From: Cryobacterium tepidiphilum
GTDB taxonomy: Bacteria; Actinomycetota; Actinomycetes; Actinomycetales; Microbacteriaceae
Direction: 5' to 3'
Assembly: GCF_003716325.1 (NCBI RefSeq)
Contig: NZ_RDSR01000006.1
Location: forward strand, 1 to 64,000
DNA length: 64,000 bases
The notes below the pieces were generated by a model. That model saw only the letters and a program-made list of their open reading frames with translations. It made no database searches and had not been told where the DNA came from. The position numbers were made by a program, and so were the translations under genes. Positions 1-64,000 of this stretch are shown one piece after another (position 1 is the first letter of the stretch; every line of letters begins with the position of its first letter).

Positions 1-52
1 GAGCTTGCGGGACCACCAATCGAGGAATCGTTGGTGAGATCCCGACAAGCTC
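1..52 (+). other. Stem-loop upstream of secY
   Basis: Bases 1-7 pair with 46-52 (GAGCTTG/CAAGCTC), 8-12 with 40-44 (CGGGA/TCCCG) and 14-19 with 31-36 (CACCAA/TTGGTG). Above a one-base bulge, 21-23 pair with 28-30 and close a GGAA loop of GNRA type. No T-run follows, so this does not look like an intrinsic terminator. It lies where an rplO-secY junction would be expected and could be an RNA processing, stability or attenuation element. The structure may continue left of the window. Folding was done by eye. Confidence 0.6.
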
Positions 53-79
53 GACCGACGTCATTTAACTGGAGGCCTT

Positions 80-1402
80 TTGTTTAGCGCCATTGCGCGG
101 ATTTTCCGCACGCCTGACCTTCGCCGGAAGATCGGGTTCACGCTGGGCGTGATCGCCCTGTACCGCCTCGGCTCGTTCATCCCCACCCCCTTCGTGGACT
201 TCGGGAACGTGCAGGCGTGTCTTGCGGCGAACCAGGACGCGAGCGGCCTCTACCAGCTGGTCAACCTGTTCAGCGGTGGAGCGTTGCTCCAGCTGTCGAT
301 CTTCGCGCTCGGGATCATGCCGTACATCACGGCCTCGATCATCGTGCAGTTGCTGCGCGTGGTCATCCCGCACTTCGAGACCCTCTACAAGGAGGGCCAG
401 GCCGGCCAGGGCAAGCTCACCCAGTACACGCGTTACCTGACCATCGCGCTGGGCGTGCTGCAGTCGACCACCCTGATCACCGTCGCGCGCAGTGGTGCGC
501 TCTTCGGCACGTCCGGCGGCTCCGAGTGCTCGCAGCTGATCACCAACGACGCCTGGTACGCGATCATGCTCATGGTCATCACAATGACCGCCGGCACCGG
601 CGTCATCATGTGGATGGGTGAGATGGTCACCGAGCGCGGCATCGGAAATGGCATGTCGCTGCTGATCTTCGCGTCCATCGCGGCGCGCTTCCCCGACTCG
701 CTCTTCGCGATCGCGCAGCAGAAGGGCTTCGACGTCCTGCTGATCGTGCTCGTCATCGGGTTGCTCATCGTCGCCGCGGTCGTCTTCGTGGAGCAGTCGC
801 AGCGCCGGGTGCCCGTGCAGTACGCCAAACGGATGGTGGGTCGCCGCACGTACGGCGGCAACAACACCTACATTCCGATCAAGGTCAACATGGCCGGCGT
901 CATCCCGATCATCTTCGCGTCGTCGCTGCTGTACCTGCCCGCCCTGATCGCGCAGTTCAACCAGCCGGCGGCCGGCCAGCAGCCCGCCGCGTGGGTGGTG
1001 TGGATCACCAACTACCTGACGAAGGGCGACCACCCGCTCTACATGCTCCTGTACTTCCTGCTCATCGTGGGCTTCACCTACTTCTATGTGGCGATCACCT
1101 TCAACCCCGAAGAGGTCGCCGACAACATGAAGAAGTACGGCGGGTTCATCCCGGGCATCCGTGCCGGCCGGCCGACCGCCGAGTACCTGGACTTCGTGCT
1201 GACCCGCGTGACGCTCCCGGGCTCGATCTACCTCGGCCTGATCGCGCTGATTCCGCTCATCGCCTTCGTGGCGATCGGCGCGAACCAGAACTTCCCGTTC
1301 GGCGGCGCGAGCATCCTGATCGTCGTGGGTGTCGGCCTCGAGACCGTGAAGCAGATCGACTCGCAGCTGCAGCAGCGTCACTACGAGGGCCTCCTGCGAT
1401 GA
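80..1402 (+). CDS. secY: Preprotein translocase subunit SecY
   Basis: SecY forms the protein-conducting channel of the Sec translocon in the cytoplasmic membrane, together with SecE and SecG. The 440-residue product has the usual family length and about ten hydrophobic spans. It begins [18 protein letters not shown] and carries the conserved [10 protein letters not shown] segment and the cytoplasmic loop containing [19 protein letters not shown] chose the TTG at 80 because GGAGG (71-75) lies four bases upstream and no better in-frame start is near. The gene overlaps adk by ATGA at 1399-1402, giving the standard actinobacterial secY-adk-map order that normally ends the spc operon. Confidence 0.97.
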
Positions 1403-2028
1403 CGGCGGCGGCAGAAGGACGGCTCGAGGTCCCCTCGGGCCGCGGCGTACGACTGCTCATCGTCGGTGCTCCGGGTGCCGGCAAGGGAACCCAGGCTGCG
1501 GTGCTTGCCGAACGCCTCGGCATTCCCGCGATCTCCACGGGCGACATGTTCCGGGCCAACATTGCGGAGGGAACCGAGCTCGGCCGCCAGGTGCAGGCCA
1601 TCGTCTCCCAGGGATCGTACGTGCCCGACGCGCTGACCAACGCCATCGTGCGCGACCGGCTGCAGCAGGAGGACGCGTCAGCGGGATTCCTCCTCGACGG
1701 GTACCCGCGCACCGGCGAACAGGTCGCCGAACTCGACCGGATCCTCGCCGAGACCGGTGAAGAACTCGACGCGGTCGTGCAACTGACCGCCGACCACGAC
1801 GAGGTCGTGAAGCGGCTCCTGCTCCGCGCAGCCGAACAGGGCCGCGCTGACGACACGGAAGACGTCATCCGTCACCGCCTCGAGGTGTACGAGGAGCAGA
1901 CCGCCCCTGTGGTCGCCGCCTACCAGGAGCGGGGGCTCGTGGTCTCCGTCGACGGGCTCGGCAGCGTCGACGGCGTGAGCGAGCGCATCCGTGCCGCCCT
2001 CGTCGAGCGGGGAATCGCGGCGTCCTGA
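1399..2028 (+). CDS. adk: Adenylate kinase
   Basis: Catalyses ATP + AMP = 2 ADP in the cytosol. The 209-residue product has the P-loop GAPGAGKGT at about residues 23-31, the AMP-binding segment STGDMFR and the conserved DGYPRT. The LID is the short form without a zinc-binding Cys4 domain, as usual in Actinobacteria. The ATG at 1399 overlaps the secY stop. It gives an N-terminal extension of about 16 residues before the first beta strand, somewhat longer than typical, but no alternative start codon lies between them. The stop overlaps the map start by one base (TGATG), so translation of the three genes is probably coupled. Confidence 0.96.
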
Positions 2029-2858
2029 TGAGTCTGCGGCGCTCGATCTACAAGTCGCCCGCCCAGCTGCGCCTGATGGTCGCACCGGGGCTGGCCACCG
2101 CAGCCTCCCTCGTGGCCGCGCGGCAGGCGGCGCGCGTGGGCGCCACGACCCTCGACGTCGATGCGGCCGCGGAGAGGGCCATCGTCCAGCTGGGCGGTTC
2201 CCCGAACTTCAAGCTCGAACAGGGCTACAACCACACCGTGTGCTCGTCGGTGAACGACGACGTCGTGCACGGCATCCCGTCGGGTCGCGTGCTGGAGGCC
2301 GGTGACATCGTCTCCATCGACAGCGGCGCGATCCTGGGCGGCTGGAACGGTGACGCCGCGTTCTCCGTGGTGCTCCCCGACCCGTCCCGGCCTGACCTCG
2401 TCGCCGAGCGGCAGGCGCTCTCCGATGTCACCGAGCAGTCGCTGTGGCACGGCATCGCGCGGCTGGCCACCGCCCGGCACCTCAACGAGGTGGGCGAGGC
2501 GATCGAGGGCTACATCGAGGACCAGGGCGACTACGGCATCCTGACCGACTACGTAGGCCACGGCATCGGCCGCTCCATGCACGAGGATCCGCCCGTGTTC
2601 AACTACCGGGTGCGCCAGAAGGGGCCGGAGATCAAGCCCGGCCTCGTGGTGGCGATCGAGCCGATGGTGGTGCTCGGCGACATCGAGACCTACGTGCGCG
2701 ACGACGGCTGGACCGTGGCGACCAGCGACGGCCGGTCGGCCGCCCACTGGGAGCACAGCGTCGCGGTGCACAAGGACGGCATCTGGGTGCTCACCGCCGA
2801 GGACGGCGGAGCCGCCGGTCTCGCACCCCTCGGGATCACACCCGTTCCGATTCCCTGA
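2028..2858 (+). CDS. map: Methionine aminopeptidase, type I
   Basis: Removes the initiator methionine from nascent proteins in the cytosol. The 276-residue product carries all expected type I residues: His81 (VNDDVVHGIP), metal ligands Asp98, Asp109, His178 (GHGIG), Glu211 (IEPM) and Glu242 (EHSVAV). It is translationally coupled to adk. The 3' end overlaps the 3' end of the convergent copB by 23 bases. In most actinobacterial genomes infA follows map directly. Here infA lies more than 13 kb downstream. Confidence 0.96.
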   Translation: MSLRRSIYKSPAQLRLMVAPGLATAASLVAARQAARVGATTLDVDAAAERAIVQLGGSPNFKLEQGYNHTVCSSVNDDVVHGIPSGRVLEAGDIVSIDSGAILGGWNGDAAFSVVLPDPSRPDLVAERQALSDVTEQSLWHGIARLATARHLNEVGEAIEGYIEDQGDYGILTDYVGHGIGRSMHEDPPVFNYRVRQKGPEIKPGLVVAIEPMVVLGDIETYVRDDGWTVATSDGRSAAHWEHSVAVHKDGIWVLTAEDGGAAGLAPLGITPVPIP

Positions 2859-4947
2859 CCCGCGTCCGCTCCTCCGGCGCTGTCGCCATCTCGGGCTCGA
2901 GATCGAGCCGGCGGAGGAGTTGCGCGTTGGCGGCCACGATGAGCGTGGATGCCGACATCAGCAGCGCCCCGACCTCCATCGGAAGGGTGAATCCGATCGG
3001 AGCGAGCACGCCAGCGGCGAGGGGAACGGATACGAGGTTGTAACCCGCCGCCCACCACAGATTCTGCGTCATCTTGCGGTAGCTCGCCTTCGACAACCGA
3101 ATGACGGACAGCACCTGGCGGGGGTCGTCCCGCGCCAGGATCACCCCTGCCGACGCGATGGCCACGTCGGTGCCCGCGCCGATCGCTATGCCGACATCTG
3201 CTGTGGCGAGCGCCGGGGCGTCGTTCACTCCGTCGCCCACCATCGCCACCGTGCGTCCCTCGCCCTGCAGCTGTGCCACCGCGTTGGCCTTGTCCTCCGG
3301 GCGTACTCCGGCGAAATAGCGCGGGATACCAAGGTCGGCCGCGACCGAAGCCGCGACCGCCTCGGCGTCGCCGGTGAGCATGACCACCTCGATGTTCCGG
3401 GCGGTGAGGGCGGCGACCGCCTCGCGGGACTCCTCGCGAACGTCGTCGGCCAGGCCGATCGCACCCACCACCGCGCCGTCCTCGAGAACGTGCAGGACCG
3501 TTCGTCCCTCCTGCGTCCAGTGGGCGGTCCCGGTGAGGCCGTCAGCCCCGACGCGCGCCAGCATCGCGGGGCCTCCGACGCTCACGCGTCGCCCGTCAAC
3601 AGTGGCCGTGACGCCCACGCCGGGCGACGATTCGAATGCCGTCGCGCGTGGCACGGCGACGCCGCTGTCTGCCGCCGCGCGCACGATGGCCCTGGCCAGC
3701 GGATGCTCGCTGTCGGCCTCGACCGCAGCCGCCAGTGCGACGACCCGCTCCTCGCTCGAGGTGCCCGCTACGGCCACCCCCATGACGGAAGGCTCGCCCT
3801 TCGTCAGTGTTCCCGTCTTGTCGAACAACACGGTGTTGACGCTCCGCATGGTTTCGAGCGCCAGCCGGTCCTTCACGAGCACGCCGGACTTTGCGGCACG
3901 TTCTGTTGAGATCGACACCACGAGCGGAATAGCCAGGCCGAGCGCGTGCGGGCACGCGATGACCAGCACCGTGATGGTCCGGACGATGGCGTCGTCCGCG
4001 CTGCCCACCAGGGTCCACACCGCGGCTGTGATCACTCCTGCCCCGACGGCGAACCAGAACAGCCAGCCGGCCGCCGTGTCGGCGATGCGCTGAGCTCGGG
4101 AGCTCGAGTTCTGAGCGTCGGTGACGAGACGCTGGATGCCGGCCAGCGCCGTGTCGGTGCCCACTGCCCCGACCCGCACGCGGAGTGCCGTGTCCGTCGC
4201 GACGGTGCCGGCGACCACCGGGGAACCCGGCCCCCGGCTCACGGGGCGAGACTCGCCGGTGATCATCGATTCGTCGACGTCGGCGGTGCCGTCGATCACG
4301 GTTCCATCGGCCGGGATCCTGCCTCCGGGCCGGACGATGACGATGTCGCCCACGTGAAGGTCGGCGGGGGAGACGCGGACCACGTCCTCGCCGTCCAGGC
4401 GCTCGGCTTCATCGGGCAGGAGCGCGGCGAGCGACTCCAGGGCGTTGGATGTCTGAGCCAGGGAACGCATCTCGATCCAGTGCCCGAGCAGCATGATCAC
4501 GATCAGGAACGCCAGCTCCCACCAGAAATCGAGGCGGGCGTCCAGGACTCGAACACTCGCGCCCCACGAGGCGAGGAAGGCGACGGTGATCGCGAGCGCG
4601 ATCAGGAGCATCATTCCGGGCTTGCGCTCGCGTAACTCGGCCATGGCACCGGAGAGGAACGGCCTGCCACCCCAGAAATAGGCGACGGTGCCCAGCGCCG
4701 GCGAGATCCAGCGGATGACGGGGCCGTCCGGCAGCCCGTAGCCGACGATCATCGCGAACATGTGGCTGAAGCCGACCAGCGGCACCGCGAGTGCCAGCAT
4801 GATCCAGAACAGCCGGCGGAACTGGGCGACGTGGTCGCCGTGCCCCGCGTGACCGTGCGTGCCGTCGTCCATGGCGTCATGGTCCATCGCTTCTTCCCCC
4901 CGAGCCTCGGGGAGGCGGGGTGCATGATCCTTGTGCGTCTGGCTCAT
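2836..4947 (-). CDS. copB: Copper-translocating P1B-type ATPase, CopB type
   Basis: An ATP-driven copper exporter in the cytoplasmic membrane. The 703-residue product has a His-rich N-terminus (about residues 22-39) and no N-terminal CxxC metal-binding domain. The transmembrane metal motif is CPH (332-334) rather than CPC, which marks the CopB/P1B-3 subgroup. The TGES actuator motif (230-233), DKTGT phosphorylation site (Asp376), the HP dipeptide in SEHPLA and the GDGVNDAP hinge are all present. I start it at the ATG at 4947, not at the TTG at 4983, because a good promoter with a CsoR-like operator occupies 4955-4983. It is divergent from csoR. Cu(I) or Cu(II) preference cannot be read from sequence alone. 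Confidence 0.93.
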   Translation of the reverse strand: MSQTHKDHAPRLPEARGEEAMDHDAMDDGTHGHAGHGDHVAQFRRLFWIMLALAVPLVGFSHMFAMIVGYGLPDGPVIRWISPALGTVAYFWGGRPFLSGAMAELRERKPGMMLLIALAITVAFLASWGASVRVLDARLDFWWELAFLIVIMLLGHWIEMRSLAQTSNALESLAALLPDEAERLDGEDVVRVSPADLHVGDIVIVRPGGRIPADGTVIDGTADVDESMITGESRPVSRGPGSPVVAGTVATDTALRVRVGAVGTDTALAGIQRLVTDAQNSSSRAQRIADTAAGWLFWFAVGAGVITAAVWTLVGSADDAIVRTITVLVIACPHALGLAIPLVVSISTERAAKSGVLVKDRLALETMRSVNTVLFDKTGTLTKGEPSVMGVAVAGTSSEERVVALAAAVEADSEHPLARAIVRAAADSGVAVPRATAFESSPGVGVTATVDGRRVSVGGPAMLARVGADGLTGTAHWTQEGRTVLHVLEDGAVVGAIGLADDVREESREAVAALTARNIEVVMLTGDAEAVAASVAADLGIPRYFAGVRPEDKANAVAQLQGEGRTVAMVGDGVNDAPALATADVGIAIGAGTDVAIASAGVILARDDPRQVLSVIRLSKASYRKMTQNLWWAAGYNLVSVPLAAGVLAPIGFTLPMEVGALLMSASTLIVAANAQLLRRLDLEPEMATAPEERTRVRESERV

Positions 4948-4954
4948 GGCCGCT

Positions 4955-4983
4955 AAGGTATACCCCAGGGGGGTAATCGTCAA
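4955..4983 (-). promoter_or_regulatory. copB promoter with CsoR-like operator in the spacer
   Basis: Read on the minus strand, TTGACG (4983-4978) is followed after 17 bases by TACCTT (4960-4955), and the copB ATG lies 7 bases further at 4947, so the message is probably leaderless. The 17-base spacer contains the inverted repeat TACCCC-N3-GGGGTA (4961-4975), the typical shape of copper-responsive CsoR operators. Repressor on this site would occlude RNA polymerase. Its position between divergent copB and csoR suggests it also controls csoR. Binding is inferred. Confidence 0.82.
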
Positions 4984-5009
4984 GGGTTGCCCTGGGAAAG
5001 GGAAACGAC

Positions 5010-5291
5010 ATGGTCGGCTACATCGACAACAAGGAAGCCATCCTCAAGCGCCTGCGTCGTGCGGAGGGCCAGGTGCGCGGTATCCAACGGATGGTCGAAG
5101 AAGACACCTACTGCATCGACGTGCTGACCCAGGTCTCTGCGGCCACGAAAGCACTCGAGACGGTCGCCCTCGCCCTCCTCGACGACCACCTCGGCCATTG
5201 CGTCGCGCAGGCCGCGGCAGAAGGCGGCGTGGTGGCGGAAGAGAAGGTGCGCGAAGCATCCGAAGCCATCGCCCGCCTCGTGCGGTCCTGA
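5010..5291 (+). CDS. csoR: Copper-sensing transcriptional repressor CsoR
   Basis: A 93-residue all-helical metalloregulator of the CsoR/RcnR family that leaves its operator when it binds Cu(I). The copper ligands are Cys35 (TYCIDV), His60 and Cys64 (DDHLGHC), which match the Cys-His-Cys site of characterised CsoR proteins. The DNA-binding signature LKRLRRAEGQVRGI is present near the N-terminus. A purine-rich ribosome binding site (GGGAAAGGGA) precedes the ATG. The gene is divergent from copB across an operator-like palindrome and is followed by the small metallochaperone gene. Confidence 0.93.
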   Translation: MVGYIDNKEAILKRLRRAEGQVRGIQRMVEEDTYCIDVLTQVSAATKALETVALALLDDHLGHCVAQAAAEGGVVAEEKVREASEAIARLVRS

Positions 5292-5315
5292 CCGAGAATG
5301 ACGAGAGGATTCACC

Positions 5316-5546
5316 ATGGACACCGATTCTGAGCAGTATTTCGTGGCTGGGATGACCTGCGGCCACTGCGTCGCGAGCGTCACCGAAGAGATCAGCGCGA
5401 TCGACGGCGTGGAGAGCGTGACGGTCGACCTGGCGAAGGGGGCACCGTCGCGGGTGAGCGTGACGAGCGAGCGGCCGATTCCCGCCGACGCCATCCGTGC
5501 CGCAGTGGAGGAAGCCGGCTACCAGCTCGTGGCGCCGGCGCTCTGA
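5316..5546 (+). CDS. copZ: Heavy-metal-associated domain protein, CopZ-like copper chaperone
   Basis: A 76-residue single HMA-domain protein with the metal-binding loop GMTCGHC. It probably delivers cytosolic Cu(I) to the CopB ATPase or to CsoR. The ATG at 5316 is preferred to the one at 5298 because GAGAGG lies just upstream and the shorter product has normal family length. It lies 24 bases after csoR and is presumably cotranscribed with it. CopB lacks its own HMA domain, so this separate chaperone fits. Confidence 0.87.
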   Translation: MDTDSEQYFVAGMTCGHCVASVTEEISAIDGVESVTVDLAKGAPSRVSVTSERPIPADAIRAAVEEAGYQLVAPAL

Positions 5547-5559
5547 CCCGCAACGCCGG

Positions 5560-6231
5560 TTACCGCTCGGTCCAGGCGACGTCGAGGATCGCACGCACCT
5601 CGTCATCCGTTGTCTGGTCGAAAACCTCATAGGCCTGCCCGACCGCGTGCAACCGGGTGGCCGACCAGGCGCACACGACGTCGTCGGCCAGCTGGCGCAT
5701 CTCGGATTCCGTGTCGCCCAGGGCCACCGGCACCGCGACGATGATGCGGAGCGGGTGGTGCCGACGGACGGCGAGCACGGCGGCCCGCATGGTGGCCCCG
5801 GTCGCCAGGCCGTCGTCGACGAGGATGACCGTGCGGCCCTCGAGGTGGGGCGCCGGTCGACCCGCGCGATACGCCTGCTGGCGTCGCCGCATCTCGATCT
5901 CCTCCCGCGCGGCGACCTCGCCGAATCCCGCGGCGTCCCAGCCGAGCATGCGCAGCTGACGCATCACATCGTCGTTCTGCACCGTCTCGATCGCGTCGGC
6001 CACCGCAGCCATCGCCCCCATCGCCACCTCGGGCTGGTCGGGCACGCCGATCTTTCTCACAACGAGGATGTCGAGGTCGCCGCCGAGCACGCGCGCGACT
6101 TCCCCGGCGACGGGCACGCCGCCACGGGGGAGGGCCAGCACCAGAAGGCCCGGGGCGCCCGCGTAGTCCTGCAGCAACCCGGCGAGGACGCGGCCCGCGT
6201 CGCGGCGGTCCGCGTACGGCATCCGCTTCAT
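5560..6231 (-). CDS. Phosphoribosyltransferase-fold protein
   Basis: A 223-residue type I phosphoribosyltransferase-fold protein. It has the PRPP-binding signature VILVDDGLATGATM and an N-terminal LALPRGGVPVAGEVA segment seen in a widespread family of uncharacterised predicted phosphoribosyltransferases. No purine or pyrimidine base specificity motif was recognised, so the substrate is unknown. GGAGG lies four bases before the ATG at 6231. It follows mtlR on the same strand with a 17-base gap and may be cotranscribed with it. The 3' end is 13 bases from the end of the convergent copper genes. Confidence 0.8.
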   Translation of the reverse strand: MKRMPYADRRDAGRVLAGLLQDYAGAPGLLVLALPRGGVPVAGEVARVLGGDLDILVVRKIGVPDQPEVAMGAMAAVADAIETVQNDDVMRQLRMLGWDAAGFGEVAAREEIEMRRRQQAYRAGRPAPHLEGRTVILVDDGLATGATMRAAVLAVRRHHPLRIIVAVPVALGDTESEMRQLADDVVCAWSATRLHAVGQAYEVFDQTTDDEVRAILDVAWTER

Positions 6232-6248
6232 CGCGCCTCCCTGCTACC

Positions 6249-8171
6249 TCACTGGTCCATCATGTGCACGAGCTCCTCGATGAAGGAAGAGAAATCGACG
6301 GAGCGCTTGATGAGCCGCTGCACATCGGCGCGCTCGGCGAAGACCTCGACGAACTGGTCGAACACCGCCTGGAACGTCGCCCGGCCCGAGGCGCTGAACG
6401 CGATCAGGGCGACGACGTTCACCCGGTTCTCGCCCCAGTCCATGGGTGCATCGTTGATGACGATCGCGATCGAGGTGCGGCGCGCGTTCATCGCCATGGC
6501 GTGCGGAACCGCCAGGTTGTCGGTGAACGCCGTCGAGGACATCCGCTCGCGTTCGATCGCACCCGCCACATAGGCCTCATCGATGATGCCCTGGGCCGTC
6601 ATCCGCTCGCCGAGCGCCCGGATCATCGCCACCTCATCACGGGCGTAGAAGTTGCGCAGGAACAGCGATGCGTCGAAGTACTGCAGCAGCTCGTCCTTGA
6701 TCTGGGCGCGGCGACGCAGCCGGCGCACCCGGCTGGCCGCCCGCCGCACGCGGTCGACGTCGCCCTCGGTGAGGAACGGCTGGATGACGATCACGCCGTC
6801 GGCGTGCAGGCGCGGGTCGATTGTCGTCAGCACCAGGTCGGCGTGGAGGCTGCTCCAGTCGACGTCGCTCCGGGTGATCACCGCCACGATCTCGAGGTCG
6901 TCGCCCAGCGTGCGCTCGATGCGTTCACGCAGGAGCACGTGCATGTCGTAGTAGTTCGGGCAGACGATGGCGCAGGTGACGAGCTCGGTGCGCAGCGACT
7001 GCTGTTCCAGGTGAGCGCCGACGTGCATGGCGATGTAGGCGATCTCGTCGTCGTTGACCCGGATGTGCTCCTGCCGCTGCAGTTCGCTGGCGATGTAGAC
7101 GGCGAGCTCGTAGATCATCGGGTAGGAGGTCTTGATCGAGCGGGCCAGCGGATTGCGGGAGTACGAGGACTCGTTCGCGCGGTTGATGAGGTTGCGCACG
7201 TGCAGGGTGAGCCGGGTCATGAACCCCTCGTCAGAGAGGTCGACCAGGTATTCCTCGCTTGCCCGCGCGACGATGCGCCGCACGATCTCCAGGTCATCCT
7301 CCCGCACGTATTCGCCCACCAGCGCGGCGGGCTGGTCGTGCCCGGGCGTGATCACCCGCGTGGTGAGCAGCAGGGCCAGGTATTCCACATCGTCGGCCGA
7401 GAGCTCCACGTCGAAATGCGAGCGGATGAGGCCGGCGAGGGCCGTCGACAGCCGGTCCGGCTGCGTCGGGATGGTGACGCCCGCGGGCGAGAGTGTTGCC
7501 GGAAGTCGTTTGCGCGTGCGGTCGACGGCGATCGCCAGGTGCAGCAGAACGGCGTCGGTGCCGTACTCGTTCACGAAGTAGCCCTGCGCGTCGAGCATGG
7601 CGATCAGGTCGGTCTTGAACTCGCCGAGGCTCTCCGACGCGAACTCGCGCTGGATCGCCTCCAGTTGCAGGATGCCCCGGGCGCTCTCGTCGCGGAACAT
7701 CCGACTCAGCAGCCGGCGGCGCCCGGCCTCCGGCCCGTCGAGCGTCACGGTGGCGCCCTGCCGCGTGAGCGTGAGCTCGGTCGCGGGCAGCAGCGAACGC
7801 ACCTTCGTGAGGTCGGCCTCCAGGGTGGAGTCGCTCACGAACAGCGCCGCGGCCAGGCTGTAGACGTCGAGCCCGTCCGGTGCGTCGGTGAGCCGGCGCA
7901 CCAGCTGGTACAACCGGTCCTGCGGCGTGCCGCCATCCATGGAGGCGGTCCCGGTCCGTCCCCGGTACTCCGCATACGCCTCCCGCTTGAGCTGGTAGCC
8001 GTCCGGTCCCGAGTCGATGATGTCGAGCGGATGCGCCGCCTGCTTGGCCCGGGTGACGTAACTGCGCACACTGCGCGGGCTGACTCCGAGGTGGCCGGAC
8101 AGCTCGGCCGCGGTCACCCAGCCGGTGGCGTGCTGAAGGTAGTCCAGCATCCGTGTCTGGTTATCGCTCAT
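6249..8171 (-). CDS. mtlR: PRD-containing mannitol operon regulator MtlR
   Basis: A 640-residue DeoR/BglG-type regulator with PTS domains. In order: an N-terminal helix-turn-helix (about 1-60), a second wing or HTH region (about 85-130), PRD1 (about 185-275, His211), PRD2 (about 300-395, His334, His383 and His387), an EIIB-like domain (about 398-490, Cys400 and Cys404) and a C-terminal EIIA domain (about 500-640) with the phosphorylatable His557 in NLAVPHAMA. Proteins of this layout activate mannitol operons, and HPr and EII phosphorylation adjusts their activity. It is divergent from the PTS/mannitol genes, with which it shares the neighbourhood although not an adjacent promoter. Assignment to mannitol rests on family and context. 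Confidence 0.86.
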   Translation of the reverse strand: MSDNQTRMLDYLQHATGWVTAAELSGHLGVSPRSVRSYVTRAKQAAHPLDIIDSGPDGYQLKREAYAEYRGRTGTASMDGGTPQDRLYQLVRRLTDAPDGLDVYSLAAALFVSDSTLEADLTKVRSLLPATELTLTRQGATVTLDGPEAGRRRLLSRMFRDESARGILQLEAIQREFASESLGEFKTDLIAMLDAQGYFVNEYGTDAVLLHLAIAVDRTRKRLPATLSPAGVTIPTQPDRLSTALAGLIRSHFDVELSADDVEYLALLLTTRVITPGHDQPAALVGEYVREDDLEIVRRIVARASEEYLVDLSDEGFMTRLTLHVRNLINRANESSYSRNPLARSIKTSYPMIYELAVYIASELQRQEHIRVNDDEIAYIAMHVGAHLEQQSLRTELVTCAIVCPNYYDMHVLLRERIERTLGDDLEIVAVITRSDVDWSSLHADLVLTTIDPRLHADGVIVIQPFLTEGDVDRVRRAASRVRRLRRRAQIKDELLQYFDASLFLRNFYARDEVAMIRALGERMTAQGIIDEAYVAGAIERERMSSTAFTDNLAVPHAMAMNARRTSIAIVINDAPMDWGENRVNVVALIAFSASGRATFQAVFDQFVEVFAERADVQRLIKRSVDFSSFIEELVHMMDQ

Positions 8172-8614
8172 CGGTGTCCGCCATCTCCCCAGTAGTAAAC
8201 CATTCGGGGACGATCGCTGGACAACGATTCGGACGTCTGGGAAGCGGCAGCGCCTCTCGCTACCGCCTCAGCGATGGAACGCGTTGACCCGTGGCAGCGC
8301 GCATAACTCCTGCAGAATGCCGCGGACGGTTTGCGATCCCCGCGGAATCACGCGGCGGTGTTCGGGCGGGCCGGGATTCAGCAGGACTCATGACTGACGC
8401 CGGAGCTTCGCAGCTGAGGCCCAGCGGCAGTCGGCGGCTGCGGGGGCGGCTGATGGCGGACGCGGAGAAGGAAGAGCCGCCCAGCGTGGTGGGACGGTGA
8501 GCGCCGGGACGGAAAACGAGAGGACGGAACGGGCATTGATGCGTGCGAAGAAGGCAAAAGAACTCCTGGTGGCGGCGAGCAATGACGGATCGGCAGGCCT
8601 GCCAAGTGCAGGCG
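8172..8614. other. Gene-poor gap (443 bp)
   Basis: No supportable gene is seen here. It contains the mtlR upstream region (8172 to about 8260). Short open frames on both strands, such as 8291-8500 and 8497-8733 on the plus strand, show neither family resemblance nor convincing ribosome binding sites. A perfect 12-base palindrome GGCAGGCCTGCC lies near 8592-8603, just past the stop of the small membrane protein gene. Confidence 0.5.
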
Positions 8615-8908
8615 TTACCGATACGTCGGAGCTCGTGGCCCGCGGCCCCCGGCGGGGGCGATCCGGCCGACGGCCAGCAGGAGGAGATCGGGGATTGCCG
8701 AGGACTTCTCGGGCCATGTTCGCAGGAGCGTGACGAGCACGACCAGCAGACGACGCCCGACGGAGGTGATCGCTATCGCCAGGCCGCCGATTATGGCGAG
8801 CACCAGCGCCAGGAGCACGGCCTGCGGTAAGGCGTCCACTTCCATACGCAGCCAGGTGTCTGCCGGCATGAGCAACTCGAGCAGCAACCATTCGATAGAT
8901 CCGACCAT
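8615..8908 (-). CDS. Small membrane protein, function unknown
   Basis: A 97-residue open frame whose ATG is preceded by a strong AGGGAGG ribosome binding site at ideal spacing. It has a hydrophobic N-terminal segment (about residues 5-15) and a clear transmembrane helix (about 29-50), followed by a basic tail. I do not recognise a family. The ribosome binding site and hydrophobicity pattern favour a real gene over a GC-rich chance frame. It lies between mtlR and the pterin dehydratase, both on the same strand. Confidence 0.55.
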   Translation of the reverse strand: MVGSIEWLLLELLMPADTWLRMEVDALPQAVLLALVLAIIGGLAIAITSVGRRLLVVLVTLLRTWPEKSSAIPDLLLLAVGRIAPAGGRGPRAPTYR

Positions 8909-8949
8909 GACACCTCCCTCGCTTCGACAACGCTACCGACACACGCCTC

Positions 8950-9252
8950 CTACTTCTTTGTCGCTCCGGCGACGTCGGCAAGATCCTGAATGCGCCGAGC
9001 CAGCTCGACGTCGCGGGCGGTCACGCCGCCCGCGTCGTGGGAACTGAGGGTGAAGCCGATCGAACCGTAACCGACGGTCACGTCGGGATGGTGGTTCATC
9101 GCATCCGCCGCATGGGCGACCTGGTCGAGCAGCCGCACGGCGCTGCTGAAGTCGCCGGTCGTGTAGGCGGCCTGCAGCACGCCGTCGCCGTGGACGAAGG
9201 CTGTGCCGGCCAGCTGCGTCGCCGTGTCATCGGCGCCCAGTAGTTCACTCAT
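8950..9252 (-). CDS. 4a-hydroxytetrahydrobiopterin dehydratase family protein
   Basis: A 100-residue pterin-4a-carbinolamine dehydratase-like protein. The active-site signature is the histidine pair in AMNHHPDVTVGYGSI, followed by the family motif in FTLSSHDAGGVTARDVELA. Such enzymes recycle tetrahydrobiopterin or serve in molybdopterin-like or unknown pathways. No aromatic amino acid hydroxylase is nearby, so the physiological substrate here is unclear. The gene stands alone between a small membrane protein and the PTS genes. Confidence 0.85.
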   Translation of the reverse strand: MSELLGADDTATQLAGTAFVHGDGVLQAAYTTGDFSSAVRLLDQVAHAADAMNHHPDVTVGYGSIGFTLSSHDAGGVTARDVELARRIQDLADVAGATKK

Positions 9253-9398
9253 GCCACCACTCTCGGCCTCCGCGGCTCGCAGGGGAAGTCCCGCCCGCGT
9301 TTCCGGGGGTGCGGAAGAGTCTCTGGTGGTCGCGCCGGTAGGGCCGCGTCAGGATGCTGGTGAGAGCATTCCGCGAGCGAATCACGAAGGGCGTGTCG

Positions 9399-9710
9399 AT
9401 GAAGATCCTCATCATCTGCGGCGCCGGCGCGTCGAGCACCTTCGTCGCCCACCGACTTCGGCGCTCCGCGGCCGAGCAGGGTGTTGCCGCCGAGATCTCT
9501 GCGGGAAGCGAATCCGACCTCCCAGCCCGGCTCGCGGGCCTCGACGTGCTGCTGATCGGACCGCACCTGGCCGGCCGCTTCGACGAGATCCGTGCGAGCG
9601 CGAGCGCCGCAGACGTCGCGGTCGCGCTGCTGCCGGAAACGATCTTCCGGGAGCGGGACGGCCAGGTCGCGCTCGGCCTCGCCCTCGACGCGGCGGGGAC
9701 ACGGTCATGA
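9399..9710 (+). CDS. Orphan PTS EIIB component, lactose/cellobiose type
   Basis: A 103-residue EIIB protein starting MKILIICGAGASSTFVAHRL, with the phosphocysteine Cys7 in the characteristic CGAGASS loop. This fold belongs to the lactose/cellobiose (Lac) EIIB family, not to the mannitol EIIB, which is fused within MtlA. No matching EIIC or Lac-type EIIA lies in the window. I start it at 9399 because the upstream ATG at 9354 adds a non-homologous tail. It lies just before ptsH and may act as a phosphoryl relay or sensor, or partner an EIIC encoded elsewhere. Confidence 0.82.
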   Translation: MKILIICGAGASSTFVAHRLRRSAAEQGVAAEISAGSESDLPARLAGLDVLLIGPHLAGRFDEIRASASAADVAVALLPETIFRERDGQVALGLALDAAGTRS

Positions 9711-9807
9711 CCGGGCGCGCGGCGGGGCGAAGCGCGATCGTAGGCGGCATGCACGCATCCCGCTATGGTGTGACTGAGATTGGACGTCCGGAATGGAAGG
9801 CCAGGCA

Positions 9808-10074
9808 ATGGTTGAACGAACGGTACGCATCGGGTCGACCCACGGGTTGCACGCGCGGCCGGCGAAATTGTTCACACAGGCCGCCGCTGCATCAGGCGCG
9901 ACAGTGCGCATCGCCAAGGCCGGGGGCAAGGCCGTCAACGCGGCCAGCATCCTCGGCGTCATCTCGCTGGGCATCGACCACGGCGATGATGTCACGCTGT
10001 CCGTCGACGGCGACAACGCCGAAGCGGTGCTCGACGAGCTCGAGGCGTTCCTCGCCGCCGACCACGACGCGTAG
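9808..10074 (+). CDS. ptsH: Phosphocarrier protein HPr
   Basis: An 88-residue HPr that carries phosphate from enzyme I to EIIA domains in the cytosol. The phosphorylated His15 lies in THGLHARPA, and Ser47 in NAASILGVISLG corresponds to the regulatory serine region of Gram-positive HPr. I prefer the ATG at 9808 over 9793 because GGAAGG lies seven bases upstream and the result has standard length. A TATGGT -10-like hexamer at 9764-9769 could start the mRNA. Together with ptsI it is placed at the head of the mannitol genes. Confidence 0.94.
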   Translation: MVERTVRIGSTHGLHARPAKLFTQAAAASGATVRIAKAGGKAVNAASILGVISLGIDHGDDVTLSVDGDNAEAVLDELEAFLAADHDA

Positions 10075-10131
10075 CGGCAGGACCAACCGGAACCGTCCCT
10101 CACTCGCCCCTGTCAGTGCGGAGGAGTTGTG

Positions 10132-11799
10132 ATGGAACTGCGTGGAATCGGAATCGGCCAGGGCGTTGCCGTGGGCACGGTCGTGCGAATGGAGGAACCG
10201 CTGCGGGAGCCGGCGTCGACCCTCAGCGCGCTGAGCCCCGACCAGGAGGGCGCCAGGCTCGACGAGGCCTTGGCCGCCGTCGCCGCCGAACTCAACAGCC
10301 GGGGCGCGGCCGCCGGCGGCGACGCCAAGGACGTTCTCGAAGCGCAGGCGATGATGGCCGAGGATCCCACCCTGCGCGACGACCTCTCCGCGCGACTGGC
10401 GGAGGGGAAGACGGCGGAACGCGCCACCCACGAGGCCTTCGCAGCGTTCCGGGACATGCTCCGTGAACTCGGCGGCTACATGGCCGAACGCGCCGCGGAC
10501 CTCGACGACGTCTCGCAGCGGGTCGTCGCCCAGCTGCAGGGGCTGCCGGCGCCCGGCGTGCCGAACCCGGGGCATCCGTTCGTTCTGGTCGCCCGTGACC
10601 TCGCGCCCGCCGACACCGCCCTTCTCGACCTCGGCCAGGTGCTCGGCCTGATCACCACCGAGGGCGGGCCCACATCGCACACGGCGATCCTCGCACGGGA
10701 GAAGTCCATCGTCGCCGTGGTCGGCGTCGCGGGAGCCGCCGATCTGGTTGACGGGGACGAGGTGGTCGTCGATGCTGCGGGCAGCGTGGTGATCAGTGCG
10801 CCGACGGATGCCGACAAACGGGCCGCCGAGGAGCGCATCACGGCTCGCGCGGCCCGCGCCGCCGCACCCCTCGCGCCCGGTGCGCTCGCTGACGGCACGA
10901 GGGTGCCGCTGCTCGCGAACCTCGGCAACGCCGACGGCGCCGCGCAGGCGGTGCAACTGGGAGCCGAAGGCGTGGGGCTGTTCCGCACCGAGTTCCTGTT
11001 CCTCGGCTCGGGCTCAGCGCCCACCGTCCAACGCCAGCAGCGCGAGTACGCCCGGATGCTGCGCGAATTCCCCGGCAAAAAGGTCGTGGTGCGCGCGCTC
11101 GACGCGGGTGCCGACAAGCCGCTGGCGTTCTTGAACGACGCCGAGGAGGAGAACCCCGCCCTGGGCCTTCGCGGACTCCGCTCGCTGCGCGCCTCCGAAG
11201 ATATCCTGCGCGAACAGCTCACCGCGCTCGCCCGGGCCGAGGCTGAGACGGACGCCGAGGTGTGGGTGATGGCGCCGATGGTCTCCACCGTCGAAGAGAC
11301 CCGCTACTTCGTGACCCTGGCGCATGAGCTGGGGCTGAGAACCGCTGGGGTGATGGTTGAGGTGCCGGCCCTCGCCCTCCTCGCCGACAAGGCGCTGCAG
11401 GCCGCCGACTTCGCCTCCATCGGCACCAACGATCTCACCCAGTACACCCTCGCCGCCGACCGCATGCTCGGCTCCGTCGCCTCCTTCCAGGACCCCTGGC
11501 ACCCTGCGGTGCTCCGTCTGGTGCAGGAGGTGGGCACCGCCGGGCAGCAGCACGGAAAGCCCGTGGGGATCTGCGGGGAGGCGGCGGCCGACCCCTTGCT
11601 CGCCGTGGTGCTCGTCGGTCTCGGTGCCACCACCTTGTCCATGTCGCCGTCCGCGCTCGCGGACGTGCGCGAAAGCCTGTCTCGATTCACCCTGCCCCAG
11701 GCCAGGGACCTCGCCGCCGCCGCGCTCGCGGCCGACGGCGCGGCATCCGCCAGGGCTGCGGCCGCAGAGGCAGCCGCAGCCTCCACCACCACAGAATGA
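10132..11799 (+). CDS. ptsI: PTS enzyme I (PEP-protein phosphotransferase)
   Basis: Transfers phosphate from PEP to HPr and is the common entry point of all PTS uptake in the cell. The 555-residue protein has the phosphohistidine His183 in GGPTSHTAILAREKS, the PEP-domain motif GVGLFRTEFLF and the conserved Cys in GICGEAA. The C-terminus has an Ala-rich tail. GAGGAG precedes the ATG at 10132 (a GTG directly in front at 10129 is possible). The stop overlaps a spurious upstream ATG of mtlA. The real mtlA start is 12 bases after the ptsI stop, so the genes are probably cotranscribed. Confidence 0.96.
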   Translation: MELRGIGIGQGVAVGTVVRMEEPLREPASTLSALSPDQEGARLDEALAAVAAELNSRGAAAGGDAKDVLEAQAMMAEDPTLRDDLSARLAEGKTAERATHEAFAAFRDMLRELGGYMAERAADLDDVSQRVVAQLQGLPAPGVPNPGHPFVLVARDLAPADTALLDLGQVLGLITTEGGPTSHTAILAREKSIVAVVGVAGAADLVDGDEVVVDAAGSVVISAPTDADKRAAEERITARAARAAAPLAPGALADGTRVPLLANLGNADGAAQAVQLGAEGVGLFRTEFLFLGSGSAPTVQRQQREYARMLREFPGKKVVVRALDAGADKPLAFLNDAEEENPALGLRGLRSLRASEDILREQLTALARAEAETDAEVWVMAPMVSTVEETRYFVTLAHELGLRTAGVMVEVPALALLADKALQAADFASIGTNDLTQYTLAADRMLGSVASFQDPWHPAVLRLVQEVGTAGQQHGKPVGICGEAAADPLLAVVLVGLGATTLSMSPSALADVRESLSRFTLPQARDLAAAALAADGAASARAAAAEAAAASTTTE

Positions 11800-11810
11800 A
11801 AGGCACTGAA

Positions 11811-13418
11811 ATGACGACGACGTCAGCCCGGCCCACTCGCACCGGGGCACGCGTGCACGTGCAACGGTTCGGCACCTTCCTCAGCGGCATGGTCATGCCG
11901 AACATCGCGGCGTTCATCGCGTGGGGACTGATCACGGCCTTCTTCATCGCCACCGGATGGCTGCCCAACGGCATCCTCGGCGGGTTCGGCAACGCCGACC
12001 AGATCGGCTGGACCGGCGCCGCCACCACGCTCGCCCAGACCGCGGACGGCACCACGTTCCCGCAGTACGTGGGCCTGGTCGGGCCGATGATCACCTACCT
12101 GCTGCCGCTCCTGATCGCCAACACCGGCGGCCGAATGGTCTACGACACCCGCGGCGGCGTCATCGCCACCATCGCGACCATGGGCGTGATCGTCGGCAGT
12201 ACCATCCCGATGTTCATCGGCGCCATGATCGTGGGCCCCATTTCGGCGTGGCTGCTGAAGAAGCTCGACAGCCTGTGGGCAGGAAAGATCCGGCCGGGCT
12301 TCGAAATGCTCGTCGACAACTTCTCCTCCGGCATCCTCGGCGCCCTGCTGGCCCTCGGTGCGTTCTTCGGAATCGCCCCGGTCGTCACGGCACTCAGCAG
12401 CTTCCTCGAGACGGTCGTCGACTGGCTGATCGCAAACGGGCTACTGCCGCTGGCGAGCATCTTCATCGAACCGGGCAAGATCCTGTTCCTCAACAACGCC
12501 ATCAACCACGGTGTGCTCACCCCGCTCGGCGTGCAGCAGGTGGAGGAGAACGGCAAGTCGCTGCTGTTCCTGCTCGAGGCGAACCCCGGCCCCGGTCTCG
12601 GCATCCTGCTGGCGTTCACGTTCTTCGGTGTCGGCATCGCCAAGGCCAGCGCCCCCGGTGCCATCATCATCCAGTTCCTCGGCGGCATCCACGAGATCTA
12701 CTTCCCGTACGTGCTGATGAAGCCGATGCTGGTGCTCGCCGCGATCGGCGGCGGCATGACGGGCGTCGCCATCAACGTCGCCTTCCAGACCGGACTCCGC
12801 GCCCCGGCCTCCCCGGGCAGCATCTTCGCGGTGCTGATCCAGACTGCGCCCGACAGCTACGTGGGCGTCATCCTTTCGGTCATCGGCGCCGCCCTCGTGT
12901 CGTTCCTGATCTCCGCCGTCATCTTGCGGGCCAGTCGCAAGCGCGACCTGGCCAACGAGAACGCCGGCGACCTCTCCGCCGCCGTTGCCGCGACCGAGGC
13001 CAACAAGGGCAAGTCCAGCTCCGTGCTCGGTGGCCTGACCGGCGCCGGCACGGCTGCCGGGGTAACGGATGCCGCGGCTCGCGGCGCGACGGACGGCGCC
13101 CTGGCAGACGGGCGGCGCTTCAGCGACATCGTGTTCGCCTGCGACGCCGGCATGGGCTCCAGCGCCATGGGGGCATCCGTGCTCCGCAACAAGATCAAGA
13201 AGGCCGGCATCGAGGGTGTCACCGTGACCAACAAGTCCATCGCCAACCTCGACGGCACCGCCGACCTGGTGATCACCCACCGCGACCTCACCGCCCGGGC
13301 TGAGGGCATGTCGCCGAACTCGCTGCACGTCTCGGTGGAGAACTTCATGAACAGCCCCAAGTACGACGAAGTGGTGCAGCTGCTGCAGAACCAGGCGACG
13401 GAAGGAGCCGACCGGTGA
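11811..13418 (+). CDS. mtlA: Mannitol-specific PTS enzyme EIICB
   Basis: The mannitol permease of the PTS. An N-terminal EIIC domain (about residues 10-345) forms the membrane channel and a C-terminal EIIB domain (about 435-535) phosphorylates the sugar as it enters. The phosphocysteine is Cys444 in ACDAGMGSSAMGAS. EIIA is not fused but encoded next as mtlF, the Gram-positive arrangement. The EIIC and EIIB are joined by an Ala/Gly-rich linker. I start it at 11811, where GAAAGG lies seven bases upstream, rather than at 11796. The stop overlaps mtlF by GTGA. Confidence 0.95.
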   Translation: MTTTSARPTRTGARVHVQRFGTFLSGMVMPNIAAFIAWGLITAFFIATGWLPNGILGGFGNADQIGWTGAATTLAQTADGTTFPQYVGLVGPMITYLLPLLIANTGGRMVYDTRGGVIATIATMGVIVGSTIPMFIGAMIVGPISAWLLKKLDSLWAGKIRPGFEMLVDNFSSGILGALLALGAFFGIAPVVTALSSFLETVVDWLIANGLLPLASIFIEPGKILFLNNAINHGVLTPLGVQQVEENGKSLLFLLEANPGPGLGILLAFTFFGVGIAKASAPGAIIIQFLGGIHEIYFPYVLMKPMLVLAAIGGGMTGVAINVAFQTGLRAPASPGSIFAVLIQTAPDSYVGVILSVIGAALVSFLISAVILRASRKRDLANENAGDLSAAVAATEANKGKSSSVLGGLTGAGTAAGVTDAAARGATDGALADGRRFSDIVFACDAGMGSSAMGASVLRNKIKKAGIEGVTVTNKSIANLDGTADLVITHRDLTARAEGMSPNSLHVSVENFMNSPKYDEVVQLLQNQATEGADR

Positions 13419-13855
13419 GCGAGGAGATTCTGCGGCGTGAGAACGTCGTCGCCCGCGGCGCCGCGACCACGCGCGACGACGCCATCCGCGAAGCCGGCCG
13501 GCTCCTGGTCGGCTCCGGTGCGGTGAGCGAGGACTACATCGCCTCGATGCTGGAGCGGGAGGGCTCGGTGTCCACCTACATGGGCAACTTCCTGGCCATC
13601 CCGCATGGCACCAATGAGGCGAAGGATGCGATCAAACGGTCGGCGCTCTCGCTCGTGCGCTACACCGACCCGATCGACTGGAACGGCGAGCCGGTGCGGT
13701 TCGCCGTCGGGATCGCCGGGCTGAACAACGAACACCTCGAGATCCTCTCCAAGATCGCCATCGTTTTCTCCGACGAGGACGAGGTGCAGAAGCTCATCGA
13801 GGCCGGCGACGCCGACGCGATCTTCACCCTCCTCGAGGAGGTCAACGCGGAATGA
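13415..13855 (+). CDS. mtlF: Mannitol-specific PTS enzyme EIIA
   Basis: A 146-residue EIIA of the mannitol/fructose family. It accepts phosphate from HPr on His64 in [12 protein letters not shown] and passes it to the EIIB cysteine of MtlA. The GTG start overlaps the mtlA stop by four bases and GGAAGGA lies upstream. The end overlaps mtlD by ATGA. Tight coupling indicates one mannitol uptake and oxidation operon. Confidence 0.95.
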
Positions 13856-14997
13856 AAGCCGTTCACTTCGGCGCCGGCAACATCGGCCGCGGATTCGTCG
13901 GGCTCCTGCTGCACGAGGCTGGGTACGAGGTGGTCTTCGCCGATGTGAACGCCGCGCTCATCGACGCGCTGAACGCTGCAGACACCTACAGCGTGCACGA
14001 GGTGGGGGAGGAATTCACCACCACGGTAGTGGACCGTTTCCGCGCGGTGAACAGCGCGGATGACCCTGAGGCGCTGGTCGCGGAGATCGCCTCGGCAGAC
14101 GTCGTCACCACGGCCGTCGGGCCCACCGTGCTGGCCTTCGTCGCTCCTGCCATCGCCGACGGCATCCGTCGTCGCGACGCGGCACTGCCGCCCCTGGTGG
14201 TGATGGCGTGCGAGAACGCCATCAACGCCACCGACCGGCTGGCCGACTTCGTGTTTGCGCACATTCCGGATGCGGAGCGGGCGGCGCTCGCGGGCCGTGT
14301 CGTCTTCGCGAACACCGCGGTGGACCGCATCGTTCCCGGGCAACCGGCGGCCGGCGGCATCGACGTGACCGTGGAGCCCTTCTACGAGTGGGTCATCGAG
14401 AAGTCCGCGTTTCCGGGGGAGGGGCCCCGGATCCCCGGGGCCACGTTCGTGGACGACCTCGAGCCGTACATCGAGCGCAAGCTCTTCACCGTCAATACCG
14501 GGCATGCCACCATCGCCTACTTCGGGTTCCTCGCCGGTGCGACGACCATCGCGGAGGCATTATCGGTGCCGGCGGTGGCGGAGGCTGCGCGGAACGTGCT
14601 CGAGGAGACCTCGGCCCTCCTCGTCGCCAAGCACGGGCTCGACGAAGACGCCCAGCGCGTATATCGCGAGAAGATCCTGGGCCGATTCGCCAACCCCGCC
14701 CTGCCCGACACGGTCGAACGGGTGGGACGCGCCCCACTTCGGAAGCTGGGGCGGCAGGAACGCTTCATCAAACCCGCGGCGGAGCTGGCAGAGGCCGGAA
14801 CGCGCCCGGTCGCGTTGCTCGCCGCGGTGGCGGCGCTCCTGCAGTTCGACGTGCCGGCCGACGAGGAGAGCGTCACGCTGCAGCAGTTGCGGGGGAGCCT
14901 CCCGGCCGGGGATTTCGTCACGACGGTCTGCGGGCTGGGCCCCGCGCATCCGCTGTTCGCCGACCTCGTCAAAGTGGTGGCTGCCACGCCGGTGTGA
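13852..14997 (+). CDS. mtlD: Mannitol-1-phosphate 5-dehydrogenase
   Basis: Oxidises mannitol 1-phosphate to fructose 6-phosphate with NAD+, feeding imported mannitol into glycolysis. The 381-residue product has the N-terminal Rossmann motif [11 protein letters not shown] and the family segment containing [11 protein letters not shown], with the catalytic lysine region at [11 protein letters not shown]. Length matches the family. It is the last gene of the PTS/mannitol operon. Confidence 0.95.
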
Positions 14998-15028
14998 CGG
15001 CCGCCTTCTTGGCCGGCGCGAATCTGGC

Positions 15029-15034
15029 TACGGT
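15029..15034 (+). promoter_or_regulatory. -10 box (TACGGT) of a probable leaderless message
   Basis: TACGGT is followed by six bases and then the ATG at 15041, with no ribosome binding site in between except the short GGGGGA itself. The spacing places the transcription start at or next to the start codon. The -35 region (TTCTTG) is weak. Confidence 0.5.
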
Positions 15035-15040
15035 GGGGGA

Positions 15041-16108
15041 ATGACAGACGACGAACGGCCGTCCATCACGGCGATGATGACCGACCGGCTCGGGCGACTC
15101 GGAATCCGCAGCGGGCAGATTCTGCTCGTCGTCATCCTCGTCTCGGCGCTGGTGTACGGGCTCGTGCAGCTGAAACTCGTGGTGATCCCGCTCCTGATCG
15201 CGCTCATCCTCGCCGCCGCGCTGTCACCCGCCGTGAACTGGCTGCGCCGGCGCGGCTTGCCGGCCGTCCTCGCGACCTGGATCACGCTCCTGGCCGGCAT
15301 CATCATTCTCGGGGGCGTGATCACGCTCATGGTGCTCACCGTGCAGAACCAGTGGGCCGCCCTCGCCAAGGCCGCAGGCGACGGACTCCAGCAGCTGCAG
15401 GACTACCTCGTGCAGGCGAACATCCCGATCGACGAGCAACAGATCAAACAGGTGCAGCAGAGCATCGGCGACTTCATCACGAGCACCCAGTTCGGCACCG
15501 GAGCCCTGGCGGGGCTGTCGATCGCCACGCAGCTCATCACGGGCATCCTGCTGACGGTCGTCATCCTGTTCTTCTTCCTCAAGGACGGCGGCGACATCTG
15601 GGCGTTCTTCCTGCGTCCGTTCCACGGGGCGGGGCGCGAGCGCGGCGTGCGCATCGGGCACACCTCACTCGCCGTGCTCGGCGGATATGTGCGCGGCACA
15701 GCGATCGTCGCGTTGGCCGATGCGGTCGTGATCGGCGGATCCCTGTTCTTCCTGCAGATTCCCCTCGCCCTCCCGCTCACGGTGTTCGTGTTCCTGAGCG
15801 CCTTCATCCCGTTGATCGGGGCGACCCTCGCCGGGGTCCTCGCCGCGCTGGTCGCACTCGTCACGGGAGGCCCGCTGACAGCGCTCATCGTGGTCGGCAT
15901 CGTCGTCGTCGTCAACCAGCTCGAGGGCGACTTCCTGCAGCCGATCGTGATGTCGCAGTCGCTCAAGCTGCATCCGCTCGTCATCCTGGTGGCGCTCACC
16001 GCGGGAACCATCCTCGGCGGCATCGCCGGAGCCGTGCTCGCCGTGCCGATCGCGGCCGTGAGCTGGGCGATCGTGAAGGCCTGGAACGTGCCCGACGACG
16101 GATTATAG
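15041..16108 (+). CDS. AI-2E family transporter (PerM/YdiK type)
   Basis: A 355-residue polytopic membrane protein of the AI-2E exporter family (TqsA/PerM/YdiK). About seven or eight hydrophobic spans surround a soluble segment (about residues 105-150). The conserved family block contains FLSAFIPLIGATLAG and, further on, LEGDFLQPIVMSQSLKLHPL. Substrates of this family differ (autoinducer-2 or Na+/H+ exchange have been reported), and the substrate here is unknown. The start at 15041 was chosen from the leaderless-type -10 box and the hydrophobic profile. Confidence 0.88.
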   Translation: MTDDERPSITAMMTDRLGRLGIRSGQILLVVILVSALVYGLVQLKLVVIPLLIALILAAALSPAVNWLRRRGLPAVLATWITLLAGIIILGGVITLMVLTVQNQWAALAKAAGDGLQQLQDYLVQANIPIDEQQIKQVQQSIGDFITSTQFGTGALAGLSIATQLITGILLTVVILFFFLKDGGDIWAFFLRPFHGAGRERGVRIGHTSLAVLGGYVRGTAIVALADAVVIGGSLFFLQIPLALPLTVFVFLSAFIPLIGATLAGVLAALVALVTGGPLTALIVVGIVVVVNQLEGDFLQPIVMSQSLKLHPLVILVALTAGTILGGIAGAVLAVPIAAVSWAIVKAWNVPDDGL

Positions 16109-16143
16109 GGGCACATTGCCAAAAGGCAACGACATAGCATAGG

Positions 16144-16161
16144 ATTGACCCTTGGTGTCTG
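16144..16161 (+). promoter_or_regulatory. 18-bp motif shared by the infA and rplM upstream regions
   Basis: The sequence ATTGACCCTTGGTGTCTG occurs here and, identically, at 20467-20484 upstream of rplM. In both places a TAGCAT hexamer (16135-16140 here) stands just before it. Downstream of the two copies there is no common -10 element, so the TTGACC within it is unlikely to be a simple -35 box. It may lie at the start of the transcript or bind a regulator common to ribosomal protein operons. Confidence 0.55.
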
Positions 16162-16240
16162 GCACGTGCGTTAAACGCCTGCCGGTTTCGCCGCAATCCC
16201 GCATGACCAGCAACCAATTACCTATAGCGACAGTGAGTGT

Positions 16241-16462
16241 ATGGCCAAAAAAGACGGTGTCATCGAAATCGAGGGCGCGGTAGTCGAAGCTCTTCCCAAC
16301 GCGATGTTTCGCGTGGAGTTGAGCAACGGCCACAAAGTGCTTGCCCACATCTCGGGCAAGATGCGTCAGCACTACATCCGGATCCTTCCTGAGGACCGCG
16401 TGATCGTCGAGCTGAGCCCCTACGATCTGACCCGCGGCCGGATCGTCTACCGCTACAAGTAA
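16241..16462 (+). CDS. infA: Translation initiation factor IF-1
   Basis: A 73-residue OB-fold protein that binds the A site of the 30S subunit during initiation. The sequence [20 protein letters not shown] and the ending RGRIVYRYK are nearly invariant in the family. It begins the second ribosomal protein cluster here, after a leader of roughly 95 bases that starts near the shared 18-bp motif. The TAGCAT at 16135-16140 may be its -10 element. Confidence 0.97.
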
Positions 16463-16530
16463 CGGTTGCTGTAAGTAACGGCCCCCGGCATTCCGGGGGT
16501 ACGAAGACAGCGAGTACAAGGAAACACACA

Positions 16531-16644
16531 ATGAAGGTCAACCCCAGCGTCAAGAAGATCTGTGACAAGTGCAAGGTCATCCGCCGCAATGGCAATGTGA
16601 TGGTCATCTGCGAGAACCCGCGTCACAAGCAGCGCCAGGGCTAG
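16531..16644 (+). CDS. rpmJ: 50S ribosomal protein L36
   Basis: A 37-residue protein that was identified directly because it is too short for most gene callers. It begins [14 protein letters not shown] and contains the zinc ribbon ligands Cys11, Cys14, Cys27 and His32, so this is the zinc-binding (C+) form. Loss of zinc could limit it, and organisms often have a zinc-independent paralogue elsewhere. None is seen in this window. It lies 68 bases after infA. Confidence 0.97.
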
Positions 16645-16692
16645 GGCGCGGCCGGCCTCGCCGAGCCCGACCCGAATCTGATTCACGAAAAA

Positions 16693-16756
16693 TAGCAATC
16701 CGAAGAACCCTGCGGGGCGACACCATCGGTTGGAGGCCGATGCACCGGGATTGCTA
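16693..16756 (+). ncRNA. Candidate structured leader between rpmJ and rpsM
   Basis: A perfect 9-bp stem TAGCAATCC (16693-16701) with GGATTGCTA (16748-16756) encloses 46 bases. Within it CATCGG (16724-16729) pairs with CCGATG (16737-16742), and a small CCC/GGG hairpin can form at 16708-16716, giving a branched structure. It ends 32 bases before the rpsM ATG. Position resembles the S4-binding leader of the alpha operon in gammaproteobacteria, but I see no sequence similarity to that. Regulation is inferred. Confidence 0.5.
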
Positions 16757-16788
16757 CAGACCTCCACTCATCAACAGGAGAAGCCACA

Positions 16789-17163
16789 ATGGCACGTCTA
16801 GCCGGCGTTGACATTCCCCGCGACAAGCGCGTGGAAGTTGCACTGACTTACATCTACGGTGTTGGCCGCACGAGGGCACTCAAGACCCTCGCCGACACCG
16901 CAATCGACGGAAACATCCGCGTCAAGGACCTCACCGACGACCAGCTCGTCGCACTCCGTGACTACATCGAAGGATCCTTCAAGGTTGAGGGTGACCTCCG
17001 CCGTGAGGTTGCCGCCGACATCCGCCGCAAGGTCGAGATCGGTAGCTACGAGGGTATCCGCCACCGCAAGGGCCTCCCGGTCCGCGGCCAGCGCACCAAG
17101 ACCAACGCTCGCACCCGCAAGGGCCCGAAGCGCACCGTAGCCGGCAAGAAGAAGGCCCGCTAG
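16789..17163 (+). CDS. rpsM: 30S ribosomal protein S13
   Basis: A 124-residue S13 that sits in the head of the 30S subunit and contacts the 50S subunit. It begins [26 protein letters not shown] and ends in the basic tail [19 protein letters not shown] precedes the ATG. It is followed after 41 bases by rpsK. A possible regulatory RNA fold lies upstream at 16693-16756. Confidence 0.98.
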
Positions 17164-17204
17164 GCCCCGCCTGGCAGCCTCGCCTTTAGGATTCAGGAGA
17201 AATC

Positions 17205-17603
17205 ATGGCAACACCAAAGTCGGCTGTTCGGAAGCCGCGCAAGAAAGAGAAGAAGAACGTCGCCGTGGGCCAGGCCCACATCAAGTCGACGTTCAACAAC
17301 ACCATCGTCTCGATCACCGACACGACCGGCGCCGTCATCAGCTGGGCGTCCTCAGGCGGCGTCGGCTTCAAGGGTTCGCGCAAGTCGACCCCGTTCGCCG
17401 CGCAGCTGGCTGCCGAGTCGGCGGCCCGCCAGGCGCAGGAGCACGGCATGAAGAAGGTCGACGTCTTCGTGAAGGGCCCCGGCTCGGGACGCGAGACCGC
17501 GATCCGTTCGCTGCAGGCCGCCGGCCTCGAGGTTGGTTCCATCAACGACGTGACGCCGCAGGCCCACAACGGATGCCGCCCGCCGAAGCGCCGCCGCGTC
17601 TAA
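17205..17603 (+). CDS. rpsK: 30S ribosomal protein S11
   Basis: A 132-residue S11 of the 30S platform. Conserved segments include [28 protein letters not shown] and the C-terminal [17 protein letters not shown] lies before the ATG. In most Actinobacteria rpsD follows. Here the next gene is rpoA, and the 127-base junction holds a strong hairpin. Confidence 0.98.
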
Positions 17604-17621
17604 GAAGTCACTTTCCGCTCT

Positions 17622-17660
17622 GCGAGCGGCGACGGGCGTTTCGCGGCCGTCGCCGTTCGC
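17622..17660 (+). other. Hairpin between rpsK and rpoA
   Basis: GCGAGCGGCGACGG (17622-17635) pairs with CCGTCGCCGTTCGC (17647-17660), 13 Watson-Crick pairs plus one G-T pair, with an 11-base loop. There is no T-run afterwards. It could be a factor-dependent or imperfect terminator, or a processing site that lowers rpoA message relative to the ribosomal genes. A further 6-bp inverted repeat AGTGTC/GACACT lies at 17692-17711, just ahead of the rpoA ribosome binding site. Confidence 0.6.
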
Positions 17661-17730
17661 ACGCGACTACAACTCAATACCTCGCCACATGAGTGTCATA
17701 TAGCGGACACTTTGCCGAAAGGAATCAATA

Positions 17731-18720
17731 GTGCTTATTGCACAGCGCCCAACGCTCACCGAAGACAACATCTCGGAGTTCCGTTCCCGCTTCGTCATCG
17801 AGCCCCTCGAGCCCGGCTTCGGGTACACGCTCGGTAACTCGCTTCGCCGCACCCTGCTCTCCTCGATTCCCGGCGCGGCTGTCACCAGCATCCGCATCGA
17901 CGGCGTCCTGCACGAGTTCACCACGGTTCCCGGTGTCAAGGAAGACGTCACCGAGATCATCCTGAACATCAAGGGTCTCGTCGTCTCCAGCGAGCACGAC
18001 GAGCCGATCACGGCGTACCTGCGCAAGCAGGGCAGCGGCCAGGTCACCGCCGCCGACATCTCGGCCCCGGCCGGTGTCGAGGTGCACAACCCCGAGCTCG
18101 TCATCGCCACGCTGAACGACACGGCGAAGTTCGAGCTCGAGCTCACCATCGAGCGCGGCCGCGGCTACGTCTCGGCCACGCAGAACCGCGCCGAGTACGC
18201 CGAGGCCGGCCAGATCCCGGTCGACTCGATCTACTCGCCCGTGCTCAAGGTCACCTACCGCGTCGAGGCCACCCGCGCCGGCGAGCGTACCGACTTCGAC
18301 CGCCTCGTGGTCGACGTCGAGACGAAGTCCGCGATCACGCCGCGCGACGCCATGGCATCCGCTGGGCGCACCCTGACCGAGCTGTTCGGCCTCGCCCGCG
18401 AGCTCAACACGGCCGCCGAGGGCATCGAGATCGGCCCGGCGCCGGTCGACGCCGTTCTCTCGAGCGAGCTGGCTGTGCCGATCGAAGACCTCGACCTGTC
18501 CGTGCGCTCGTACAACTGCCTCAAGCGCGAGGGCATCAACAACGTCAGCGAACTCGTCGCCCTCTCGGAGACGCAGCTGATGAACATCCGCAACTTCGGT
18601 CAGAAGTCGGTGGATGAGGTCAAGGACAAGCTGGTCGAGCTCGGCCTGTCGCTGAAGGACTCCGTGCCCGGCTTCGACGGCGCGCACTTCTACAGCGGCT
18701 ACGACGAAGAGACGGTCTAA
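17731..18720 (+). CDS. rpoA: DNA-directed RNA polymerase subunit alpha
   Basis: A 329-residue alpha subunit. The N-terminal domain (about 1-230), containing [20 protein letters not shown], dimerises and assembles beta and beta-prime. The C-terminal domain (about 250-310), containing [16 protein letters not shown] and [12 protein letters not shown], contacts UP elements and activators. The GTG at 17731 is preceded by GAAAGGA. Length is normal for Actinobacteria. Confidence 0.98.
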
Positions 18721-18772
18721 GGCGCGTCGAGCCCGACTGCCTTTCGATTTTTGATACTGGAGAATACCGAAA

Positions 18773-19387
18773 ATGCCTACACCCACTAAGGGACCCCGTC
18801 TCGGAGGCGGCCCGGCCCACGAGCGCCTCATGCTCGCGAACCTGGCTGCGGCCCTGTTCACCCACAAGTCGATCAAGACGACCGAGACCAAGGCCAAGCG
18901 CCTGCGTCCCGTCGCCGAGCGACTGATCACGTTCGCCAAGCGCGGCGACCTGCACGCCCGCCGTCGCGTGCTCGCCACCATCAGCGACAAGACCGTCGTG
19001 CACGAGCTGTTCACGCAGATCGCGCCGCAGGTCGCCGAGCGTGAGGGCGGCTACACCCGCATCACCAAGCTCGGGTTCCGCAAGGGCGACAACGCCTCGA
19101 TGGTGCAGATCGAGCTCGTGCTCGAGCCCGTCACGCCGAAGGTGAAGAAGTCGGCTTCGGCTGCGTCGTCAGCCCCGGCCGCTGCGGCCCCGGCTGCCGA
19201 CAAGACGCCCGCGGATGACGCCACCACCGACGCGACGGAAGGCGCCTCCGAGAGCGAGCTGGCCACCGACACGAACGAGGTCGTCGACGACGCCGCTGAC
19301 GAGACCGGCACGGTCACCGCGGCGGATGACGCCGAAGCGGACGAGGCGTCTGCCTCCACCGACGCTCCGGCTGCGGACACCAAGTAG
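18773..19387 (+). CDS. rplQ: 50S ribosomal protein L17 with long acidic tail
   Basis: The first 120 or so residues are a standard L17 ([18 protein letters not shown], then [22 protein letters not shown]). About 80 further residues form a low-complexity tail rich in Ala, Asp, Glu and Thr. Such tails occur in actinobacterial L17 proteins and are likely disordered on the ribosome surface. GGAGAATACC precedes the ATG. A strong terminator follows at 19411. Confidence 0.96.
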
Positions 19388-19410
19388 TCGCACCGGCAGC
19401 GTGACTGTCT

Positions 19411-19442
19411 GAGGGGCCCGGCTTTCGGCCGGGCCCCTCTTT
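19411..19442 (+). terminator. Rho-independent terminator after rplQ
   Basis: GAGGGGCCCGGC (19411-19422) pairs perfectly with GCCGGGCCCCTC (19428-19439) around the loop TTTCG and is followed by TTT. It closes the infA-rplQ operon. Confidence 0.93.
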
Positions 19443-19507
19443 GCGTCATCGAGCCCCGTCACGCGCCGCCCGTCCGTACGACGGGTCGGGCACCGGGGTC
19501 GTGCCAG

Positions 19508-19513
19508 TAAACT
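19508..19513 (+). promoter_or_regulatory. -10 box (TAAACT) of leaderless truA
   Basis: TAAACT is followed by six bases and the GTG at 19520. No ribosome binding site is present, consistent with a leaderless message. Confidence 0.6.
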
Positions 19514-19519
19514 GGCCGG

Positions 19520-20425
19520 GTGAGTGCCGAAGCGTCCCCGAGCGAGGCGACCACCCGCATCCGCCTCGACATCGCCTATGACGGCACGGGCTTCAACGGC
19601 TGGGCCCGACAGCCCGGGCAGCGCACCGTGCAGGGCGCCATCGAAGAGGCCCTGGCGACGATCCTCCGCCGGCACCCGCCCGCGCCGAGCCTGGTCGTCG
19701 CCGGTCGAACGGATGCCGGGGTGCACGCGAGCGGGCAGGTCGCGCACCTCGACCTCACCGACGAGCAGATCGAGGCGTTCGTGCACCGCAAGCGGGGCAA
19801 GGGCAAGCCCAAGGCCCGGCCTGAGGCCGGCGCCGCCATCGCGCAGCGGCTGCGGGGCATCCTCGGCAGTCAGCCCGACGTCATGGTGCGAGACGCCTCC
19901 GTGGCGCCTGACGGGTTCGACGCCCGGTTCTCGGCCATGTGGCGCCGGTACCGCTACCGCCTCGCCGACCAGCGCGCCGAACGCGACCCGCTGCAGCGCC
20001 GGCACACCACCTGGCATGAGACGGCACTCGACGAGGCGGCCATGGACGAGGCGGCCGCAACCCTGGTGGGGCTGCACGACTTCGCCGCCTACTGCAAGTC
20101 GCGCCCCGGGGCCACGACCATCCGCACCCTGCAGGACTTCCGCTGGGAACGCGACGCCGACGGCGTGCTCATCGCCTCGCTGCGGGCCGACGCGTTCTGC
20201 CACAGCATGGTGCGCGCGCTCGTCGGCGCGACCGTCGCCGTGGGGGAGGGCAAGCTCGCTCCCGAACGGCTCGTGGACCTCCGCGTCGACAAGGCGCGGA
20301 CCAGCGAGTTCAAGGTGATGGCGGCGCGCGGCCTCACCCTCACGCAGGTCGGCTACCCCGAAGACGCCGAACTGGCGCTGCGGGCCGTGCAGACCCGCGC
20401 ACGACGGGAGCTTCCCACGGAGTGA
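19520..20425 (+). CDS. truA: tRNA pseudouridine38-40 synthase
   Basis: Forms pseudouridine at positions 38-40 in the anticodon stem-loop of many tRNAs. The 301-residue product has the catalytic aspartate in AGRTDAGVHASGQVAHLDL and the typical C-terminal FCHSMVRALVGATVAVG segment. The GTG at 19520 directly follows a -10 box, so the message is probably leaderless. It sits between the rplQ terminator and the rplM promoter, a common actinobacterial arrangement. Confidence 0.95.
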   Translation: MSAEASPSEATTRIRLDIAYDGTGFNGWARQPGQRTVQGAIEEALATILRRHPPAPSLVVAGRTDAGVHASGQVAHLDLTDEQIEAFVHRKRGKGKPKARPEAGAAIAQRLRGILGSQPDVMVRDASVAPDGFDARFSAMWRRYRYRLADQRAERDPLQRRHTTWHETALDEAAMDEAAATLVGLHDFAAYCKSRPGATTIRTLQDFRWERDADGVLIASLRADAFCHSMVRALVGATVAVGEGKLAPERLVDLRVDKARTSEFKVMAARGLTLTQVGYPEDAELALRAVQTRARRELPTE

Positions 20426-20440
20426 GCCGCGGCATCCGTT

Positions 20441-20468
20441 TTGATCTCGCGGCCGGATGGATTAGCAT
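20441..20468 (+). promoter_or_regulatory. Promoter of rplM-rpsI
   Basis: TTGATC (20441-20446) and TAGCAT (20463-20468) are separated by 16 bases. The predicted start falls within the shared 18-bp motif at 20467-20484, leaving a leader of roughly 125 bases before rplM. Confidence 0.6.
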
Positions 20469-20484
20469 TGACCCTTGGTGTCTG
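20467..20484 (+). promoter_or_regulatory. Second copy of the 18-bp ribosomal-operon motif
   Basis: Identical over 18 bases (ATTGACCCTTGGTGTCTG) to 16144-16161 upstream of infA. Here it overlaps the last two bases of the TAGCAT -10 box and would form the first transcribed bases of the rplM mRNA. Confidence 0.55.
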
Positions 20485-20528
20485 CGCGTTGCAGCCAGGC
20501 ACACGAACGTGAGCCCTCCATCGTTTGG

Positions 20529-20580
20529 GTTCCTATCACAGGAACGCGCCCGGAGTGGGATTCACGAACACCTCCGTTCG
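20529..20580 (+). other. Two small hairpins in the rplM leader
   Basis: GTTCCT (20529-20534) pairs with AGGAAC (20540-20545), and CGAAC (20565-20569) pairs with GTTCG (20576-20580). They lie in the untranslated leader, 20 bases before the rplM start. They could form an L13-type autoregulatory leader, but the stems are short and the idea is weak. Confidence 0.3.
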
Positions 20581-20600
20581 AATAAGAAAGCAGCACAACA

Positions 20601-21047
20601 GTGACGCGCACATACACCCCCAAGGCAAGTGAAGTCCAGCACGACTGGGTCGTCATCGACGCCACAGACATCGTCCTCGGCCGGCTCGCCAGCCACGCCG
20701 CCGTGCTCCTCCGCGGCAAGCACAAGGCCACGTTCTCTCCCCACATGGACATGGGAGACTTCGTCATCATCATCAACGCCGAGAAGATCGCCCTCACCGG
20801 CGCGAAGCTCGACCAGAAGAAGGCGTACCGCCACTCCGGCTACCCGGGCGGCCTGACCGCCACGTCGTACGCCGAGCTCCTCGAGAAGCACCCGACGCGC
20901 GCCGTCGAGAAGGCGATCCGGGGCATGCTGCCGAAGAACTCCCTCGGCCGCGCCCAGCTCACCAAGCTCAAGGTCTACACCGGACCGGAGCACCCGCACG
21001 CGGCCCAGCAGCCCAAGCCGTACACCCTCGGCCAGGTCGCCCAGTAG
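20601..21047 (+). CDS. rplM: 50S ribosomal protein L13
   Basis: A 148-residue L13, an early assembly protein of the 50S subunit. Conserved segments are [26 protein letters not shown] and the C-terminal [14 protein letters not shown]. The GTG at 20601 follows a long leader with its own promoter. rpsI follows after 54 bases, the conserved L13-S9 pair. Confidence 0.97.
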
Positions 21048-21101
21048 CGGCTGCCCCCACTTCTCGACTCCAACAGACCTAAGACAAGGATTCACACCAT
21101 C

Positions 21102-21587
21102 GTGGCGAAGATCGCAGACCAGATTGACGCGGCTCCGGAGAGCTACTCGACAGAGACTCCCGCGGAAACCGCAACCAAGGCGCCCCGCGCCGTCCTCAAC
21201 GTCCCCGGCGCTGCCGTGGGCCGTCGCAAGCAGGCCATCGCCCGCGTGCGCCTCGTTCCCGGCTCCGGCACCATCACCGTGAACGGCCGCGACATCGCGG
21301 ACTACTTCCCGAACAAGCTGCACCAGCAGCTGATCAACGACCCGTTCAAGGTCCTCGACCTCCTCGGCGGCTACGACGTGATCGCCCGCATCACCGGTGG
21401 CGGCCCCTCCGGCCAGGCCGGCGCCTTGCGCCTCGGCATCGCCCGTGCCCTCAACGAGATCGACGCCGAGAACAACCGCCCGACGCTGAAGAAGGCGGGC
21501 TTCCTCAGCCGCGACGCGCGCGTCAAGGAGCGCAAGAAGGCCGGTCTCAAGAAGGCCCGTAAGGCGCCCCAGTTCTCCAAGCGCTAA
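21102..21587 (+). CDS. rpsI: 30S ribosomal protein S9
   Basis: A 161-residue S9 whose C-terminal tail ([12 protein letters not shown]) reaches the P-site tRNA. The first 35 residues are an extra, variable N-terminal extension common in Actinobacteria; the conserved core begins at [12 protein letters not shown]. It starts with GTG. It is followed after 27 bases by glmM. Confidence 0.97.
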
Positions 21588-21614
21588 CCGACGCTGGATC
21601 CAGGCACGCATCGT

Positions 21615-22976
21615 ATGCCTCGACTCTTCGGTACGGACGGTGTCCGGGGCCTGGCCAACCGTGACCTCACGGCTGGCCTGGCCCTGGGCCTCGCCCAGGC
21701 GAGCGCCGCTGTCCTGACCCAGGGCCGCCGCGCCGCAGAACGTCGCGCCCAGGGCCGCCGGCCGGTGGCCGTCGTCGCGCGCGACCCCCGCATCTCCGGT
21801 GAGTTCCTCACGTCCGCCGTCGCCGCCGGCCTGGCCAGCTCCGGCGTCGACGTGCTCGACGCCGGCGTCATCCCCACGCCCGCGACCGCGTTCCTCATCG
21901 CTGACATCCACGCCGACTTCGGCGTCATGATCTCGGCCTCGCACAACGCCGCCCCCGACAACGGCATCAAGTTCTTCGCGTTCGGGGGCACGAAACTTCC
22001 CGACGAGGTGGAAGACCGCATCGAGGCGCACCTCGACCTCGACAAGCTGACGCCGACCGGCGGCGACGTGGGACGCATCCGTCGCTTCGCCGACGCGGAA
22101 GATCGTTACGTCGTGCACCTGCTCGGCTCGCTCTCGAACCGGCTCGACGGCATCCACCTGGTGCTCGACTGCGCCCACGGCGCCGCGTCGGGCGTGTCGC
22201 CGCAGGTGTTCACGGATGCCGGTGCCCGCGTCACGCTCATCGGCGCCGACCCCGACGGCATCAACATCAACGACGGGGTGGGGTCGACCCACCTCGACAA
22301 CCTGGCGAAGGCCGTCGTCCTGCACGGCGCGGACCTCGGCATCGCCCACGACGGCGACGCGGACCGCTGCCTCGCGGTCGACCACGACGGCAACGTCGTC
22401 GACGGCGACCAGATCATGGCGATCCTCGCCGTGTCGATGGCCGAGCGGGGCCTCCTGAAGGACCGGACCCTGGTGGCCACCGTCATGAGCAACCTCGGAC
22501 TGCGCAAGGCCATGGCCGAGCACGACATCGAGGTGCTGCAGACCCGCGTCGGCGACCGCTACGTGCTCGAGGAGCTCACCGCGAAGGGGCTCTCGCTCGG
22601 CGGCGAGCAGTCCGGCCACGTGATCATGACGGACTACGCCACGACGGGCGACGGCATCCTCACCGGCCTGCAGCTCGTGGCCGAGATGGCGCGCACCGGC
22701 AAGAGCCTCGCCGAGCTCGCCCAGGTGATGACCGTGTACCCGCAGGTGCTCGTGAACGTGCGCGACATCGACCACAACGCCCTGCACTCCGACGACGAGA
22801 TCGCCGCCGCGATCCGCGACGCCGAAGCCGAGCTCGGCGACTCGGGCCGGGTGCTGTTGCGCCCGTCGGGCACCGAGCCCATGGTGCGCGTGATGGTGGA
22901 GGCCGCCGATCAGCCGACCGCCGACCGCCTGGCGCACCAGCTCGCCGACGTCGTGCGCACTCGCCTCACCCGCTAG
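21615..22976 (+). CDS. glmM: Phosphoglucosamine mutase
   Basis: Interconverts glucosamine 6-phosphate and glucosamine 1-phosphate for UDP-GlcNAc and peptidoglycan synthesis. The 453-residue product starts [12 protein letters not shown] and has the phosphoserine loop MISASHN (Ser109), the metal loop DGDADRC and the C-terminal phosphate-binding [12 protein letters not shown]. GlmS, which makes its substrate, is encoded a short distance downstream at 24100. Confidence 0.96.
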
Positions 22977-23020
22977 CCGCTCCCACCGAAGCCGCGGCGC
23001 GGCATCCGCTCGCCTCGCTC

Positions 23021-23084
23021 CCGCCGAAACGGGACTTGTGGTCGTGATCGGCGCATGTTAACCACCACGAGTTCGGTTTCGCGG
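23021..23084. repeat. Imperfect inverted repeat between convergent glmM and coaA
   Basis: The left arm (23021-23042) holds CGAAAC and ACTTGTGGT, and the right arm (23061-23084) holds ACCACGAGT and GTTTCG, so about 18 of 22 positions can pair. Convergent placement suggests a bidirectional terminator or a small intergenic repeat. Elements with similar GAAAC and GTGGTC parts occur at 56995-57054. Confidence 0.5.
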
Positions 23085-23109
23085 ATGGGGCGCGGGCGGA
23101 TGCGTCGGG

Positions 23110-24066
23110 TCAGACCTTGCGGATCAGGACGGTCGACACGGCGTGGCTCGGGCCCTTGCGGAGCACCAGCGTCGCCCGCGAGCGGGTCGGCAGGATGTTC
23201 TCCAGGAGGTTCGGCTCGTTGATGGCGCGCCAGATCCCCGACGCCCGCGCCCGCGCCTCCTCCTCGCTGAGGTCGGCGTAGCGGTGGAAGTACGACTCCG
23301 GGTTGCTGAACGCGCCGCGCTGCAGCTTGAGGAAGCGTTCCTCGTACCAGCGGCCGATGTCGGAGGCGCGAGCGTCGACGTAAATCGTGAAGTCGAACAG
23401 GTCGCTGATGGAGAGGCCGTGCCCCGGTGCCGGCGGCTGTAGCACGTTCAGCCCCTCGACGATCAGCACGTCGGGCTGGCGAACCACGACCTGCGCGTCG
23501 GGCACGATGTCGTAGCGCAGGTGCGAATAGAACGGCGCGCGCACCTCGGCGGCCCCGCTCTTCACCTCGCTCACGAAGCGCAGCAGCGCCCGGCGGTCGT
23601 ACGACTCAGGGAAGCCCTTGCGCTCCATGAGCCCGCGGCGGGCGAGCTCCGCGTTGGGGAACAGGAAGCCGTCGGTCGTCACGAGCTCCACCCGGGGGGT
23701 GCCCTCCCAGCGGCCCAGGAGCTCGCGCAGCAGCCGGGCGATGGTCGACTTGCCAACGGCGACGGATCCGGCGACGCCGATCACGAAGGGAGTCCGCGTC
23801 GGGCGCACACCGAGGAATCCGCTCGTTGCCTCGTGCAGCTGCCGGGCGCCGGCGGCGTACAGGTTCAGCAGTCTCGACAGCGGCAGGTAGACATCCGTCA
23901 CCTCGGCCGGCTCAAGCGGCTCGCCGAGTCCGCGCAGCTGCGCAAGCTCCGCCTCCTGGAGCGGAAGCGGCATGGTGGGAGCGAGAGCAGCCCAGTCGGA
24001 GCGGGAGAGTTCGATGAACGGCGTGCTGTGGGCGGTGAGCGCCCGGCTCCCCACCGGCTCTGACAT
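23110..24066 (-). CDS. coaA: Type I pantothenate kinase
   Basis: Phosphorylates pantothenate, the first and regulated step of coenzyme A synthesis. The 318-residue product has the Walker A motif [12 protein letters not shown] (about 97-108), the TTDGFLFPN segment and the [17 protein letters not shown] block typical of bacterial CoaA. The ATG at 24066 was chosen since a TAAGCT -10 box lies seven bases upstream (leaderless) and the product then has family length. It is divergent from glmS across only 33 bases. Confidence 0.95.
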
Positions 24067-24073
24067 TTCCCCA

Positions 24074-24092
24074 AGCTTAGTCCGACTATCAT
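24074..24092. promoter_or_regulatory. Back-to-back -10 boxes of coaA and glmS
   Basis: On the minus strand TAAGCT (24079-24074) lies seven bases before the coaA ATG. On the plus strand TATCAT (24087-24092) lies seven bases before the glmS ATG. Both messages appear leaderless, and both polymerases must share a 33-base intergenic space, with each -35 region reaching the other gene's first codons. Confidence 0.6.
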
Positions 24093-24099
24093 CGATCCC

Positions 24100-25950
24100 A
24101 TGTGTGGAATCGTGGGTTACGTCGGCAAGAGCAGCAGCATCGGTGTCCTGATGGGCGGCCTTCGTCGACTGGAATACCGCGGTTACGACTCCGCCGGGAT
24201 CGCCGTGATCGACGATGACGGCCAGCTGAACACCGCCAAGCGCGCCGGCAAGCTCGCGATGCTCGCCGACGAGCTCGCCAAGCACCCGATCCCAGACGGT
24301 CACACCGGTATCGGCCACACCCGCTGGGCGACCCACGGCAGCCCCAACGACTGCAACGCGCACCCGCACCTCGGCGACGAGGGCAAGCTGGCCCTCATAC
24401 ACAACGGCATCATCGAGAACTTCGCGCCGCTGAAGGACGAGCTCCTGGCCGAGGGTTTCAGCTTCACGAGCGAGACCGACAGCGAGGTCGCCGCCGTGCT
24501 GCTCGGCCGCGAGTACCAGCGCACCCAGGACCTGGGCGCCTCCTTCGCCGCCGTCGTCGCCCGCCTGGAGGGCGCCTTCACGCTCCTGGCCGTGCACGAG
24601 GACGCCCCGGGCGTCGTGGTCGGCGCCCGCCGCAACTCGCCGCTGGTCATCGGCCTCGGCGAGGGGGAGAACTTCATGGGCTCCGACGTCGCCGCGTTCG
24701 TCGAGCACACGCGCCGCGCGGTGGCCGTTGGCCAGGACCAGATCGTCACCATCACGCCGGATGCCGTGGCCGTCACCGACTTCGACGGGAACCCCGTCGA
24801 GACCACCGAGTTCGACGTCGCCTGGGACGCATCCGCCTCGGAGAAGGGCGGCTGGTCGAGCTTCATGGCCAAGGAGGTCGCCGAGCAACCCGAAGCCGTC
24901 GCCAACACACTGCTCGGTCGCATCACCGACGGCGTGGTGGAGGTGCCCGAGCTCACCGAGTTCGGCGACGACGCTCTCGCGCGCATCCGTCGCATCGTCA
25001 TCCTCGCCTGCGGCACCGCCGCCTACGCCGGCCAGACCGCGAAGTACGCGATCGAGAAGTGGACGCGCATCCCCGTGGACGTGGAGCTCAGCCACGAATT
25101 CCGCTACCGCGACCCCGTGATCACCGACGACACCCTGATCATCTCGATCAGCCAGTCCGGGGAGACCATGGACACCCTCATGGCCGTCAAGTACGCCCGC
25201 GAGGCCGGTGCGAAGACCATCTCGGTGTGCAACACCCAGGGCGCCACCATCCCGCGTGAGTCCGACGCCGTCGTCTACACGCACGCCGGGCCCGAGGTCG
25301 CGGTGGCCTCGACCAAGGCGTTCGTCGCGCAGATCTCCGCGCTGTACCTCTTCGGGCTGCACCTGGCCCGCGTGAAGGGAACCGTGAGCCACGACGAGCT
25401 GGTGCACTTCGCCCAGCAGCTGCAGGACGTTCCGGCCAAGATCGCCGTGACGCTCGAGAACGGCAAGGCGGTGACCGAGCTGGCCGGATGGATGGCCGAC
25501 ACCCGTGCGGTGCTCTTCCTCGGCCGCAACGTCGGCTTCCCCATCGCCATGGAGGGGGCGCTGAAGCTCAAGGAGCTGGCGTACATCCACGCCGAGGGCT
25601 TCGCCGCCGGCGAGCTCAAGCACGGCCCGATCGCACTCATCGAGCCCGGTCAGCCCGTGTTCGTCGTCGTGCCGAGCCCGCGCGGCTCCGCGCAGATCCA
25701 CCCGAAGGTCATCTCCAACATCCAGGAGATCCGCGCCCGCGGTGCCCGCATCATCGCGATCGCCGAGCAGGGCGACGCCGCCGTGCTGCCCTACGCCGAC
25801 ACGGTCATCCCGATCCCGCTGGCCGACGCGCTCTTCGAGCCGCTGCTGGCGGTCGTCCCGCTGCAGATCTTCGCCATGGCGCTCGCCTCCGCGAAGGGAC
25901 TCGACGTGGACCAGCCCCGCAACCTGGCCAAATCGGTCACGGTCGAATAA
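24100..25950 (+). CDS. glmS: Glutamine-fructose-6-phosphate aminotransferase (isomerizing)
   Basis: Makes glucosamine 6-phosphate from fructose 6-phosphate and glutamine. The 616-residue product has the N-terminal glutaminase domain with nucleophile Cys2 (MCGIVGYVG), [12 protein letters not shown] and the HTRWATHG motif, followed by two SIS sugar isomerase domains containing [12 protein letters not shown] and ending in NLAKSVTVE. It is apparently translated from a leaderless message starting at the ATG. No glmS ribozyme is visible, as expected outside Firmicutes. Confidence 0.97.
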
Positions 25951-25961
25951 GCGCCGGGCGC

Positions 25962-26318
25962 GTGATCACCGGAATCGGGGTCGACGTGGTCGACCTCGCC
26001 CGCTTCGAGCGGCAGATCCTGCGCACCCCCCGCCTGGTTCCGCGCCTGTTCACCGAGGGGGAGCGCTCCCTGCCGGCGCACTCGCTCGCCGCCCGGTTCG
26101 CCGCCAAGGAGGCCCTGATCAAGGCGCTCGGCGACAGCGCCGGGGTGTCCTGGCAGGAGATGGAAGTGGTCTCAGGCGACGGGCGGAACCCCGAGTTCCT
26201 CCTGCACGGCCAGGCGGCGAAGGCCGTCGCCGACCGCGGCATCACCGACGTGCACCTCAGCATGACCCACGACGCGGGGGTCGCCTGCGCCTTCGTCGTG
26301 GCGGAGAACCGCTCGTGA
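25962..26318 (+). CDS. acpS: Holo-acyl carrier protein synthase
   Basis: Transfers the 4'-phosphopantetheine group from CoA to acyl carrier protein. The 118-residue product has both signature blocks: [14 protein letters not shown] with the metal-binding aspartate, and [12 protein letters not shown]. The GTG at 25962 follows glmS by 11 bases. The stop overlaps the alr start by GTGA. The gene starts the acpS-alr-tsaE-tsaB-rimI-tsaD run. Confidence 0.94.
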
Positions 26319-27442
26319 CCGGCTTCCGCGAGGCCGTCGTCGACCTCGACGCCATCGCCGCGAACGTGCGCCACCTGCGCGCCCAGGTCGGCACACCGCA
26401 CACCATGGTCGTCGTCAAGGCCAACGGCTACGGACACGGCGCCGTTCCGGCCGCCACCGCCGCCCTCGTCGGGGGCGCCGACTGGCTCGGCGTCGCCGAC
26501 ATCGCCGAGGCCCTGGAGCTCCGCGCCGCGGGCATCGACGCCCCCATCCTCGCCTGGCTGCACGCCCCCGAGCCCGACTTCGCCGCTGCCGTCGCCGCGA
26601 ACGTCGACCTCGGCCTGTCGTCGACACGCCAGCTGCGCCAGGCAACGGATGCCGCGCGCTCGGCCGGCCGCGTCGCATCCGTTCACCTGAAGCTCGACAC
26701 GGGCCTCAGCCGCAACGGTGTGCCCGAGCCGGACTGGGCGACCGTGTTTGCACTCGCGGCCGAGGCCGAGCGCGACGGCCGCCTCCGGGTGTGCGGCATC
26801 TTCAGCCACCTCTCCAACGCCTCCCCGGCCGACGACGCCGAGGCCATCGCCCGCTTCGAGCGCGGGCTGGCCGCCGCCGCCGACGCCGGGCTCGCCCCCG
26901 AGCTCACCCACCTCGCTGCGACGGCCGCGGCGCTGCGCGTGCCGGAGGCCCGCTACACGATGGTGCGCCTCGGAATCGGCGCCTACGGCCTCTCGCCCTT
27001 CGACGACGCCACCTCTGCCGACCTCGGACTCGTGCCCGCGATGACCCTGCAGGGACAGCTGGCGTCGGTGCGCCGGGTGCCCGAGGGCACCGGCGTCTCG
27101 TACGACTACACCTGGCGGGCCGACTCCGACACCAGCCTCGCGCTCGTGCCGTTCGGGTACGCCGACGGCATCCCGCGCCAGGCGTCGGGCCGCGCCGAGG
27201 TCGCCCTCGACAGCGGATGCCACCCCGCCGTCGGCCGCATCGCCATGGACCAGTTCGTGGTGAACCTGGGCGGCACCCCGGCCGCGGTCGGCGACCGGGT
27301 CGTCGTGTTCGGCGACCCCGCGACGGGCGTGCCGAGCGCGACCGACTGGGCGAACGCCGCCAGCACCATCAACTACGACATCGTCACCGGCATCGGCAAC
27401 CGGGTCACGCGCCGCTACACGGGAGGGGCCGCCGGATGCTGA
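26315..27442 (+). CDS. alr: Alanine racemase
   Basis: A PLP enzyme that makes D-alanine for peptidoglycan. The 375-residue product has the PLP lysine in VVKANGYGHGA and the second catalytic base, tyrosine, in GVSYDYTWRAD. The C-terminal beta domain includes RIAMDQFVV. The GTG start overlaps acpS, and the end overlaps tsaE by seven bases. Confidence 0.96.
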   Translation: MTGFREAVVDLDAIAANVRHLRAQVGTPHTMVVVKANGYGHGAVPAATAALVGGADWLGVADIAEALELRAAGIDAPILAWLHAPEPDFAAAVAANVDLGLSSTRQLRQATDAARSAGRVASVHLKLDTGLSRNGVPEPDWATVFALAAEAERDGRLRVCGIFSHLSNASPADDAEAIARFERGLAAAADAGLAPELTHLAATAAALRVPEARYTMVRLGIGAYGLSPFDDATSADLGLVPAMTLQGQLASVRRVPEGTGVSYDYTWRADSDTSLALVPFGYADGIPRQASGRAEVALDSGCHPAVGRIAMDQFVVNLGGTPAAVGDRVVVFGDPATGVPSATDWANAASTINYDIVTGIGNRVTRRYTGGAAGC

Positions 27443-27966
27443 TCGCCGACCGCGACGCCATGCACCGGTTGGGCGTGGCGCTCGCCGGTGTGCTGGGCGC
27501 CGGCGACCTCGTCGTGCTCACCGGGCCGCTCGGCGCCGGGAAGACCACGCTCACGCGCGGGCTCGGGGAGGGCCTCCAGGTGCGCGGAACCGTGACCAGT
27601 CCCACCTTCGTGCTGGCGCGCACGCACCCCTCGACCACCGGCCGCCCGCCGCTCGTTCACGTCGACGCCTACCGACTGGGCAGCGCGGCCGAGCTCGACG
27701 ACCTCGACATCGACTACGCCACGTCCATCGTCGTGGTCGAGTGGGGCCGCGGCATGCTCGACGGCCTCACCGACAGCTGGCTCGACATCGAGATCAGCAG
27801 GCCGGTGGGCGCCGTGACGCCCACGTTATCCGCTGTCGGCGACGCCGACCTCGACCTCGACGAGCCGCGCACGGTGACCATCATCGCCAACGGCCCGCGC
27901 TGGGCGGGCGACCCGGGCCTGCGGCGTCTGCTCGCGGATGACCCCGTGGCCGACGGAATAGGCTGA
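27436..27966 (+). CDS. tsaE: tRNA threonylcarbamoyladenosine biosynthesis ATPase TsaE
   Basis: The ATPase that supports turnover of the TsaB-TsaD complex in t6A37 tRNA modification. The 176-residue product has Walker A GPLGAGKTT (30-38) and the family segment TSPTFVLAR, followed by HVDAYRL. A C-terminal extension of about 40 residues beyond the core is variable. The ATG at 27436 lies inside the end of alr. Confidence 0.93.
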   Translation: MLIADRDAMHRLGVALAGVLGAGDLVVLTGPLGAGKTTLTRGLGEGLQVRGTVTSPTFVLARTHPSTTGRPPLVHVDAYRLGSAAELDDLDIDYATSIVVVEWGRGMLDGLTDSWLDIEISRPVGAVTPTLSAVGDADLDLDEPRTVTIIANGPRWAGDPGLRRLLADDPVADGIG

Positions 27967-27969
27967 AGC

Positions 27970-28605
27970 GTGCTCCTCGCCATCGACACCTCCGCCGGAA
28001 CGAGCGTCGCCGTGGTCGACCGCGACCGGGGCGTGATCGCCGAACGCAGCACCGCCGACACCATGCGGCACGCCGAGATCATCGGCGACGGCATCCGCGA
28101 GGCGCTCGACGAGGCCGGCGTCACGCCGCGCGACCTCTCCGGCGTCGTCGCGGGCATGGGTCCGGGCCCGTTCACCGGCCTCCGCGTCGGCATCGCCGCC
28201 GCGCGCGTCTTCGCCCTCGGCTGTGGCAAGCCGCTCCTGCCGCTTGTGAGCCACGACGCCGTCGCCTTCGGGCACTACCGCTCCGGCGGGGCCGGAGAGC
28301 TGCTCGTGGTGACGGACGCCAGGCGGCGTGAGCTGTTCTGGTCGGCCTACAGCGGATGCGACCCCGCCGGCCTCCCCGTGCGGATCGACGGCCCCGGGCT
28401 GGCCAAGCCGGCCGCGCTCGATGACGCCGCGTTCCCGCACGTCGCCCGTAAGCGGCTGGACGCGCACACCGTCTCGGCCGGCGACCTCGGAATGCTCGCC
28501 GAGCTGGGGCACCTGGCCGGCCGCCCGTTCGCCGCGAACGAGCCCCTCTACCTCCGCTCGCCCGACGTCACCGTTTCCGCCGGCCCGAAGCGGGTGGGAC
28601 AGTGA
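27970..28605 (+). CDS. tsaB: tRNA threonylcarbamoyladenosine biosynthesis protein TsaB
   Basis: An ASKHA-fold partner of TsaD in t6A synthesis. The 211-residue product begins [17 protein letters not shown] and has the [13 protein letters not shown] loop characteristic of TsaB. The GTG start follows the tsaE stop by three bases. A TAGGCT hexamer at 27959-27964 could give an internal start, but this is weak. It overlaps rimI by GTGA. Confidence 0.94.
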
Positions 28606-29129
28606 GATCCCAGGGGCCAGCGAGCTGGCAGCTGCGGCACGCCACGCCGGGCGACCTCGATGCCATCATGCGCTTGGAGAACGGCACCTTCGAGAGCGAC
28701 GCCTGGTCGCCGGGCATGATGGCCCGCGACCTGGCCGATCCCTCCTGCTACTACCTGGTGGCGTTCCCGCCCGACGATCCCGATACCATCGTCGCCTACG
28801 CGGGCGTCCTGGCCCCCGGCGGCGCCGAGAGCGACATCCAGACCATCGCCGTCGCCGAGGAGGCGCGGGGACACGGCCTCGGCCGCACGCTCATGCAGAG
28901 CCTCATCAGCGAAGCCCGCAAGCGGGGCGCCCGCACGGTGTTCCTCGAGGTGCGCGCGGACAATCCCGGCGCCCAGCGCCTGTACCAGCGGCTCGGGTTC
29001 GACGAGATCGGCGTGCGCCGCGGCTACTACCAGCCCGACGGCGTCGACGCCGTCGTGATGCGGCTGACCATCCCGGCCCCCGTCACCGCTCCGGCCGCGC
29101 CCGCCACCGCCGAGGAGGACCCGGCATGA
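28602..29129 (+). CDS. rimI: Ribosomal protein S18-alanine N-acetyltransferase RimI
   Basis: A 175-residue GNAT-family acetyltransferase. The acetyl-CoA loop is present as [14 protein letters not shown], and the [13 protein letters not shown] segment is typical of RimI. In bacteria RimI acetylates the N-terminus of S18 and possibly other proteins. Its place between tsaB and tsaD is conserved. The C-terminus has an Ala/Pro-rich tail. Both ends overlap neighbours by four bases. Confidence 0.91.
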
Positions 29130-30187
29130 ACCACCACGAACCGCTTGTGCTCGGCATCGAGACGTCCTGCGACGAGACCGGGGTCGGCATCGTGCGGGGG
29201 ACCACGCTCCTGGCCAACACCATCGCCTCGTCCATGGCGGAGCACGCCCGGTTCGGCGGCGTCGTACCCGAAGTCGCCGCGCGAGCGCACCTCGAGGAAA
29301 TCGTCCCGGTGATCAACCAGGCGGTCGCGACCGCCGGCATCCGCCTGGCCGACGTCGACGCCGTCGCCGTCACCAGCGGACCGGGCCTCGCCGGAGCCCT
29401 GATGGTGGGCGTCGGCGCCGCGAAGGCGCTCGCCCTCGCGCTCGACACGCCCATCTACGCGGTCAACCACCTGGTCGGTCACGTCGGCGCCGACCTCCTC
29501 GACACCACCGGCTCCGGCGGCCCGCTGGAGTATCCGACCATCGCCCTGCTCGTCTCCGGCGGCCACACCTCCCTGCTGCTGGTGCGCGACCTCGTCTCCG
29601 ACGTCGAACTGCTCGGCGAGACCATCGACGACGCCGCGGGGGAGGCGTTCGACAAGGTCGCCCGCGTGCTCGGCCTGCCCTACCCGGGCGGGCCCGAGAT
29701 CGACAGGGCCGCGGCAGACGGCGACCCGCGCGCCATCCGCTTTCCCCGCGGCCTCAGCCTCCCCAAGGACATGGCGAAGCACCGCTACGACTTCTCCTTC
29801 TCGGGGCTCAAGACCGCGGTCGCCCGCTGGGTCGAGCAGCGAGCGGATGCCGGCGAGCCGGTTCCCGTCGCCGACGTCGCGGCCAGCTTCAGGGAGGCCG
29901 TCGTCGACGTGCTGCTCACCAAGGCCGTCGCCGCCTGCCGCGACTACGGGGTTCCCCGGCTGCTGCTCGGCGGCGGGGTGGTCGCCAACGCCCGGCTGCG
30001 GGCCGTGGCGATCGAACGAACGGATGCCGCGGGCATCGCCCTGCGCATCCCGCCGCTGTCGCTCTGCACCGACAACGGGGCCATGATCGCGGCGCTCGGC
30101 GCCCAGCTGGTCATGGCCGGCCACGCCCCGTCCACGCTCTCGTTCGGCGCGGATTCGACCCTTCCGGTGACCGATATTCAGGCATAA
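29126..30187 (+). CDS. tsaD: tRNA N6-adenosine threonylcarbamoyltransferase
   Basis: Transfers threonylcarbamoyl to A37 of ANN-decoding tRNAs. The 353-residue product starts with [14 protein letters not shown] and has the metal-binding histidines in ARAHLE and NHLVGH, LVSGGHT, and the aspartate in [10 protein letters not shown]. The ATG overlaps rimI by ATGA. It ends the cell-wall/t6A gene run. Confidence 0.96.
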
Positions 30188-30212
30188 GATGCCGAACCAT
30201 GCGGCGGCGCGA

Positions 30213-30218
30213 TATCGT
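30213..30218 (+). promoter_or_regulatory. -10 box (TATCGT), leaderless type
   Basis: TATCGT is followed by six bases and the ATG at 30225. This supports 30225, rather than the ATG at 30189, as the true start of the downstream gene. Confidence 0.55.
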
Positions 30219-30224
30219 GGCGGC

Positions 30225-30620
30225 ATGACAGACCCCAACGAGCAGCCTCGCACACCGTCGTCCGCTCCGCAGTACCAGCCCGGGGCAGGGCAGCCCGGTG
30301 CCTACGGACAGCAGTACGGGCAGGCGCCGCAGTACGGCCACCAGCCCTATGGGCAGCAGCCGTACGGGCAGCCGGGCCGGTCGGACAAGTACAACGTCCT
30401 CGCCATCGTGTCGCTGGTGTCGGCGTTCTTCATCTCGCTGGTCGCCGTCATCACCGGGCACATCGCGCTGCACCAGATCAAGCGAACCGGTGAACAGGGT
30501 CGTGCCCTCGCCATCACGGGCCTCGTCCTCGGCTACCTCGGGCTGCTCGCAGGGATCATCGTCGCGATCATCGTCATTGCCGCGATCGCCGCGCATCCCG
30601 GCTCGATCGGCAGCTACTAG
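30225..30620 (+). CDS. DUF4190-like membrane protein
   Basis: A 131-residue protein with a Gln/Tyr/Gly/Pro-rich soluble N-terminus (about 1-52, with repeated YGQ and QPYG units) and two transmembrane helices (about 57-80 and 92-118). The second half, with VSAFFISLVAVITGHIALHQIK, resembles DUF4190. Function is unknown. Such proteins often accompany cell-envelope genes in Actinobacteria. It is followed by two similar small membrane proteins on the same strand. Confidence 0.8.
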   Translation: MTDPNEQPRTPSSAPQYQPGAGQPGAYGQQYGQAPQYGHQPYGQQPYGQPGRSDKYNVLAIVSLVSAFFISLVAVITGHIALHQIKRTGEQGRALAITGLVLGYLGLLAGIIVAIIVIAAIAAHPGSIGSY

Positions 30621-30646
30621 AACAGAGCGCGAAAGGAAGCACAGCC

Positions 30647-31207
30647 ATGAGCGATCCGCAGACCCCTCCCCGCGACCCGAACCAAGACCAGCCGCATAAC
30701 CAGCCGCAGAATCCAGACGGCTCGGCCCCCGGCTTCCCGCCTCCGGCCGCCCCCGGCCAGCCCGCGCAGCCCGGACCATACGGGGAACCGAACCCGTACG
30801 CAGCACCGACCTATTCCGGTGCCACCGCCTACTCCAACCCGGGCCCATACCAGGGCCAGCCCGGCCCATACCAGGGTCAGCCCGGGCCGTACCCCGGCCA
30901 GCCCGGCCAGTACCCCGGCGCGCCGGCCAAGCAGCCGGTGCTCAGCATCATCTCCATGGTCGCCGGCATCCTCGGGATCGTCGGCTTCCCCGTCGTCGCG
31001 TTCATTCCGATCGTCGGCGGCGTGCTCGGCCTCTTCATCCCGGCCGCCGCCGTGGTGCTCGGCTTCCTCGGCAAGAGCAAGGAGCCGCGGGCCAAGGGGT
31101 TCTGGCTGACCGGCCTCATCACGGGCTTCGTCGGCCTCGCGCTGGCGATCCTCGACATCGTCCTGTGGAGTGTGGTCCTGGCAAACCTGCCGTATTCCAC
31201 CTATTGA
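30647..31207 (+). CDS. DUF4190-like membrane protein with GPYQGQP repeats
   Basis: A 186-residue protein. The first 100 residues are Pro/Gln/Gly-rich, with tandem GPYQGQP/GPYPGQP heptads near residues 65-90, followed by about three hydrophobic segments. It shares the general layout of the preceding gene, a disordered Pro-rich arm followed by a DUF4190-like membrane domain. The AAAGGA before the ATG acts as ribosome binding site. Function is unknown. Confidence 0.78.
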   Translation: MSDPQTPPRDPNQDQPHNQPQNPDGSAPGFPPPAAPGQPAQPGPYGEPNPYAAPTYSGATAYSNPGPYQGQPGPYQGQPGPYPGQPGQYPGAPAKQPVLSIISMVAGILGIVGFPVVAFIPIVGGVLGLFIPAAAVVLGFLGKSKEPRAKGFWLTGLITGFVGLALAILDIVLWSVVLANLPYSTY

Positions 31208-31276
31208 ACCGGGTGCGGGGGCACCTGAGAGCCGGCTGACCGCCGGGAACGTCCGTCAACGCCCGGGGGGAGCGTC

Positions 31277-31642
31277 ATGAGCAATCCGAAGGAGTCGGGG
31301 GTGCCGGGGGAGTTGCCGTACGAGTCGACGGTCACCGCGCCCACCCGCTGGGTGCCCCACGTGTACACCGAGGGGGAACTGCGGGCGGTGACGAACCGGC
31401 GCGCGCTGGCGACGGCATCCGTGGTCTTCGGCCTGCTCGGTCTGGCCGGATCGGTGTTCGGCGTCTGGGGTGCGCCCCTGTCGGCGATCGCGGTCGTGCT
31501 GGCACTCATCGCGCGTGCGACGCAGCGCTGGGCCTGGTTGCGCTGGGGCGCCGGCCTCGCGACCGGTGTCACCGGCCTCCTCCTCGCGGCCGGGTGGGTC
31601 TACTTCACCACCGCCGTCGTCCCCCGCCTCTGGGTCCCCTAG
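31277..31642 (+). CDS. Small membrane protein
   Basis: A 121-residue protein with a 40-residue soluble N-terminus and about three transmembrane helices (about 44-65, 68-82 and 93-112). I recognise no named family. It resembles the membrane halves of the two preceding proteins and may belong to the same group. GGGGGAGCGTC precedes the ATG. It is convergent with the methyltransferase gene 25 bases downstream. Confidence 0.65.
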   Translation: MSNPKESGVPGELPYESTVTAPTRWVPHVYTEGELRAVTNRRALATASVVFGLLGLAGSVFGVWGAPLSAIAVVLALIARATQRWAWLRWGAGLATGVTGLLLAAGWVYFTTAVVPRLWVP

Positions 31643-31667
31643 TCACTCGCGCACCGGGAAGGGGGCG

Positions 31668-32861
31668 TCAGGGGCGGAGGCGCTCGACCAGGAGCGCGGC
31701 GCGCGCGCCGGCGACGCGGGTGAGCACGATGGTGCCCGACTGATCGCCCTTGGGACGGAGCCGGGTGCGGAGCGCGGCGGGGTCCACGTCCACGCCGCGC
31801 TTCTTGATCTCCAGCGTGCCGATCCTGCGGGCCTGCAGTGCCTGGCGCAGCTTCTTCTCATCCGCCGGCAGCACCTCGAGCACCCGGAACGCCGTCGCGA
31901 ACGGGGTCTGCGTGAGCTCATCCGAGGTCAGGTAGGCGATGCCCTCGCTCAGCATCCGCGCACCCTGCGACCGGGCCAGATCGCCGATCAGCCGCGCCCG
32001 AATGACCGAGCCGTCGGGCTCGTAGAGGTATTCGCCGAGCGGCCCGACCGCCACGTCGTCGCTGTCGTCGGGGCCGGTGAGTTCGCTGCTGCCCGCCGAC
32101 GAGAGCACGAGGGCAGAACGACGGATGCCGCTGCGCGCGAGCGGGCCGAACCACAGCGCCATCTCGACGAGCTGGCCGTCGACCGATACCCACTGTGCTT
32201 CGGCCTCCGCGGGGATCTGCCCACGGTCGTGTCCCGGACCGAGCTTGATGCCGGTCGGCAGGCGTGCGCCCAGCCCGAAGGCGAAGTCCAGCGAGGGGGA
32301 GTAGTCGCCCGGATCCGACAGCCGGGACGTGTTCGCGTGGCCCGCGGTGCGCCGTGCCGGATCGAGCCAGACGCCGTCGAAACCGGCGAGATCCACGCTC
32401 TCGGCGTCGGCGTGCAGCACCTGGGCGCCCGGGAACGGCGCCAGGTTGAAGCTCGCGATCGTCGCCGTCACCTCGTCGGCATCCACCGCCGTGACCGCGA
32501 GATCCATCGCCGCCATCGCCATCGCGTCGCCGCCGATTCCGCTGCCGAGGTCGGCGATGCTGTGCAGCCCCGCCCCGGTGAACCGGCCGGCGTGCAGCGC
32601 CGCCACCCGCAGCCGGGTCGCCTGCTCCAGTCCCGCTTCCGTGAACAGCATTCGATCGGCGAACTCACCGAACTTGGTACGAGCCTTCGCGCGCAGCTTT
32701 GACTGCGTGAGCACGGCGGCGACGAGGCCGGGGCCATGGCCCGCCTTGCGGAGATCCGCGACCAGGCGCACGACATCCACCGACGACTCGTAGGGCGGCA
32801 ACGAGTCCAGCAGTCGCAGGCCGTCGGGGGACAGGAGCTCCACGAGCTCGGCGCGATCCAT
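31668..32861 (-). CDS. Class I SAM-dependent methyltransferase, THUMP-like family
   Basis: A 397-residue protein with an N-terminal helical part, a Rossmann methyltransferase domain with ADLGSGIGGDAMAMA (about 104-118) and the family motif VWLDPARR, and a C-terminal THUMP-like domain. The family is predicted to act on RNA but is little characterised. On the minus strand TAGCGT (32873-32868) lies six bases before the ATG, so the message is probably leaderless. It is divergent from groES. Confidence 0.85.
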   Translation of the reverse strand: MDRAELVELLSPDGLRLLDSLPPYESSVDVVRLVADLRKAGHGPGLVAAVLTQSKLRAKARTKFGEFADRMLFTEAGLEQATRLRVAALHAGRFTGAGLHSIADLGSGIGGDAMAMAAMDLAVTAVDADEVTATIASFNLAPFPGAQVLHADAESVDLAGFDGVWLDPARRTAGHANTSRLSDPGDYSPSLDFAFGLGARLPTGIKLGPGHDRGQIPAEAEAQWVSVDGQLVEMALWFGPLARSGIRRSALVLSSAGSSELTGPDDSDDVAVGPLGEYLYEPDGSVIRARLIGDLARSQGARMLSEGIAYLTSDELTQTPFATAFRVLEVLPADEKKLRQALQARRIGTLEIKKRGVDVDPAALRTRLRPKGDQSGTIVLTRVAGARAALLVERLRP

Positions 32862-32886
32862 TCCGCCACGCTAACACCTGCGCCTT

Positions 32887-32913
32887 CTGGCACTCACGTT
32901 GCGTGAGTGCCAG
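32887..32913 (+). promoter_or_regulatory. CIRCE element 1 and -35 region of groES
   Basis: CTGGCACTC-N9-GAGTGCCAG keeps the GCACTC-N9-GAGTGC core of the HrcA operator and extends to a perfect 16-bp stem over 32883-32917. The groES promoter starts inside it: TTGCGT (32899-32904), a 17-base spacer, then TAAACT (32922-32927). Confidence 0.8.
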
Positions 32914-32931
32914 AAGGGCCCTAAACTCGTG

Positions 32932-32958
32932 TTAGCACTCTCGACGTGAGTCTGCTAA
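32932..32958 (+). promoter_or_regulatory. CIRCE element 2 upstream of groES
   Basis: TTAGCACTC-N9-GTCTGCTAA matches the consensus CIRCE element at all nine bases of the left half and seven of nine in the right. It covers the predicted transcription start and ends 29 bases before the GTG of groES. HrcA repression is inferred from the site. No hrcA gene lies in the window. Confidence 0.88.
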
Positions 32959-32987
32959 CCAAGTCTTAGTCAAGAAAGAGGTCAAAC

Positions 32988-33284
32988 GTGTCGGTCTCCA
33001 TCAAGCCGCTCGAGGATCGCATCGTCATCAAGCAGGTCGAGGCAGAGCAGACGACTGCTTCCGGTCTCGTCATTCCTGACACCGCCAAGGAGAAGCCCCA
33101 GGAGGGTGAAGTCGTCGCCGTCGGCCCCGGCCGCATCGACGACAACGGCAACCGCGTTCCGCTCGACGTTGCCGTCGGCGACAAGGTGATCTACTCGAAG
33201 TACGGCGGAACCGAGGTCAAGTTCAGCGGCGAGGACTACCTGGTGCTCTCGGCGCGCGACGTGCTCGCCGTGGTCGTTCGCTGA
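32988..33284 (+). CDS. groES: Co-chaperonin GroES
   Basis: A 98-residue GroES (Hsp10), the lid of the GroEL folding chamber. Conserved segments are [31 protein letters not shown] and the C-terminal [14 protein letters not shown]. It starts with GTG after AAAGAGG. It is immediately followed by a terminator and not by groEL, so the chaperonin itself must be encoded elsewhere. Two CIRCE sites flank its promoter. Confidence 0.97.
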
Positions 33285-33312
33285 CACGAGCTCACGCCAG
33301 AACCTGGCTCAC

Positions 33313-33342
33313 AACCCGGGCAGCCGAGCGCTGCCCGGGTTT
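33313..33342 (+). terminator. Terminator after groES
   Basis: AACCCGGGCAG (33313-33323) pairs with CTGCCCGGGTT (33331-33341) around a 7-base loop, followed by a short T stretch (TTTCGT). Confidence 0.88.
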
Positions 33343-33399
33343 CGTGTTTAACCGGGCGGCCAGGCCGGCGCCGCGTGATCGGCGGCCTTCAGTCAGGGG

Positions 33400-33405
33400 T
33401 ACGAT
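33400..33405 (+). promoter_or_regulatory. -10 box (TACGAT) of leaderless permease gene
   Basis: TACGAT is followed by six bases and the GTG at 33412. Confidence 0.55.
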
Positions 33406-33411
33406 CGACTA

Positions 33412-34371
33412 GTGCCAGACCCGTCCCGCCCATCACAGCCGGCGTCGGGTGCACACCACGCAGCGGTGTCGCGGTCGGGTCTTGTCTACGGACTCCTGGC
33501 CTACGGGCTCTGGGGATTCATCCCCGTCTACTTCATCGCCGTCGCGCCCACCGGCGCCTTCGAGATCGTCGCACTGCGCGTCGTGTGCTCGCTCGTGTTC
33601 TGCGTGATCCTCGTGGCGGCCACGCGCACCTTGTCCGGTCTGGTCGCGCTCCTGCGGCAGCGCCGCGTCGTGCTCGCGATGGGCCTCGCGGGCCTGATCA
33701 TCTACCTCAACTGGCAGGTGTACGCCTACGGCATCCTGAGCGACCGGGTCCTCGAAGCGGCGCTCGGCTACTTCATCAACCCGATCGTGACCGTCCTCCT
33801 CGGCGTGATCTTCCTCCGCGAGCGGTTGCGCCTCGTCCAGTGGATCGCGATCGCGATCAGCGCCGTGGCGGTCGTGATCCTGGCCGTCGGTTACGGAACG
33901 CTGCCCTGGATCTCGCTCGCGCTGGCATTCACCTTCGGGATCTACGGACTCATCAAGAAGCAGGTGGGCGGGCGCGTCGACGCGGTCGGCGGACTGACGA
34001 TCGAGACGGCGTGGCTCACGCCGATCGCCGTCGTCCAGCTCATCGTCGTGGGGGCAACGAGCGGCCTGACCTTCGGCCACATCAGCGGCTGGCACACCGT
34101 GCTGCTGCTGTGCTCCGGTGTCATCACCGCTGTCCCGCTGCTGTTCTTCGCGGCCGCGGCACGGCGCCTCCCGCTCACCTACATCGGCCTGCTGCAGTAC
34201 CTCGCGCCCGTGCTGCAATTCGTGTTCGGGGCGTTCATCCTCGACGAGCCGATGCCGCCCGAGCGCTGGATCGGGTTCGGCCTCGTCTGGTTCGCGCTCG
34301 TGATCCTCACGGTCGACATGCTCGCGTCGGGCCGCGCGCCCCGCAAGGTCTCGCTCGAGCCCGCCACCTGA
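33412..34371 (+). CDS. rarD: EamA family permease, RarD type
   Basis: A 319-residue drug/metabolite-type transporter with about ten transmembrane helices. The first helix contains GLLAYGLWGFIPVYF, and NWQVYAYGI, with the following GYFINPIVTVLLGVIFLRERL, is typical of RarD. RarD proteins were linked to chloramphenicol sensitivity, but the natural substrate is unknown. The GTG start is supported by the leaderless -10 box. Confidence 0.88.
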   Translation: MPDPSRPSQPASGAHHAAVSRSGLVYGLLAYGLWGFIPVYFIAVAPTGAFEIVALRVVCSLVFCVILVAATRTLSGLVALLRQRRVVLAMGLAGLIIYLNWQVYAYGILSDRVLEAALGYFINPIVTVLLGVIFLRERLRLVQWIAIAISAVAVVILAVGYGTLPWISLALAFTFGIYGLIKKQVGGRVDAVGGLTIETAWLTPIAVVQLIVVGATSGLTFGHISGWHTVLLLCSGVITAVPLLFFAAAARRLPLTYIGLLQYLAPVLQFVFGAFILDEPMPPERWIGFGLVWFALVILTVDMLASGRAPRKVSLEPAT

Positions 34372-34403
34372 GCGTCGCCCGCATGGTGGCCCGGAGCGCG
34401 CAG

Positions 34404-34452
34404 TAGACTGGCCGCGCTTGGATCCGCCCCGCGGAAGCGGGGCTTCCGCCAC
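34404..34452 (+). promoter_or_regulatory. iclR promoter region with operator copy 1
   Basis: TAGACT (34404-34409) is a likely -10 box. Downstream of the expected start lies the palindrome GCGGAAGC-GGG-GCTTCCGC (34431-34449). The 21-base stretch 34432-34452 matches 35320-35340, upstream of the pyrD-like gene, at 18 of 21 positions. A repressor site placed between transcription start and GTG suggests autoregulation by the IclR protein. Confidence 0.65.
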
Positions 34453-34467
34453 TGCCGAGGAGGACGT

Positions 34468-35235
34468 GTGCAGGTCGTCATCCGGTCGCTCAACGTGCTC
34501 CGCCTGCTCGCCCGGACGTCGCGGGGCCTGAGCCTCGGCGAGATCGCCGAGAGACTCGAACTCCCCGGAGCGTCCGCCCACCGCCTGCTCGCCGTGCTGG
34601 AGGGCGAGGGTTTCGTCACGCGCTCCTCCGTCAATCGCCGGTACTTCCTCGGCCCGGCGTCGCGTGAACTCGCCGAGGCCGCCCAGCCTCGGCAGTCGCC
34701 GCTCGTCACCGCGCACCGCGCGATCGCCGATGCGAGCCGGGAGAGCGGCGAGACCGTGTTCCTGTGCGAGCTCACCCACGGGCGCGCCGTCTGTTCGGCG
34801 CTCACCGAGTCCCCGCACCCGCTCCGGCTCTTCGTGCGCGTCGGCCAGGATATGCCGCTGCACGCGGCGGCCTCCGCGCGCGTGCTCCTGGCCTGGCGCG
34901 ATCAAGGCGAGGTGCGGCGGATGCTCGGGGAGCAGCCGCTCCGGACGTTCACCTCGAAGACGCCCGCGTCGACCGACGAGGTTCTCGACCACCTCAGGAT
35001 CGTGCGCTCGCGCGGTTTCGACATCTGCGAGTCGGAGCTGGACGAGGACGTCTGGGCCGTGTCGGCCCCGGTGCGGACCTCGACCGACCAGGTCGTGGCA
35101 TCCGTCACCCTTGCGGCCCCGGCACAGCGGCTTCATTCCGAGAAGAACCGCACGGCGGCCGTGGCGGTCATCCGGTCCGCCGCCGCTGCCATGTCCGCGG
35201 ACCTCGGATGGGCCGGCGCTGCCGCCGTTTCGTAG
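34468..35235 (+). CDS. IclR family transcriptional regulator
   Basis: A 255-residue regulator with an N-terminal winged helix-turn-helix (about 5-65, with LSLGEIAERLELPGASAHRLL) and a C-terminal effector-binding domain (about 80-245) containing MPLHAAASARVLLAW. IclR proteins sense small organic acids and usually control adjacent catabolic genes. GAGGAGG lies before the GTG. It heads the orotate-type gene cluster, and near-identical putative operators precede both this gene and the pyrD-like gene. Confidence 0.9.
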   Translation: MQVVIRSLNVLRLLARTSRGLSLGEIAERLELPGASAHRLLAVLEGEGFVTRSSVNRRYFLGPASRELAEAAQPRQSPLVTAHRAIADASRESGETVFLCELTHGRAVCSALTESPHPLRLFVRVGQDMPLHAAASARVLLAWRDQGEVRRMLGEQPLRTFTSKTPASTDEVLDHLRIVRSRGFDICESELDEDVWAVSAPVRTSTDQVVASVTLAAPAQRLHSEKNRTAAVAVIRSAAAAMSADLGWAGAAAVS

Positions 35236-35273
35236 GCCCCGCTCCGTCCCCTTGCGTCTGCCGAAGCCGGGCA

Positions 35274-35302
35274 TTGACACGATGACGCGAGAGGCTCATC
35301 CT
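35274..35302 (+). promoter_or_regulatory. Promoter of the pyrD-pyrK pair
   Basis: A consensus -35 TTGACA (35274-35279) is followed after 17 bases by CATCCT (35297-35302). The predicted start near 35309 leaves a leader of about 30 bases containing the operator copy. Confidence 0.65.
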
Positions 35303-35319
35303 AGACGAGTACCTCCCCA

Positions 35320-35340
35320 CGGAAGCGGAGCGTTCGCCAC
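35320..35340 (+). promoter_or_regulatory. Putative IclR operator, copy 2
   Basis: Starts CGGAAGCGGAGC and ends TTCGCCAC. It matches the copy before iclR (34432-34452) at 18 of 21 bases and keeps part of its dyad symmetry. It ends directly before the ATG at 35341 and overlaps the weak ribosome binding site, so bound repressor would block transcription just after initiation. Confidence 0.6.
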
Positions 35341-36324
35341 ATGGAAACCGGACTCGTTGTCGACAAGGACGCCGGCGCGCTGGCGGACACCCCGCCGGGT
35401 CCCGGCGCCGCCGATCTCTCGATCGAACTCGGCGGGCTCCTGCTCACGAACCCCGTCATGCCGGCCTCGGGCTGCTTCGGGCCCGAACTCGCCCCGCTGT
35501 TCCCTCTCGCGGCCCTCGGTGCGGTCGTCACCAAGACCGTCTTCGCCGAGCACCGGGCGGGGAATCCCGCGCATCGGCTCACCGAAACGTCGTACGGCAT
35601 GCTCAACAGCGTCGGCATCCCGAGCCCCGGCAGCGAGAGCTTCCGAAACGGATTGCTGCGACGCTACCAGGAGAGCGGCACGCATGTCGTCGTGAGCATC
35701 GGAGGTCTGCTCACGCCCGAGTACTACACCGTGGCCGAGGACCTGGCCGAGGAAGACATCGCCGCCTTCGAGGTGAACGTGTCGTGCCCGAACCTGGAGC
35801 GCGGCGGCCTCGCGATCGGCACGTCGCCCGAGCGGGTGGCCGAGGTCGTGGCGGGCGTGCTGGAGCGCGTCAGCAGGCCGGTGTTCGTGAAACTCACGCC
35901 CACCGTCAGCGCGATCGGTGCGGTCGCGCGGGCGGCGGAAGACGCGGGAGCGGCGGCGGTCACGGTCGCCAACAGCTTCTCGGGCATGTCGGTCAACATC
36001 CACTCGCGGGCGAGCACCCTCGGCACCGGGGCCGGCGGCTATACCGGCCCAGGGATCAAGCCCCTCGCGCTCAAGCTCGTGCGCGACGCGGCCGCGGCGG
36101 TCGACATCCCCGTGATCGGCTGCGGCGGCATCTCGACGGCAGAGGATGTCGCGGAGTTCCTGATCGCCGGGGCCACCGCCGTGCAGGTGGGTACGGCGAC
36201 GTTCACGCGGCCCACGTCGATGGCGGACATCATTCGTGACCTCGGCCCACTCTGCGGCCGACTCGGCGTGAGCCGAGTGGCCGAGCTCATCGGCACCCTC
36301 GACCAGGAACCTCCGACGCGATGA
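35341..36324 (+). CDS. pyrD: Dihydroorotate dehydrogenase, class 1B catalytic subunit type
   Basis: A 327-residue FMN TIM barrel. The catalytic base is Cys149 in NVSCPN, which marks the soluble class 1 enzymes (class 2 uses serine), with Lys65, Lys184 (VKLTP) and NSFSGM near the flavin. The next gene encodes a PyrK-type electron transfer subunit, so this is the NAD-linked class 1B system. No C-terminal ferredoxin domain is present, which argues against dihydropyrimidine dehydrogenase. In Actinobacteria the biosynthetic enzyme is usually class 2 and encoded elsewhere. Here context suggests it runs in the orotate-reducing direction. The stop overlaps pyrK by ATGA. Confidence 0.87.
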   Translation: METGLVVDKDAGALADTPPGPGAADLSIELGGLLLTNPVMPASGCFGPELAPLFPLAALGAVVTKTVFAEHRAGNPAHRLTETSYGMLNSVGIPSPGSESFRNGLLRRYQESGTHVVVSIGGLLTPEYYTVAEDLAEEDIAAFEVNVSCPNLERGGLAIGTSPERVAEVVAGVLERVSRPVFVKLTPTVSAIGAVARAAEDAGAAAVTVANSFSGMSVNIHSRASTLGTGAGGYTGPGIKPLALKLVRDAAAAVDIPVIGCGGISTAEDVAEFLIAGATAVQVGTATFTRPTSMADIIRDLGPLCGRLGVSRVAELIGTLDQEPPTR

Positions 36325-37223
36325 CCGCGCAGCCGGCCGCCGCGAACCCGCGCGAGACGTGGCGGCTCGTAAAGCTGCCGCGCAACCAACGGCCCGCACC
36401 CACCGCGGGGCCGGTGCGCGTACTCGCCCACGAGCGCCTCGGCGACCGCTACATGGCCCTCACCCTCGAGGCGCCCGCGATCGCGGCATCCGCCCAGCCG
36501 GGACAGTTCGTCATGCTGACGGCCGCCCGCGCCCACGAGAACGCGCCCGCCCTGCCACGACCCATGGCCGTGTACTCCCGCGACCCCGCGGGTGGCACGA
36601 TCGAGATCCTCTACGGGGTCATCGGCGAGGGGACCCGGCAGCTGGCCGGCTTCGCGCCGGGTGAACAGATGTACGTCGTCGGGCCGCTCGGACGGTGCTT
36701 CGAGATGGGCGACTCACCAAGCGTGCTGCTCGTCGGCCGCGGCATCGGCACCTGCTCGCTGACCACCGTGGCGGAGGAGAGGGCACGCCGTGGCCTGCAG
36801 ACGATCGCCGTCACGAGCGCCCGCACGCCGGGCGCCGTGATCGGGGCCGACTTCTACCGCGACCGCGGGGCGAGCGTGGTCTACGCCGTGACCGACGAGG
36901 ACGGCAGCAGCGCGCCCGACTCCCTCTTCGACGTCCTCACGCGCGACTGGGACCACGCGCCGCCCGACGCGATCATGACGTGCGGTTCCGACCGGCTCAC
37001 CAGGCTCTGCGAGCGGCTCGGCGCCAGGTGGGGCGCCGATCTGCAGGTGTCGGTCGAGGCGCACATGGCGTGCGGGCTCGGCTACTGCCACGGATGCGCG
37101 TCCGGCGCGCGCAGCGAGGGCGACGAGAGCCCGCTGATCTGCCAGGACGGCCCCGTCTTCTCCTGGCAGCGGGGCGCCGACCTGTCCCCGGCGGCGGCGG
37201 GCGGAGCCGACGGGCAGGCCTGA
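36321..37223 (+). CDS. pyrK: Dihydroorotate dehydrogenase electron transfer subunit (PyrK-like)
   Basis: A 300-residue ferredoxin-reductase-type flavoprotein. The FAD-binding motif is RPMAVYS (about 80-86), the NAD-binding loop is GRGIGTCS (about 139-146), and the C-terminal [2Fe-2S] site is Cys251, Cys256, Cys259 and Cys274 (spacing C-x4-C-x2-C-x14-C), as in PyrK. It passes electrons between NAD(H) and the FMN of the PyrD partner. The first 30 or so residues are an extra tail. The pair is tightly coupled and separate from the downstream transporter operon. Confidence 0.88.
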   Translation: MTAQPAAANPRETWRLVKLPRNQRPAPTAGPVRVLAHERLGDRYMALTLEAPAIAASAQPGQFVMLTAARAHENAPALPRPMAVYSRDPAGGTIEILYGVIGEGTRQLAGFAPGEQMYVVGPLGRCFEMGDSPSVLLVGRGIGTCSLTTVAEERARRGLQTIAVTSARTPGAVIGADFYRDRGASVVYAVTDEDGSSAPDSLFDVLTRDWDHAPPDAIMTCGSDRLTRLCERLGARWGADLQVSVEAHMACGLGYCHGCASGARSEGDESPLICQDGPVFSWQRGADLSPAAAGGADGQA

Positions 37224-37284
37224 CCATCCGGCCCAGGTTGCCGAGGCGGTGCCGACTCGCGTTCGCGCTCTTGCGGAGGGCGGC

Positions 37285-37290
37285 TAGAGT
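37285..37290 (+). promoter_or_regulatory. -10 box (TAGAGT) of gntR
   Basis: TAGAGT lies eight bases before the ATG at 37299, giving a leaderless or nearly leaderless message and a promoter separate from pyrDK. Confidence 0.5.
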
Positions 37291-37298
37291 CTGGTGCT

Positions 37299-37958
37299 AT
37301 GACAGATCTACTGCGGCACACTCCGGGGAAGGAGTCGCTCTACGCCCAGCTGCGCACAGCGGTCTTCAACGGCGAGTTCCGCCCGGGCACCATTCTCGTC
37401 GAAGCCGCGGTCGCGGAGTCGTACGGCGTGAGTCGTACGCCCGTGCGGGAGGCATTGAGGGCGCTCGAGAAGGACGGCATCCTCCAGTACCGCGGGCGCC
37501 ACCTGATGGTGCGCGTCACGACGCTCGAGGAGGTCATGGAGATCTATGACTGCCGCATCGTGCTGGAAGGCACCGCCGCGGGCTGGGCGGCTCGGGCGCG
37601 GACCGACAACGACCTGGTGCTGCTCGAGCTGGCACTGAACGAGATGGTCAAGGCGGCGGACTCGTCGCCGTATGAGCAGGCCTCGGTGAACCACGCCTTC
37701 CACGATCGCCTCTGGCGGGCGAGCCACAACGCCACTCTTGTCGACCTGCTCTCCCGCCTCGAGGTGCACATCCGCCGCTACCCGGAACCGACCGTCAGCC
37801 GCCCGGGGCGGTGGACGCACGTGCTCGAGGAGCACGCCGCGATCATCGAGGCGGTGCGCAGCCAGAACGAGGAGGAGGCCGCCCGGCTGGGCCGCGAACA
37901 CATGGCGATCGCCCGCGATCTCAGGCTTCGGATGGTGAGGGAGAGCCAGCCGAAATAG
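37299..37958 (+). CDS. GntR family regulator, FadR/FCD subfamily
   Basis: A 219-residue regulator with an N-terminal winged helix (about 10-75, with SYGVSRTPVREALRALEKDG) and an all-helical FCD effector domain (about 80-210) holding likely metal-binding His residues, for example in NHAFHDRLW. FCD proteins bind carboxylates and repress adjacent catabolic operons. A TGTATACA palindrome, the usual operator type for this subfamily, overlaps the -10 box of the next operon, its likely target. Confidence 0.9.
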   Translation: MTDLLRHTPGKESLYAQLRTAVFNGEFRPGTILVEAAVAESYGVSRTPVREALRALEKDGILQYRGRHLMVRVTTLEEVMEIYDCRIVLEGTAAGWAARARTDNDLVLLELALNEMVKAADSSPYEQASVNHAFHDRLWRASHNATLVDLLSRLEVHIRRYPEPTVSRPGRWTHVLEEHAAIIEAVRSQNEEEAARLGREHMAIARDLRLRMVRESQPK

Positions 37959-37983
37959 CCCTGCGGGAATCTTCCCGAATACC

Positions 37984-38013
37984 TTGACTGCCCATCGCGT
38001 ACCGTTGTATACA
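37984..38013 (+). promoter_or_regulatory. Promoter of the ABC transporter operon with GntR-type operator
   Basis: TTGACT (37984-37989) is followed after 18 bases by TATACA (38008-38013). The 8-base palindrome TGTATACA (38006-38013) coincides with the -10 box and has the shape of GntR/FCD operators, so bound repressor would block polymerase directly. Confidence 0.65.
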
Positions 38014-38058
38014 TTTAACGCAGGGATGCCCCTGGCACCACGATGGAGAGGTGAAGGT

Positions 38059-39336
38059 ATGTTCAACGATGCACTTACGACTTCCAAGCAGCACTCGGCC
38101 AGGCGCGTGGCTTGGCGGGTCGCGGCGGTGGGCACAGCCCTCGCCCTGACCCTCACGGGTTGCTCGTCAGGCGGCGGAGACAACAGCAGCGGCAATGGTT
38201 CCAAGAACGTCAAGGTCGACGAGGTTCGGCTTGGCACGATTCTTCCGCTGACCGGTTCCACGGCACAGAACGGCAACAACTCCTTGCACGGCATCGAGCT
38301 TGCCGTCGAGCAGATCAACGCGGCCGGCGGCATCAAGTCGATGGGCGGCGCGAAGATCAAGCTGTCCACGGCGGATGCGACGAGCGACGCGGCCAAGGCG
38401 GCAAGCGCGGCCACCCAGTTCCTGTCGAAGGGCGAACCGCCCCTCGCCATCGTGGGTGCGTACGCGAGCGGCCTGACCATCACGGTGGCGCGCGTCACCG
38501 AGCGCGCCAAGGTGCCGCTGCTGAGCACCGGCTTCGCCGACGAGCTCACCCACCAGGGCTACAAGTACTTCTTCCAGCTGCCGCCGGCCTCGTCGCTCAT
38601 GGGTGCCGCGCAGTTCAACTACGCGATCGACATCGCCAAGGACGCCGGCAAGAGCATCGACAAGGTCGCCATCGTCTACGCGAACAACGCGTACGGCGAA
38701 TCGCAGGCGAAGGCGCTCAAGGCGCAGGCTGACAAGGCCGGCAAGACGGTCGTGCTCAACGAGGGCTATTCCCCGAACATCACCGACGCCGGCCCGATCG
38801 TCTCGAAGATCGTCGCGTCCAAGCCCGACGCCATCTACTCGATCGCCTACGTGCCGGACTCGGTGCTGCTGATGCGCGCGCTCAAGGCGCAGGGCAGTGA
38901 CGTGCCGATCTTCGGCGGCACCGGCGGGTACATCACCCCCGACTTCGTCAAGGCCCTCGGCGACCAGGTGAACGACGTGTTCAGCATCACGACGAGCAAC
39001 CCCGACGGCTACGGCGACATCGGTGCGGCGTACCTCAAGAAGTACGGCGAGTTCATGCCGCAGGAGGCACACGACAACGCTGCTGCCGTCTACGTCTTCG
39101 CCCAGGCGCTCGAGGAGCACCCGACGACGGACTCGACGGATCTCGCGAAGTACCTGCACGAGGGCAAGTTCGACCAGGGCGCGGCGGCTTCGATGCCCGG
39201 CGGTTTCGTCGACTTCGACGAGACCGGCGTGAACGTGAACGCCAAGCCCGTGATGGTGCAGTGGCAGAACAAGAGCCTGATCGGAGTCTGGCCCGCCGAC
39301 ATCGTCAAGGGCAAGCCAGTCTGGCCCGGCCAGTAG
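38059..39336 (+). CDS. ABC transporter substrate-binding lipoprotein (LivK type)
   Basis: A 425-residue extracellular solute-binding lipoprotein. The signal peptide ends in the lipobox LTGC, with lipidated Cys35. The mature part has the type I periplasmic binding fold of the branched-chain amino acid/amide family (LGTILPLTGSTAQNGN, then GIELAVEQINAAGG). The family also binds urea, amides and aromatic acids, so orotate or an ureido compound is possible. The ATG at 38059 follows GAGAGGTGAAGG. It is the first gene of an eleven-gene operon. Confidence 0.9.
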   Translation: MFNDALTTSKQHSARRVAWRVAAVGTALALTLTGCSSGGGDNSSGNGSKNVKVDEVRLGTILPLTGSTAQNGNNSLHGIELAVEQINAAGGIKSMGGAKIKLSTADATSDAAKAASAATQFLSKGEPPLAIVGAYASGLTITVARVTERAKVPLLSTGFADELTHQGYKYFFQLPPASSLMGAAQFNYAIDIAKDAGKSIDKVAIVYANNAYGESQAKALKAQADKAGKTVVLNEGYSPNITDAGPIVSKIVASKPDAIYSIAYVPDSVLLMRALKAQGSDVPIFGGTGGYITPDFVKALGDQVNDVFSITTSNPDGYGDIGAAYLKKYGEFMPQEAHDNAAAVYVFAQALEEHPTTDSTDLAKYLHEGKFDQGAAASMPGGFVDFDETGVNVNAKPVMVQWQNKSLIGVWPADIVKGKPVWPGQ

Positions 39337-39361
39337 GCGCGGCGGAGTCGGATATCAATCC

Positions 39362-40261
39362 ATGGACATCCTGAATCACGTTGCGCAATCGGTCGCGAAC
39401 GGCCTGCTCATCGGAAGCGTGTATGCGCTGATCTCGGTGGGACTGACACTGATCTTCGGTGTCATGAACATCGTGAACTTCGCCCACGGCGAGTTCCTGA
39501 TGGTGGGCATGTTCGGCGCCTACTTCGCCAGCACGGCGTTCGGCCTCGATCCGCTGTGGATCGCGCCGCTGATCGGCATCGCGGGATTCCTGCTGGGCGC
39601 CTTGGTGGAACGGACGATCATCGAACCGATAATCAAGGCGCCCCAGTCGGCACAGATCATCGCCACCGTGGGCCTCGGCATCATCCTGGCCAACGGGGCG
39701 GCGGCGATATTCGGCAACAACTTCCTGAGTGTGAAGACGCCCTACCAGGGCGAGACGTTCTCGCTCTTCGGCCTGCACTTCGCCGCGACCTTCGTGTACG
39801 CCGCCGCGTACGCGGTCGTCATGGCGGTGTTGCTCGCACTGTTCCTGAACAAGACCCGCTTCGGCAAGGCGATGCGGGCGACCGCGCAGAACCGCGGTGC
39901 GGCCCAGCTGCTCGGGATCGACCCCAAACGGATGTACATGGTCGCGTTCGGCCTCGGCGTGGCGCTCGTCACGCTGGCCGGCTCGGTCATCCTCCCGTAC
40001 ACGCTCGTCTACCCGTTCATCGGCCAGCAATACGTGCTGATCATGTTCACGGTCGTCGTGCTCGGCGGGCTCGGCTCCATCCGCGGGGCGATCATCGCGG
40101 GGCTCGTGGTAGGCGTCATCCAGTCGCTCTCCACACTCCTGCTGCCGAGCGAGCTTCAGAATCTGCCCGTGTTCATCGTCTTCTTCATCGCGCTCGTTTT
40201 GATCTCCGGGGGGGTGCTCAGTCGTGTCCGTAACGCGTCCGTCAAGCTCAAGCGCAGCTAG
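39362..40261 (+). CDS. ABC transporter permease (LivH type)
   Basis: A 299-residue inner-membrane permease with about eight helices. It has the LivH opening segment NGLLIGSVYALISVGLTLIFG and the conserved MNIVNFAHGEFLMVG, with GLGSIRGAIIAGL towards the C-terminus. It pairs with the LivM-type permease to form the import channel. It starts 25 bases after the lipoprotein gene. Confidence 0.92.
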   Translation: MDILNHVAQSVANGLLIGSVYALISVGLTLIFGVMNIVNFAHGEFLMVGMFGAYFASTAFGLDPLWIAPLIGIAGFLLGALVERTIIEPIIKAPQSAQIIATVGLGIILANGAAAIFGNNFLSVKTPYQGETFSLFGLHFAATFVYAAAYAVVMAVLLALFLNKTRFGKAMRATAQNRGAAQLLGIDPKRMYMVAFGLGVALVTLAGSVILPYTLVYPFIGQQYVLIMFTVVVLGGLGSIRGAIIAGLVVGVIQSLSTLLLPSELQNLPVFIVFFIALVLISGGVLSRVRNASVKLKRS

Positions 40262-41252
40262 TTTCGTGAGGTCGCTGCCCACGTCCCGCCCCTGGCGGAT
40301 CGCCTTCTACCTCGTGGCGCTCGCCGCGCTCTTCCTCGCCCCGGTGTACCTGCAGAGCAGTTACAGCGTGCGGATCCTCGTGCTCGTCTGCCTGTTCGGC
40401 GCGGCATCCACGGGGTGGAACCTCATCGGCGGCTATGCCAACCAGATCTCGCTGGGCCACACGGTCTTCTTCGGGATCGGCGCATACGCGACGGTGATCT
40501 TCCAGGGCACGCTCGGGTTGAGCCCGTGGCTGGCGATCCCGACGGGCATCGTGCTCGCCGTGATCGTGGCGCTCCTGATCGGCTGGCCGACGTTCCAGCT
40601 GTCTGGGCACTACTTCGCCCTGGCCACCCTGGCGCTGCTGCCCGTGTTCCACATCATCGCAACGTACTGGGAGGATCTCACGGGCGGGTCGGTCGGCATC
40701 TCCGTGCCGATCCTGCCGTCCGGGCTCGACACGCTGCAGTTCGACACCCCCACGCCGTTCTTCTACATCGCGGCGGTGCTGCTGGTGCTCGTCATGATCC
40801 TCGCCCGGTGGGTGCGCCAGTCGGTGCTGGGCCTGCAGCTCGACGCGATCCGGCTCAACCCGCAGGCGTCGACCCTCGCGGGGGTCAACCAGTTCCGGGC
40901 GAAGATGAAGGCGCTCGTCATGAGCGCCGCGGTGGTCGCCGTGGCCGGTTCGCTCTACGGAGCCTTCCTGCAGTTCATGGACCCCGACACCGCCTTCTCC
41001 TGGAACACGACGCTGAACCTCGTCCTGTTCGCGATGGTCGGCGGGGTGCGCTTCTGGTGGGGCCCGGCCCTCGGCGCCCTGATCCTCATTCCGTTCGGGG
41101 AGTTCGCGTCGGCCCAGCTCACCGGCAACCTCGCGGCCCTCGGCCAGCTGGCGTACGGCGTGCTGCTGATCCTGCTCGTGCTGTTCCAGCCGCGCGGCAT
41201 CGGCGGACTGTTCTCGATTGTGTGGCAGAAGGCGACCGGGAGGAAACTGTGA
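40224..41252 (+). CDS. ABC transporter permease (LivM type)
   Basis: A 342-residue permease with the LivM signature YANQISLGHTVFFGIGAYAT and about nine helices. The frame opens at a GTG at 40224, overlapping livH by 38 bases. Another GTG at 40266 would avoid the overlap and cannot be excluded. The stop overlaps the next gene by GTGA. Confidence 0.91.
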   Translation: MSVTRPSSSSAASFVRSLPTSRPWRIAFYLVALAALFLAPVYLQSSYSVRILVLVCLFGAASTGWNLIGGYANQISLGHTVFFGIGAYATVIFQGTLGLSPWLAIPTGIVLAVIVALLIGWPTFQLSGHYFALATLALLPVFHIIATYWEDLTGGSVGISVPILPSGLDTLQFDTPTPFFYIAAVLLVLVMILARWVRQSVLGLQLDAIRLNPQASTLAGVNQFRAKMKALVMSAAVVAVAGSLYGAFLQFMDPDTAFSWNTTLNLVLFAMVGGVRFWWGPALGALILIPFGEFASAQLTGNLAALGQLAYGVLLILLVLFQPRGIGGLFSIVWQKATGRKL

Positions 41253-41968
41253 GCGCGATACTGAGGGTTCAGGACCTCTCGCAACGCTTCGGCGGACTGC
41301 ACGCATTGAAAGATGTGAGCTTCGACATCATCGACGGTGAGATCCTCGGAATCATCGGCCCGAACGGTGCCGGCAAGTCCACCTTGTTCAATGCGATCGT
41401 CGGGGTCGTCCCGCCCATCTCCGGGCACGTTTGGTTCAAGGACGAAGACCTCGTCGGGGTGCCGCCGCACGAGGTCATGGCCAAGGGCGTCGCGAAGACC
41501 TCGCAGAGCGTGCAGGTCTTCGACGAGATGAGCGTGCTCGACAACGTCGCCGTGGCGGCCCTGTTGAAGAACGACTCGATCAAGTCCGCCCGGGAGGCGG
41601 CGCGTGGTGAGCTCGAGTTCTGGGGATTGCAGTCCTTCGCCGACGTGATCGCCCAGGACCTCACCCTGGCGCAGCGCTCCACGCTCGAGCTGGCCCGCGC
41701 GATGATGCTGCATCCGGCCGTGCTGCTCGTGGACGAGGTGATGGCGGGCCTCAACGAGGTCGAGGTCGACCAGATGCTCGACCGCATGATGCAGGCCAAC
41801 CGGGAACGCGGCGTGACCCTCATCGTCATCGAACACAACATGAGGGCGCTGATGCGCATCTCACACCGCATCCTGGCCCTCGACTACGGCGCGGTCATCG
41901 CCCTCGGCGAACCCGCCGAGGTCAGCAAGAACCAGCGCGTCGTGGACGCCTACCTGGGGGTGGAGTAA
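41249..41968 (+). CDS. ABC transporter ATP-binding protein (LivG type), unusual signature
   Basis: A 239-residue ATPase with Walker [10 protein letters not shown], Walker [11 protein letters not shown] and the switch histidine in IEHNM. The ABC signature, normally LSGGQ or a LivG variant such as LPYGAQ, reads LTLAQR here, which lacks both glycines. Motifs otherwise match LivG. With LivF it would energise import. GGGAGGA precedes the GTG start. Confidence 0.9.
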
Positions 41969-42675
41969 TGGGTCTCGAGATCACCGACCTGCAGTCCGGT
42001 TACGGCAACATCGAGGTGCTGCACAAGATCTCCCTCGCAGTGGATGACGGCGACTACGTCGCCGTGGTGGGGGCGAACGGGGCCGGAAAGACGACCCTCC
42101 TGAAGTCCATCTCGGGAACGGTTCGCGCCAAGGGCGGGTCGATCGTGTTCAACGGCAACGACCTGCTCGCCAGGCCCGCGCACAAGGTGCCGCAGCTGCT
42201 GATCGCCCACGTCCCCGAAGGCCGGCAGATCTTCCCCGAGCTGAGCGTCTACGACAACCTCATGGCCGGCGCCTGGCTCGTGAAGGACAAGGACCAGCGC
42301 GCGCAGACCCTCGGCGAGGTGTACGACCTCTTCCCCCGTCTCAAGGAGCGCAGCGGCCAGATGGCCGGCACCCTCTCCGGCGGCGAGCAGCAAATGGTCG
42401 CGGTGGGCCGCGCGCTGATGCTGCGGCCCAAGCTGATCATGCTCGACGAGCCCTCCCAGGGCCTCGCGCCCAAGCTGGTCACCGAGATGTACCAACAGCT
42501 CGCCGAGGTGCACGGGCTCGGTACGAGCGTGCTCCTGGTCGAGCAGAACACCACCGCGGCCCTCAAGTACGCCAAGCGGGCGTACGTCATGGAGCAGGGC
42601 CGCATCACGATGAGCGGGTCGTCCGAGGAACTGCGCGGCAGCGAAGAGATCCGCAAAGCATATCTAGGGATATAG
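41968..42675 (+). CDS. ABC transporter ATP-binding protein (LivF type)
   Basis: A 235-residue ATPase with Walker A GANGAGKTT, the canonical signature LSGGEQQM, Walker B LIMLDEPSQG and the switch histidine position occupied by Gln in LVEQNT, as usual in LivF. It overlaps the preceding gene by one base (TAATG). It completes a LivKHMGF-type importer. Confidence 0.93.
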   Translation: MGLEITDLQSGYGNIEVLHKISLAVDDGDYVAVVGANGAGKTTLLKSISGTVRAKGGSIVFNGNDLLARPAHKVPQLLIAHVPEGRQIFPELSVYDNLMAGAWLVKDKDQRAQTLGEVYDLFPRLKERSGQMAGTLSGGEQQMVAVGRALMLRPKLIMLDEPSQGLAPKLVTEMYQQLAEVHGLGTSVLLVEQNTTAALKYAKRAYVMEQGRITMSGSSEELRGSEEIRKAYLGI

Positions 42676-42679
42676 AAAA

Positions 42680-44077
42680 ATGAGACTACTGGTCAAGAAT
42701 GGTTCCGTCGTCACCCCGGATGGCGTGCAGGAGGTCGACGTTCTCTGCGAGAACGGCACGATCGCGGCCTTGCTCGAGCGTGGCTTCGAGGTCGACGCCG
42801 ACGAAGTGGTCGACGTCACCGGCCAGCTCGTCTTCCCCGGCTTCATCGACCCGCACGTGCACTCGCGCGACCCCGGCCTCACCGAGAAGGAGGACTTCGC
42901 GCACTCCACCCTCGGCGCGCTCACCGGCGGGGTCACGACGATCCTCGAGATGCCCAACGCGATCCCGCCGGTCGACTCGGCGGACATGTTCCGCCAGCGC
43001 CGCGAGCACCATGAGCAGGTGGCCTGGGTCGACTTCGGCCTCTGGGGCATCGCGATCGGGGACAGCAACCTCGACGAGATCGGCCCGATGTTCGCGGAGG
43101 GTGCGGCGGCGGTCAAGCTGTTCTGGGGATACGCGCTGCGCAAGGACACGAAGCAGCTCGTCTACAACATGGGTGACGAGCCACCGGAGAACCTGATCCT
43201 TCCGCCCGAGAACGGCGGGGTCCTGCGGATCTTCAAGGCAGTCGCCGCCGCGGGCGGCCTGCTCGGCGTGCACTGCGAGGACCGCGACATCCTCGCGGCC
43301 AGCGAGGAGGAGCTCGGTCATCCGATCGAATCGTACGATGACCTGCTCGCCGCACGCCCCGCGATCGCCGAGGCGACCTCCATCGCGGTCGGCGCGCAGT
43401 TCTCGAAAGCGACCGGCTGCCGCTTCCATGTCGTGCACATGGCGTCTGAAGCCGGCGCCGACGTGGTGCGCGCGGCGCAGGACGAGGGCCTGCCCGTCAC
43501 CGCGGAGACCTGCCCGCAATACCTGTCGCTGAGCGCCGAGGACTACGAGCGGATCGGTCCGATGATGAAGGTGTACCCGCCCATTCGTGGCGTGGAGAAT
43601 CAGGAGTCGCTGTGGGAGGCGGTGAACGACGGCACGATCGTGTCGATCGGCTCTGACCACGCACCGCACACCGTCGAGGAGAAATCGCAGCCGCTTGCCA
43701 CCCAGCCTGCCGGTGGGGTGGGCTGCGAGACCTTCGGCCCGGTCATGCTCGACCAGATGTTCAAGGGCGGCACGACCCCGGAGCGGTTCGCCGAGGTGAT
43801 GTCGACCTCGACGGCCAAACTGTACGGACTCTACCCGCGCAAGGGCGCGATCCTGCCGGGCAGCGACGCTGACCTCACCATCGTCGATCCGGAGGCGACG
43901 TGGACGGTGCGTAACGAGGAGCTGGTCGCGAAGCAGCCGACGAGCGCCTGGAACGGCTTCGAGCTGAAGGGCATGCCGACCACGGTGATCCTTCGCGGCG
44001 AGGTGGCCATGAAGGACCGCAAGCCGGTCGGGGAACGCCGCGGCCGTTTCGTCGCCGCCCGGCACGACTCCGAGTAG
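42680..44077 (+). CDS. Dihydroorotase-like cyclic amidohydrolase
   Basis: A 465-residue enzyme of the dihydroorotase/allantoinase/hydantoinase superfamily. Metal ligands are His59 and His61, carboxylated Lys146 (AVKLFWGY), His198, His253 and Asp326 (GSDHAPH). Arg63 in DPHVHSRDPG and Asn93 in MPNAIPP correspond to the dihydroorotase residues that hold the substrate carboxylate. Allantoinases usually have Asn at the Arg position. I therefore favour hydrolysis of dihydroorotate to N-carbamoyl-L-aspartate, which fits the PyrDK and carbamoylase neighbours. Allantoinase or hydantoinase activity remains possible. Confidence 0.83.
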   Translation: MRLLVKNGSVVTPDGVQEVDVLCENGTIAALLERGFEVDADEVVDVTGQLVFPGFIDPHVHSRDPGLTEKEDFAHSTLGALTGGVTTILEMPNAIPPVDSADMFRQRREHHEQVAWVDFGLWGIAIGDSNLDEIGPMFAEGAAAVKLFWGYALRKDTKQLVYNMGDEPPENLILPPENGGVLRIFKAVAAAGGLLGVHCEDRDILAASEEELGHPIESYDDLLAARPAIAEATSIAVGAQFSKATGCRFHVVHMASEAGADVVRAAQDEGLPVTAETCPQYLSLSAEDYERIGPMMKVYPPIRGVENQESLWEAVNDGTIVSIGSDHAPHTVEEKSQPLATQPAGGVGCETFGPVMLDQMFKGGTTPERFAEVMSTSTAKLYGLYPRKGAILPGSDADLTIVDPEATWTVRNEELVAKQPTSAWNGFELKGMPTTVILRGEVAMKDRKPVGERRGRFVAARHDSE

Positions 44078-44081
44078 CGTC

Positions 44082-45434
44082 ATGCCAGGGAGCCTCCTCG
44101 ACCACGCGGTCACCGTTTCCGCCGGCCTCGAGCTGGACAAGGTCCCGCCTGAGGCGCTGCGGCAGGCCGGTTACGTCATCGCAGACACCGTCGGGGTGAG
44201 CCGCGCGGGCGCCAGGCAGCCGGAGATGCGGCAGCTCCTCGAGCTGTCACGCGCCGAGGGCACGATCGGCGAGCGCGCCGCGGATGCTGCGGGCGGCGTC
44301 GCTTCCGGCCCGCAGCGTACGGCCACCGTGCTCTCGACGCCGACATCCGCGTCGACGCCGGCGCAGGCGGCCTTCCTGAACGCGACCGCGGGGAGCTTCC
44401 TCGAGCTCGACGAGGGCATGCGGCCCACCGGGCACCCCGCGATGCAGATCGTGCCGGCGGCGCTCGCCGTGGCCGAGAGCACGGGCGCGAGCGGCACCGA
44501 GCTGCTCCGCGCGGTGCTCGCCGGATACGAGGCGACGAGCCGCTTGTTCCGGGCGTTCCGCCTCCGCTACCCGGTGCATCCGCACGGTCACCTCGGAGCG
44601 ATCGGCGGCGCCGTCGCCGTCGCGCTGCTCGAGGGCACCGACCCGGTGCGCGCGGCGCGTATCGCCGGCACCACGCCGATCCTGTCCGTGTGGGACGCGT
44701 GCTACGAGGGAGCGACCGCCCGCAATACGTGGATGGGACTGGCCGCGCAGTCCGCCGTGCGGGCATCGATGCTCGACCGTGCCGGTTTCGCGGGCTCGGC
44801 GACGGCCCTGGAGGTCGCGTTCGGCCAGATCGCCGGCGAGCTCGTGGACCGGGAGGCGCTCGAGAGTCCCCTGGATTACGGCCGGCTGGGCATCCGGAAC
44901 AACTACTTCAAGCTGCACAGCGCCTGCGCGCTCTCGCACGCGGCGCTCGACGCCATGCAGCAGCTGCGCCTGCCCGCAGCGGGCGAGATCGAGAGCATCG
45001 TCGTGGAGACCGTGAGCAACAACATGAAGCTCGACCGCCAGGCGCAACCCAACGACCTGTCGGCCCGGTTCTCGCTCCCGTACGCCGTCGCCACCGCGGC
45101 GGTCGTGGGGCGGACCGACCCGGAGGCCTTCCACTACCGGCCCGACGTCGCCGAGCTCGCCAGGCGCGTCGAGGTGCGGACCGCCGACGACCTCGAGGCG
45201 AGCTGGCCGGAATCCTCCCCGGCACGGGTCACCGTGCTCACGGCCGCGGGCGTTGAGACCGCGCAGGTGCAGAACCCGCACGGCCACCACGCGGAACCCG
45301 TGACCGAGACGGAGCTTCGGGCGAAGTTCGAGGCGCTGCTGGACGACCGGCACCATGCCGCCGCGTGGTGGGAACGGCTCACGGGCCTCGGCGAGGTCGA
45401 GGACTGCTCCACGCTGTTCGGCTCGGCGAGGTGA
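44082..45434 (+). CDS. MmgE/PrpD family protein
   Basis: A 450-residue protein of the MmgE/PrpD fold, which includes 2-methylcitrate dehydratase and cis-aconitate decarboxylase. Typical segments are YVIADTVGV near the N-terminus, ELDEGMRPTGHPAMQIVPA, HPHGHLGAIGGAVAVA and NNYFKLHSACALSHAALDA. The family acts on small carboxylic acids by dehydration, isomerisation or decarboxylation. The step here is unknown. It follows the amidohydrolase gene by four bases. Confidence 0.86.
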   Translation: MPGSLLDHAVTVSAGLELDKVPPEALRQAGYVIADTVGVSRAGARQPEMRQLLELSRAEGTIGERAADAAGGVASGPQRTATVLSTPTSASTPAQAAFLNATAGSFLELDEGMRPTGHPAMQIVPAALAVAESTGASGTELLRAVLAGYEATSRLFRAFRLRYPVHPHGHLGAIGGAVAVALLEGTDPVRAARIAGTTPILSVWDACYEGATARNTWMGLAAQSAVRASMLDRAGFAGSATALEVAFGQIAGELVDREALESPLDYGRLGIRNNYFKLHSACALSHAALDAMQQLRLPAAGEIESIVVETVSNNMKLDRQAQPNDLSARFSLPYAVATAAVVGRTDPEAFHYRPDVAELARRVEVRTADDLEASWPESSPARVTVLTAAGVETAQVQNPHGHHAEPVTETELRAKFEALLDDRHHAAAWWERLTGLGEVEDCSTLFGSAR

Positions 45435-45439
45435 CGCCG

Positions 45440-46402
45440 ATGCGCATCAGCCTGCTCGCGATGGGCGGCACCATCTCGACGAACGCGGGGCCGCAGGGCG
45501 CCCTGCCGACCCTCGGCGCGGACCAGCTCGCCGGCGGCGTCGCCCACGACGGCGGGAACCTCGAGATCAGCTCGCGTGACGTGCTGAAGGTATCCAGTCG
45601 CGCGGTCACCCTGCAGAACATGTGGGACCTGGCAACGGCCGTGCGCGAGGAGATCGAAGGCGGAGCGCAGGGCGTGGTCGTCACCCACGGCACCGACACC
45701 CTCGAGGAGACCGTCTACGCCCTCGCCCTCCTCCTCGACACCCCGGTGCCGGTCGTCGTGACCGGTGCCATGCGCGTTCCCGGTTCTCCCGGTGCCGACG
45801 GGCCGGCGAATCTGGCCGGCGCGATCGCGGTCGCACGCAACCCGGAGTTCGCGGCCTACGGCCCCGTCGCCGTCTTCCAGGACGAGATCCACCTCGCCCG
45901 GTGGGTGACCAAGACGCACAGCGCGCGGGTCGCCGCCTTCACGTCGCCCGCGACCGGTCCCGTCGGCCATGTGGTCGAGGATCGCGCGGTGCCGTTCGTC
46001 GGTCCGCCCCCTGCCGGCGAGCGGCTGAGCCGCATCGCCGCGCCCGACAAGCGCGTCGAGCTGCTCTGGGGAGTCGCGGGTGCGGACGGCATGGTCGTCG
46101 ATGCGATCACCGATCGCATCGACGGACTCGTGGTCGCAGGCACGGGCGGCGGCCACGTCGCCCCGCCCCTGGCCGAGTCGCTCGTCCGGGCGGCCGACGG
46201 TGGCCTGCCGGTCGTGCTGGCCAGCCGGTGCGCGGACCCACAGGTGCTCGACCACACCTACGGCGGTGTCGGCTCCGAGGTGCACCTGCTCGCCGCCGGG
46301 CTGCACAGTGCAGGCACGTTGTCGGCGGTCAAGGCCAGGCTCCGGCTGGCGTTCGGTCTGGCCGCGGGAATTCCCGCCGCCGAGTTGTTTTCGAGAGGGT
46401 GA
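45440..46402 (+). CDS. Asparaginase-like amidohydrolase
   Basis: A 320-residue member of the bacterial L-asparaginase/glutaminase fold. It has the first threonine motif GGTIS (Thr11) and the second HGTDTLEE (Thr85-Asp86). It lacks a signal peptide, so it is cytosolic. The substrate might be asparagine or another amide produced in the pathway. The ATG at 45440 is preceded by GAGGTGA. A GTG at 45431 overlapping the previous stop is an alternative. Confidence 0.85.
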   Translation: MRISLLAMGGTISTNAGPQGALPTLGADQLAGGVAHDGGNLEISSRDVLKVSSRAVTLQNMWDLATAVREEIEGGAQGVVVTHGTDTLEETVYALALLLDTPVPVVVTGAMRVPGSPGADGPANLAGAIAVARNPEFAAYGPVAVFQDEIHLARWVTKTHSARVAAFTSPATGPVGHVVEDRAVPFVGPPPAGERLSRIAAPDKRVELLWGVAGADGMVVDAITDRIDGLVVAGTGGGHVAPPLAESLVRAADGGLPVVLASRCADPQVLDHTYGGVGSEVHLLAAGLHSAGTLSAVKARLRLAFGLAAGIPAAELFSRG

Positions 46403-46406
46403 ACAC

Positions 46407-47018
46407 ATGGCCGATCCAGCCAACGAGGTGTCGGTGAGCAAGGAACTCAAGTTCTACGACGAGAACCGGGTGCGGCTGAGCGACGTCGAGACGCTCGCCG
46501 AACTGCAGCAGGACATCCTCCGTGCCTCCTTCCAACGCGGTGCCGTACAGCTCGAGAGCGGCGTCGAGCAGCCCTATTTCTTCGAGAAGTACCTCATGGT
46601 CGCCCGGCCGACGATCCTGCGGCGCATCGCGCGATTCCTCGCGGCCCGCATTCCGGCCGGCACCGACCGGGTGGCCGCGCCGACGCTCGGCGCCGTCGCG
46701 ATCGGCACCGCCGTGTCGCTCGAGAGTGGGTTGCCGCTCGCCATCGTGCGCAGCGGACAGGGCGACAAACGGCGCGGCCGAGCGGTCGAGGGCGGACTGC
46801 ATCCGGGTGAGATCGTCGTCCTGATCGAAGACGTCGTCGTCACGGGACAACGCGCCCTGCGTGCCGTCGAGGAGCTCCGCGCCGCCGGCGTGGAGGTGGG
46901 CCTCGTCGTCAGCGTCGTCGACTGCGACCGTGGCGCCGCAGCCGAGTTCGCCAAGGCGGGCCTCGACTACGATCCGCTGTTCCGCTCATCAGTGCTGCTA
47001 CCAGAGGGAGTCTCATGA
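46407..47018 (+). CDS. pyrE: Orotate phosphoribosyltransferase-like protein, diverged loop
   Basis: A 203-residue type I phosphoribosyltransferase with orotate-type N-terminal features (SGVEQPYFFEKYL) and the PRPP motif LIEDVVVTG (139-147). The flexible catalytic loop, usually VRKxxKxHG in orotate enzymes, reads VRSGQGDKRRG. The first arginine is kept, but a lysine and the histidine are replaced. It might salvage orotate to OMP, have altered kinetics, or act as a regulatory PRTase. It is the only nucleotide-forming enzyme in the cluster. ATGA overlap with the next gene. Confidence 0.8.
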   Translation: MADPANEVSVSKELKFYDENRVRLSDVETLAELQQDILRASFQRGAVQLESGVEQPYFFEKYLMVARPTILRRIARFLAARIPAGTDRVAAPTLGAVAIGTAVSLESGLPLAIVRSGQGDKRRGRAVEGGLHPGEIVVLIEDVVVTGQRALRAVEELRAAGVEVGLVVSVVDCDRGAAAEFAKAGLDYDPLFRSSVLLPEGVS

Positions 47019-48253
47019 CCCGCGCCGATGCCGGCCGAATCGCCGCCCACCTGGAGGAACTGTCGCGGATCGGCGACGACCCACGCGGCGGCTTCTCGCG
47101 GCTGGTCTACACCGAGCCCGAACGACGGGCGCACGCCGCATTCCGAGGCTGGCTCGACGGATACGGGCTGCAGACCTCGACCGACTCGGTGGGGAACTCG
47201 TTCGGGGTGCTGCCCGGAAGTGAGGACCTGCCGTACCTGATGAGCGGCTCGCACCTCGACTCCGTCTACCAGGGCGGCAACTTCGACGGCGCAGCCGGCG
47301 TCGTCGCCGCCGTCGAGATCGCCCGCATCCTCGCCGAGGACGGGGGCCTGCGGCATCCGTTCCGGGTCGTCGCGTTCGCCGGCGAGGAGGGGGCCCGCTT
47401 CGGCGCCCCGTGCATCGGCAGCCGGCTGATGACAGGCGCGTTCTCCGAGGACACGCTCAGGCAACTGACCGACAGGGACGACGTAACGGCGTGGGATGCC
47501 GCCCGCAGCGTCGGCCTGAAACCGGAGGCCACGCACCTAGCCCGGTGGGACCCGGCCGCCGTGGCCTGCTTCGTTGAGATCCATATCGAGCAGGGTCGCG
47601 TTCTCGAGGCCAGGGACCGCCAGCTCGGTGTGGTGCACACGATCGGCGGCAGCACGCGCGTCGAGCTGACCTTCGAGGGGCGCGCGGACCATTCCGGCGC
47701 GACCCCCATGTGGCTGCGGCGCGACGCGCTCGCCGCGGCCGGCGAGTTCATCGGCGCGGTCGAGCGCCGGGCGCAGCGCCACGCGACGACCGTCGCCACC
47801 GTCGGCACCCTCGAGGTGCAGCCGGGGTCGCTCACGACGGTGCCCGGCCGCGTCGTGCTCGGCCTCGACGTGCGCGACATCGACTCCGAGCGTCAACGCG
47901 AGCTGACCGAGACCCTCCTCGACGACGCGCTGCGGATCGCGTCGGGCCGGGAAATCCAGGTGACCGCCCGGCAGCTGTCGGACCAATCGCCCGTCGTGCT
48001 GCACGGCAGCGTGCAGAACGTCCTCGCGGCCGCGGCGACACGGCAGGAACTCTCGTTCATCAGCATGGCGAGCGGGGCCAGCCACGACTCGGCCCACATC
48101 GCCAAGCAGGTGCCCACGGGGATGGTGTTCGTGCCGTGCCGGGAGGGGATCAGCCACGCCCCCGAGGAGCACGCCGAGCCCGAACACCTCGCTCAGGCGG
48201 TGGACGTCGTCGTCGACGCGTTCCGCGCCATCGACGCGGGCGCGTCGGTCTGA
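47015..48253 (+). CDS. M20 family N-carbamoyl-L-amino acid hydrolase
   Basis: A 412-residue zinc-dependent amidase of the hydantoinase/carbamoylase group. Ligands and catalytic residues are His80 (GSHLDS), Asp91, the Glu pair in AGEEGARFG, His190 (VEIHIEQG), His226 (GRADHSGATPM) and a C-terminal His in GISHAPEE. The family includes ureidosuccinase, beta-ureidopropionase and allantoate amidohydrolase. Next to a dihydroorotase-like enzyme, N-carbamoyl-L-aspartate is the likely substrate, giving aspartate, CO2 and ammonia. Confidence 0.88.
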   Translation: MTRADAGRIAAHLEELSRIGDDPRGGFSRLVYTEPERRAHAAFRGWLDGYGLQTSTDSVGNSFGVLPGSEDLPYLMSGSHLDSVYQGGNFDGAAGVVAAVEIARILAEDGGLRHPFRVVAFAGEEGARFGAPCIGSRLMTGAFSEDTLRQLTDRDDVTAWDAARSVGLKPEATHLARWDPAAVACFVEIHIEQGRVLEARDRQLGVVHTIGGSTRVELTFEGRADHSGATPMWLRRDALAAAGEFIGAVERRAQRHATTVATVGTLEVQPGSLTTVPGRVVLGLDVRDIDSERQRELTETLLDDALRIASGREIQVTARQLSDQSPVVLHGSVQNVLAAAATRQELSFISMASGASHDSAHIAKQVPTGMVFVPCREGISHAPEEHAEPEHLAQAVDVVVDAFRAIDAGASV

Positions 48254-48262
48254 GGTGGCACG

Positions 48263-49213
48263 GTGACCGTCTACCTCGACGACGAATTCGTCGGCACACA
48301 CCTCACCACGGCGGACGCTTTCGACTGCGTCGAACGCTCGTTCCGGCTCCTGGCCGACGGCTCGGCGACGAACGCTCCCCGTCGCCGGTCCCAATCCGGC
48401 ACGGCGATCCTGAACGTGATGTGGGCCCTCGCCCCGACCGAGGGCGTGATGGGCGTGAAGTCCTATCCGGTCGTGCGCACCGACGTCACCCAGGGCGCCG
48501 TGCTGACCCTGCTGCTGTACTCGATGGAGACCGGAGAGCTCCTGTCGATGATGAAGGCGGACCGGCTCGGCCAGATCCGCACCGGCGCGGCGACGGCCGT
48601 CGCCACGGTCGCGATGGCAAGGCCCGAGTCGGAGGCCCTGACGATCTTCGGCACCGGCTACCAGGCCGAGAGCCAGGTGCGCTCGCTCGTAGGCGCCATG
48701 CCGCACCTTCGAACGGTGCGGGTCGTCGGGCGGAGCGTGGCGAAGCGCGACGCGTTCATCGAGAGGATGAGCGCCGAGCTCGACCTGGAGGTCGTCGCGG
48801 GCGAGCCGGAGGCCGCGGCATCCGTTGCCGACATCATCGTCACCGCGACCGGTTCGTCTGAGCCGGTGCTGCACGGCGCCTGGCTGCGCCCCGGCACCCA
48901 TGTGAACGCGGTGGGCTCGAACGTGCTCACCAAGCGCGAGATCGACCGGGACGTGCTCGAGCGCGCCTCGCTCATCCTCGTCGACGACCGGGAGGTCGCC
49001 CGCGCGGACTGCGGCGACTTCGCCGCCAACGACTGGGACGTCGACTCGGCCGGGACGGTCGGCCAGCTGCTGACCGGGCGGATCCCCGGTCGCGGCTCGG
49101 CGGAGGACATCACGGTGTTCGAGTCGCAGGGGCTCGCCCTGCAGGACGTCGTCTGCGGGGCGCTGCTGATGTCGCGGGCGCGCGAGCGGGGGCTGGGCCT
49201 GCCGATCATCTGA
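48263..49213 (+). CDS. Ornithine cyclodeaminase/mu-crystallin family protein
   Basis: A 316-residue NAD(P)-dependent enzyme with the substrate-binding Lys66 (GVKSYP) and the dinucleotide loop GTGYQAESQ (130-138). The position of the catalytic aspartate of true ornithine cyclodeaminase (in AVGGDCPG) reads AVGSNVLTKREID here. It is therefore more like the alanine dehydrogenase or ketimine reductase branch than a cyclodeaminase. Its role in the cluster is unknown. It is the last gene of the run. Confidence 0.84.
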   Translation: MTVYLDDEFVGTHLTTADAFDCVERSFRLLADGSATNAPRRRSQSGTAILNVMWALAPTEGVMGVKSYPVVRTDVTQGAVLTLLLYSMETGELLSMMKADRLGQIRTGAATAVATVAMARPESEALTIFGTGYQAESQVRSLVGAMPHLRTVRVVGRSVAKRDAFIERMSAELDLEVVAGEPEAAASVADIIVTATGSSEPVLHGAWLRPGTHVNAVGSNVLTKREIDRDVLERASLILVDDREVARADCGDFAANDWDVDSAGTVGQLLTGRIPGRGSAEDITVFESQGLALQDVVCGALLMSRARERGLGLPII

Positions 49214-49279
49214 ACGCATGCGCCGCGCCCGGCGCGCCTCCGCCGCCCCGAACCCCAGCAGGCTCACCCCGCATCGTGC

Positions 49280-49285
49280 TACGAT
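49280..49285 (+). promoter_or_regulatory. Possible -10 box (TACGAT) of the second binding-protein gene
   Basis: TACGAT in the 154-base gap after the cluster. It would give a leader of about 75 bases containing the phased CGGATC repeats. Confidence 0.35.
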
Positions 49286-49324
49286 CCTGCGCGTCGCTAT
49301 GACCCGGGCGGCACGGCTCTCTCC

Positions 49325-49360
49325 CGGATCGCGGCGGATCGAAGCGGATCCCAGCGGAAG
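49325..49360 (+). repeat. Four CGGATC-type repeats at exact 10-bp spacing
   Basis: CGGATC starts at 49325, 49335 and 49345, and CGGAAG starts at 49355. The exact one-helical-turn period just before the ribosome binding site and ATG (49368) suggests a protein-binding array or slipped-strand origin. The last unit overlaps the GGAAGGGG ribosome binding site. Confidence 0.6.
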
Positions 49361-49367
49361 GGGCGCC

Positions 49368-50648
49368 ATGAGGGGGCACAGCAGGGGGCCCGTGAGCGGG
49401 CGCTCCCGGCCCGTGTGCGGCGTGCTGCTGGTCGTGGCGCTGGCTGCGGGGCTCAGCGGATGCTCCCGCGGTGACGCCGCAACGGCCCCGGTCACGTCTC
49501 CGGCCCCCGGCGACCTCCTGCTGAACATCGGCACCATCCTTCCCGAGACCGGGACGCTCGCCGCCCTCGGGCCCCCACAGGTCGCGGGCGTCGACCTCGC
49601 CGTGCAGGACATCAACAACGCCGCCGCTGGCCTGTTCACCACAGTGGAGCACACCGACTCCGGGGACGCGGGCGACGGGGTCGCCGCCGAATCGGCCAGC
49701 GCCCTGATCGCCGACCACGTCTCCGCCGTCATCGGCGCGGTCTCGAACGACGTGTCCCGGGCGATCGTCGAACCGCTCGCCGCCGCCGGAGTCGTGCAGG
49801 TCTCGGCGTCGAACACGGCCACGGACTTCTCCACCGTCCCCGACCACGGCTACTACTGGCGCACCGCTCCGTCCAACCTGCTACAGGGCCGCGCGCTCGC
49901 CAACCAGATCGCAGCCGACGGGGGCACACGCGTATCGATCCTGTACATGAAGGGCGAGTACGGGCTCCTCCTCGACTCGGCCATCACGACGGGCCTTCGG
50001 GCCCGCGGCGTGGACGTGGTCGGCGAACAGGCGTTCAAACCGGGAGTGAAAGACGTCACCGAACTGGTGCGCGCCGCCCTGGCGCCGAAGCCCGACGCGC
50101 TCGTCGTGGTGTCGTTCACCGAGATCGAGCCGATCGCGAAGCAACTGGCCGCGTCAGGCTTCGACTTCAACACCCTCTACGGGGTGGATGGGAACTACGG
50201 GGTGGTCGACAAGCACGAACACGACGTCGACATCGCCGGCGCCCGGTTCACCTACCCGGGCGTCATCCCCGACGAGACGTTCCAGGCGCGGCTGCAGGAC
50301 CTGGCCGCCTCGCAGGGATCAACCGAGCTGACGATCTTCAGCTACGCGGCCGAAGCATACGATGCGACCACGCTCGTAGCGCTCGCCGCCCTGCAGGGTG
50401 GCGCCACCGATGGCACCACCATCCGCGACAACCTCCGCGGCGTCTCGCAAGGCGGCACCGCCTGCACCGGCTTCGCCTCGTGTGCCGCCCTCGTGAAAGA
50501 CGGCGCGGACATCGACTACCAGGGCGTTTCCGGCCCCGTGGACTTCGACGCCAACGGCGACATCACGGCCGGGCGCCTCCCGGTCTACCGGTACGCAACC
50601 GGCAATCTCGCGCAGTTTCTCGACGAGGTGGCCGCGACCACCCGCTGA
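49368..50648 (+). CDS. Second branched-chain-type substrate-binding lipoprotein
   Basis: A 426-residue solute-binding lipoprotein with a signal peptide ending in LSGC (lipidated Cys32) and a type I binding fold ([18 protein letters not shown], then [11 protein letters not shown]). It resembles the LivK-type protein at 38059 but is clearly different and has no permease genes of its own. It may widen the specificity of the upstream importer or act as a sensor. The ATG was chosen from GGAAGGGG and the signal peptide. Confidence 0.85.
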
Positions 50649-50649
50649 G

Positions 50650-50880
50650 TCACTCGCCCCGGCCGGTCTTCTTCTGCAGGCGATCGATCTCCTCCGACGC
50701 CTGCGCCTTCGTGAGGTCGGCGGAGATCTCCTCCCCGGCCTCGCGCGCGAGGGTGTCGAGGTAGCTTCGCTGGGCGCCCGTCATCGGCTCATCGCCGGTC
50801 GTCCACTGCTCGGGGTCCTTCGACGCGCTGTTGTCGGGGTCGTCGCCCCGGGAACCCAGTGTTTCTGTGCCGTCAGCCAT
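50650..50880 (-). CDS. DUF3072 family protein
   Basis: A 76-residue hydrophilic protein with the DUF3072 pattern: DPEQWTTGDEPMTGAQ, then YLDTLAREAGE and a final ASEEIDRLQKKTG helix. The family is common in Actinobacteria and has no known function. The stop lies one base from the end of the convergent lipoprotein gene. Confidence 0.85.
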   Translation of the reverse strand: MADGTETLGSRGDDPDNSASKDPEQWTTGDEPMTGAQRSYLDTLAREAGEEISADLTKAQASEEIDRLQKKTGRGE

Positions 50881-51028
50881 GCCTTCACGCTACGCGCGGT
50901 GCGCGGTCGACGAAAGGCCGCCGATCGGGGCGCGGCCCGTGGGAATGAGGCACAGGTTCGATCGCTTAACATTGGGTATCCCAGCGATTTTCCTCGCACC
51001 GCGATCTTGAGCGCCGGCCGGCGCATGA

Positions 51029-52540
<1,512 letters not shown>

Positions 52541-52575
52541 CCCCCACCCCGCTGCCCCCTGGCCCCTACCCCCTA

Positions 52576-52639
52576 CCGCGGGTGCGGAGTTTCTGCCGCG
52601 TGCTGCGCGGTTGAGGCGACGAAAAGCGCGCACTCGCGG
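52576..52639. repeat. Imperfect inverted repeat between convergent guaB and patB
   Basis: CCGCGGGTGCG...TTT (52576-52592) faces AAA...CGCACTCGCGG (52623-52639), about 13 of 17 bases pairing plus a G-T pair. It could act as a bidirectional terminator. Confidence 0.45.
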
Positions 52640-52648
52640 GCGGAGGCG

Positions 52649-53815
52649 TCAGCGGGCGGCGGCGAGGCGGGTGACCGCCTCGGTGAGCACCTCGGGCGAG
52701 CAGCCGAAGTTGAGGCGGGCGAAGCCGCGGCCGACGCTGCCGAAGGCGGGACCGGGACTCAAGGCGACCTTTGCACGCGCCTCGGCCACAACGGACGGGT
52801 CGTCGCCCCAGCCCAGGGCCCGGAGGTCGAGCCAGGCCAGGTAGCTCGCGTGCGGTTGCGCGTAGCCCACGTCGGGGAGCCGATCCCGCAGCAGCTCGGA
52901 AAGGAACGCCCGGTTGCGCTGCAGCGCGGCGACGACCTCGTCGAGCCATGGCGCGCCCTGCTCGTACGCGGCGATGTTCGCGATGAGGCCGAACTGGCTG
53001 CTGCGGAGGGCGACCTCCTCCGGCAGTGTCGTGATGCGCTCGCGCATCCGCTCGGACGCCGTGACCATGAGCGCGCACTTGAGCCCGGCGAGGTTCCAGC
53101 CCTTGCTCGCCGAGGTGACGCAGATGCCGCGCTCCGCCGCCCCGGGAACCGACAGGTAGGGCGTGAAGTGCCCGTCGCTGTGGGTGAGCGGCGCGTGCAC
53201 CTCGTCGCTCACGACTGTCACGTCGTAGCGGGCGGCGAGCTCGACGACGGCCGTGAGGTCTTCCGCGCTGTGCGGATGCCCGAGCGGGTTGTGCGGGTTG
53301 CAGAGCAGGTAGGCGCGTGCCCCGGCGGCGAACGCGGCCTCCAGCCCGGGCAGGTCGAGCGACCAGCCACCGGCATCCGTTGTGTGCCCGGTGGTTTCTG
53401 AGCGGACAAGGGGCACCTCGACGACGACGCCGCCGGCCTCGGGAACCAGGTCGAAGAACGGCGGGTAGATGGGCGGATTGATCACGACGCCGTCGCCGGG
53501 GGAGATGACCTGCCGCAGGCTCTCGACGATCGCCACGCTTACATCCGTGGTGCTTGCCACCTGGCCCGGATCGACGCTCCAGCCCCACCGCGCCGACGCG
53601 AAGGCCGCGAACGCCTCGCCGAGGCGCCGGGACGGGAAGGCGTAGCCGGTGTCGGAGCGGTCGATCGCGTCATGCAGGGCGCGCGCGATCGGCTCGGCGA
53701 GCGGGAAGTCGAGCTCGGCGATGAACAACGGCAGGACGTCGTCGGGGTAGGCGCGCCACTTGATGCTGGTGCGGGTGCGGAGACGGTCGAGCGGCTGCGT
53801 GTCCATGCCTTTCAT
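52649..53815 (-). CDS. MalY/PatB family PLP-dependent C-S lyase or aminotransferase
   Basis: A 388-residue fold type I PLP enzyme. The PLP lysine lies in TSASKGWNLAGLKCA, and the PLP-binding aspartate in VTVVSDEVHAPL. The sequence, with NPPIYPPFF and CNPHNPLGHP, matches the MalY/PatB group of cystathionine beta-lyase-like enzymes. Exact substrate is unclear. A second ATG three codons in is an alternative start. It is convergent with guaB. Confidence 0.88.
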   Translation of the reverse strand: MKGMDTQPLDRLRTRTSIKWRAYPDDVLPLFIAELDFPLAEPIARALHDAIDRSDTGYAFPSRRLGEAFAAFASARWGWSVDPGQVASTTDVSVAIVESLRQVISPGDGVVINPPIYPPFFDLVPEAGGVVVEVPLVRSETTGHTTDAGGWSLDLPGLEAAFAAGARAYLLCNPHNPLGHPHSAEDLTAVVELAARYDVTVVSDEVHAPLTHSDGHFTPYLSVPGAAERGICVTSASKGWNLAGLKCALMVTASERMRERITTLPEEVALRSSQFGLIANIAAYEQGAPWLDEVVAALQRNRAFLSELLRDRLPDVGYAQPHASYLAWLDLRALGWGDDPSVVAEARAKVALSPGPAFGSVGRGFARLNFGCSPEVLTEAVTRLAAAR

Positions 53816-54055
53816 CGTGCCGCATCCGCCGCGGCGGGTCGAGTGCCCCCGCCCCGGCGCCCGATCGCCCCAGGCCCTGCTCCGAATTCAGCGCCGCTCG
53901 GCGTGTCGGCGGGGGCAGTGCCGCGGGTGGGGCAGCGACACACTCCGTTCCTGAATAACGCTCGGGTGCCAGGGGGGAAGGTGGCGAACGGATGCCGCTG
54001 ACGGGCTAGGAGAGGGAGGCGGAGGGCGCGCTGAAGGGGCGTCGGCGCCTGCACC

Positions 54056-54061
54056 TAGACT
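54056..54061 (+). promoter_or_regulatory. -10 box (TAGACT) of leaderless guaB3
   Basis: TAGACT is followed by seven bases and the ATG at 54069. It supports this ATG over the in-frame GTG at 54063. Confidence 0.6.
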
Positions 54062-54068
54062 GGTGGGC

Positions 54069-55187
54069 ATGGAGATTGAGATCGGCCGCTCCAAGCGCGC
54101 CCGCCGCGTGTACGCCTTCGACGACATCGCGATCGTCCCCAGCCGTCGCACCCGGGACCCGGAGGACGTGTCGGTCTCCTGGACCATCGACGCCTACCAG
54201 TTCGAGGTCCCGTTCCTCGCCGCACCCATGGACTCGGTCGTCTCGCCGACGACAGCCATCATGATGGGCAAGCTCGGCGGGCTCGGGGTGCTCGACCTCG
54301 AAGGCCTGTGGACGCGCTACGAGAACCCGGAGCCGCAGCTCGCCGAGATCCGCGGGCTGCCCGACGCCCAGGCGACGGCCCGCATGCAAGAGCTCTACGC
54401 CGCCCCGATCCAGCCCGAGCTCGTCACCGCGCGCCTGGCCGAGATCCGCGCCGCCGGCGTCACCGTCGCCGGCGCGCTGTCGCCGCAGCGCACCCAGGAG
54501 CTCTACGAGACGGTCGTCGCGGCCGGCGTCGACCTGTTCGTCATCCGCGGCACCACCGTGTCGGCCGAGCACGTCTCCAAGAACCAGGAGCCGCTGAACC
54601 TCAAGAAGTTCATCTACGAGCTCGACGTTCCGGTGATCGTCGGCGGCGCGGCCACGTACACCGCCGCCCTGCACCTCATGCGCACCGGCGCGGCCGGCGT
54701 GCTCGTGGGCTTCGGCGGCGGCGCCGCGTCGACGACCCGCAAGTCGCTCGGCATCCACGCCCCCATGGCCACCGCGGTGGCGGATGTCGCGGGCGCGCGC
54801 CGGGACTACATGGACGAGTCCGGCGGTCGGTACGTGCATGTCATCGCCGACGGCGGCCTCGGCAGCTCCGGCGACATCGTGAAGGCGATCGCCTGCGGCG
54901 CCGACGCCGTGATGCTCGGCACGACGCTGGCCCGCGCAACGGATGCCCCGGGCGGCGGGTACCACTGGGGTGCCGAGGCGCACCACTCGCAGCTGCCGCG
55001 CGGCGCGCGCGTCGAGGTCGGCAGCGTCGCCCCGCTTGAGGAGATCCTCTACGGCCCGTCCCCGGTCGCCGACGGGACCGCCAACCTGGTCGGCGCCCTC
55101 CGCCGGTCGATGGCGACCACCGGCTACTCGGATCTGAAGGAATTCCAGCGGGTGGAAGTGGTTGTTGCGCCGTACCGGACCAACTAG
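54069..55187 (+). CDS. guaB3: GuaB3 family IMP dehydrogenase-related protein
   Basis: A 372-residue IMPDH/GMP reductase-fold protein without CBS domains. The loop that carries the catalytic cysteine in IMPDH (GPGSICTTR) reads GGGAASTTR, with Ser221 at the cysteine position, so standard IMPDH chemistry is unlikely. The segment YTAALHLMRTGAAGVLVG and the ending AMATAV-like region are typical of actinobacterial GuaB3. Function in Actinobacteria is, to my knowledge, unsettled. It follows guaB and patB and precedes glpD. Confidence 0.87.
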   Translation: MEIEIGRSKRARRVYAFDDIAIVPSRRTRDPEDVSVSWTIDAYQFEVPFLAAPMDSVVSPTTAIMMGKLGGLGVLDLEGLWTRYENPEPQLAEIRGLPDAQATARMQELYAAPIQPELVTARLAEIRAAGVTVAGALSPQRTQELYETVVAAGVDLFVIRGTTVSAEHVSKNQEPLNLKKFIYELDVPVIVGGAATYTAALHLMRTGAAGVLVGFGGGAASTTRKSLGIHAPMATAVADVAGARRDYMDESGGRYVHVIADGGLGSSGDIVKAIACGADAVMLGTTLARATDAPGGGYHWGAEAHHSQLPRGARVEVGSVAPLEEILYGPSPVADGTANLVGALRRSMATTGYSDLKEFQRVEVVVAPYRTN

Positions 55188-55231
55188 TTAGCTTCATATC
55201 AGGACATCACATCCTCGAGATGGGAGTGGGC

Positions 55232-56962
55232 ATGAGCAGCATCAACGCAGACGTACGGTCCGGCAAGCTGGGGCCGGAGGAGCGCAAGGCGGCCATCTCC
55301 CAGCTCAAGGAGCAGGAACTCGACATCCTCGTCGTCGGCGGCGGCATCGTCGGCGCGGGCGCCGCGCTCGACGCCGTCACCCGCGGGCTGAACGTCGGGA
55401 TCCTGGAGGCCCGGGACTGGGCCTCCGGAACCTCCAGCCGCTCCTCGAAACTCGTGCACGGCGGCATCCGCTACCTGGAACAACTCGATTTCCGCCTGGT
55501 GCGCGAGGCCCTCATCGAACGCGGCCTGCTGCTGCAGCGCCTCGCCCCGCACCTCGTGAAGCCCGTGCGGTTCCTCTACCCGCTGAAGAAGCGCATCTTC
55601 GAACGGTTCTACATCGGCGCCGGCATGCTGCTGTACGACATCTTCTCCTACACCGGCGGCCGCCCGCCCGGGGTGCCGCACCACCGGCATCTATCCAAGC
55701 ACCAGGTGCAGCGGCTCATCCCCAGCCTCGCGAACGATGCGTTCGTGGGTGGCATCACCTACTACGACGCGCAGGTCGACGACGCGCGCTACGTCGCCTC
55801 CCTCGTGCGCACCGCCGCCTCGTACGGCGCCTACGCCGCGAGCCGGGTGCGCGTCGAGGGGTTCATCAAGGTGGGGGAGCGGGTCGTGGGCGTCAAGGCG
55901 CACGACCTGCAAACCGACGAGCACTTCGAGGTGCGTGCCAAGCAGGTCGTGAACGCGACCGGCGTGTGGACCGACGACACCCAGCGGATGGTGGGGGAGC
56001 GCGGCACCTTCAAGGTGCGCGCCTCTAAGGGCATCCACCTGGTGGTGCCGCGCGACCGGTTCCAGTCGGCGATGGGGCTGCTGCTCCGCACCGAAAAGAG
56101 CGTGCTGTTCGTGATCCCGTGGGGCCGGCACTGGCTGGTCGGCACCACCGACACCGACTGGCACCTGGACAAGGCGCACCCCGCGGCGACCGCTGCCGAC
56201 ATCGACTACCTGCTCGAGCACGTCAACTCGGTGCTCGCCGTGCCGCTCACCCGGGAAGACGTCGAGGGCGTGTACGCGGGGCTCCGCCCGCTGCTCGCCG
56301 GCGAGTCGGAGCAGACCTCCAAGCTGTCGCGGGAGCACTTGGTCGGCCACTCCGTGCCGGGTCTCGTGGTGATCGCCGGTGGCAAGTGGACCACGTACCG
56401 CGTGATGGCGAAGGATGCGATCGACGCGGCCGTCGACGCCCTCGACGGCAAGATCCCCGCGTCGACCACCGAGGACATCCCGATCCTCGGCGCCGAGGGA
56501 TACCAGGCGGCCTGGAACAAGCGCAGCAAGACCGCGGCGATGGTCGGCCTGCACCGGGTGCGCATCGAACACCTGCTGAACCGGTACGGCACCATGACCG
56601 ACGACCTGCTGGAGCTGATCCGCGAGGACCGGTCGCTGGCCGAGCCGCTGCCGGGCGCGGACGACTACCTGGGGGCAGAAGTGGTGTACGCCGCCAGCCA
56701 CGAGGGCGCCATGCACCTCGAGGACGTGCTCGCGCGTCGCACCCGCATCTCGATCGAGGCCTGGGACCGCGGCGTCTCCGCGGCTCCCGTCGCCGCGAAG
56801 CTTATGGCCCGGGTGCTCGGCTGGGACGCCGAGCGTGAGGAGCACGAGGTGGCGGTGTACCTCAAGCGTGTCGCCGCGGAACGCGCGTCGCAGCAGGAGC
56901 CCGACGACGAGTCGGCCGATCGGGTGCGCCTGGAGGCCCCCGACATCGTCACGTCCTCCTAG
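55232..56962 (+). CDS. glpD: Aerobic glycerol-3-phosphate dehydrogenase
   Basis: A 576-residue FAD-dependent membrane-associated dehydrogenase that oxidises glycerol 3-phosphate to dihydroxyacetone phosphate and feeds electrons to quinone. The FAD-binding VVGGGIVGAGAALDA lies near the N-terminus, followed by SRSSKLVHGGIRYLEQ. The family motif WLVGTTDTDWH and the C-terminal GlpD helical domain are present. The ATG at 55232 follows GGGAGTGGG. An ATG four codons upstream is possible. No glpK or glpF is adjacent. Confidence 0.94.
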   Translation: MSSINADVRSGKLGPEERKAAISQLKEQELDILVVGGGIVGAGAALDAVTRGLNVGILEARDWASGTSSRSSKLVHGGIRYLEQLDFRLVREALIERGLLLQRLAPHLVKPVRFLYPLKKRIFERFYIGAGMLLYDIFSYTGGRPPGVPHHRHLSKHQVQRLIPSLANDAFVGGITYYDAQVDDARYVASLVRTAASYGAYAASRVRVEGFIKVGERVVGVKAHDLQTDEHFEVRAKQVVNATGVWTDDTQRMVGERGTFKVRASKGIHLVVPRDRFQSAMGLLLRTEKSVLFVIPWGRHWLVGTTDTDWHLDKAHPAATAADIDYLLEHVNSVLAVPLTREDVEGVYAGLRPLLAGESEQTSKLSREHLVGHSVPGLVVIAGGKWTTYRVMAKDAIDAAVDALDGKIPASTTEDIPILGAEGYQAAWNKRSKTAAMVGLHRVRIEHLLNRYGTMTDDLLELIREDRSLAEPLPGADDYLGAEVVYAASHEGAMHLEDVLARRTRISIEAWDRGVSAAPVAAKLMARVLGWDAEREEHEVAVYLKRVAAERASQQEPDDESADRVRLEAPDIVTSS

Positions 56963-56994
56963 CCGGCGCCGCCCCTGACCACATTTCCCGGCTC

Positions 56995-57054
56995 TGACCA
57001 CGTTTCGGCGAGCCGCGCCCGCTCCAGCGGCAGCGTTTCGCTGAAACGTGGTCA
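56995..57054. repeat. Long inverted repeat between convergent glpD and AbiEi-like gene
   Basis: TGACCACGTTTCGGCGA (56995-57011) pairs with its counterpart at 57038-57054 over 17 positions with one G-T pair. A direct partial copy (TGACCACATTTC) lies just before, at about 56977. It could be a bidirectional terminator or a member of a dispersed intergenic repeat family. Confidence 0.65.
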
Positions 57055-57074
57055 CGGCGCAGTGGGTGCCGTCG

Positions 57075-58043
57075 TCACGCGGCCCTCGGAACGCCGTTTC
57101 GCGCCAGGAAGCCGCCGAGGATCGGCAGCGCGATCGCTGTACTCCATCCCCAGCGGCAGACCATCGGCCCGCACGCGCGCAGCCGGTCCTCGCGCTCCTT
57201 TTCATCCATCATCACCTGTGCCGTGGTGCGCCCCTGGGTGAACTCCTCACGCACGTACTTGCCGAAGCCGTCGAATTCGCCGATCCGATTGATGCTCCGC
57301 CAGAAGAAATCGACGTAGCCGATGAGGCCGCGTGCGTCGAAGAAAGGCACCTGCAGTTCCGGCAGCTGGAAGCCCAGCAGGAACATGTTCGCCCGGCTGA
57401 CCGATTCGCCCGGTGAGCCGGCCAGATGTGTCGCGAACTCCACCGCTCGCCGAGCCGCGGCGCAGCCAGGTCGGCGTCCCAGCCGCGCGAGCTCACCCTC
57501 CAGCTGAGGTCGGGCGGTGAGGGGCTGACCGACCCTCGGCACGTGCATGGCCGCATCGAGCACGGCAACGGCTTCGGCAAACGGGAGGACGCGGGCGAGC
57601 GCGACCGCTGTGGCCGCCACGGAGGCCACGAGCACCCCGTCACGTTGCACCACGTCCAGGGGCGCCTGCTGCGGGTGGCGGCTCACTCCGGAACTGGAGC
57701 GACCACCGAGGGCCGCTTCCGTCGCCACATGGATGTTGGTCGGCCAGGTGTTGAAGGACGGCAAACCCCACACCGCCGCCGCCGAGAAGTGGGAGAAGAC
57801 GGGCTGCTCGTCGGCGGCCGCCGCATGCGCGCGCACCGCCAGCAACCGCCTGGCACCCGGCGAGAGCAGCTGCCACTCGGCGGCCGCCACGTACGCGCCG
57901 CGTCGCAAGCGGATGACATTCCCGCGCTCCATCTCGGTCCTCAATTCGCGTTCGAGGCAGACCCGTCGCGCCTCCCTGGCGAGGATCAAGCCGCTTGCGC
58001 CGGCAAGGGTGCGGAGAACATCGAGTGCTGTGGTCGTCTGCAT
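57075..58043 (-). CDS. AbiEi-like winged helix protein with endonuclease-like C-terminus
   Basis: A 322-residue protein. The N-terminal half resembles the winged helix of AbiEi-type antitoxins (ALDVLRTLAG, then LRRGAYVAA). The C-terminal part, with GLIGYVDFFWRSINRIGEFDGFGKY and KEREDRLRACG, resembles the DUF559/Vsr-like PD-(D/E)xK fold, with Asp, Glu and Lys in suitable order. No AbiEii-type toxin is adjacent. Solitary proteins of this kind are common in Actinobacteria and uncharacterised. I prefer the ATG at 58043 over the TTG at 58082. Confidence 0.72.
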   Translation of the reverse strand: MQTTTALDVLRTLAGASGLILAREARRVCLERELRTEMERGNVIRLRRGAYVAAAEWQLLSPGARRLLAVRAHAAAADEQPVFSHFSAAAVWGLPSFNTWPTNIHVATEAALGGRSSSGVSRHPQQAPLDVVQRDGVLVASVAATAVALARVLPFAEAVAVLDAAMHVPRVGQPLTARPQLEGELARLGRRPGCAAARRAVEFATHLAGSPGESVSRANMFLLGFQLPELQVPFFDARGLIGYVDFFWRSINRIGEFDGFGKYVREEFTQGRTTAQVMMDEKEREDRLRACGPMVCRWGWSTAIALPILGGFLARNGVPRAA

Positions 58044-58221
58044 GCCCACGAGGTTCCCCCTGGGGTCGGGCTTCCAGCGCAAGCGGACGGAAAACGTGCG
58101 TGAATCGGGCGACGAGCGCCCTGTGGAGGACAGAATCCGTGGCCCACGCTACCTGAGCGGCCTGGCGCTACCGCTCGAGCGGGTGCGGTCCGCCGAAACG
58201 GGCGCGCTCAGACGGCTCCGG

Positions 58222-58227
58222 TAGACT
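58222..58227 (+). promoter_or_regulatory. -10 box (TAGACT) of the antiporter operon
   Basis: TAGACT predicts a start near 58234 and a leader of about 30 bases that contains the AGGAG ribosome binding site of the first gene at 58263. Confidence 0.5.
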
Positions 58228-58262
58228 GGGGAGACTTCCCTCAGCACCCAGGAGTCTTAGCA

Positions 58263-58790
58263 ATGGTTGACGTTCGGCGGGTCAAACTCCCCGGTGTGGG
58301 GGTTCTCCACACGTTCGTGACGGATGACGGCGGCAAAGTTGGCGTGATCGCCCACCGCTCCGGGCACAGCGACCTCATCACCTTCGCCGACGACGAGGGC
58401 GGCCCCGACGCCAACAAGGTGTCGCTGCGGCTGAACGAAGACGAGGCGCACACGCTGGCCGAGCTGCTCGGCGGCACCCAGATCACCGAGTCGCTCACCG
58501 CCCTCGACCAGATCCCGGGCCTCTCCATCGACTGGTTCAGCGTGGACTACGAGGACCACATCGCCGGCCAGCCGCTCGGCAACCCCGCCGAGCGCGGCAT
58601 CGCCGGCCTCACGGTCGTCGCGGTCGTGCGCGGGGAGTCCGCGAACCCCGCCCCCGCACCCGACTTCAAGGTGTTCCCCGGCGACACACTCGTCGTCGCC
58701 GGCTCCCCGGAGAAGGTGGCGAAGGCCTTCTCGTTCTTCCGAACCGGTGAAGTGAAGGCGAAGCCGGTCGACGCGCCGCCCGGGGGATAA
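58263..58790 (+). CDS. Cation:proton antiporter regulatory subunit (KhtT-like)
   Basis: A 175-residue cytosolic protein with an N-terminal part starting MVDVRRVKLPGVGVLHTF and a C-terminal RCK-C/TrkA-C domain (about 100-160, with FKVFPGDTLVVAGSPEKV). This is the layout of KhtT, which gates the KhtU K+/H+ antiporter in response to nucleotides and pH. The antiporter follows after two bases. Confidence 0.88.
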   Translation: MVDVRRVKLPGVGVLHTFVTDDGGKVGVIAHRSGHSDLITFADDEGGPDANKVSLRLNEDEAHTLAELLGGTQITESLTALDQIPGLSIDWFSVDYEDHIAGQPLGNPAERGIAGLTVVAVVRGESANPAPAPDFKVFPGDTLVVAGSPEKVAKAFSFFRTGEVKAKPVDAPPGG

Positions 58791-58792
58791 CA

Positions 58793-60151
58793 ATGCAGCC
58801 CGGCGAAGACCTCATCACCCTAGGAATCCTGCTGGTCGTCGCCTACGTCGGCGGCCGAATCGGCAAGCTCATCGGGCTCCCGTCCATCCCGATCTACATG
58901 ATCGTCGGGCTACTCGCGAGCCCGCACACCGGCTGGTTCCCGCTCAACTTCGAAGCAGCCGACATCGAGCTAATCGCGATCTTCGGCCTCATCCTGCTGC
59001 TGTTCAGCCTCGGTCTCGAGTTCGACCAGGAGGCCTTCTTCGGCGACGCCACGAAGCTCCTGGTCTCGGGCGGCTCCTATGTGTTGCTCAACATGGGCAT
59101 CGGATTCGCTTTCGGCATCATGGTGGGCTGGGGAACCCGGGAAGCCCTCGTCATCGCCGGCATGACGGGAACGTCCTCCAGCGCGATCATCACCAAGCTG
59201 CTCATCGAGCTGCGCCGCCTCGCCAACACCGAGACCCCCATGATCCTGGGAGTCACGGTCGTCGGCGACATCTTCATCGCGATCTACCTCGCCATCGTGT
59301 CGGTGGTGCTGAGCGGAAAGACCGAGGTCTGGCCGATCGTGCTGCAGTTGTCGATCGCGTTCCTCTTTCTCGTCGTCATGTTCGCCGTCGCGCGCTGGGG
59401 CGCCCGCTGGGTGTCCCGTGTCATGCGCACCAAGGACGACGAGCTCTTCACCATCCTCTTCTTCGGCCTCGCCGTGCTGTTCGCGGGCGTGGGCGAGATC
59501 ATCGGGGTCACCGACGCCATCGGAGCGTTCCTCGTCGGAGTGGTCCTCGGAGCGAGCACCTACCGCGGGCGGATCGAACGCGTCGCCGTGCCGTTGCGCG
59601 ACATCTTCGCGGCCTTCTTCTTCCTCAACTTCGGCCTCGCCCTGAATGCGGGGGAGTTCGGCTCGGTCGGCGTCATCGTGCTGATCGCCGTGGTGATGAC
59701 CTTCGCGCTCAACCTCCTCTCCGGCATCCTCCTGGCCCTGATCAACAAGATGGGCGTCGTCGGCGGCATCAACGCCGCCGGCATCCTGGTGAACCGCGGC
59801 GAGTTCACCCTGATCCTCGCCACGCTGTCGGTCGGCGCCGGCCTCGACCACCGGCTCCAGCCGTTCGCCGGCCTCTACGTGCTCGTGATGGCCATCCTCG
59901 GGCCCCTCTTCGCGGCAAACTCCGAGCGGATCGGCGCCTCGCTCCGCAGGCGCAAGCGCCCCGCGGCCACCCCGCGCGCACCTCGCGACCCGATGCTCGA
60001 CGAGGAGATCAACCTCGTCGACGCGATCGACACGACACCGTCGGCCACGCCCTCGCGCGAGGAGGCCACTCGCGTGGCCATGCGGCGCATGACCGAGCAA
60101 GCGGGCTCACGTCCCGCTGAGCCCGAAGAACGGACCAGCGACTACTCGTGA
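58793..60151 (+). CDS. CPA2 family cation:proton antiporter (KhtU-like)
   Basis: A 452-residue membrane protein with about 12-13 helices of the CPA2 (KefB/KhtU) family. Typical segments are LLLFSLGLEFD, GMTGTSSSAIITKLL, VVGDIFIAIYLA and VNRGEFTLILATLS. The C-terminal 60 residues are soluble and lack the TrkA-N/RCK domain of KefB, consistent with a separate regulatory subunit. It probably exports K+ in exchange for H+. GTGA overlap with SURF1. Confidence 0.91.
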   Translation: MQPGEDLITLGILLVVAYVGGRIGKLIGLPSIPIYMIVGLLASPHTGWFPLNFEAADIELIAIFGLILLLFSLGLEFDQEAFFGDATKLLVSGGSYVLLNMGIGFAFGIMVGWGTREALVIAGMTGTSSSAIITKLLIELRRLANTETPMILGVTVVGDIFIAIYLAIVSVVLSGKTEVWPIVLQLSIAFLFLVVMFAVARWGARWVSRVMRTKDDELFTILFFGLAVLFAGVGEIIGVTDAIGAFLVGVVLGASTYRGRIERVAVPLRDIFAAFFFLNFGLALNAGEFGSVGVIVLIAVVMTFALNLLSGILLALINKMGVVGGINAAGILVNRGEFTLILATLSVGAGLDHRLQPFAGLYVLVMAILGPLFAANSERIGASLRRRKRPAATPRAPRDPMLDEEINLVDAIDTTPSATPSREEATRVAMRRMTEQAGSRPAEPEERTSDYS

Positions 60152-60939
60152 TCCGCATGATGTTGCGCCCGCGCTGGGTGCTCGCGCTCCTCCTCGCCCT
60201 GGCCATCGCGGCCGGGTTCGCCCTGCTCGGCCAGTGGCAGCTCGAGCGCGCCCTCGCCTCCGGTGCCGTGGTCGAGCGCCAGACGGAGCACGTCGTGCCG
60301 CTCTCGACTGTGCTCGCCCCCGGCAACGATGTCCACGACACGGCCATCGGGCAGAAGGTGACCGTGACCGGCCGGTATGTTCCGGGCGATGAGCAGCTCG
60401 TGCAGGGCCGCGTCAACCACGGCGACGAGGGCTTCTGGGTGGTCAGTCACCTCGTGACCGACACCGCGAGCATCCCCGTCGCCCGTGGCTGGGCCAAGGA
60501 GCGGGCCGACGCCGAGGCCGCCATGGCGACCCTCGAGGCGGATGCCGCGGCATCCGTCACCGTGACCGGCCGCTTCCTCCCCAGCGAAGCACCCGTCGTG
60601 CCGGCCGACGGCGCGGACCCGCACAGCATGAGCACCCTCTCGGTCGCCGCGCTCATCAACCTGTGGACGCCCACCGGCAGCCCCGACGTCTACCTCGGCT
60701 ATGTCGTCGCCGATTCCGCCCCGGCGGGCCTCGAGACGATTTCTTCCCCGCCGCCCGAGGAACCGTTCACGCTCAACTGGCTGAACATCTTCTACGCGGC
60801 CGAGTGGGCGGTGTTCGCCGGGTTCGCCGTCTTCCTCTGGTACCGGCTCGTGAAGGACGCACTCGAGCGCGAGGAAGAGGAAGTGGCACTGCGCGAGGGA
60901 CAACGCTCCCCGGCTTCGGCACCCCCGCCGGGCACGTAA
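60148..60939 (+). CDS. SURF1 family cytochrome oxidase assembly protein
   Basis: A 263-residue membrane protein with two helices, one at each end (about 10-28 and 215-235), and a large extracytoplasmic part. The family signature GQWQLERA and the PVARGWAKE segment are present. SURF1 proteins help insert heme a into cytochrome c oxidase (aa3). The GTG start overlaps the antiporter stop. The last codons overlap the -10 box of the next gene. Confidence 0.88.
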   Translation: MIRMMLRPRWVLALLLALAIAAGFALLGQWQLERALASGAVVERQTEHVVPLSTVLAPGNDVHDTAIGQKVTVTGRYVPGDEQLVQGRVNHGDEGFWVVSHLVTDTASIPVARGWAKERADAEAAMATLEADAAASVTVTGRFLPSEAPVVPADGADPHSMSTLSVAALINLWTPTGSPDVYLGYVVADSAPAGLETISSPPPEEPFTLNWLNIFYAAEWAVFAGFAVFLWYRLVKDALEREEEEVALREGQRSPASAPPPGT

Positions 60940-60942
60940 ACT
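60937..60942 (+). promoter_or_regulatory. -10 box (TAAACT) of leaderless DUF3817 gene
   Basis: TAAACT begins with the SURF1 stop codon and is followed by six bases and the ATG at 60949. Confidence 0.6.
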
Positions 60943-60948
60943 TGAGGC

Positions 60949-61397
60949 ATGCCCCTCGAACCCAAATCCGCCGATCTTCCGCGCATCCCCGGCGCGCTCC
61001 GGCTGTACCAGGTCGCGTCGATCATCACCGGTGTGCTCCTGCTGCTGCTCTGCGCGGAGATGGTGATCAAGTACGGCTTCCACCACGAACTCGAGCTCGG
61101 TGGACCCGCCGGCTTCCTGGCGTTCGTGCCGAACGACACCGTCACGGCGGTCAACCTCAGCACCGGCATCCTGATCGCCCACGGCTGGTTCTACGTGCTC
61201 TACCTGTTCAGTGACTTCCGGCTGTGGAGCCTGATGCGCTGGCCGTTCTCCCGCTTCATTCTCATCGCGCTGGGCGGCGTGATCCCGACCCTGTCGTTCT
61301 TCGTCGAGGCGCGTATCGCCCGCGAGGTCAGGGCTTACCTGGCCGCCCGCGAGCAGACAGAATCGGCAGCGGATGCCCCGGCGACGGGAGCACTGCG

Positions 61398-61401
<4 letters not shown>
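60949..61401 (+). CDS. DUF3817 family membrane protein
   Basis: A 150-residue membrane protein with about three transmembrane helices. The DUF3817 pattern includes [19 protein letters not shown] near the N-terminus and [14 protein letters not shown]. The function is unknown. It commonly occurs beside guaA in Actinobacteria, as here, where it overlaps guaA by ATGA. Confidence 0.87.
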
Positions 61402-63050
<1,649 letters not shown>

Positions 63051-63059
63051 CGCCCGGGC

Positions 63060-63740
63060 TCACTGGTTGAGCCGGTAGCCGACGCCGCGCACGGTCACCA
63101 GCAGGGCCGGCCGGGCCGGGTCGGCTTCGATGCGTGAGCGGATGCGCTTGATGTGCACGTCAAGCGTCTTGGTGTCGCCGACGTAGTCGCTTCCCCAGAC
63201 CCGGTCGATCAGCTGTGCGCGCGTGAGCACCCGCCCGGGGTTGCGCAGCAGGAACTCGAGAAGCTCGAACTCCTTGAGCGGCATGCTGACCTCCGTGCCG
63301 CGCACGGTCACCGTATGGCTCTCGACATCCATGCGCACCGGGCCGACCTCAAGGATCCCCGCGTCGACGGACTCGGCATCGCCCCGCCGGCGCAGCACCG
63401 CCCGGATGCGTGCCAGCAGTTCCCGGCTCGAGTACGGCTTGGTCACATAGTCGTCGGCGCCGAGTTCCAGCCCGACCACGATGTCGATCTCCGAGTCCTT
63501 CGCGGTGAGCATGATGATCGGCGTGGACGTGCGCGTGCGGAGCTCACGGCACACCTCGGTGCCGGGGATGCCGGGCAGCATGAGGTCGAGCAGCACGAGG
63601 TCCGGGCGCATCCGGTCGAATTCGGCCAGGCCGCGGGCGCCGTCGGCGGCGACGGTCACGTCGTACCCTTCGCGGCCGAGGAGGAAGGCGAGGGGGTCGC
63701 TGATCGCGGCCTCGTCCTCGATCAACAGGATGGTGCTCAT
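63060..63740 (-). CDS. regX3: Two-component response regulator RegX3
   Basis: A 226-residue OmpR/PhoB-type regulator. The receiver domain (1-120) has Asp52 as phosphoacceptor, acidic residues near Asp9, and Lys101. The winged helix C-terminus contains [18 protein letters not shown]. Similarity along the entire length to the mycobacterial phosphate-starvation regulator RegX3 ([20 protein letters not shown], for example) is strong. The ATG at 63740 overlaps the end of the histidine kinase gene. Confidence 0.94.
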
Positions 63741-64000
63741 GCGTCGCTCCCTGCCGTGGCTGGTTCGGCTTCGGGCAGCCTGATGGTGAACGTGGACCCG
63801 TGGCCGGGGCTCGACCACGCCCGCACGTCGCCGCCGTGGTTCTGCACGGCGTGCTTGACAATGGAGAGCCCGAGGCCTGTTCCACCCGTGCTCCGTGACC
63901 GGGCGTCGTCGACGCGGAAGAACCGTTCGAAGACGCGGTCCAGGTCGGCCGCGGGGATGCCCTCACCCTGGTCGGTCACCGTGATCTCCACCACGCCCTC
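63737..64000 (-). CDS. senX3: Sensor histidine kinase SenX3, 3' part
   Basis: The last 87 residues of a histidine kinase; the rest lies beyond the window. They hold the G1 box region [20 protein letters not shown] and the G2 box [18 protein letters not shown] of the ATPase domain. The stop overlaps the regX3 ATG by four bases. With RegX3 it is the phosphate-responsive SenX3-RegX3 system, by family identity. Confidence 0.9.

Follow-up and report, generated by a model that had tools for sequence, protein, structure and literature searches.

Orotate degradation, a pathway known mainly from old enzymology, proceeds in Clostridium oroticum through a class 1B-type dihydroorotate dehydrogenase (DHODH), a dihydroorotase (DHOase) and a ureidosuccinase. 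We analyzed a 64-kb stretch of the Cryobacterium tepidiphilum genome (the window), in which a gene cluster would encode the same steps. Unlike the clostridial system, this cluster is actinobacterial and combines the pathway genes with those for an importer, regulators, MmgE/PrpD, asparaginase, OCD/mu-crystallin and PyrE-like proteins. It resembles reductive pyrimidine catabolism (PreAT, dihydropyrimidinase and beta-ureidopropionase) in the succession of reduction, ring opening and decarbamoylation, and differs from it in the carboxylated ring, in the replacement of PreAT and dihydropyrimidinase by PyrDK and DHOase, and in the alpha-amino acid product. Compared with PyrDK of Lactococcus lactis (1ep1), the catalytic Cys, the FMN-side Lys, the substrate Asn residues and the PyrK [2Fe-2S] cysteines are shared, whereas the window PyrD has an NxxGIPS rather than an NxxGLQN loop, belongs to a separate clade and has an M20 carbamoylase encoded nearby.

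We consider the cluster, with a probability of roughly 0.7, to be an operon for the inducible degradation of orotate (or dihydroorotate), in which steps of pyrimidine synthesis would run in reverse for food. Among the matches listed in the literature searched, judged by title, no description of such a cluster was found; a search by the name ureidosuccinase gave no paper, and the main texts of papers on plasmid-borne lactose use (one Klebsiella, one Salmonella) contained no orotate terms. The reading would assign genes, including a candidate ureidosuccinase, to the pathway.

Gene content and proposed pathway

Profile searches, including Pfam, placed all genes named in the original prediction on the + strand where it had located them, and revealed MmgE/PrpD, asparaginase and OCD/mu-crystallin genes, absent from its list, within the same span (34468-49213). 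The features are as follows:

34468..35235, +, IclR-family regulator (PF01614, 102.8 bits; PF09339, 56.2)
35341..36324, +, PyrD, class 1B-type DHODH FMN subunit of the putatively catabolic clade (PRK07259, tree, diagnostic residues)
36321..37223, +, PyrK electron-transfer subunit (PF10418, 39.5 bits; Cys 251/256/259/274)
37299..37958, +, GntR/FCD regulator (PF07729, 96.3; PF00392, 59.8)
37984..38013, +, promoter-like TTGACT, 18 nt, TATACA (overlapped by the palindrome TTGTATACA at 38005-38013)
38059..39336, +, LivK-type substrate-binding lipoprotein (PF13458, 161.7)
39362..40261, +, LivH permease (PF02653, 144.0)
40224..41252, +, LivM permease (PF02653, 123.5)
41249..41968, +, LivG ATPase (PF00005, 92.3; PF12399, 31.6)
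41968..42675, +, LivF ATPase (PF00005, 106.1)
42680..44077, +, DHOase-like cyclic amidohydrolase (TIGR00857, 300.9; R63, N93, K146, R303, D326, H330)
44082..45434, +, MmgE/PrpD-family protein (PF03972, 101.1; PF19305, 87.2)
45440..46402, +, asparaginase-family amidohydrolase (PF00710, 165.6)
46407..47018, +, PyrE-like protein (TIGR00336, 92.2, below the cut-off of 106.8; alignment)
47015..48253, +, M20 N-carbamoyl-L-amino acid hydrolase, proposed ureidosuccinase (TIGR01879, 383.8)
48263..49213, +, OCD/mu-crystallin-family protein, possibly an amino/imino-acid dehydrogenase (PF02423, 187.3)
about 49368..50648, +, second LivK-like binding protein, possible part of the cluster (PF13458, 99.0)

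The genes are closely packed, with 4-base overlaps between PyrD and PyrK, LivM and LivG, and the PyrE-like protein and M20. The second LivK-like protein shares 27% identity with LivK and had no match in the stretch examined of G1083, the closest relative found.

Comparative evidence supports well the predicted succession of import, reduction, ring opening and decarbamoylation, within which we infer the importer ligand and the M20 substrate. The LivKHMGF-type ABC importer would take up orotate or dihydroorotate; PyrDK would reduce orotate to dihydroorotate with NADH; the amidohydrolase, with its family and substrate residues, would open dihydroorotate to N-carbamoyl-L-aspartate; and the M20 enzyme would remove the carbamoyl group, yielding aspartate, ammonia and CO2.

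PyrD clade associated with M20 carbamoylases

PyrD exceeded the cut-offs of two curated models (PRK07259, 314.8 versus 269; TIGR01037, 276.9 versus 270). Alignment placed K65, N89, C149, N151, K184, N211 and S212 at the positions of the catalytic Cys and the substrate/FMN residues, in agreement with the predicted catalytic Cys149. The functions of the Cys and Lys are those given in PMC10395836. PyrK exceeded the PF10418 cut-off of 23.9 and fell below the NCBIfam equivalog cut-offs (best PyrK equivalog, 101.5 versus 270); its predicted [2Fe-2S] cysteines were located at residues 251, 256, 259 and 274.

In the tree, 38 class 1B PyrDs, that of the window among them, form a clade (support 100/93) apart from 49 others. 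An M20 carbamoylase was encoded near 37 of the 38; among 80 PyrD loci, it was nearby in 35 and in none of the remaining 45. The loop reads NSVGIPS in the window PyrD and NxxGIPS in the clade, where the usual PyrD has NxxGLQN: I93 and S95 were present in 37/37 M20-linked PyrDs and 0/49 others, and GIPS recurred in all 17 further loci. NxxGIPS offers a residue signature for PyrDs that are named biosynthetic and may be catabolic. As a point against the orotate reading, one clade member (L051) has lost the substrate Asn and is flanked by xanthine-dehydrogenase-type genes, which indicates that a PyrD of this clade can change use. Many other bacteria, and also plasmids, carry relatives of the cluster; the window PyrD itself had no plasmid match at 1e-50.

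Hydrolases and the PyrE-like protein

The amidohydrolase exceeded the TIGR00857 (pyrC_multi) cut-off of 279.05; among the best 25 of 56 families, no dihydroorotase equivalog cut-off was reached (top score, 292 versus 482). Its R63, N93, R303, D326 and H330 correspond, by motif, to R1475, N1505, R1661, D1686 and H1690 of human DHOase as given in PMC9856072. By sequence it is nearest a hydantoinase and allantoinases. R63, the substrate arginine, is the only residue compared that differs in all three nearest solved relatives, and this difference, together with the unmet allantoinase (AllB) equivalog cut-off, led us to reject allantoinase or hydantoinase as its name.

The M20 enzyme was above the TIGR01879 cut-off of 204, and its best solved match was the L-N-carbamoylase 3n5f. 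The genome encodes just two M20 carbamoylases at 1e-40, one in each of its two PyrDK clusters. Counting against the reading, M20 enzymes of the two phyla, actinobacterial and proteobacterial, were joined in the tree only weakly (69/88), which does not establish a single origin for them.

The PyrE-like protein, scored in a longer frame starting at 46080, fell below the TIGR00336 (pyrE) cut-off, which decides little by itself since only 10 of 14 control genomes contain a protein passing it. The OPRT catalytic loop, RKxxKxxG, contains two Lys. This loop is present in the genome's own true PyrE and in those of L034 and L050, with one of the two Lys retained in L025, and is absent from the window protein and from the six other PyrE-like proteins aligned. 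The PRPP loop, EDVVVTG, is kept in the window and L029, altered in L030, L031, L115 and L116, and lost in the C22 copy. A working OPRT was rejected on residues, and with the catalytic loop missing, the salvage to OMP that the original prediction had included finds no support. The PyrE-like protein is probably not an OPRT but a noncatalytic partner or sensor, and might represent a change from enzyme to binding protein in a phosphoribosyltransferase.

Distribution and gene replacement

The core gene set is conserved in G1083, where DHOase, PrpD, asparaginase, PyrE-like, M20 and OCD genes occur in the same order with 66-86% identity, together with GntR/FCD homologues that are 75-76% identical; the Liv importer has been replaced, leaving a broken LivF relic. 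Micromonospora (L030, L031) and three other genera of the family (L136, L138, L142, L143) encode PyrD, PyrK, M20 and a PyrC-type DHOase. Two observations run contrary to the reading: in all five same-genus genomes with this PyrD, PyrDK is present but the roughly 7.7-9.8 kb flanking it in each direction gave no hydrolase match, and four genomes of one other genus encode DHOase, PrpD, PyrE-like and M20 proteins, with no PyrD or PyrK match in the 19 kb examined.

The cluster type extends beyond actinobacteria. Among 31 proteobacterial loci, a TRAP binding protein was found in 27, PyrE in 28 and a class II PyrC in 19; the PyrC and PyrE of L050 and the PyrE of L034 exceeded equivalog cut-offs. The one TRAP binding protein tested, from L034, best matched 4nn3 (E 3e-128; next, 2.6e-47), which PMC11668362 gives as a TRAP binding protein crystallized with bound orotic acid. 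A protein of this kind fills the uptake slot there, unlike in the window, where the importer belongs to another family (LivKHMGF). The reading would also tie an orotate-binding TRAP protein, in a testable way, to the genes following it. Four lineages occupy the dihydroorotase slot and five kinds of transporter the uptake slot, so that pathway slots appear to have been refilled by unrelated proteins. A broader proposal, which we put forward tentatively and consider doubtful as a whole, is that a widespread catabolic DHODH branch powers the degradation of orotate in both actinobacteria and proteobacteria with repeated swapping of dihydroorotase and importer, and that in actinobacteria a phosphoribosyltransferase, no longer an enzyme, became a partner or sensor that binds orotate and is translated together with the M20 ureidosuccinase, some genomes having a second, shorter pseudo-phosphoribosyltransferase.

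Alternative substrates and pathways

The most serious competing explanation, although a rather unlikely one, is that the substrate is a compound closely related to orotate (a substituted orotate, an amide, a D-isomer or 5-carboxymethylhydantoin), with PrpD, asparaginase and OCD handling the extra part. Retention of these three genes alongside the core in G1083 fits this explanation, as do the occurrence of the DHOase-PrpD-PyrE-like-M20 set without PyrDK nearby (including in L115, where it adjoins a deaminase-like and an isoaspartyl-peptidase-like protein) and the L-hydantoinase that is the top solved match of the DHOase. Against it, the Micromonospora clusters and those of the three other genera contain the core with no PrpD, asparaginase or OCD match in the stretch examined, and the proteobacterial clusters encode a true PyrE and, in the one case tested, an orotate-type TRAP protein.

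Hydantoin or allantoin utilization would be suggested by the solved relatives of the amidohydrolase, by its allantoinase score (338.8 bits) and by an M20 score above an allantoate amidohydrolase subfamily cut-off; the allantoinase score nevertheless falls short of the equivalog cut-off of 357.85, the dihydroorotase R63 is kept where the three aligned relatives differ, and PyrDK would have no role in such a route, which we regard as improbable. We give no more credence to reductive uracil or thymine degradation by dihydropyrimidine dehydrogenase, dihydropyrimidinase and beta-ureidopropionase. The chemistry has the same order, and PMC10395836 describes some class 1A DHODH-like proteins as dihydrouracil oxidases, but PyrD scores 314.8 to the class 1B-type DHODH and 118.1 to PreA, R63, N93 and H330 of the amidohydrolase match dihydroorotase, the M20 enzyme is closer to the L-N-carbamoylase (282.5 bits) than to carbamoyl-beta-alanine enzymes (181.5 and below), and partner clusters carry PyrC and PyrE. 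Least probable is a spare or alternative biosynthetic operon, which the names PyrD, PyrK, DHOase-like and PyrE-like would suggest. The separate biosynthetic set looked for was found elsewhere in the genome, where one contig carries pyrR-pyrB-pyrC-carA-carB together with a pyrF-type gene and others carry a quinone pyrD and pyrE, so that further pyrC, pyrD and pyrE genes exist, and this reading was rejected; at least one further DHO_dh-family protein was likewise encoded in 14/14 and 6/6 other genomes searched. The M20 carbamoylase and importer, the missing catalytic loop of the PyrE-like protein and the position of PyrD outside the other 1B PyrDs also argue against biosynthesis.

Regulation, importer and accessory genes

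The predicted inducibility of the proposed orotate breakdown operon is supported by a palindrome, TTGTATACA, that overlaps the -10-like element of the operon promoter upstream of LivK and is presumably of the GntR/FCD operator type. It is the sole match in the window (0 in 100 shuffles) and recurs twice in the G1083 cluster, although among the actinobacterial clusters fetched it was found only in the window and G1083. The promoter-like site was recognized by comparing two genomes; a sigma-70 scan reported no promoter at its thresholds. The palindrome is a probable GntR operator: GntR would hold the LivK promoter repressed, and binding of an inducer would lift this repression.

LivK best matched a Leu/Ile/Val-binding protein homologue among solved structures (4n0q, E 4.7e-23). 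The MmgE/PrpD gene is kept in G1083, L029 and L114-L117, the asparaginase has a 73% homologue in G1083, and the best solved match of OCD is alanine dehydrogenase 1omo. Orotate breakdown itself leaves PrpD, asparaginase and OCD without explanation; our guess is that they are accessory, possibly serving aspartate or stereochemical clean-up. The IclR gene is also present in the C22 copy, the Micromonospora clusters and the family-level clusters.

Gene content and genomic setting of the cluster

The genome (2.86 Mb in 31 contigs) contains 2 clusters that combine a PyrDK pair with an M20 carbamoylase, one in the window and a diverged one on contig C22, and the M20 enzymes of these clusters are the only 2 in the genome (1e-40):

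34468-49213, + strand: IclR, PyrD, PyrK, GntR/FCD, LivKHMGF, dihydroorotase-like amidohydrolase, MmgE/PrpD, asparaginase, PyrE-like protein, M20 hydrolase, OCD/mu-crystallin
G000:C22:18083-27266 (L020:1584-10767): second, diverged PyrDK-M20-PyrE-like-OCD cluster

The original prediction had proposed inducible uptake and degradation of orotate and dihydroorotate, ending in aspartate. Profile matches recovered all the genes that it named on the + strand, with PyrD Cys149 and the four PyrK cysteines at the correct positions; its gene list had overlooked PrpD, asparaginase, and OCD inside the span. PrpD is closest, with low scores, to cis-aconitate decarboxylases and IDS-epimerase, and OCD to alanine dehydrogenase. 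G+C content is 0.65-0.67 across 38-44 kb, a stretch that includes the importer genes and the larger part of the amidohydrolase gene, vs about 0.71-0.73 on both flanks. As had been expected, a separate biosynthetic set is present: PyrR, PyrB, PyrC, CarA, CarB, and an OMP-decarboxylase-family protein lie together on contig C26, a quinone-type PyrD is found on C7, and a PyrE above the pyrE cut-off on C1, which rules out the window cluster as the biosynthetic operon. Taken together, the best explanation of the window cluster is that it would convert orotate to aspartate (probability of about 0.7).

The C22 copy shares 49% identity with the window in PyrD, 49% in PyrK, and 45% in M20, and further contains a PyrE-like protein, OCD, IclR, an MFS transporter, an SDR, an EutA/arylmalonate-decarboxylase-like protein, and an HpaH-like hydratase; no dihydroorotase match was found in this cluster. 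A tRNA-Arg gene lies nearby (L020:11110-11183).

Degradation of orotate by C. oroticum is a known pathway. This organism is listed as having a class 1B dihydroorotate dehydrogenase in one paper (PMC10395836). No gene cluster for orotate breakdown was among the matches listed in the open literature, and older or subscription work may exist; the pathway is known in kind, with no description of the gene system found in the open literature searched.

A clade of M20-linked PyrDs and its variant loci

A scan of named genome contigs, in which 80 of 86 loci were retained, and a midpoint-rooted tree of 87 PyrDs set the window PyrD among its relatives, the closest being from Pseudonocardia and Micromonospora, which points to an actinobacterial source. 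The six actinobacterial M20-linked PyrDs form one clade (support 100/98), the 31 proteobacterial M20-linked PyrDs plus that of locus L051 form another, and both share one side of a branch separating 38 rows, a putative catabolic clade, from 49 others (100/93). Of the 80 loci, 35 have an M20 gene near PyrD, at distances from adjacent to about 11 kb, vs none of the remaining 45; some of the contigs are short, and the two groups were defined by M20 presence, a criterion that played no part in the tree. The residues I93 and S95 (NxxGIPS) are found in 37/37 M20-linked PyrDs vs 0/49 others, with the substrate residues checked being retained, and GIPS is present in 17/17 additional loci and in L051. 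The distribution of the window PyrD is patchy. Matches were found in 13 of 398 family-level genomes (1e-75, own genome counted), in 1 of 394 class-level genomes (1e-75), which is the genome itself, and in 6 of 396 order-level genomes (1e-60), the other five of which belong to one other family, with PyrDs that group among the non-M20 rows.

Several results argue against the orotate reading. Within 7.7-9.8 kb of PyrDK, no hydrolase match was found in any of the five same-genus genomes carrying a window-type PyrD (L139, L140, L141, L176, and L177); PyrDK adjoins a pnp gene in the three loci read (pnp being profile-scanned in one), and every one of the five genomes encodes one or two M20 carbamoylases at other sites. 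PyrD was not found in four more same-genus genomes (1e-75). Conversely, dihydroorotase, PrpD, PyrE-like protein, and M20 occur together in four genomes of one genus (L114-L117), with no PyrD or PyrK match in the stretch read; in L115, the one scanned, the set adjoins a deaminase-like amidohydrolase and an isoaspartyl-peptidase-like protein. In L051:5663-14281, PyrDK of the M20-linked clade has lost the substrate Asn and adjoins molybdopterin and [2Fe-2S] subunits of xanthine-dehydrogenase type and TRAP-like genes, possibly acting on another heterocycle; the PyrD clade can therefore be recruited elsewhere. The M20 enzymes of the two phyla are joined with weak support in their tree (69/88). In L029, the contig of which begins 670 bases before PyrD, no PyrK match was found.

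Proteobacterial and plasmid clusters

The best pointer to the identity of the substrate is the proteobacterial form of the cluster. Among its 31 loci, 27 encode a DctP-type TRAP binding protein, 30 PyrK, 28 PyrE, and 19 a class II PyrC. Scores exceed the cut-offs for PyrC of L050 (413.8 vs 293) and for PyrE of L050 and L034 (390 and 388, respectively, vs 245). The TRAP protein of L034, the single one of the 27 compared, matched 4nn3 at 3e-128, with the next match at 2.6e-47; according to source excerpts, orotic acid was the ligand bound by 4NN3 (PMC11668362), and it is among new TRAP ligands in a review (PMC5812351). A search for PyrE in 14 genomes found the cluster copy alone in four of them, so that it serves normal synthesis there too. 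A protein of ~106 residues closes many of these clusters (17/31; for example, L034:13010-13330).

Five plasmid stretches were read. Those of Klebsiella, P. putida, and Variovorax combine an MFS transporter with PyrD, M20, and dihydroorotase, that of Nitratireductor has the TRAP form, and that of Agrobacterium carries PyrK, PyrD, and M20 close to pyrF and an MFS gene, with no dihydroorotase listed. A search of plasmids with the L034 PyrD (1e-60) returned 83 records, 53 of them from Klebsiella. In the one Klebsiella neighbourhood read (K. pneumoniae plasmid NZ_CP021697.1, 60745-79653; L130), PyrD, M20, and PyrC adjoin lacY/lacZ. Milk is rich in orotate; the sources of Klebsiella plasmids among the matches listed (n=4) include two of milk or raw milk and one of urine.

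Dihydroorotase, transporter, and PyrE-like proteins

The dihydroorotase slot is filled by allantoinase-like proteins in the window, L029, and L032; by class I PyrC-like proteins, above the pyrC_multi cut-off and below the equivalog cut-off, in the scored loci L136, L138, L142, and L143, with apparently similar proteins in L030 and L031; by class II PyrC in L050 and two plasmids; and by a PRK09236-type protein in the P. putida plasmid (701 vs a cut-off of 535). The transporter is Liv in the window, a sugar-type ABC system in the closest relative, G1083, MFS in C22, TRAP in proteobacteria, and a solute-binding family 3 ABC system plus MFS in L029. Filling of the same slot by unrelated proteins points to shared chemistry.

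In a motif comparison, R63, N93, R303, D326, and H330 of the window amidohydrolase match R1475, N1505, R1661, D1686, and H1690 of human dihydroorotase, which an excerpt of PMC9856072 describes as ligand contacts. Across three alignments, the L-hydantoinase 1gkr has Ile at the R63 position, where the allantoinases have Asn or Ser; the N93 position is Ile in 1gkr, allantoinases showing Asn one extra residue later; 1gkr retains H330, which is replaced by Ser or Cys in the allantoinases; and R303 and D326 are retained in 1gkr and both allantoinases. The case for a dihydroorotase thus rests mainly on R63.

Salvage to OMP, also proposed originally, was not supported: the PyrE-like protein of the window scores 92.2, below the cut-off of 106.8, and lacks the two-lysine loop, so that this role appears unlikely. 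The loop is present in the true PyrE of the genome, L034, and L050, is absent from six other aligned PyrE-like proteins, and retains one of its lysines in L025, which belongs to a PyrD-PyrK-dihydroorotase locus of the non-M20 type. The proteins of the window and L029 still have the PRPP loop, those of L030, L031, L115, and L116 have an altered one, and the C22 copy has lost it. In both the window and C22, the end of the PyrE-like gene and the start of M20 share 4 bases. PRTb, a shorter degenerate phosphoribosyltransferase-like relative that also occurs in family-level actinobacterial clusters, had no Pfam match in the two scanned:

L020:9251-9685 (C22): PRTb
L030:11923-12396: PRTb
L032, about 12240-12656: PRTb
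L174:12766-13350 (G1083): PRTb

A transporter swap and a palindrome in the closest relative

Conservation of the gene set in a relative was borne out by G1083, which keeps dihydroorotase (86% identity), PrpD (66%), asparaginase (73%), PyrE-like protein (78%), M20 (84%), and OCD (66%) in the same order, with a PyrD 77% identical to that of the window. Between GntR and dihydroorotase, only broken LivF pieces remain (L174:11358-12036), and PyrD is preceded by a TcuA-type flavoprotein (550 vs a cut-off of 369) and by a sugar-type ABC transporter. We read these pieces as the fossil of a transporter swap in which a palindrome was retained.

This palindrome, TTGTATACA, a probable GntR operator, has a single match in the 64 kb window and none in 100 shuffles; in the window it covers TATACA of a TTGACT-18-TATACA site upstream of LivK. 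An 18.8 kb stretch of G1083 has two copies, each over a similar TTGAC-TATACA site: one follows GntR and precedes the relic and dihydroorotase, and the other precedes the new transporter, the leader of which resembles the LivK leader by eye. Overall, 6 of 178 loci contain it; two (L135 and L174) are from G1083, and the other four are not actinobacterial clusters of this kind or have it off the cluster. These findings support local, inducible control.

LivK matches among solved proteins did not discriminate the ligand. A second LivK-like binding protein lies after OCD at 49368-50648, ahead of guaB at 51038, and may bring a different ligand to the same importer.
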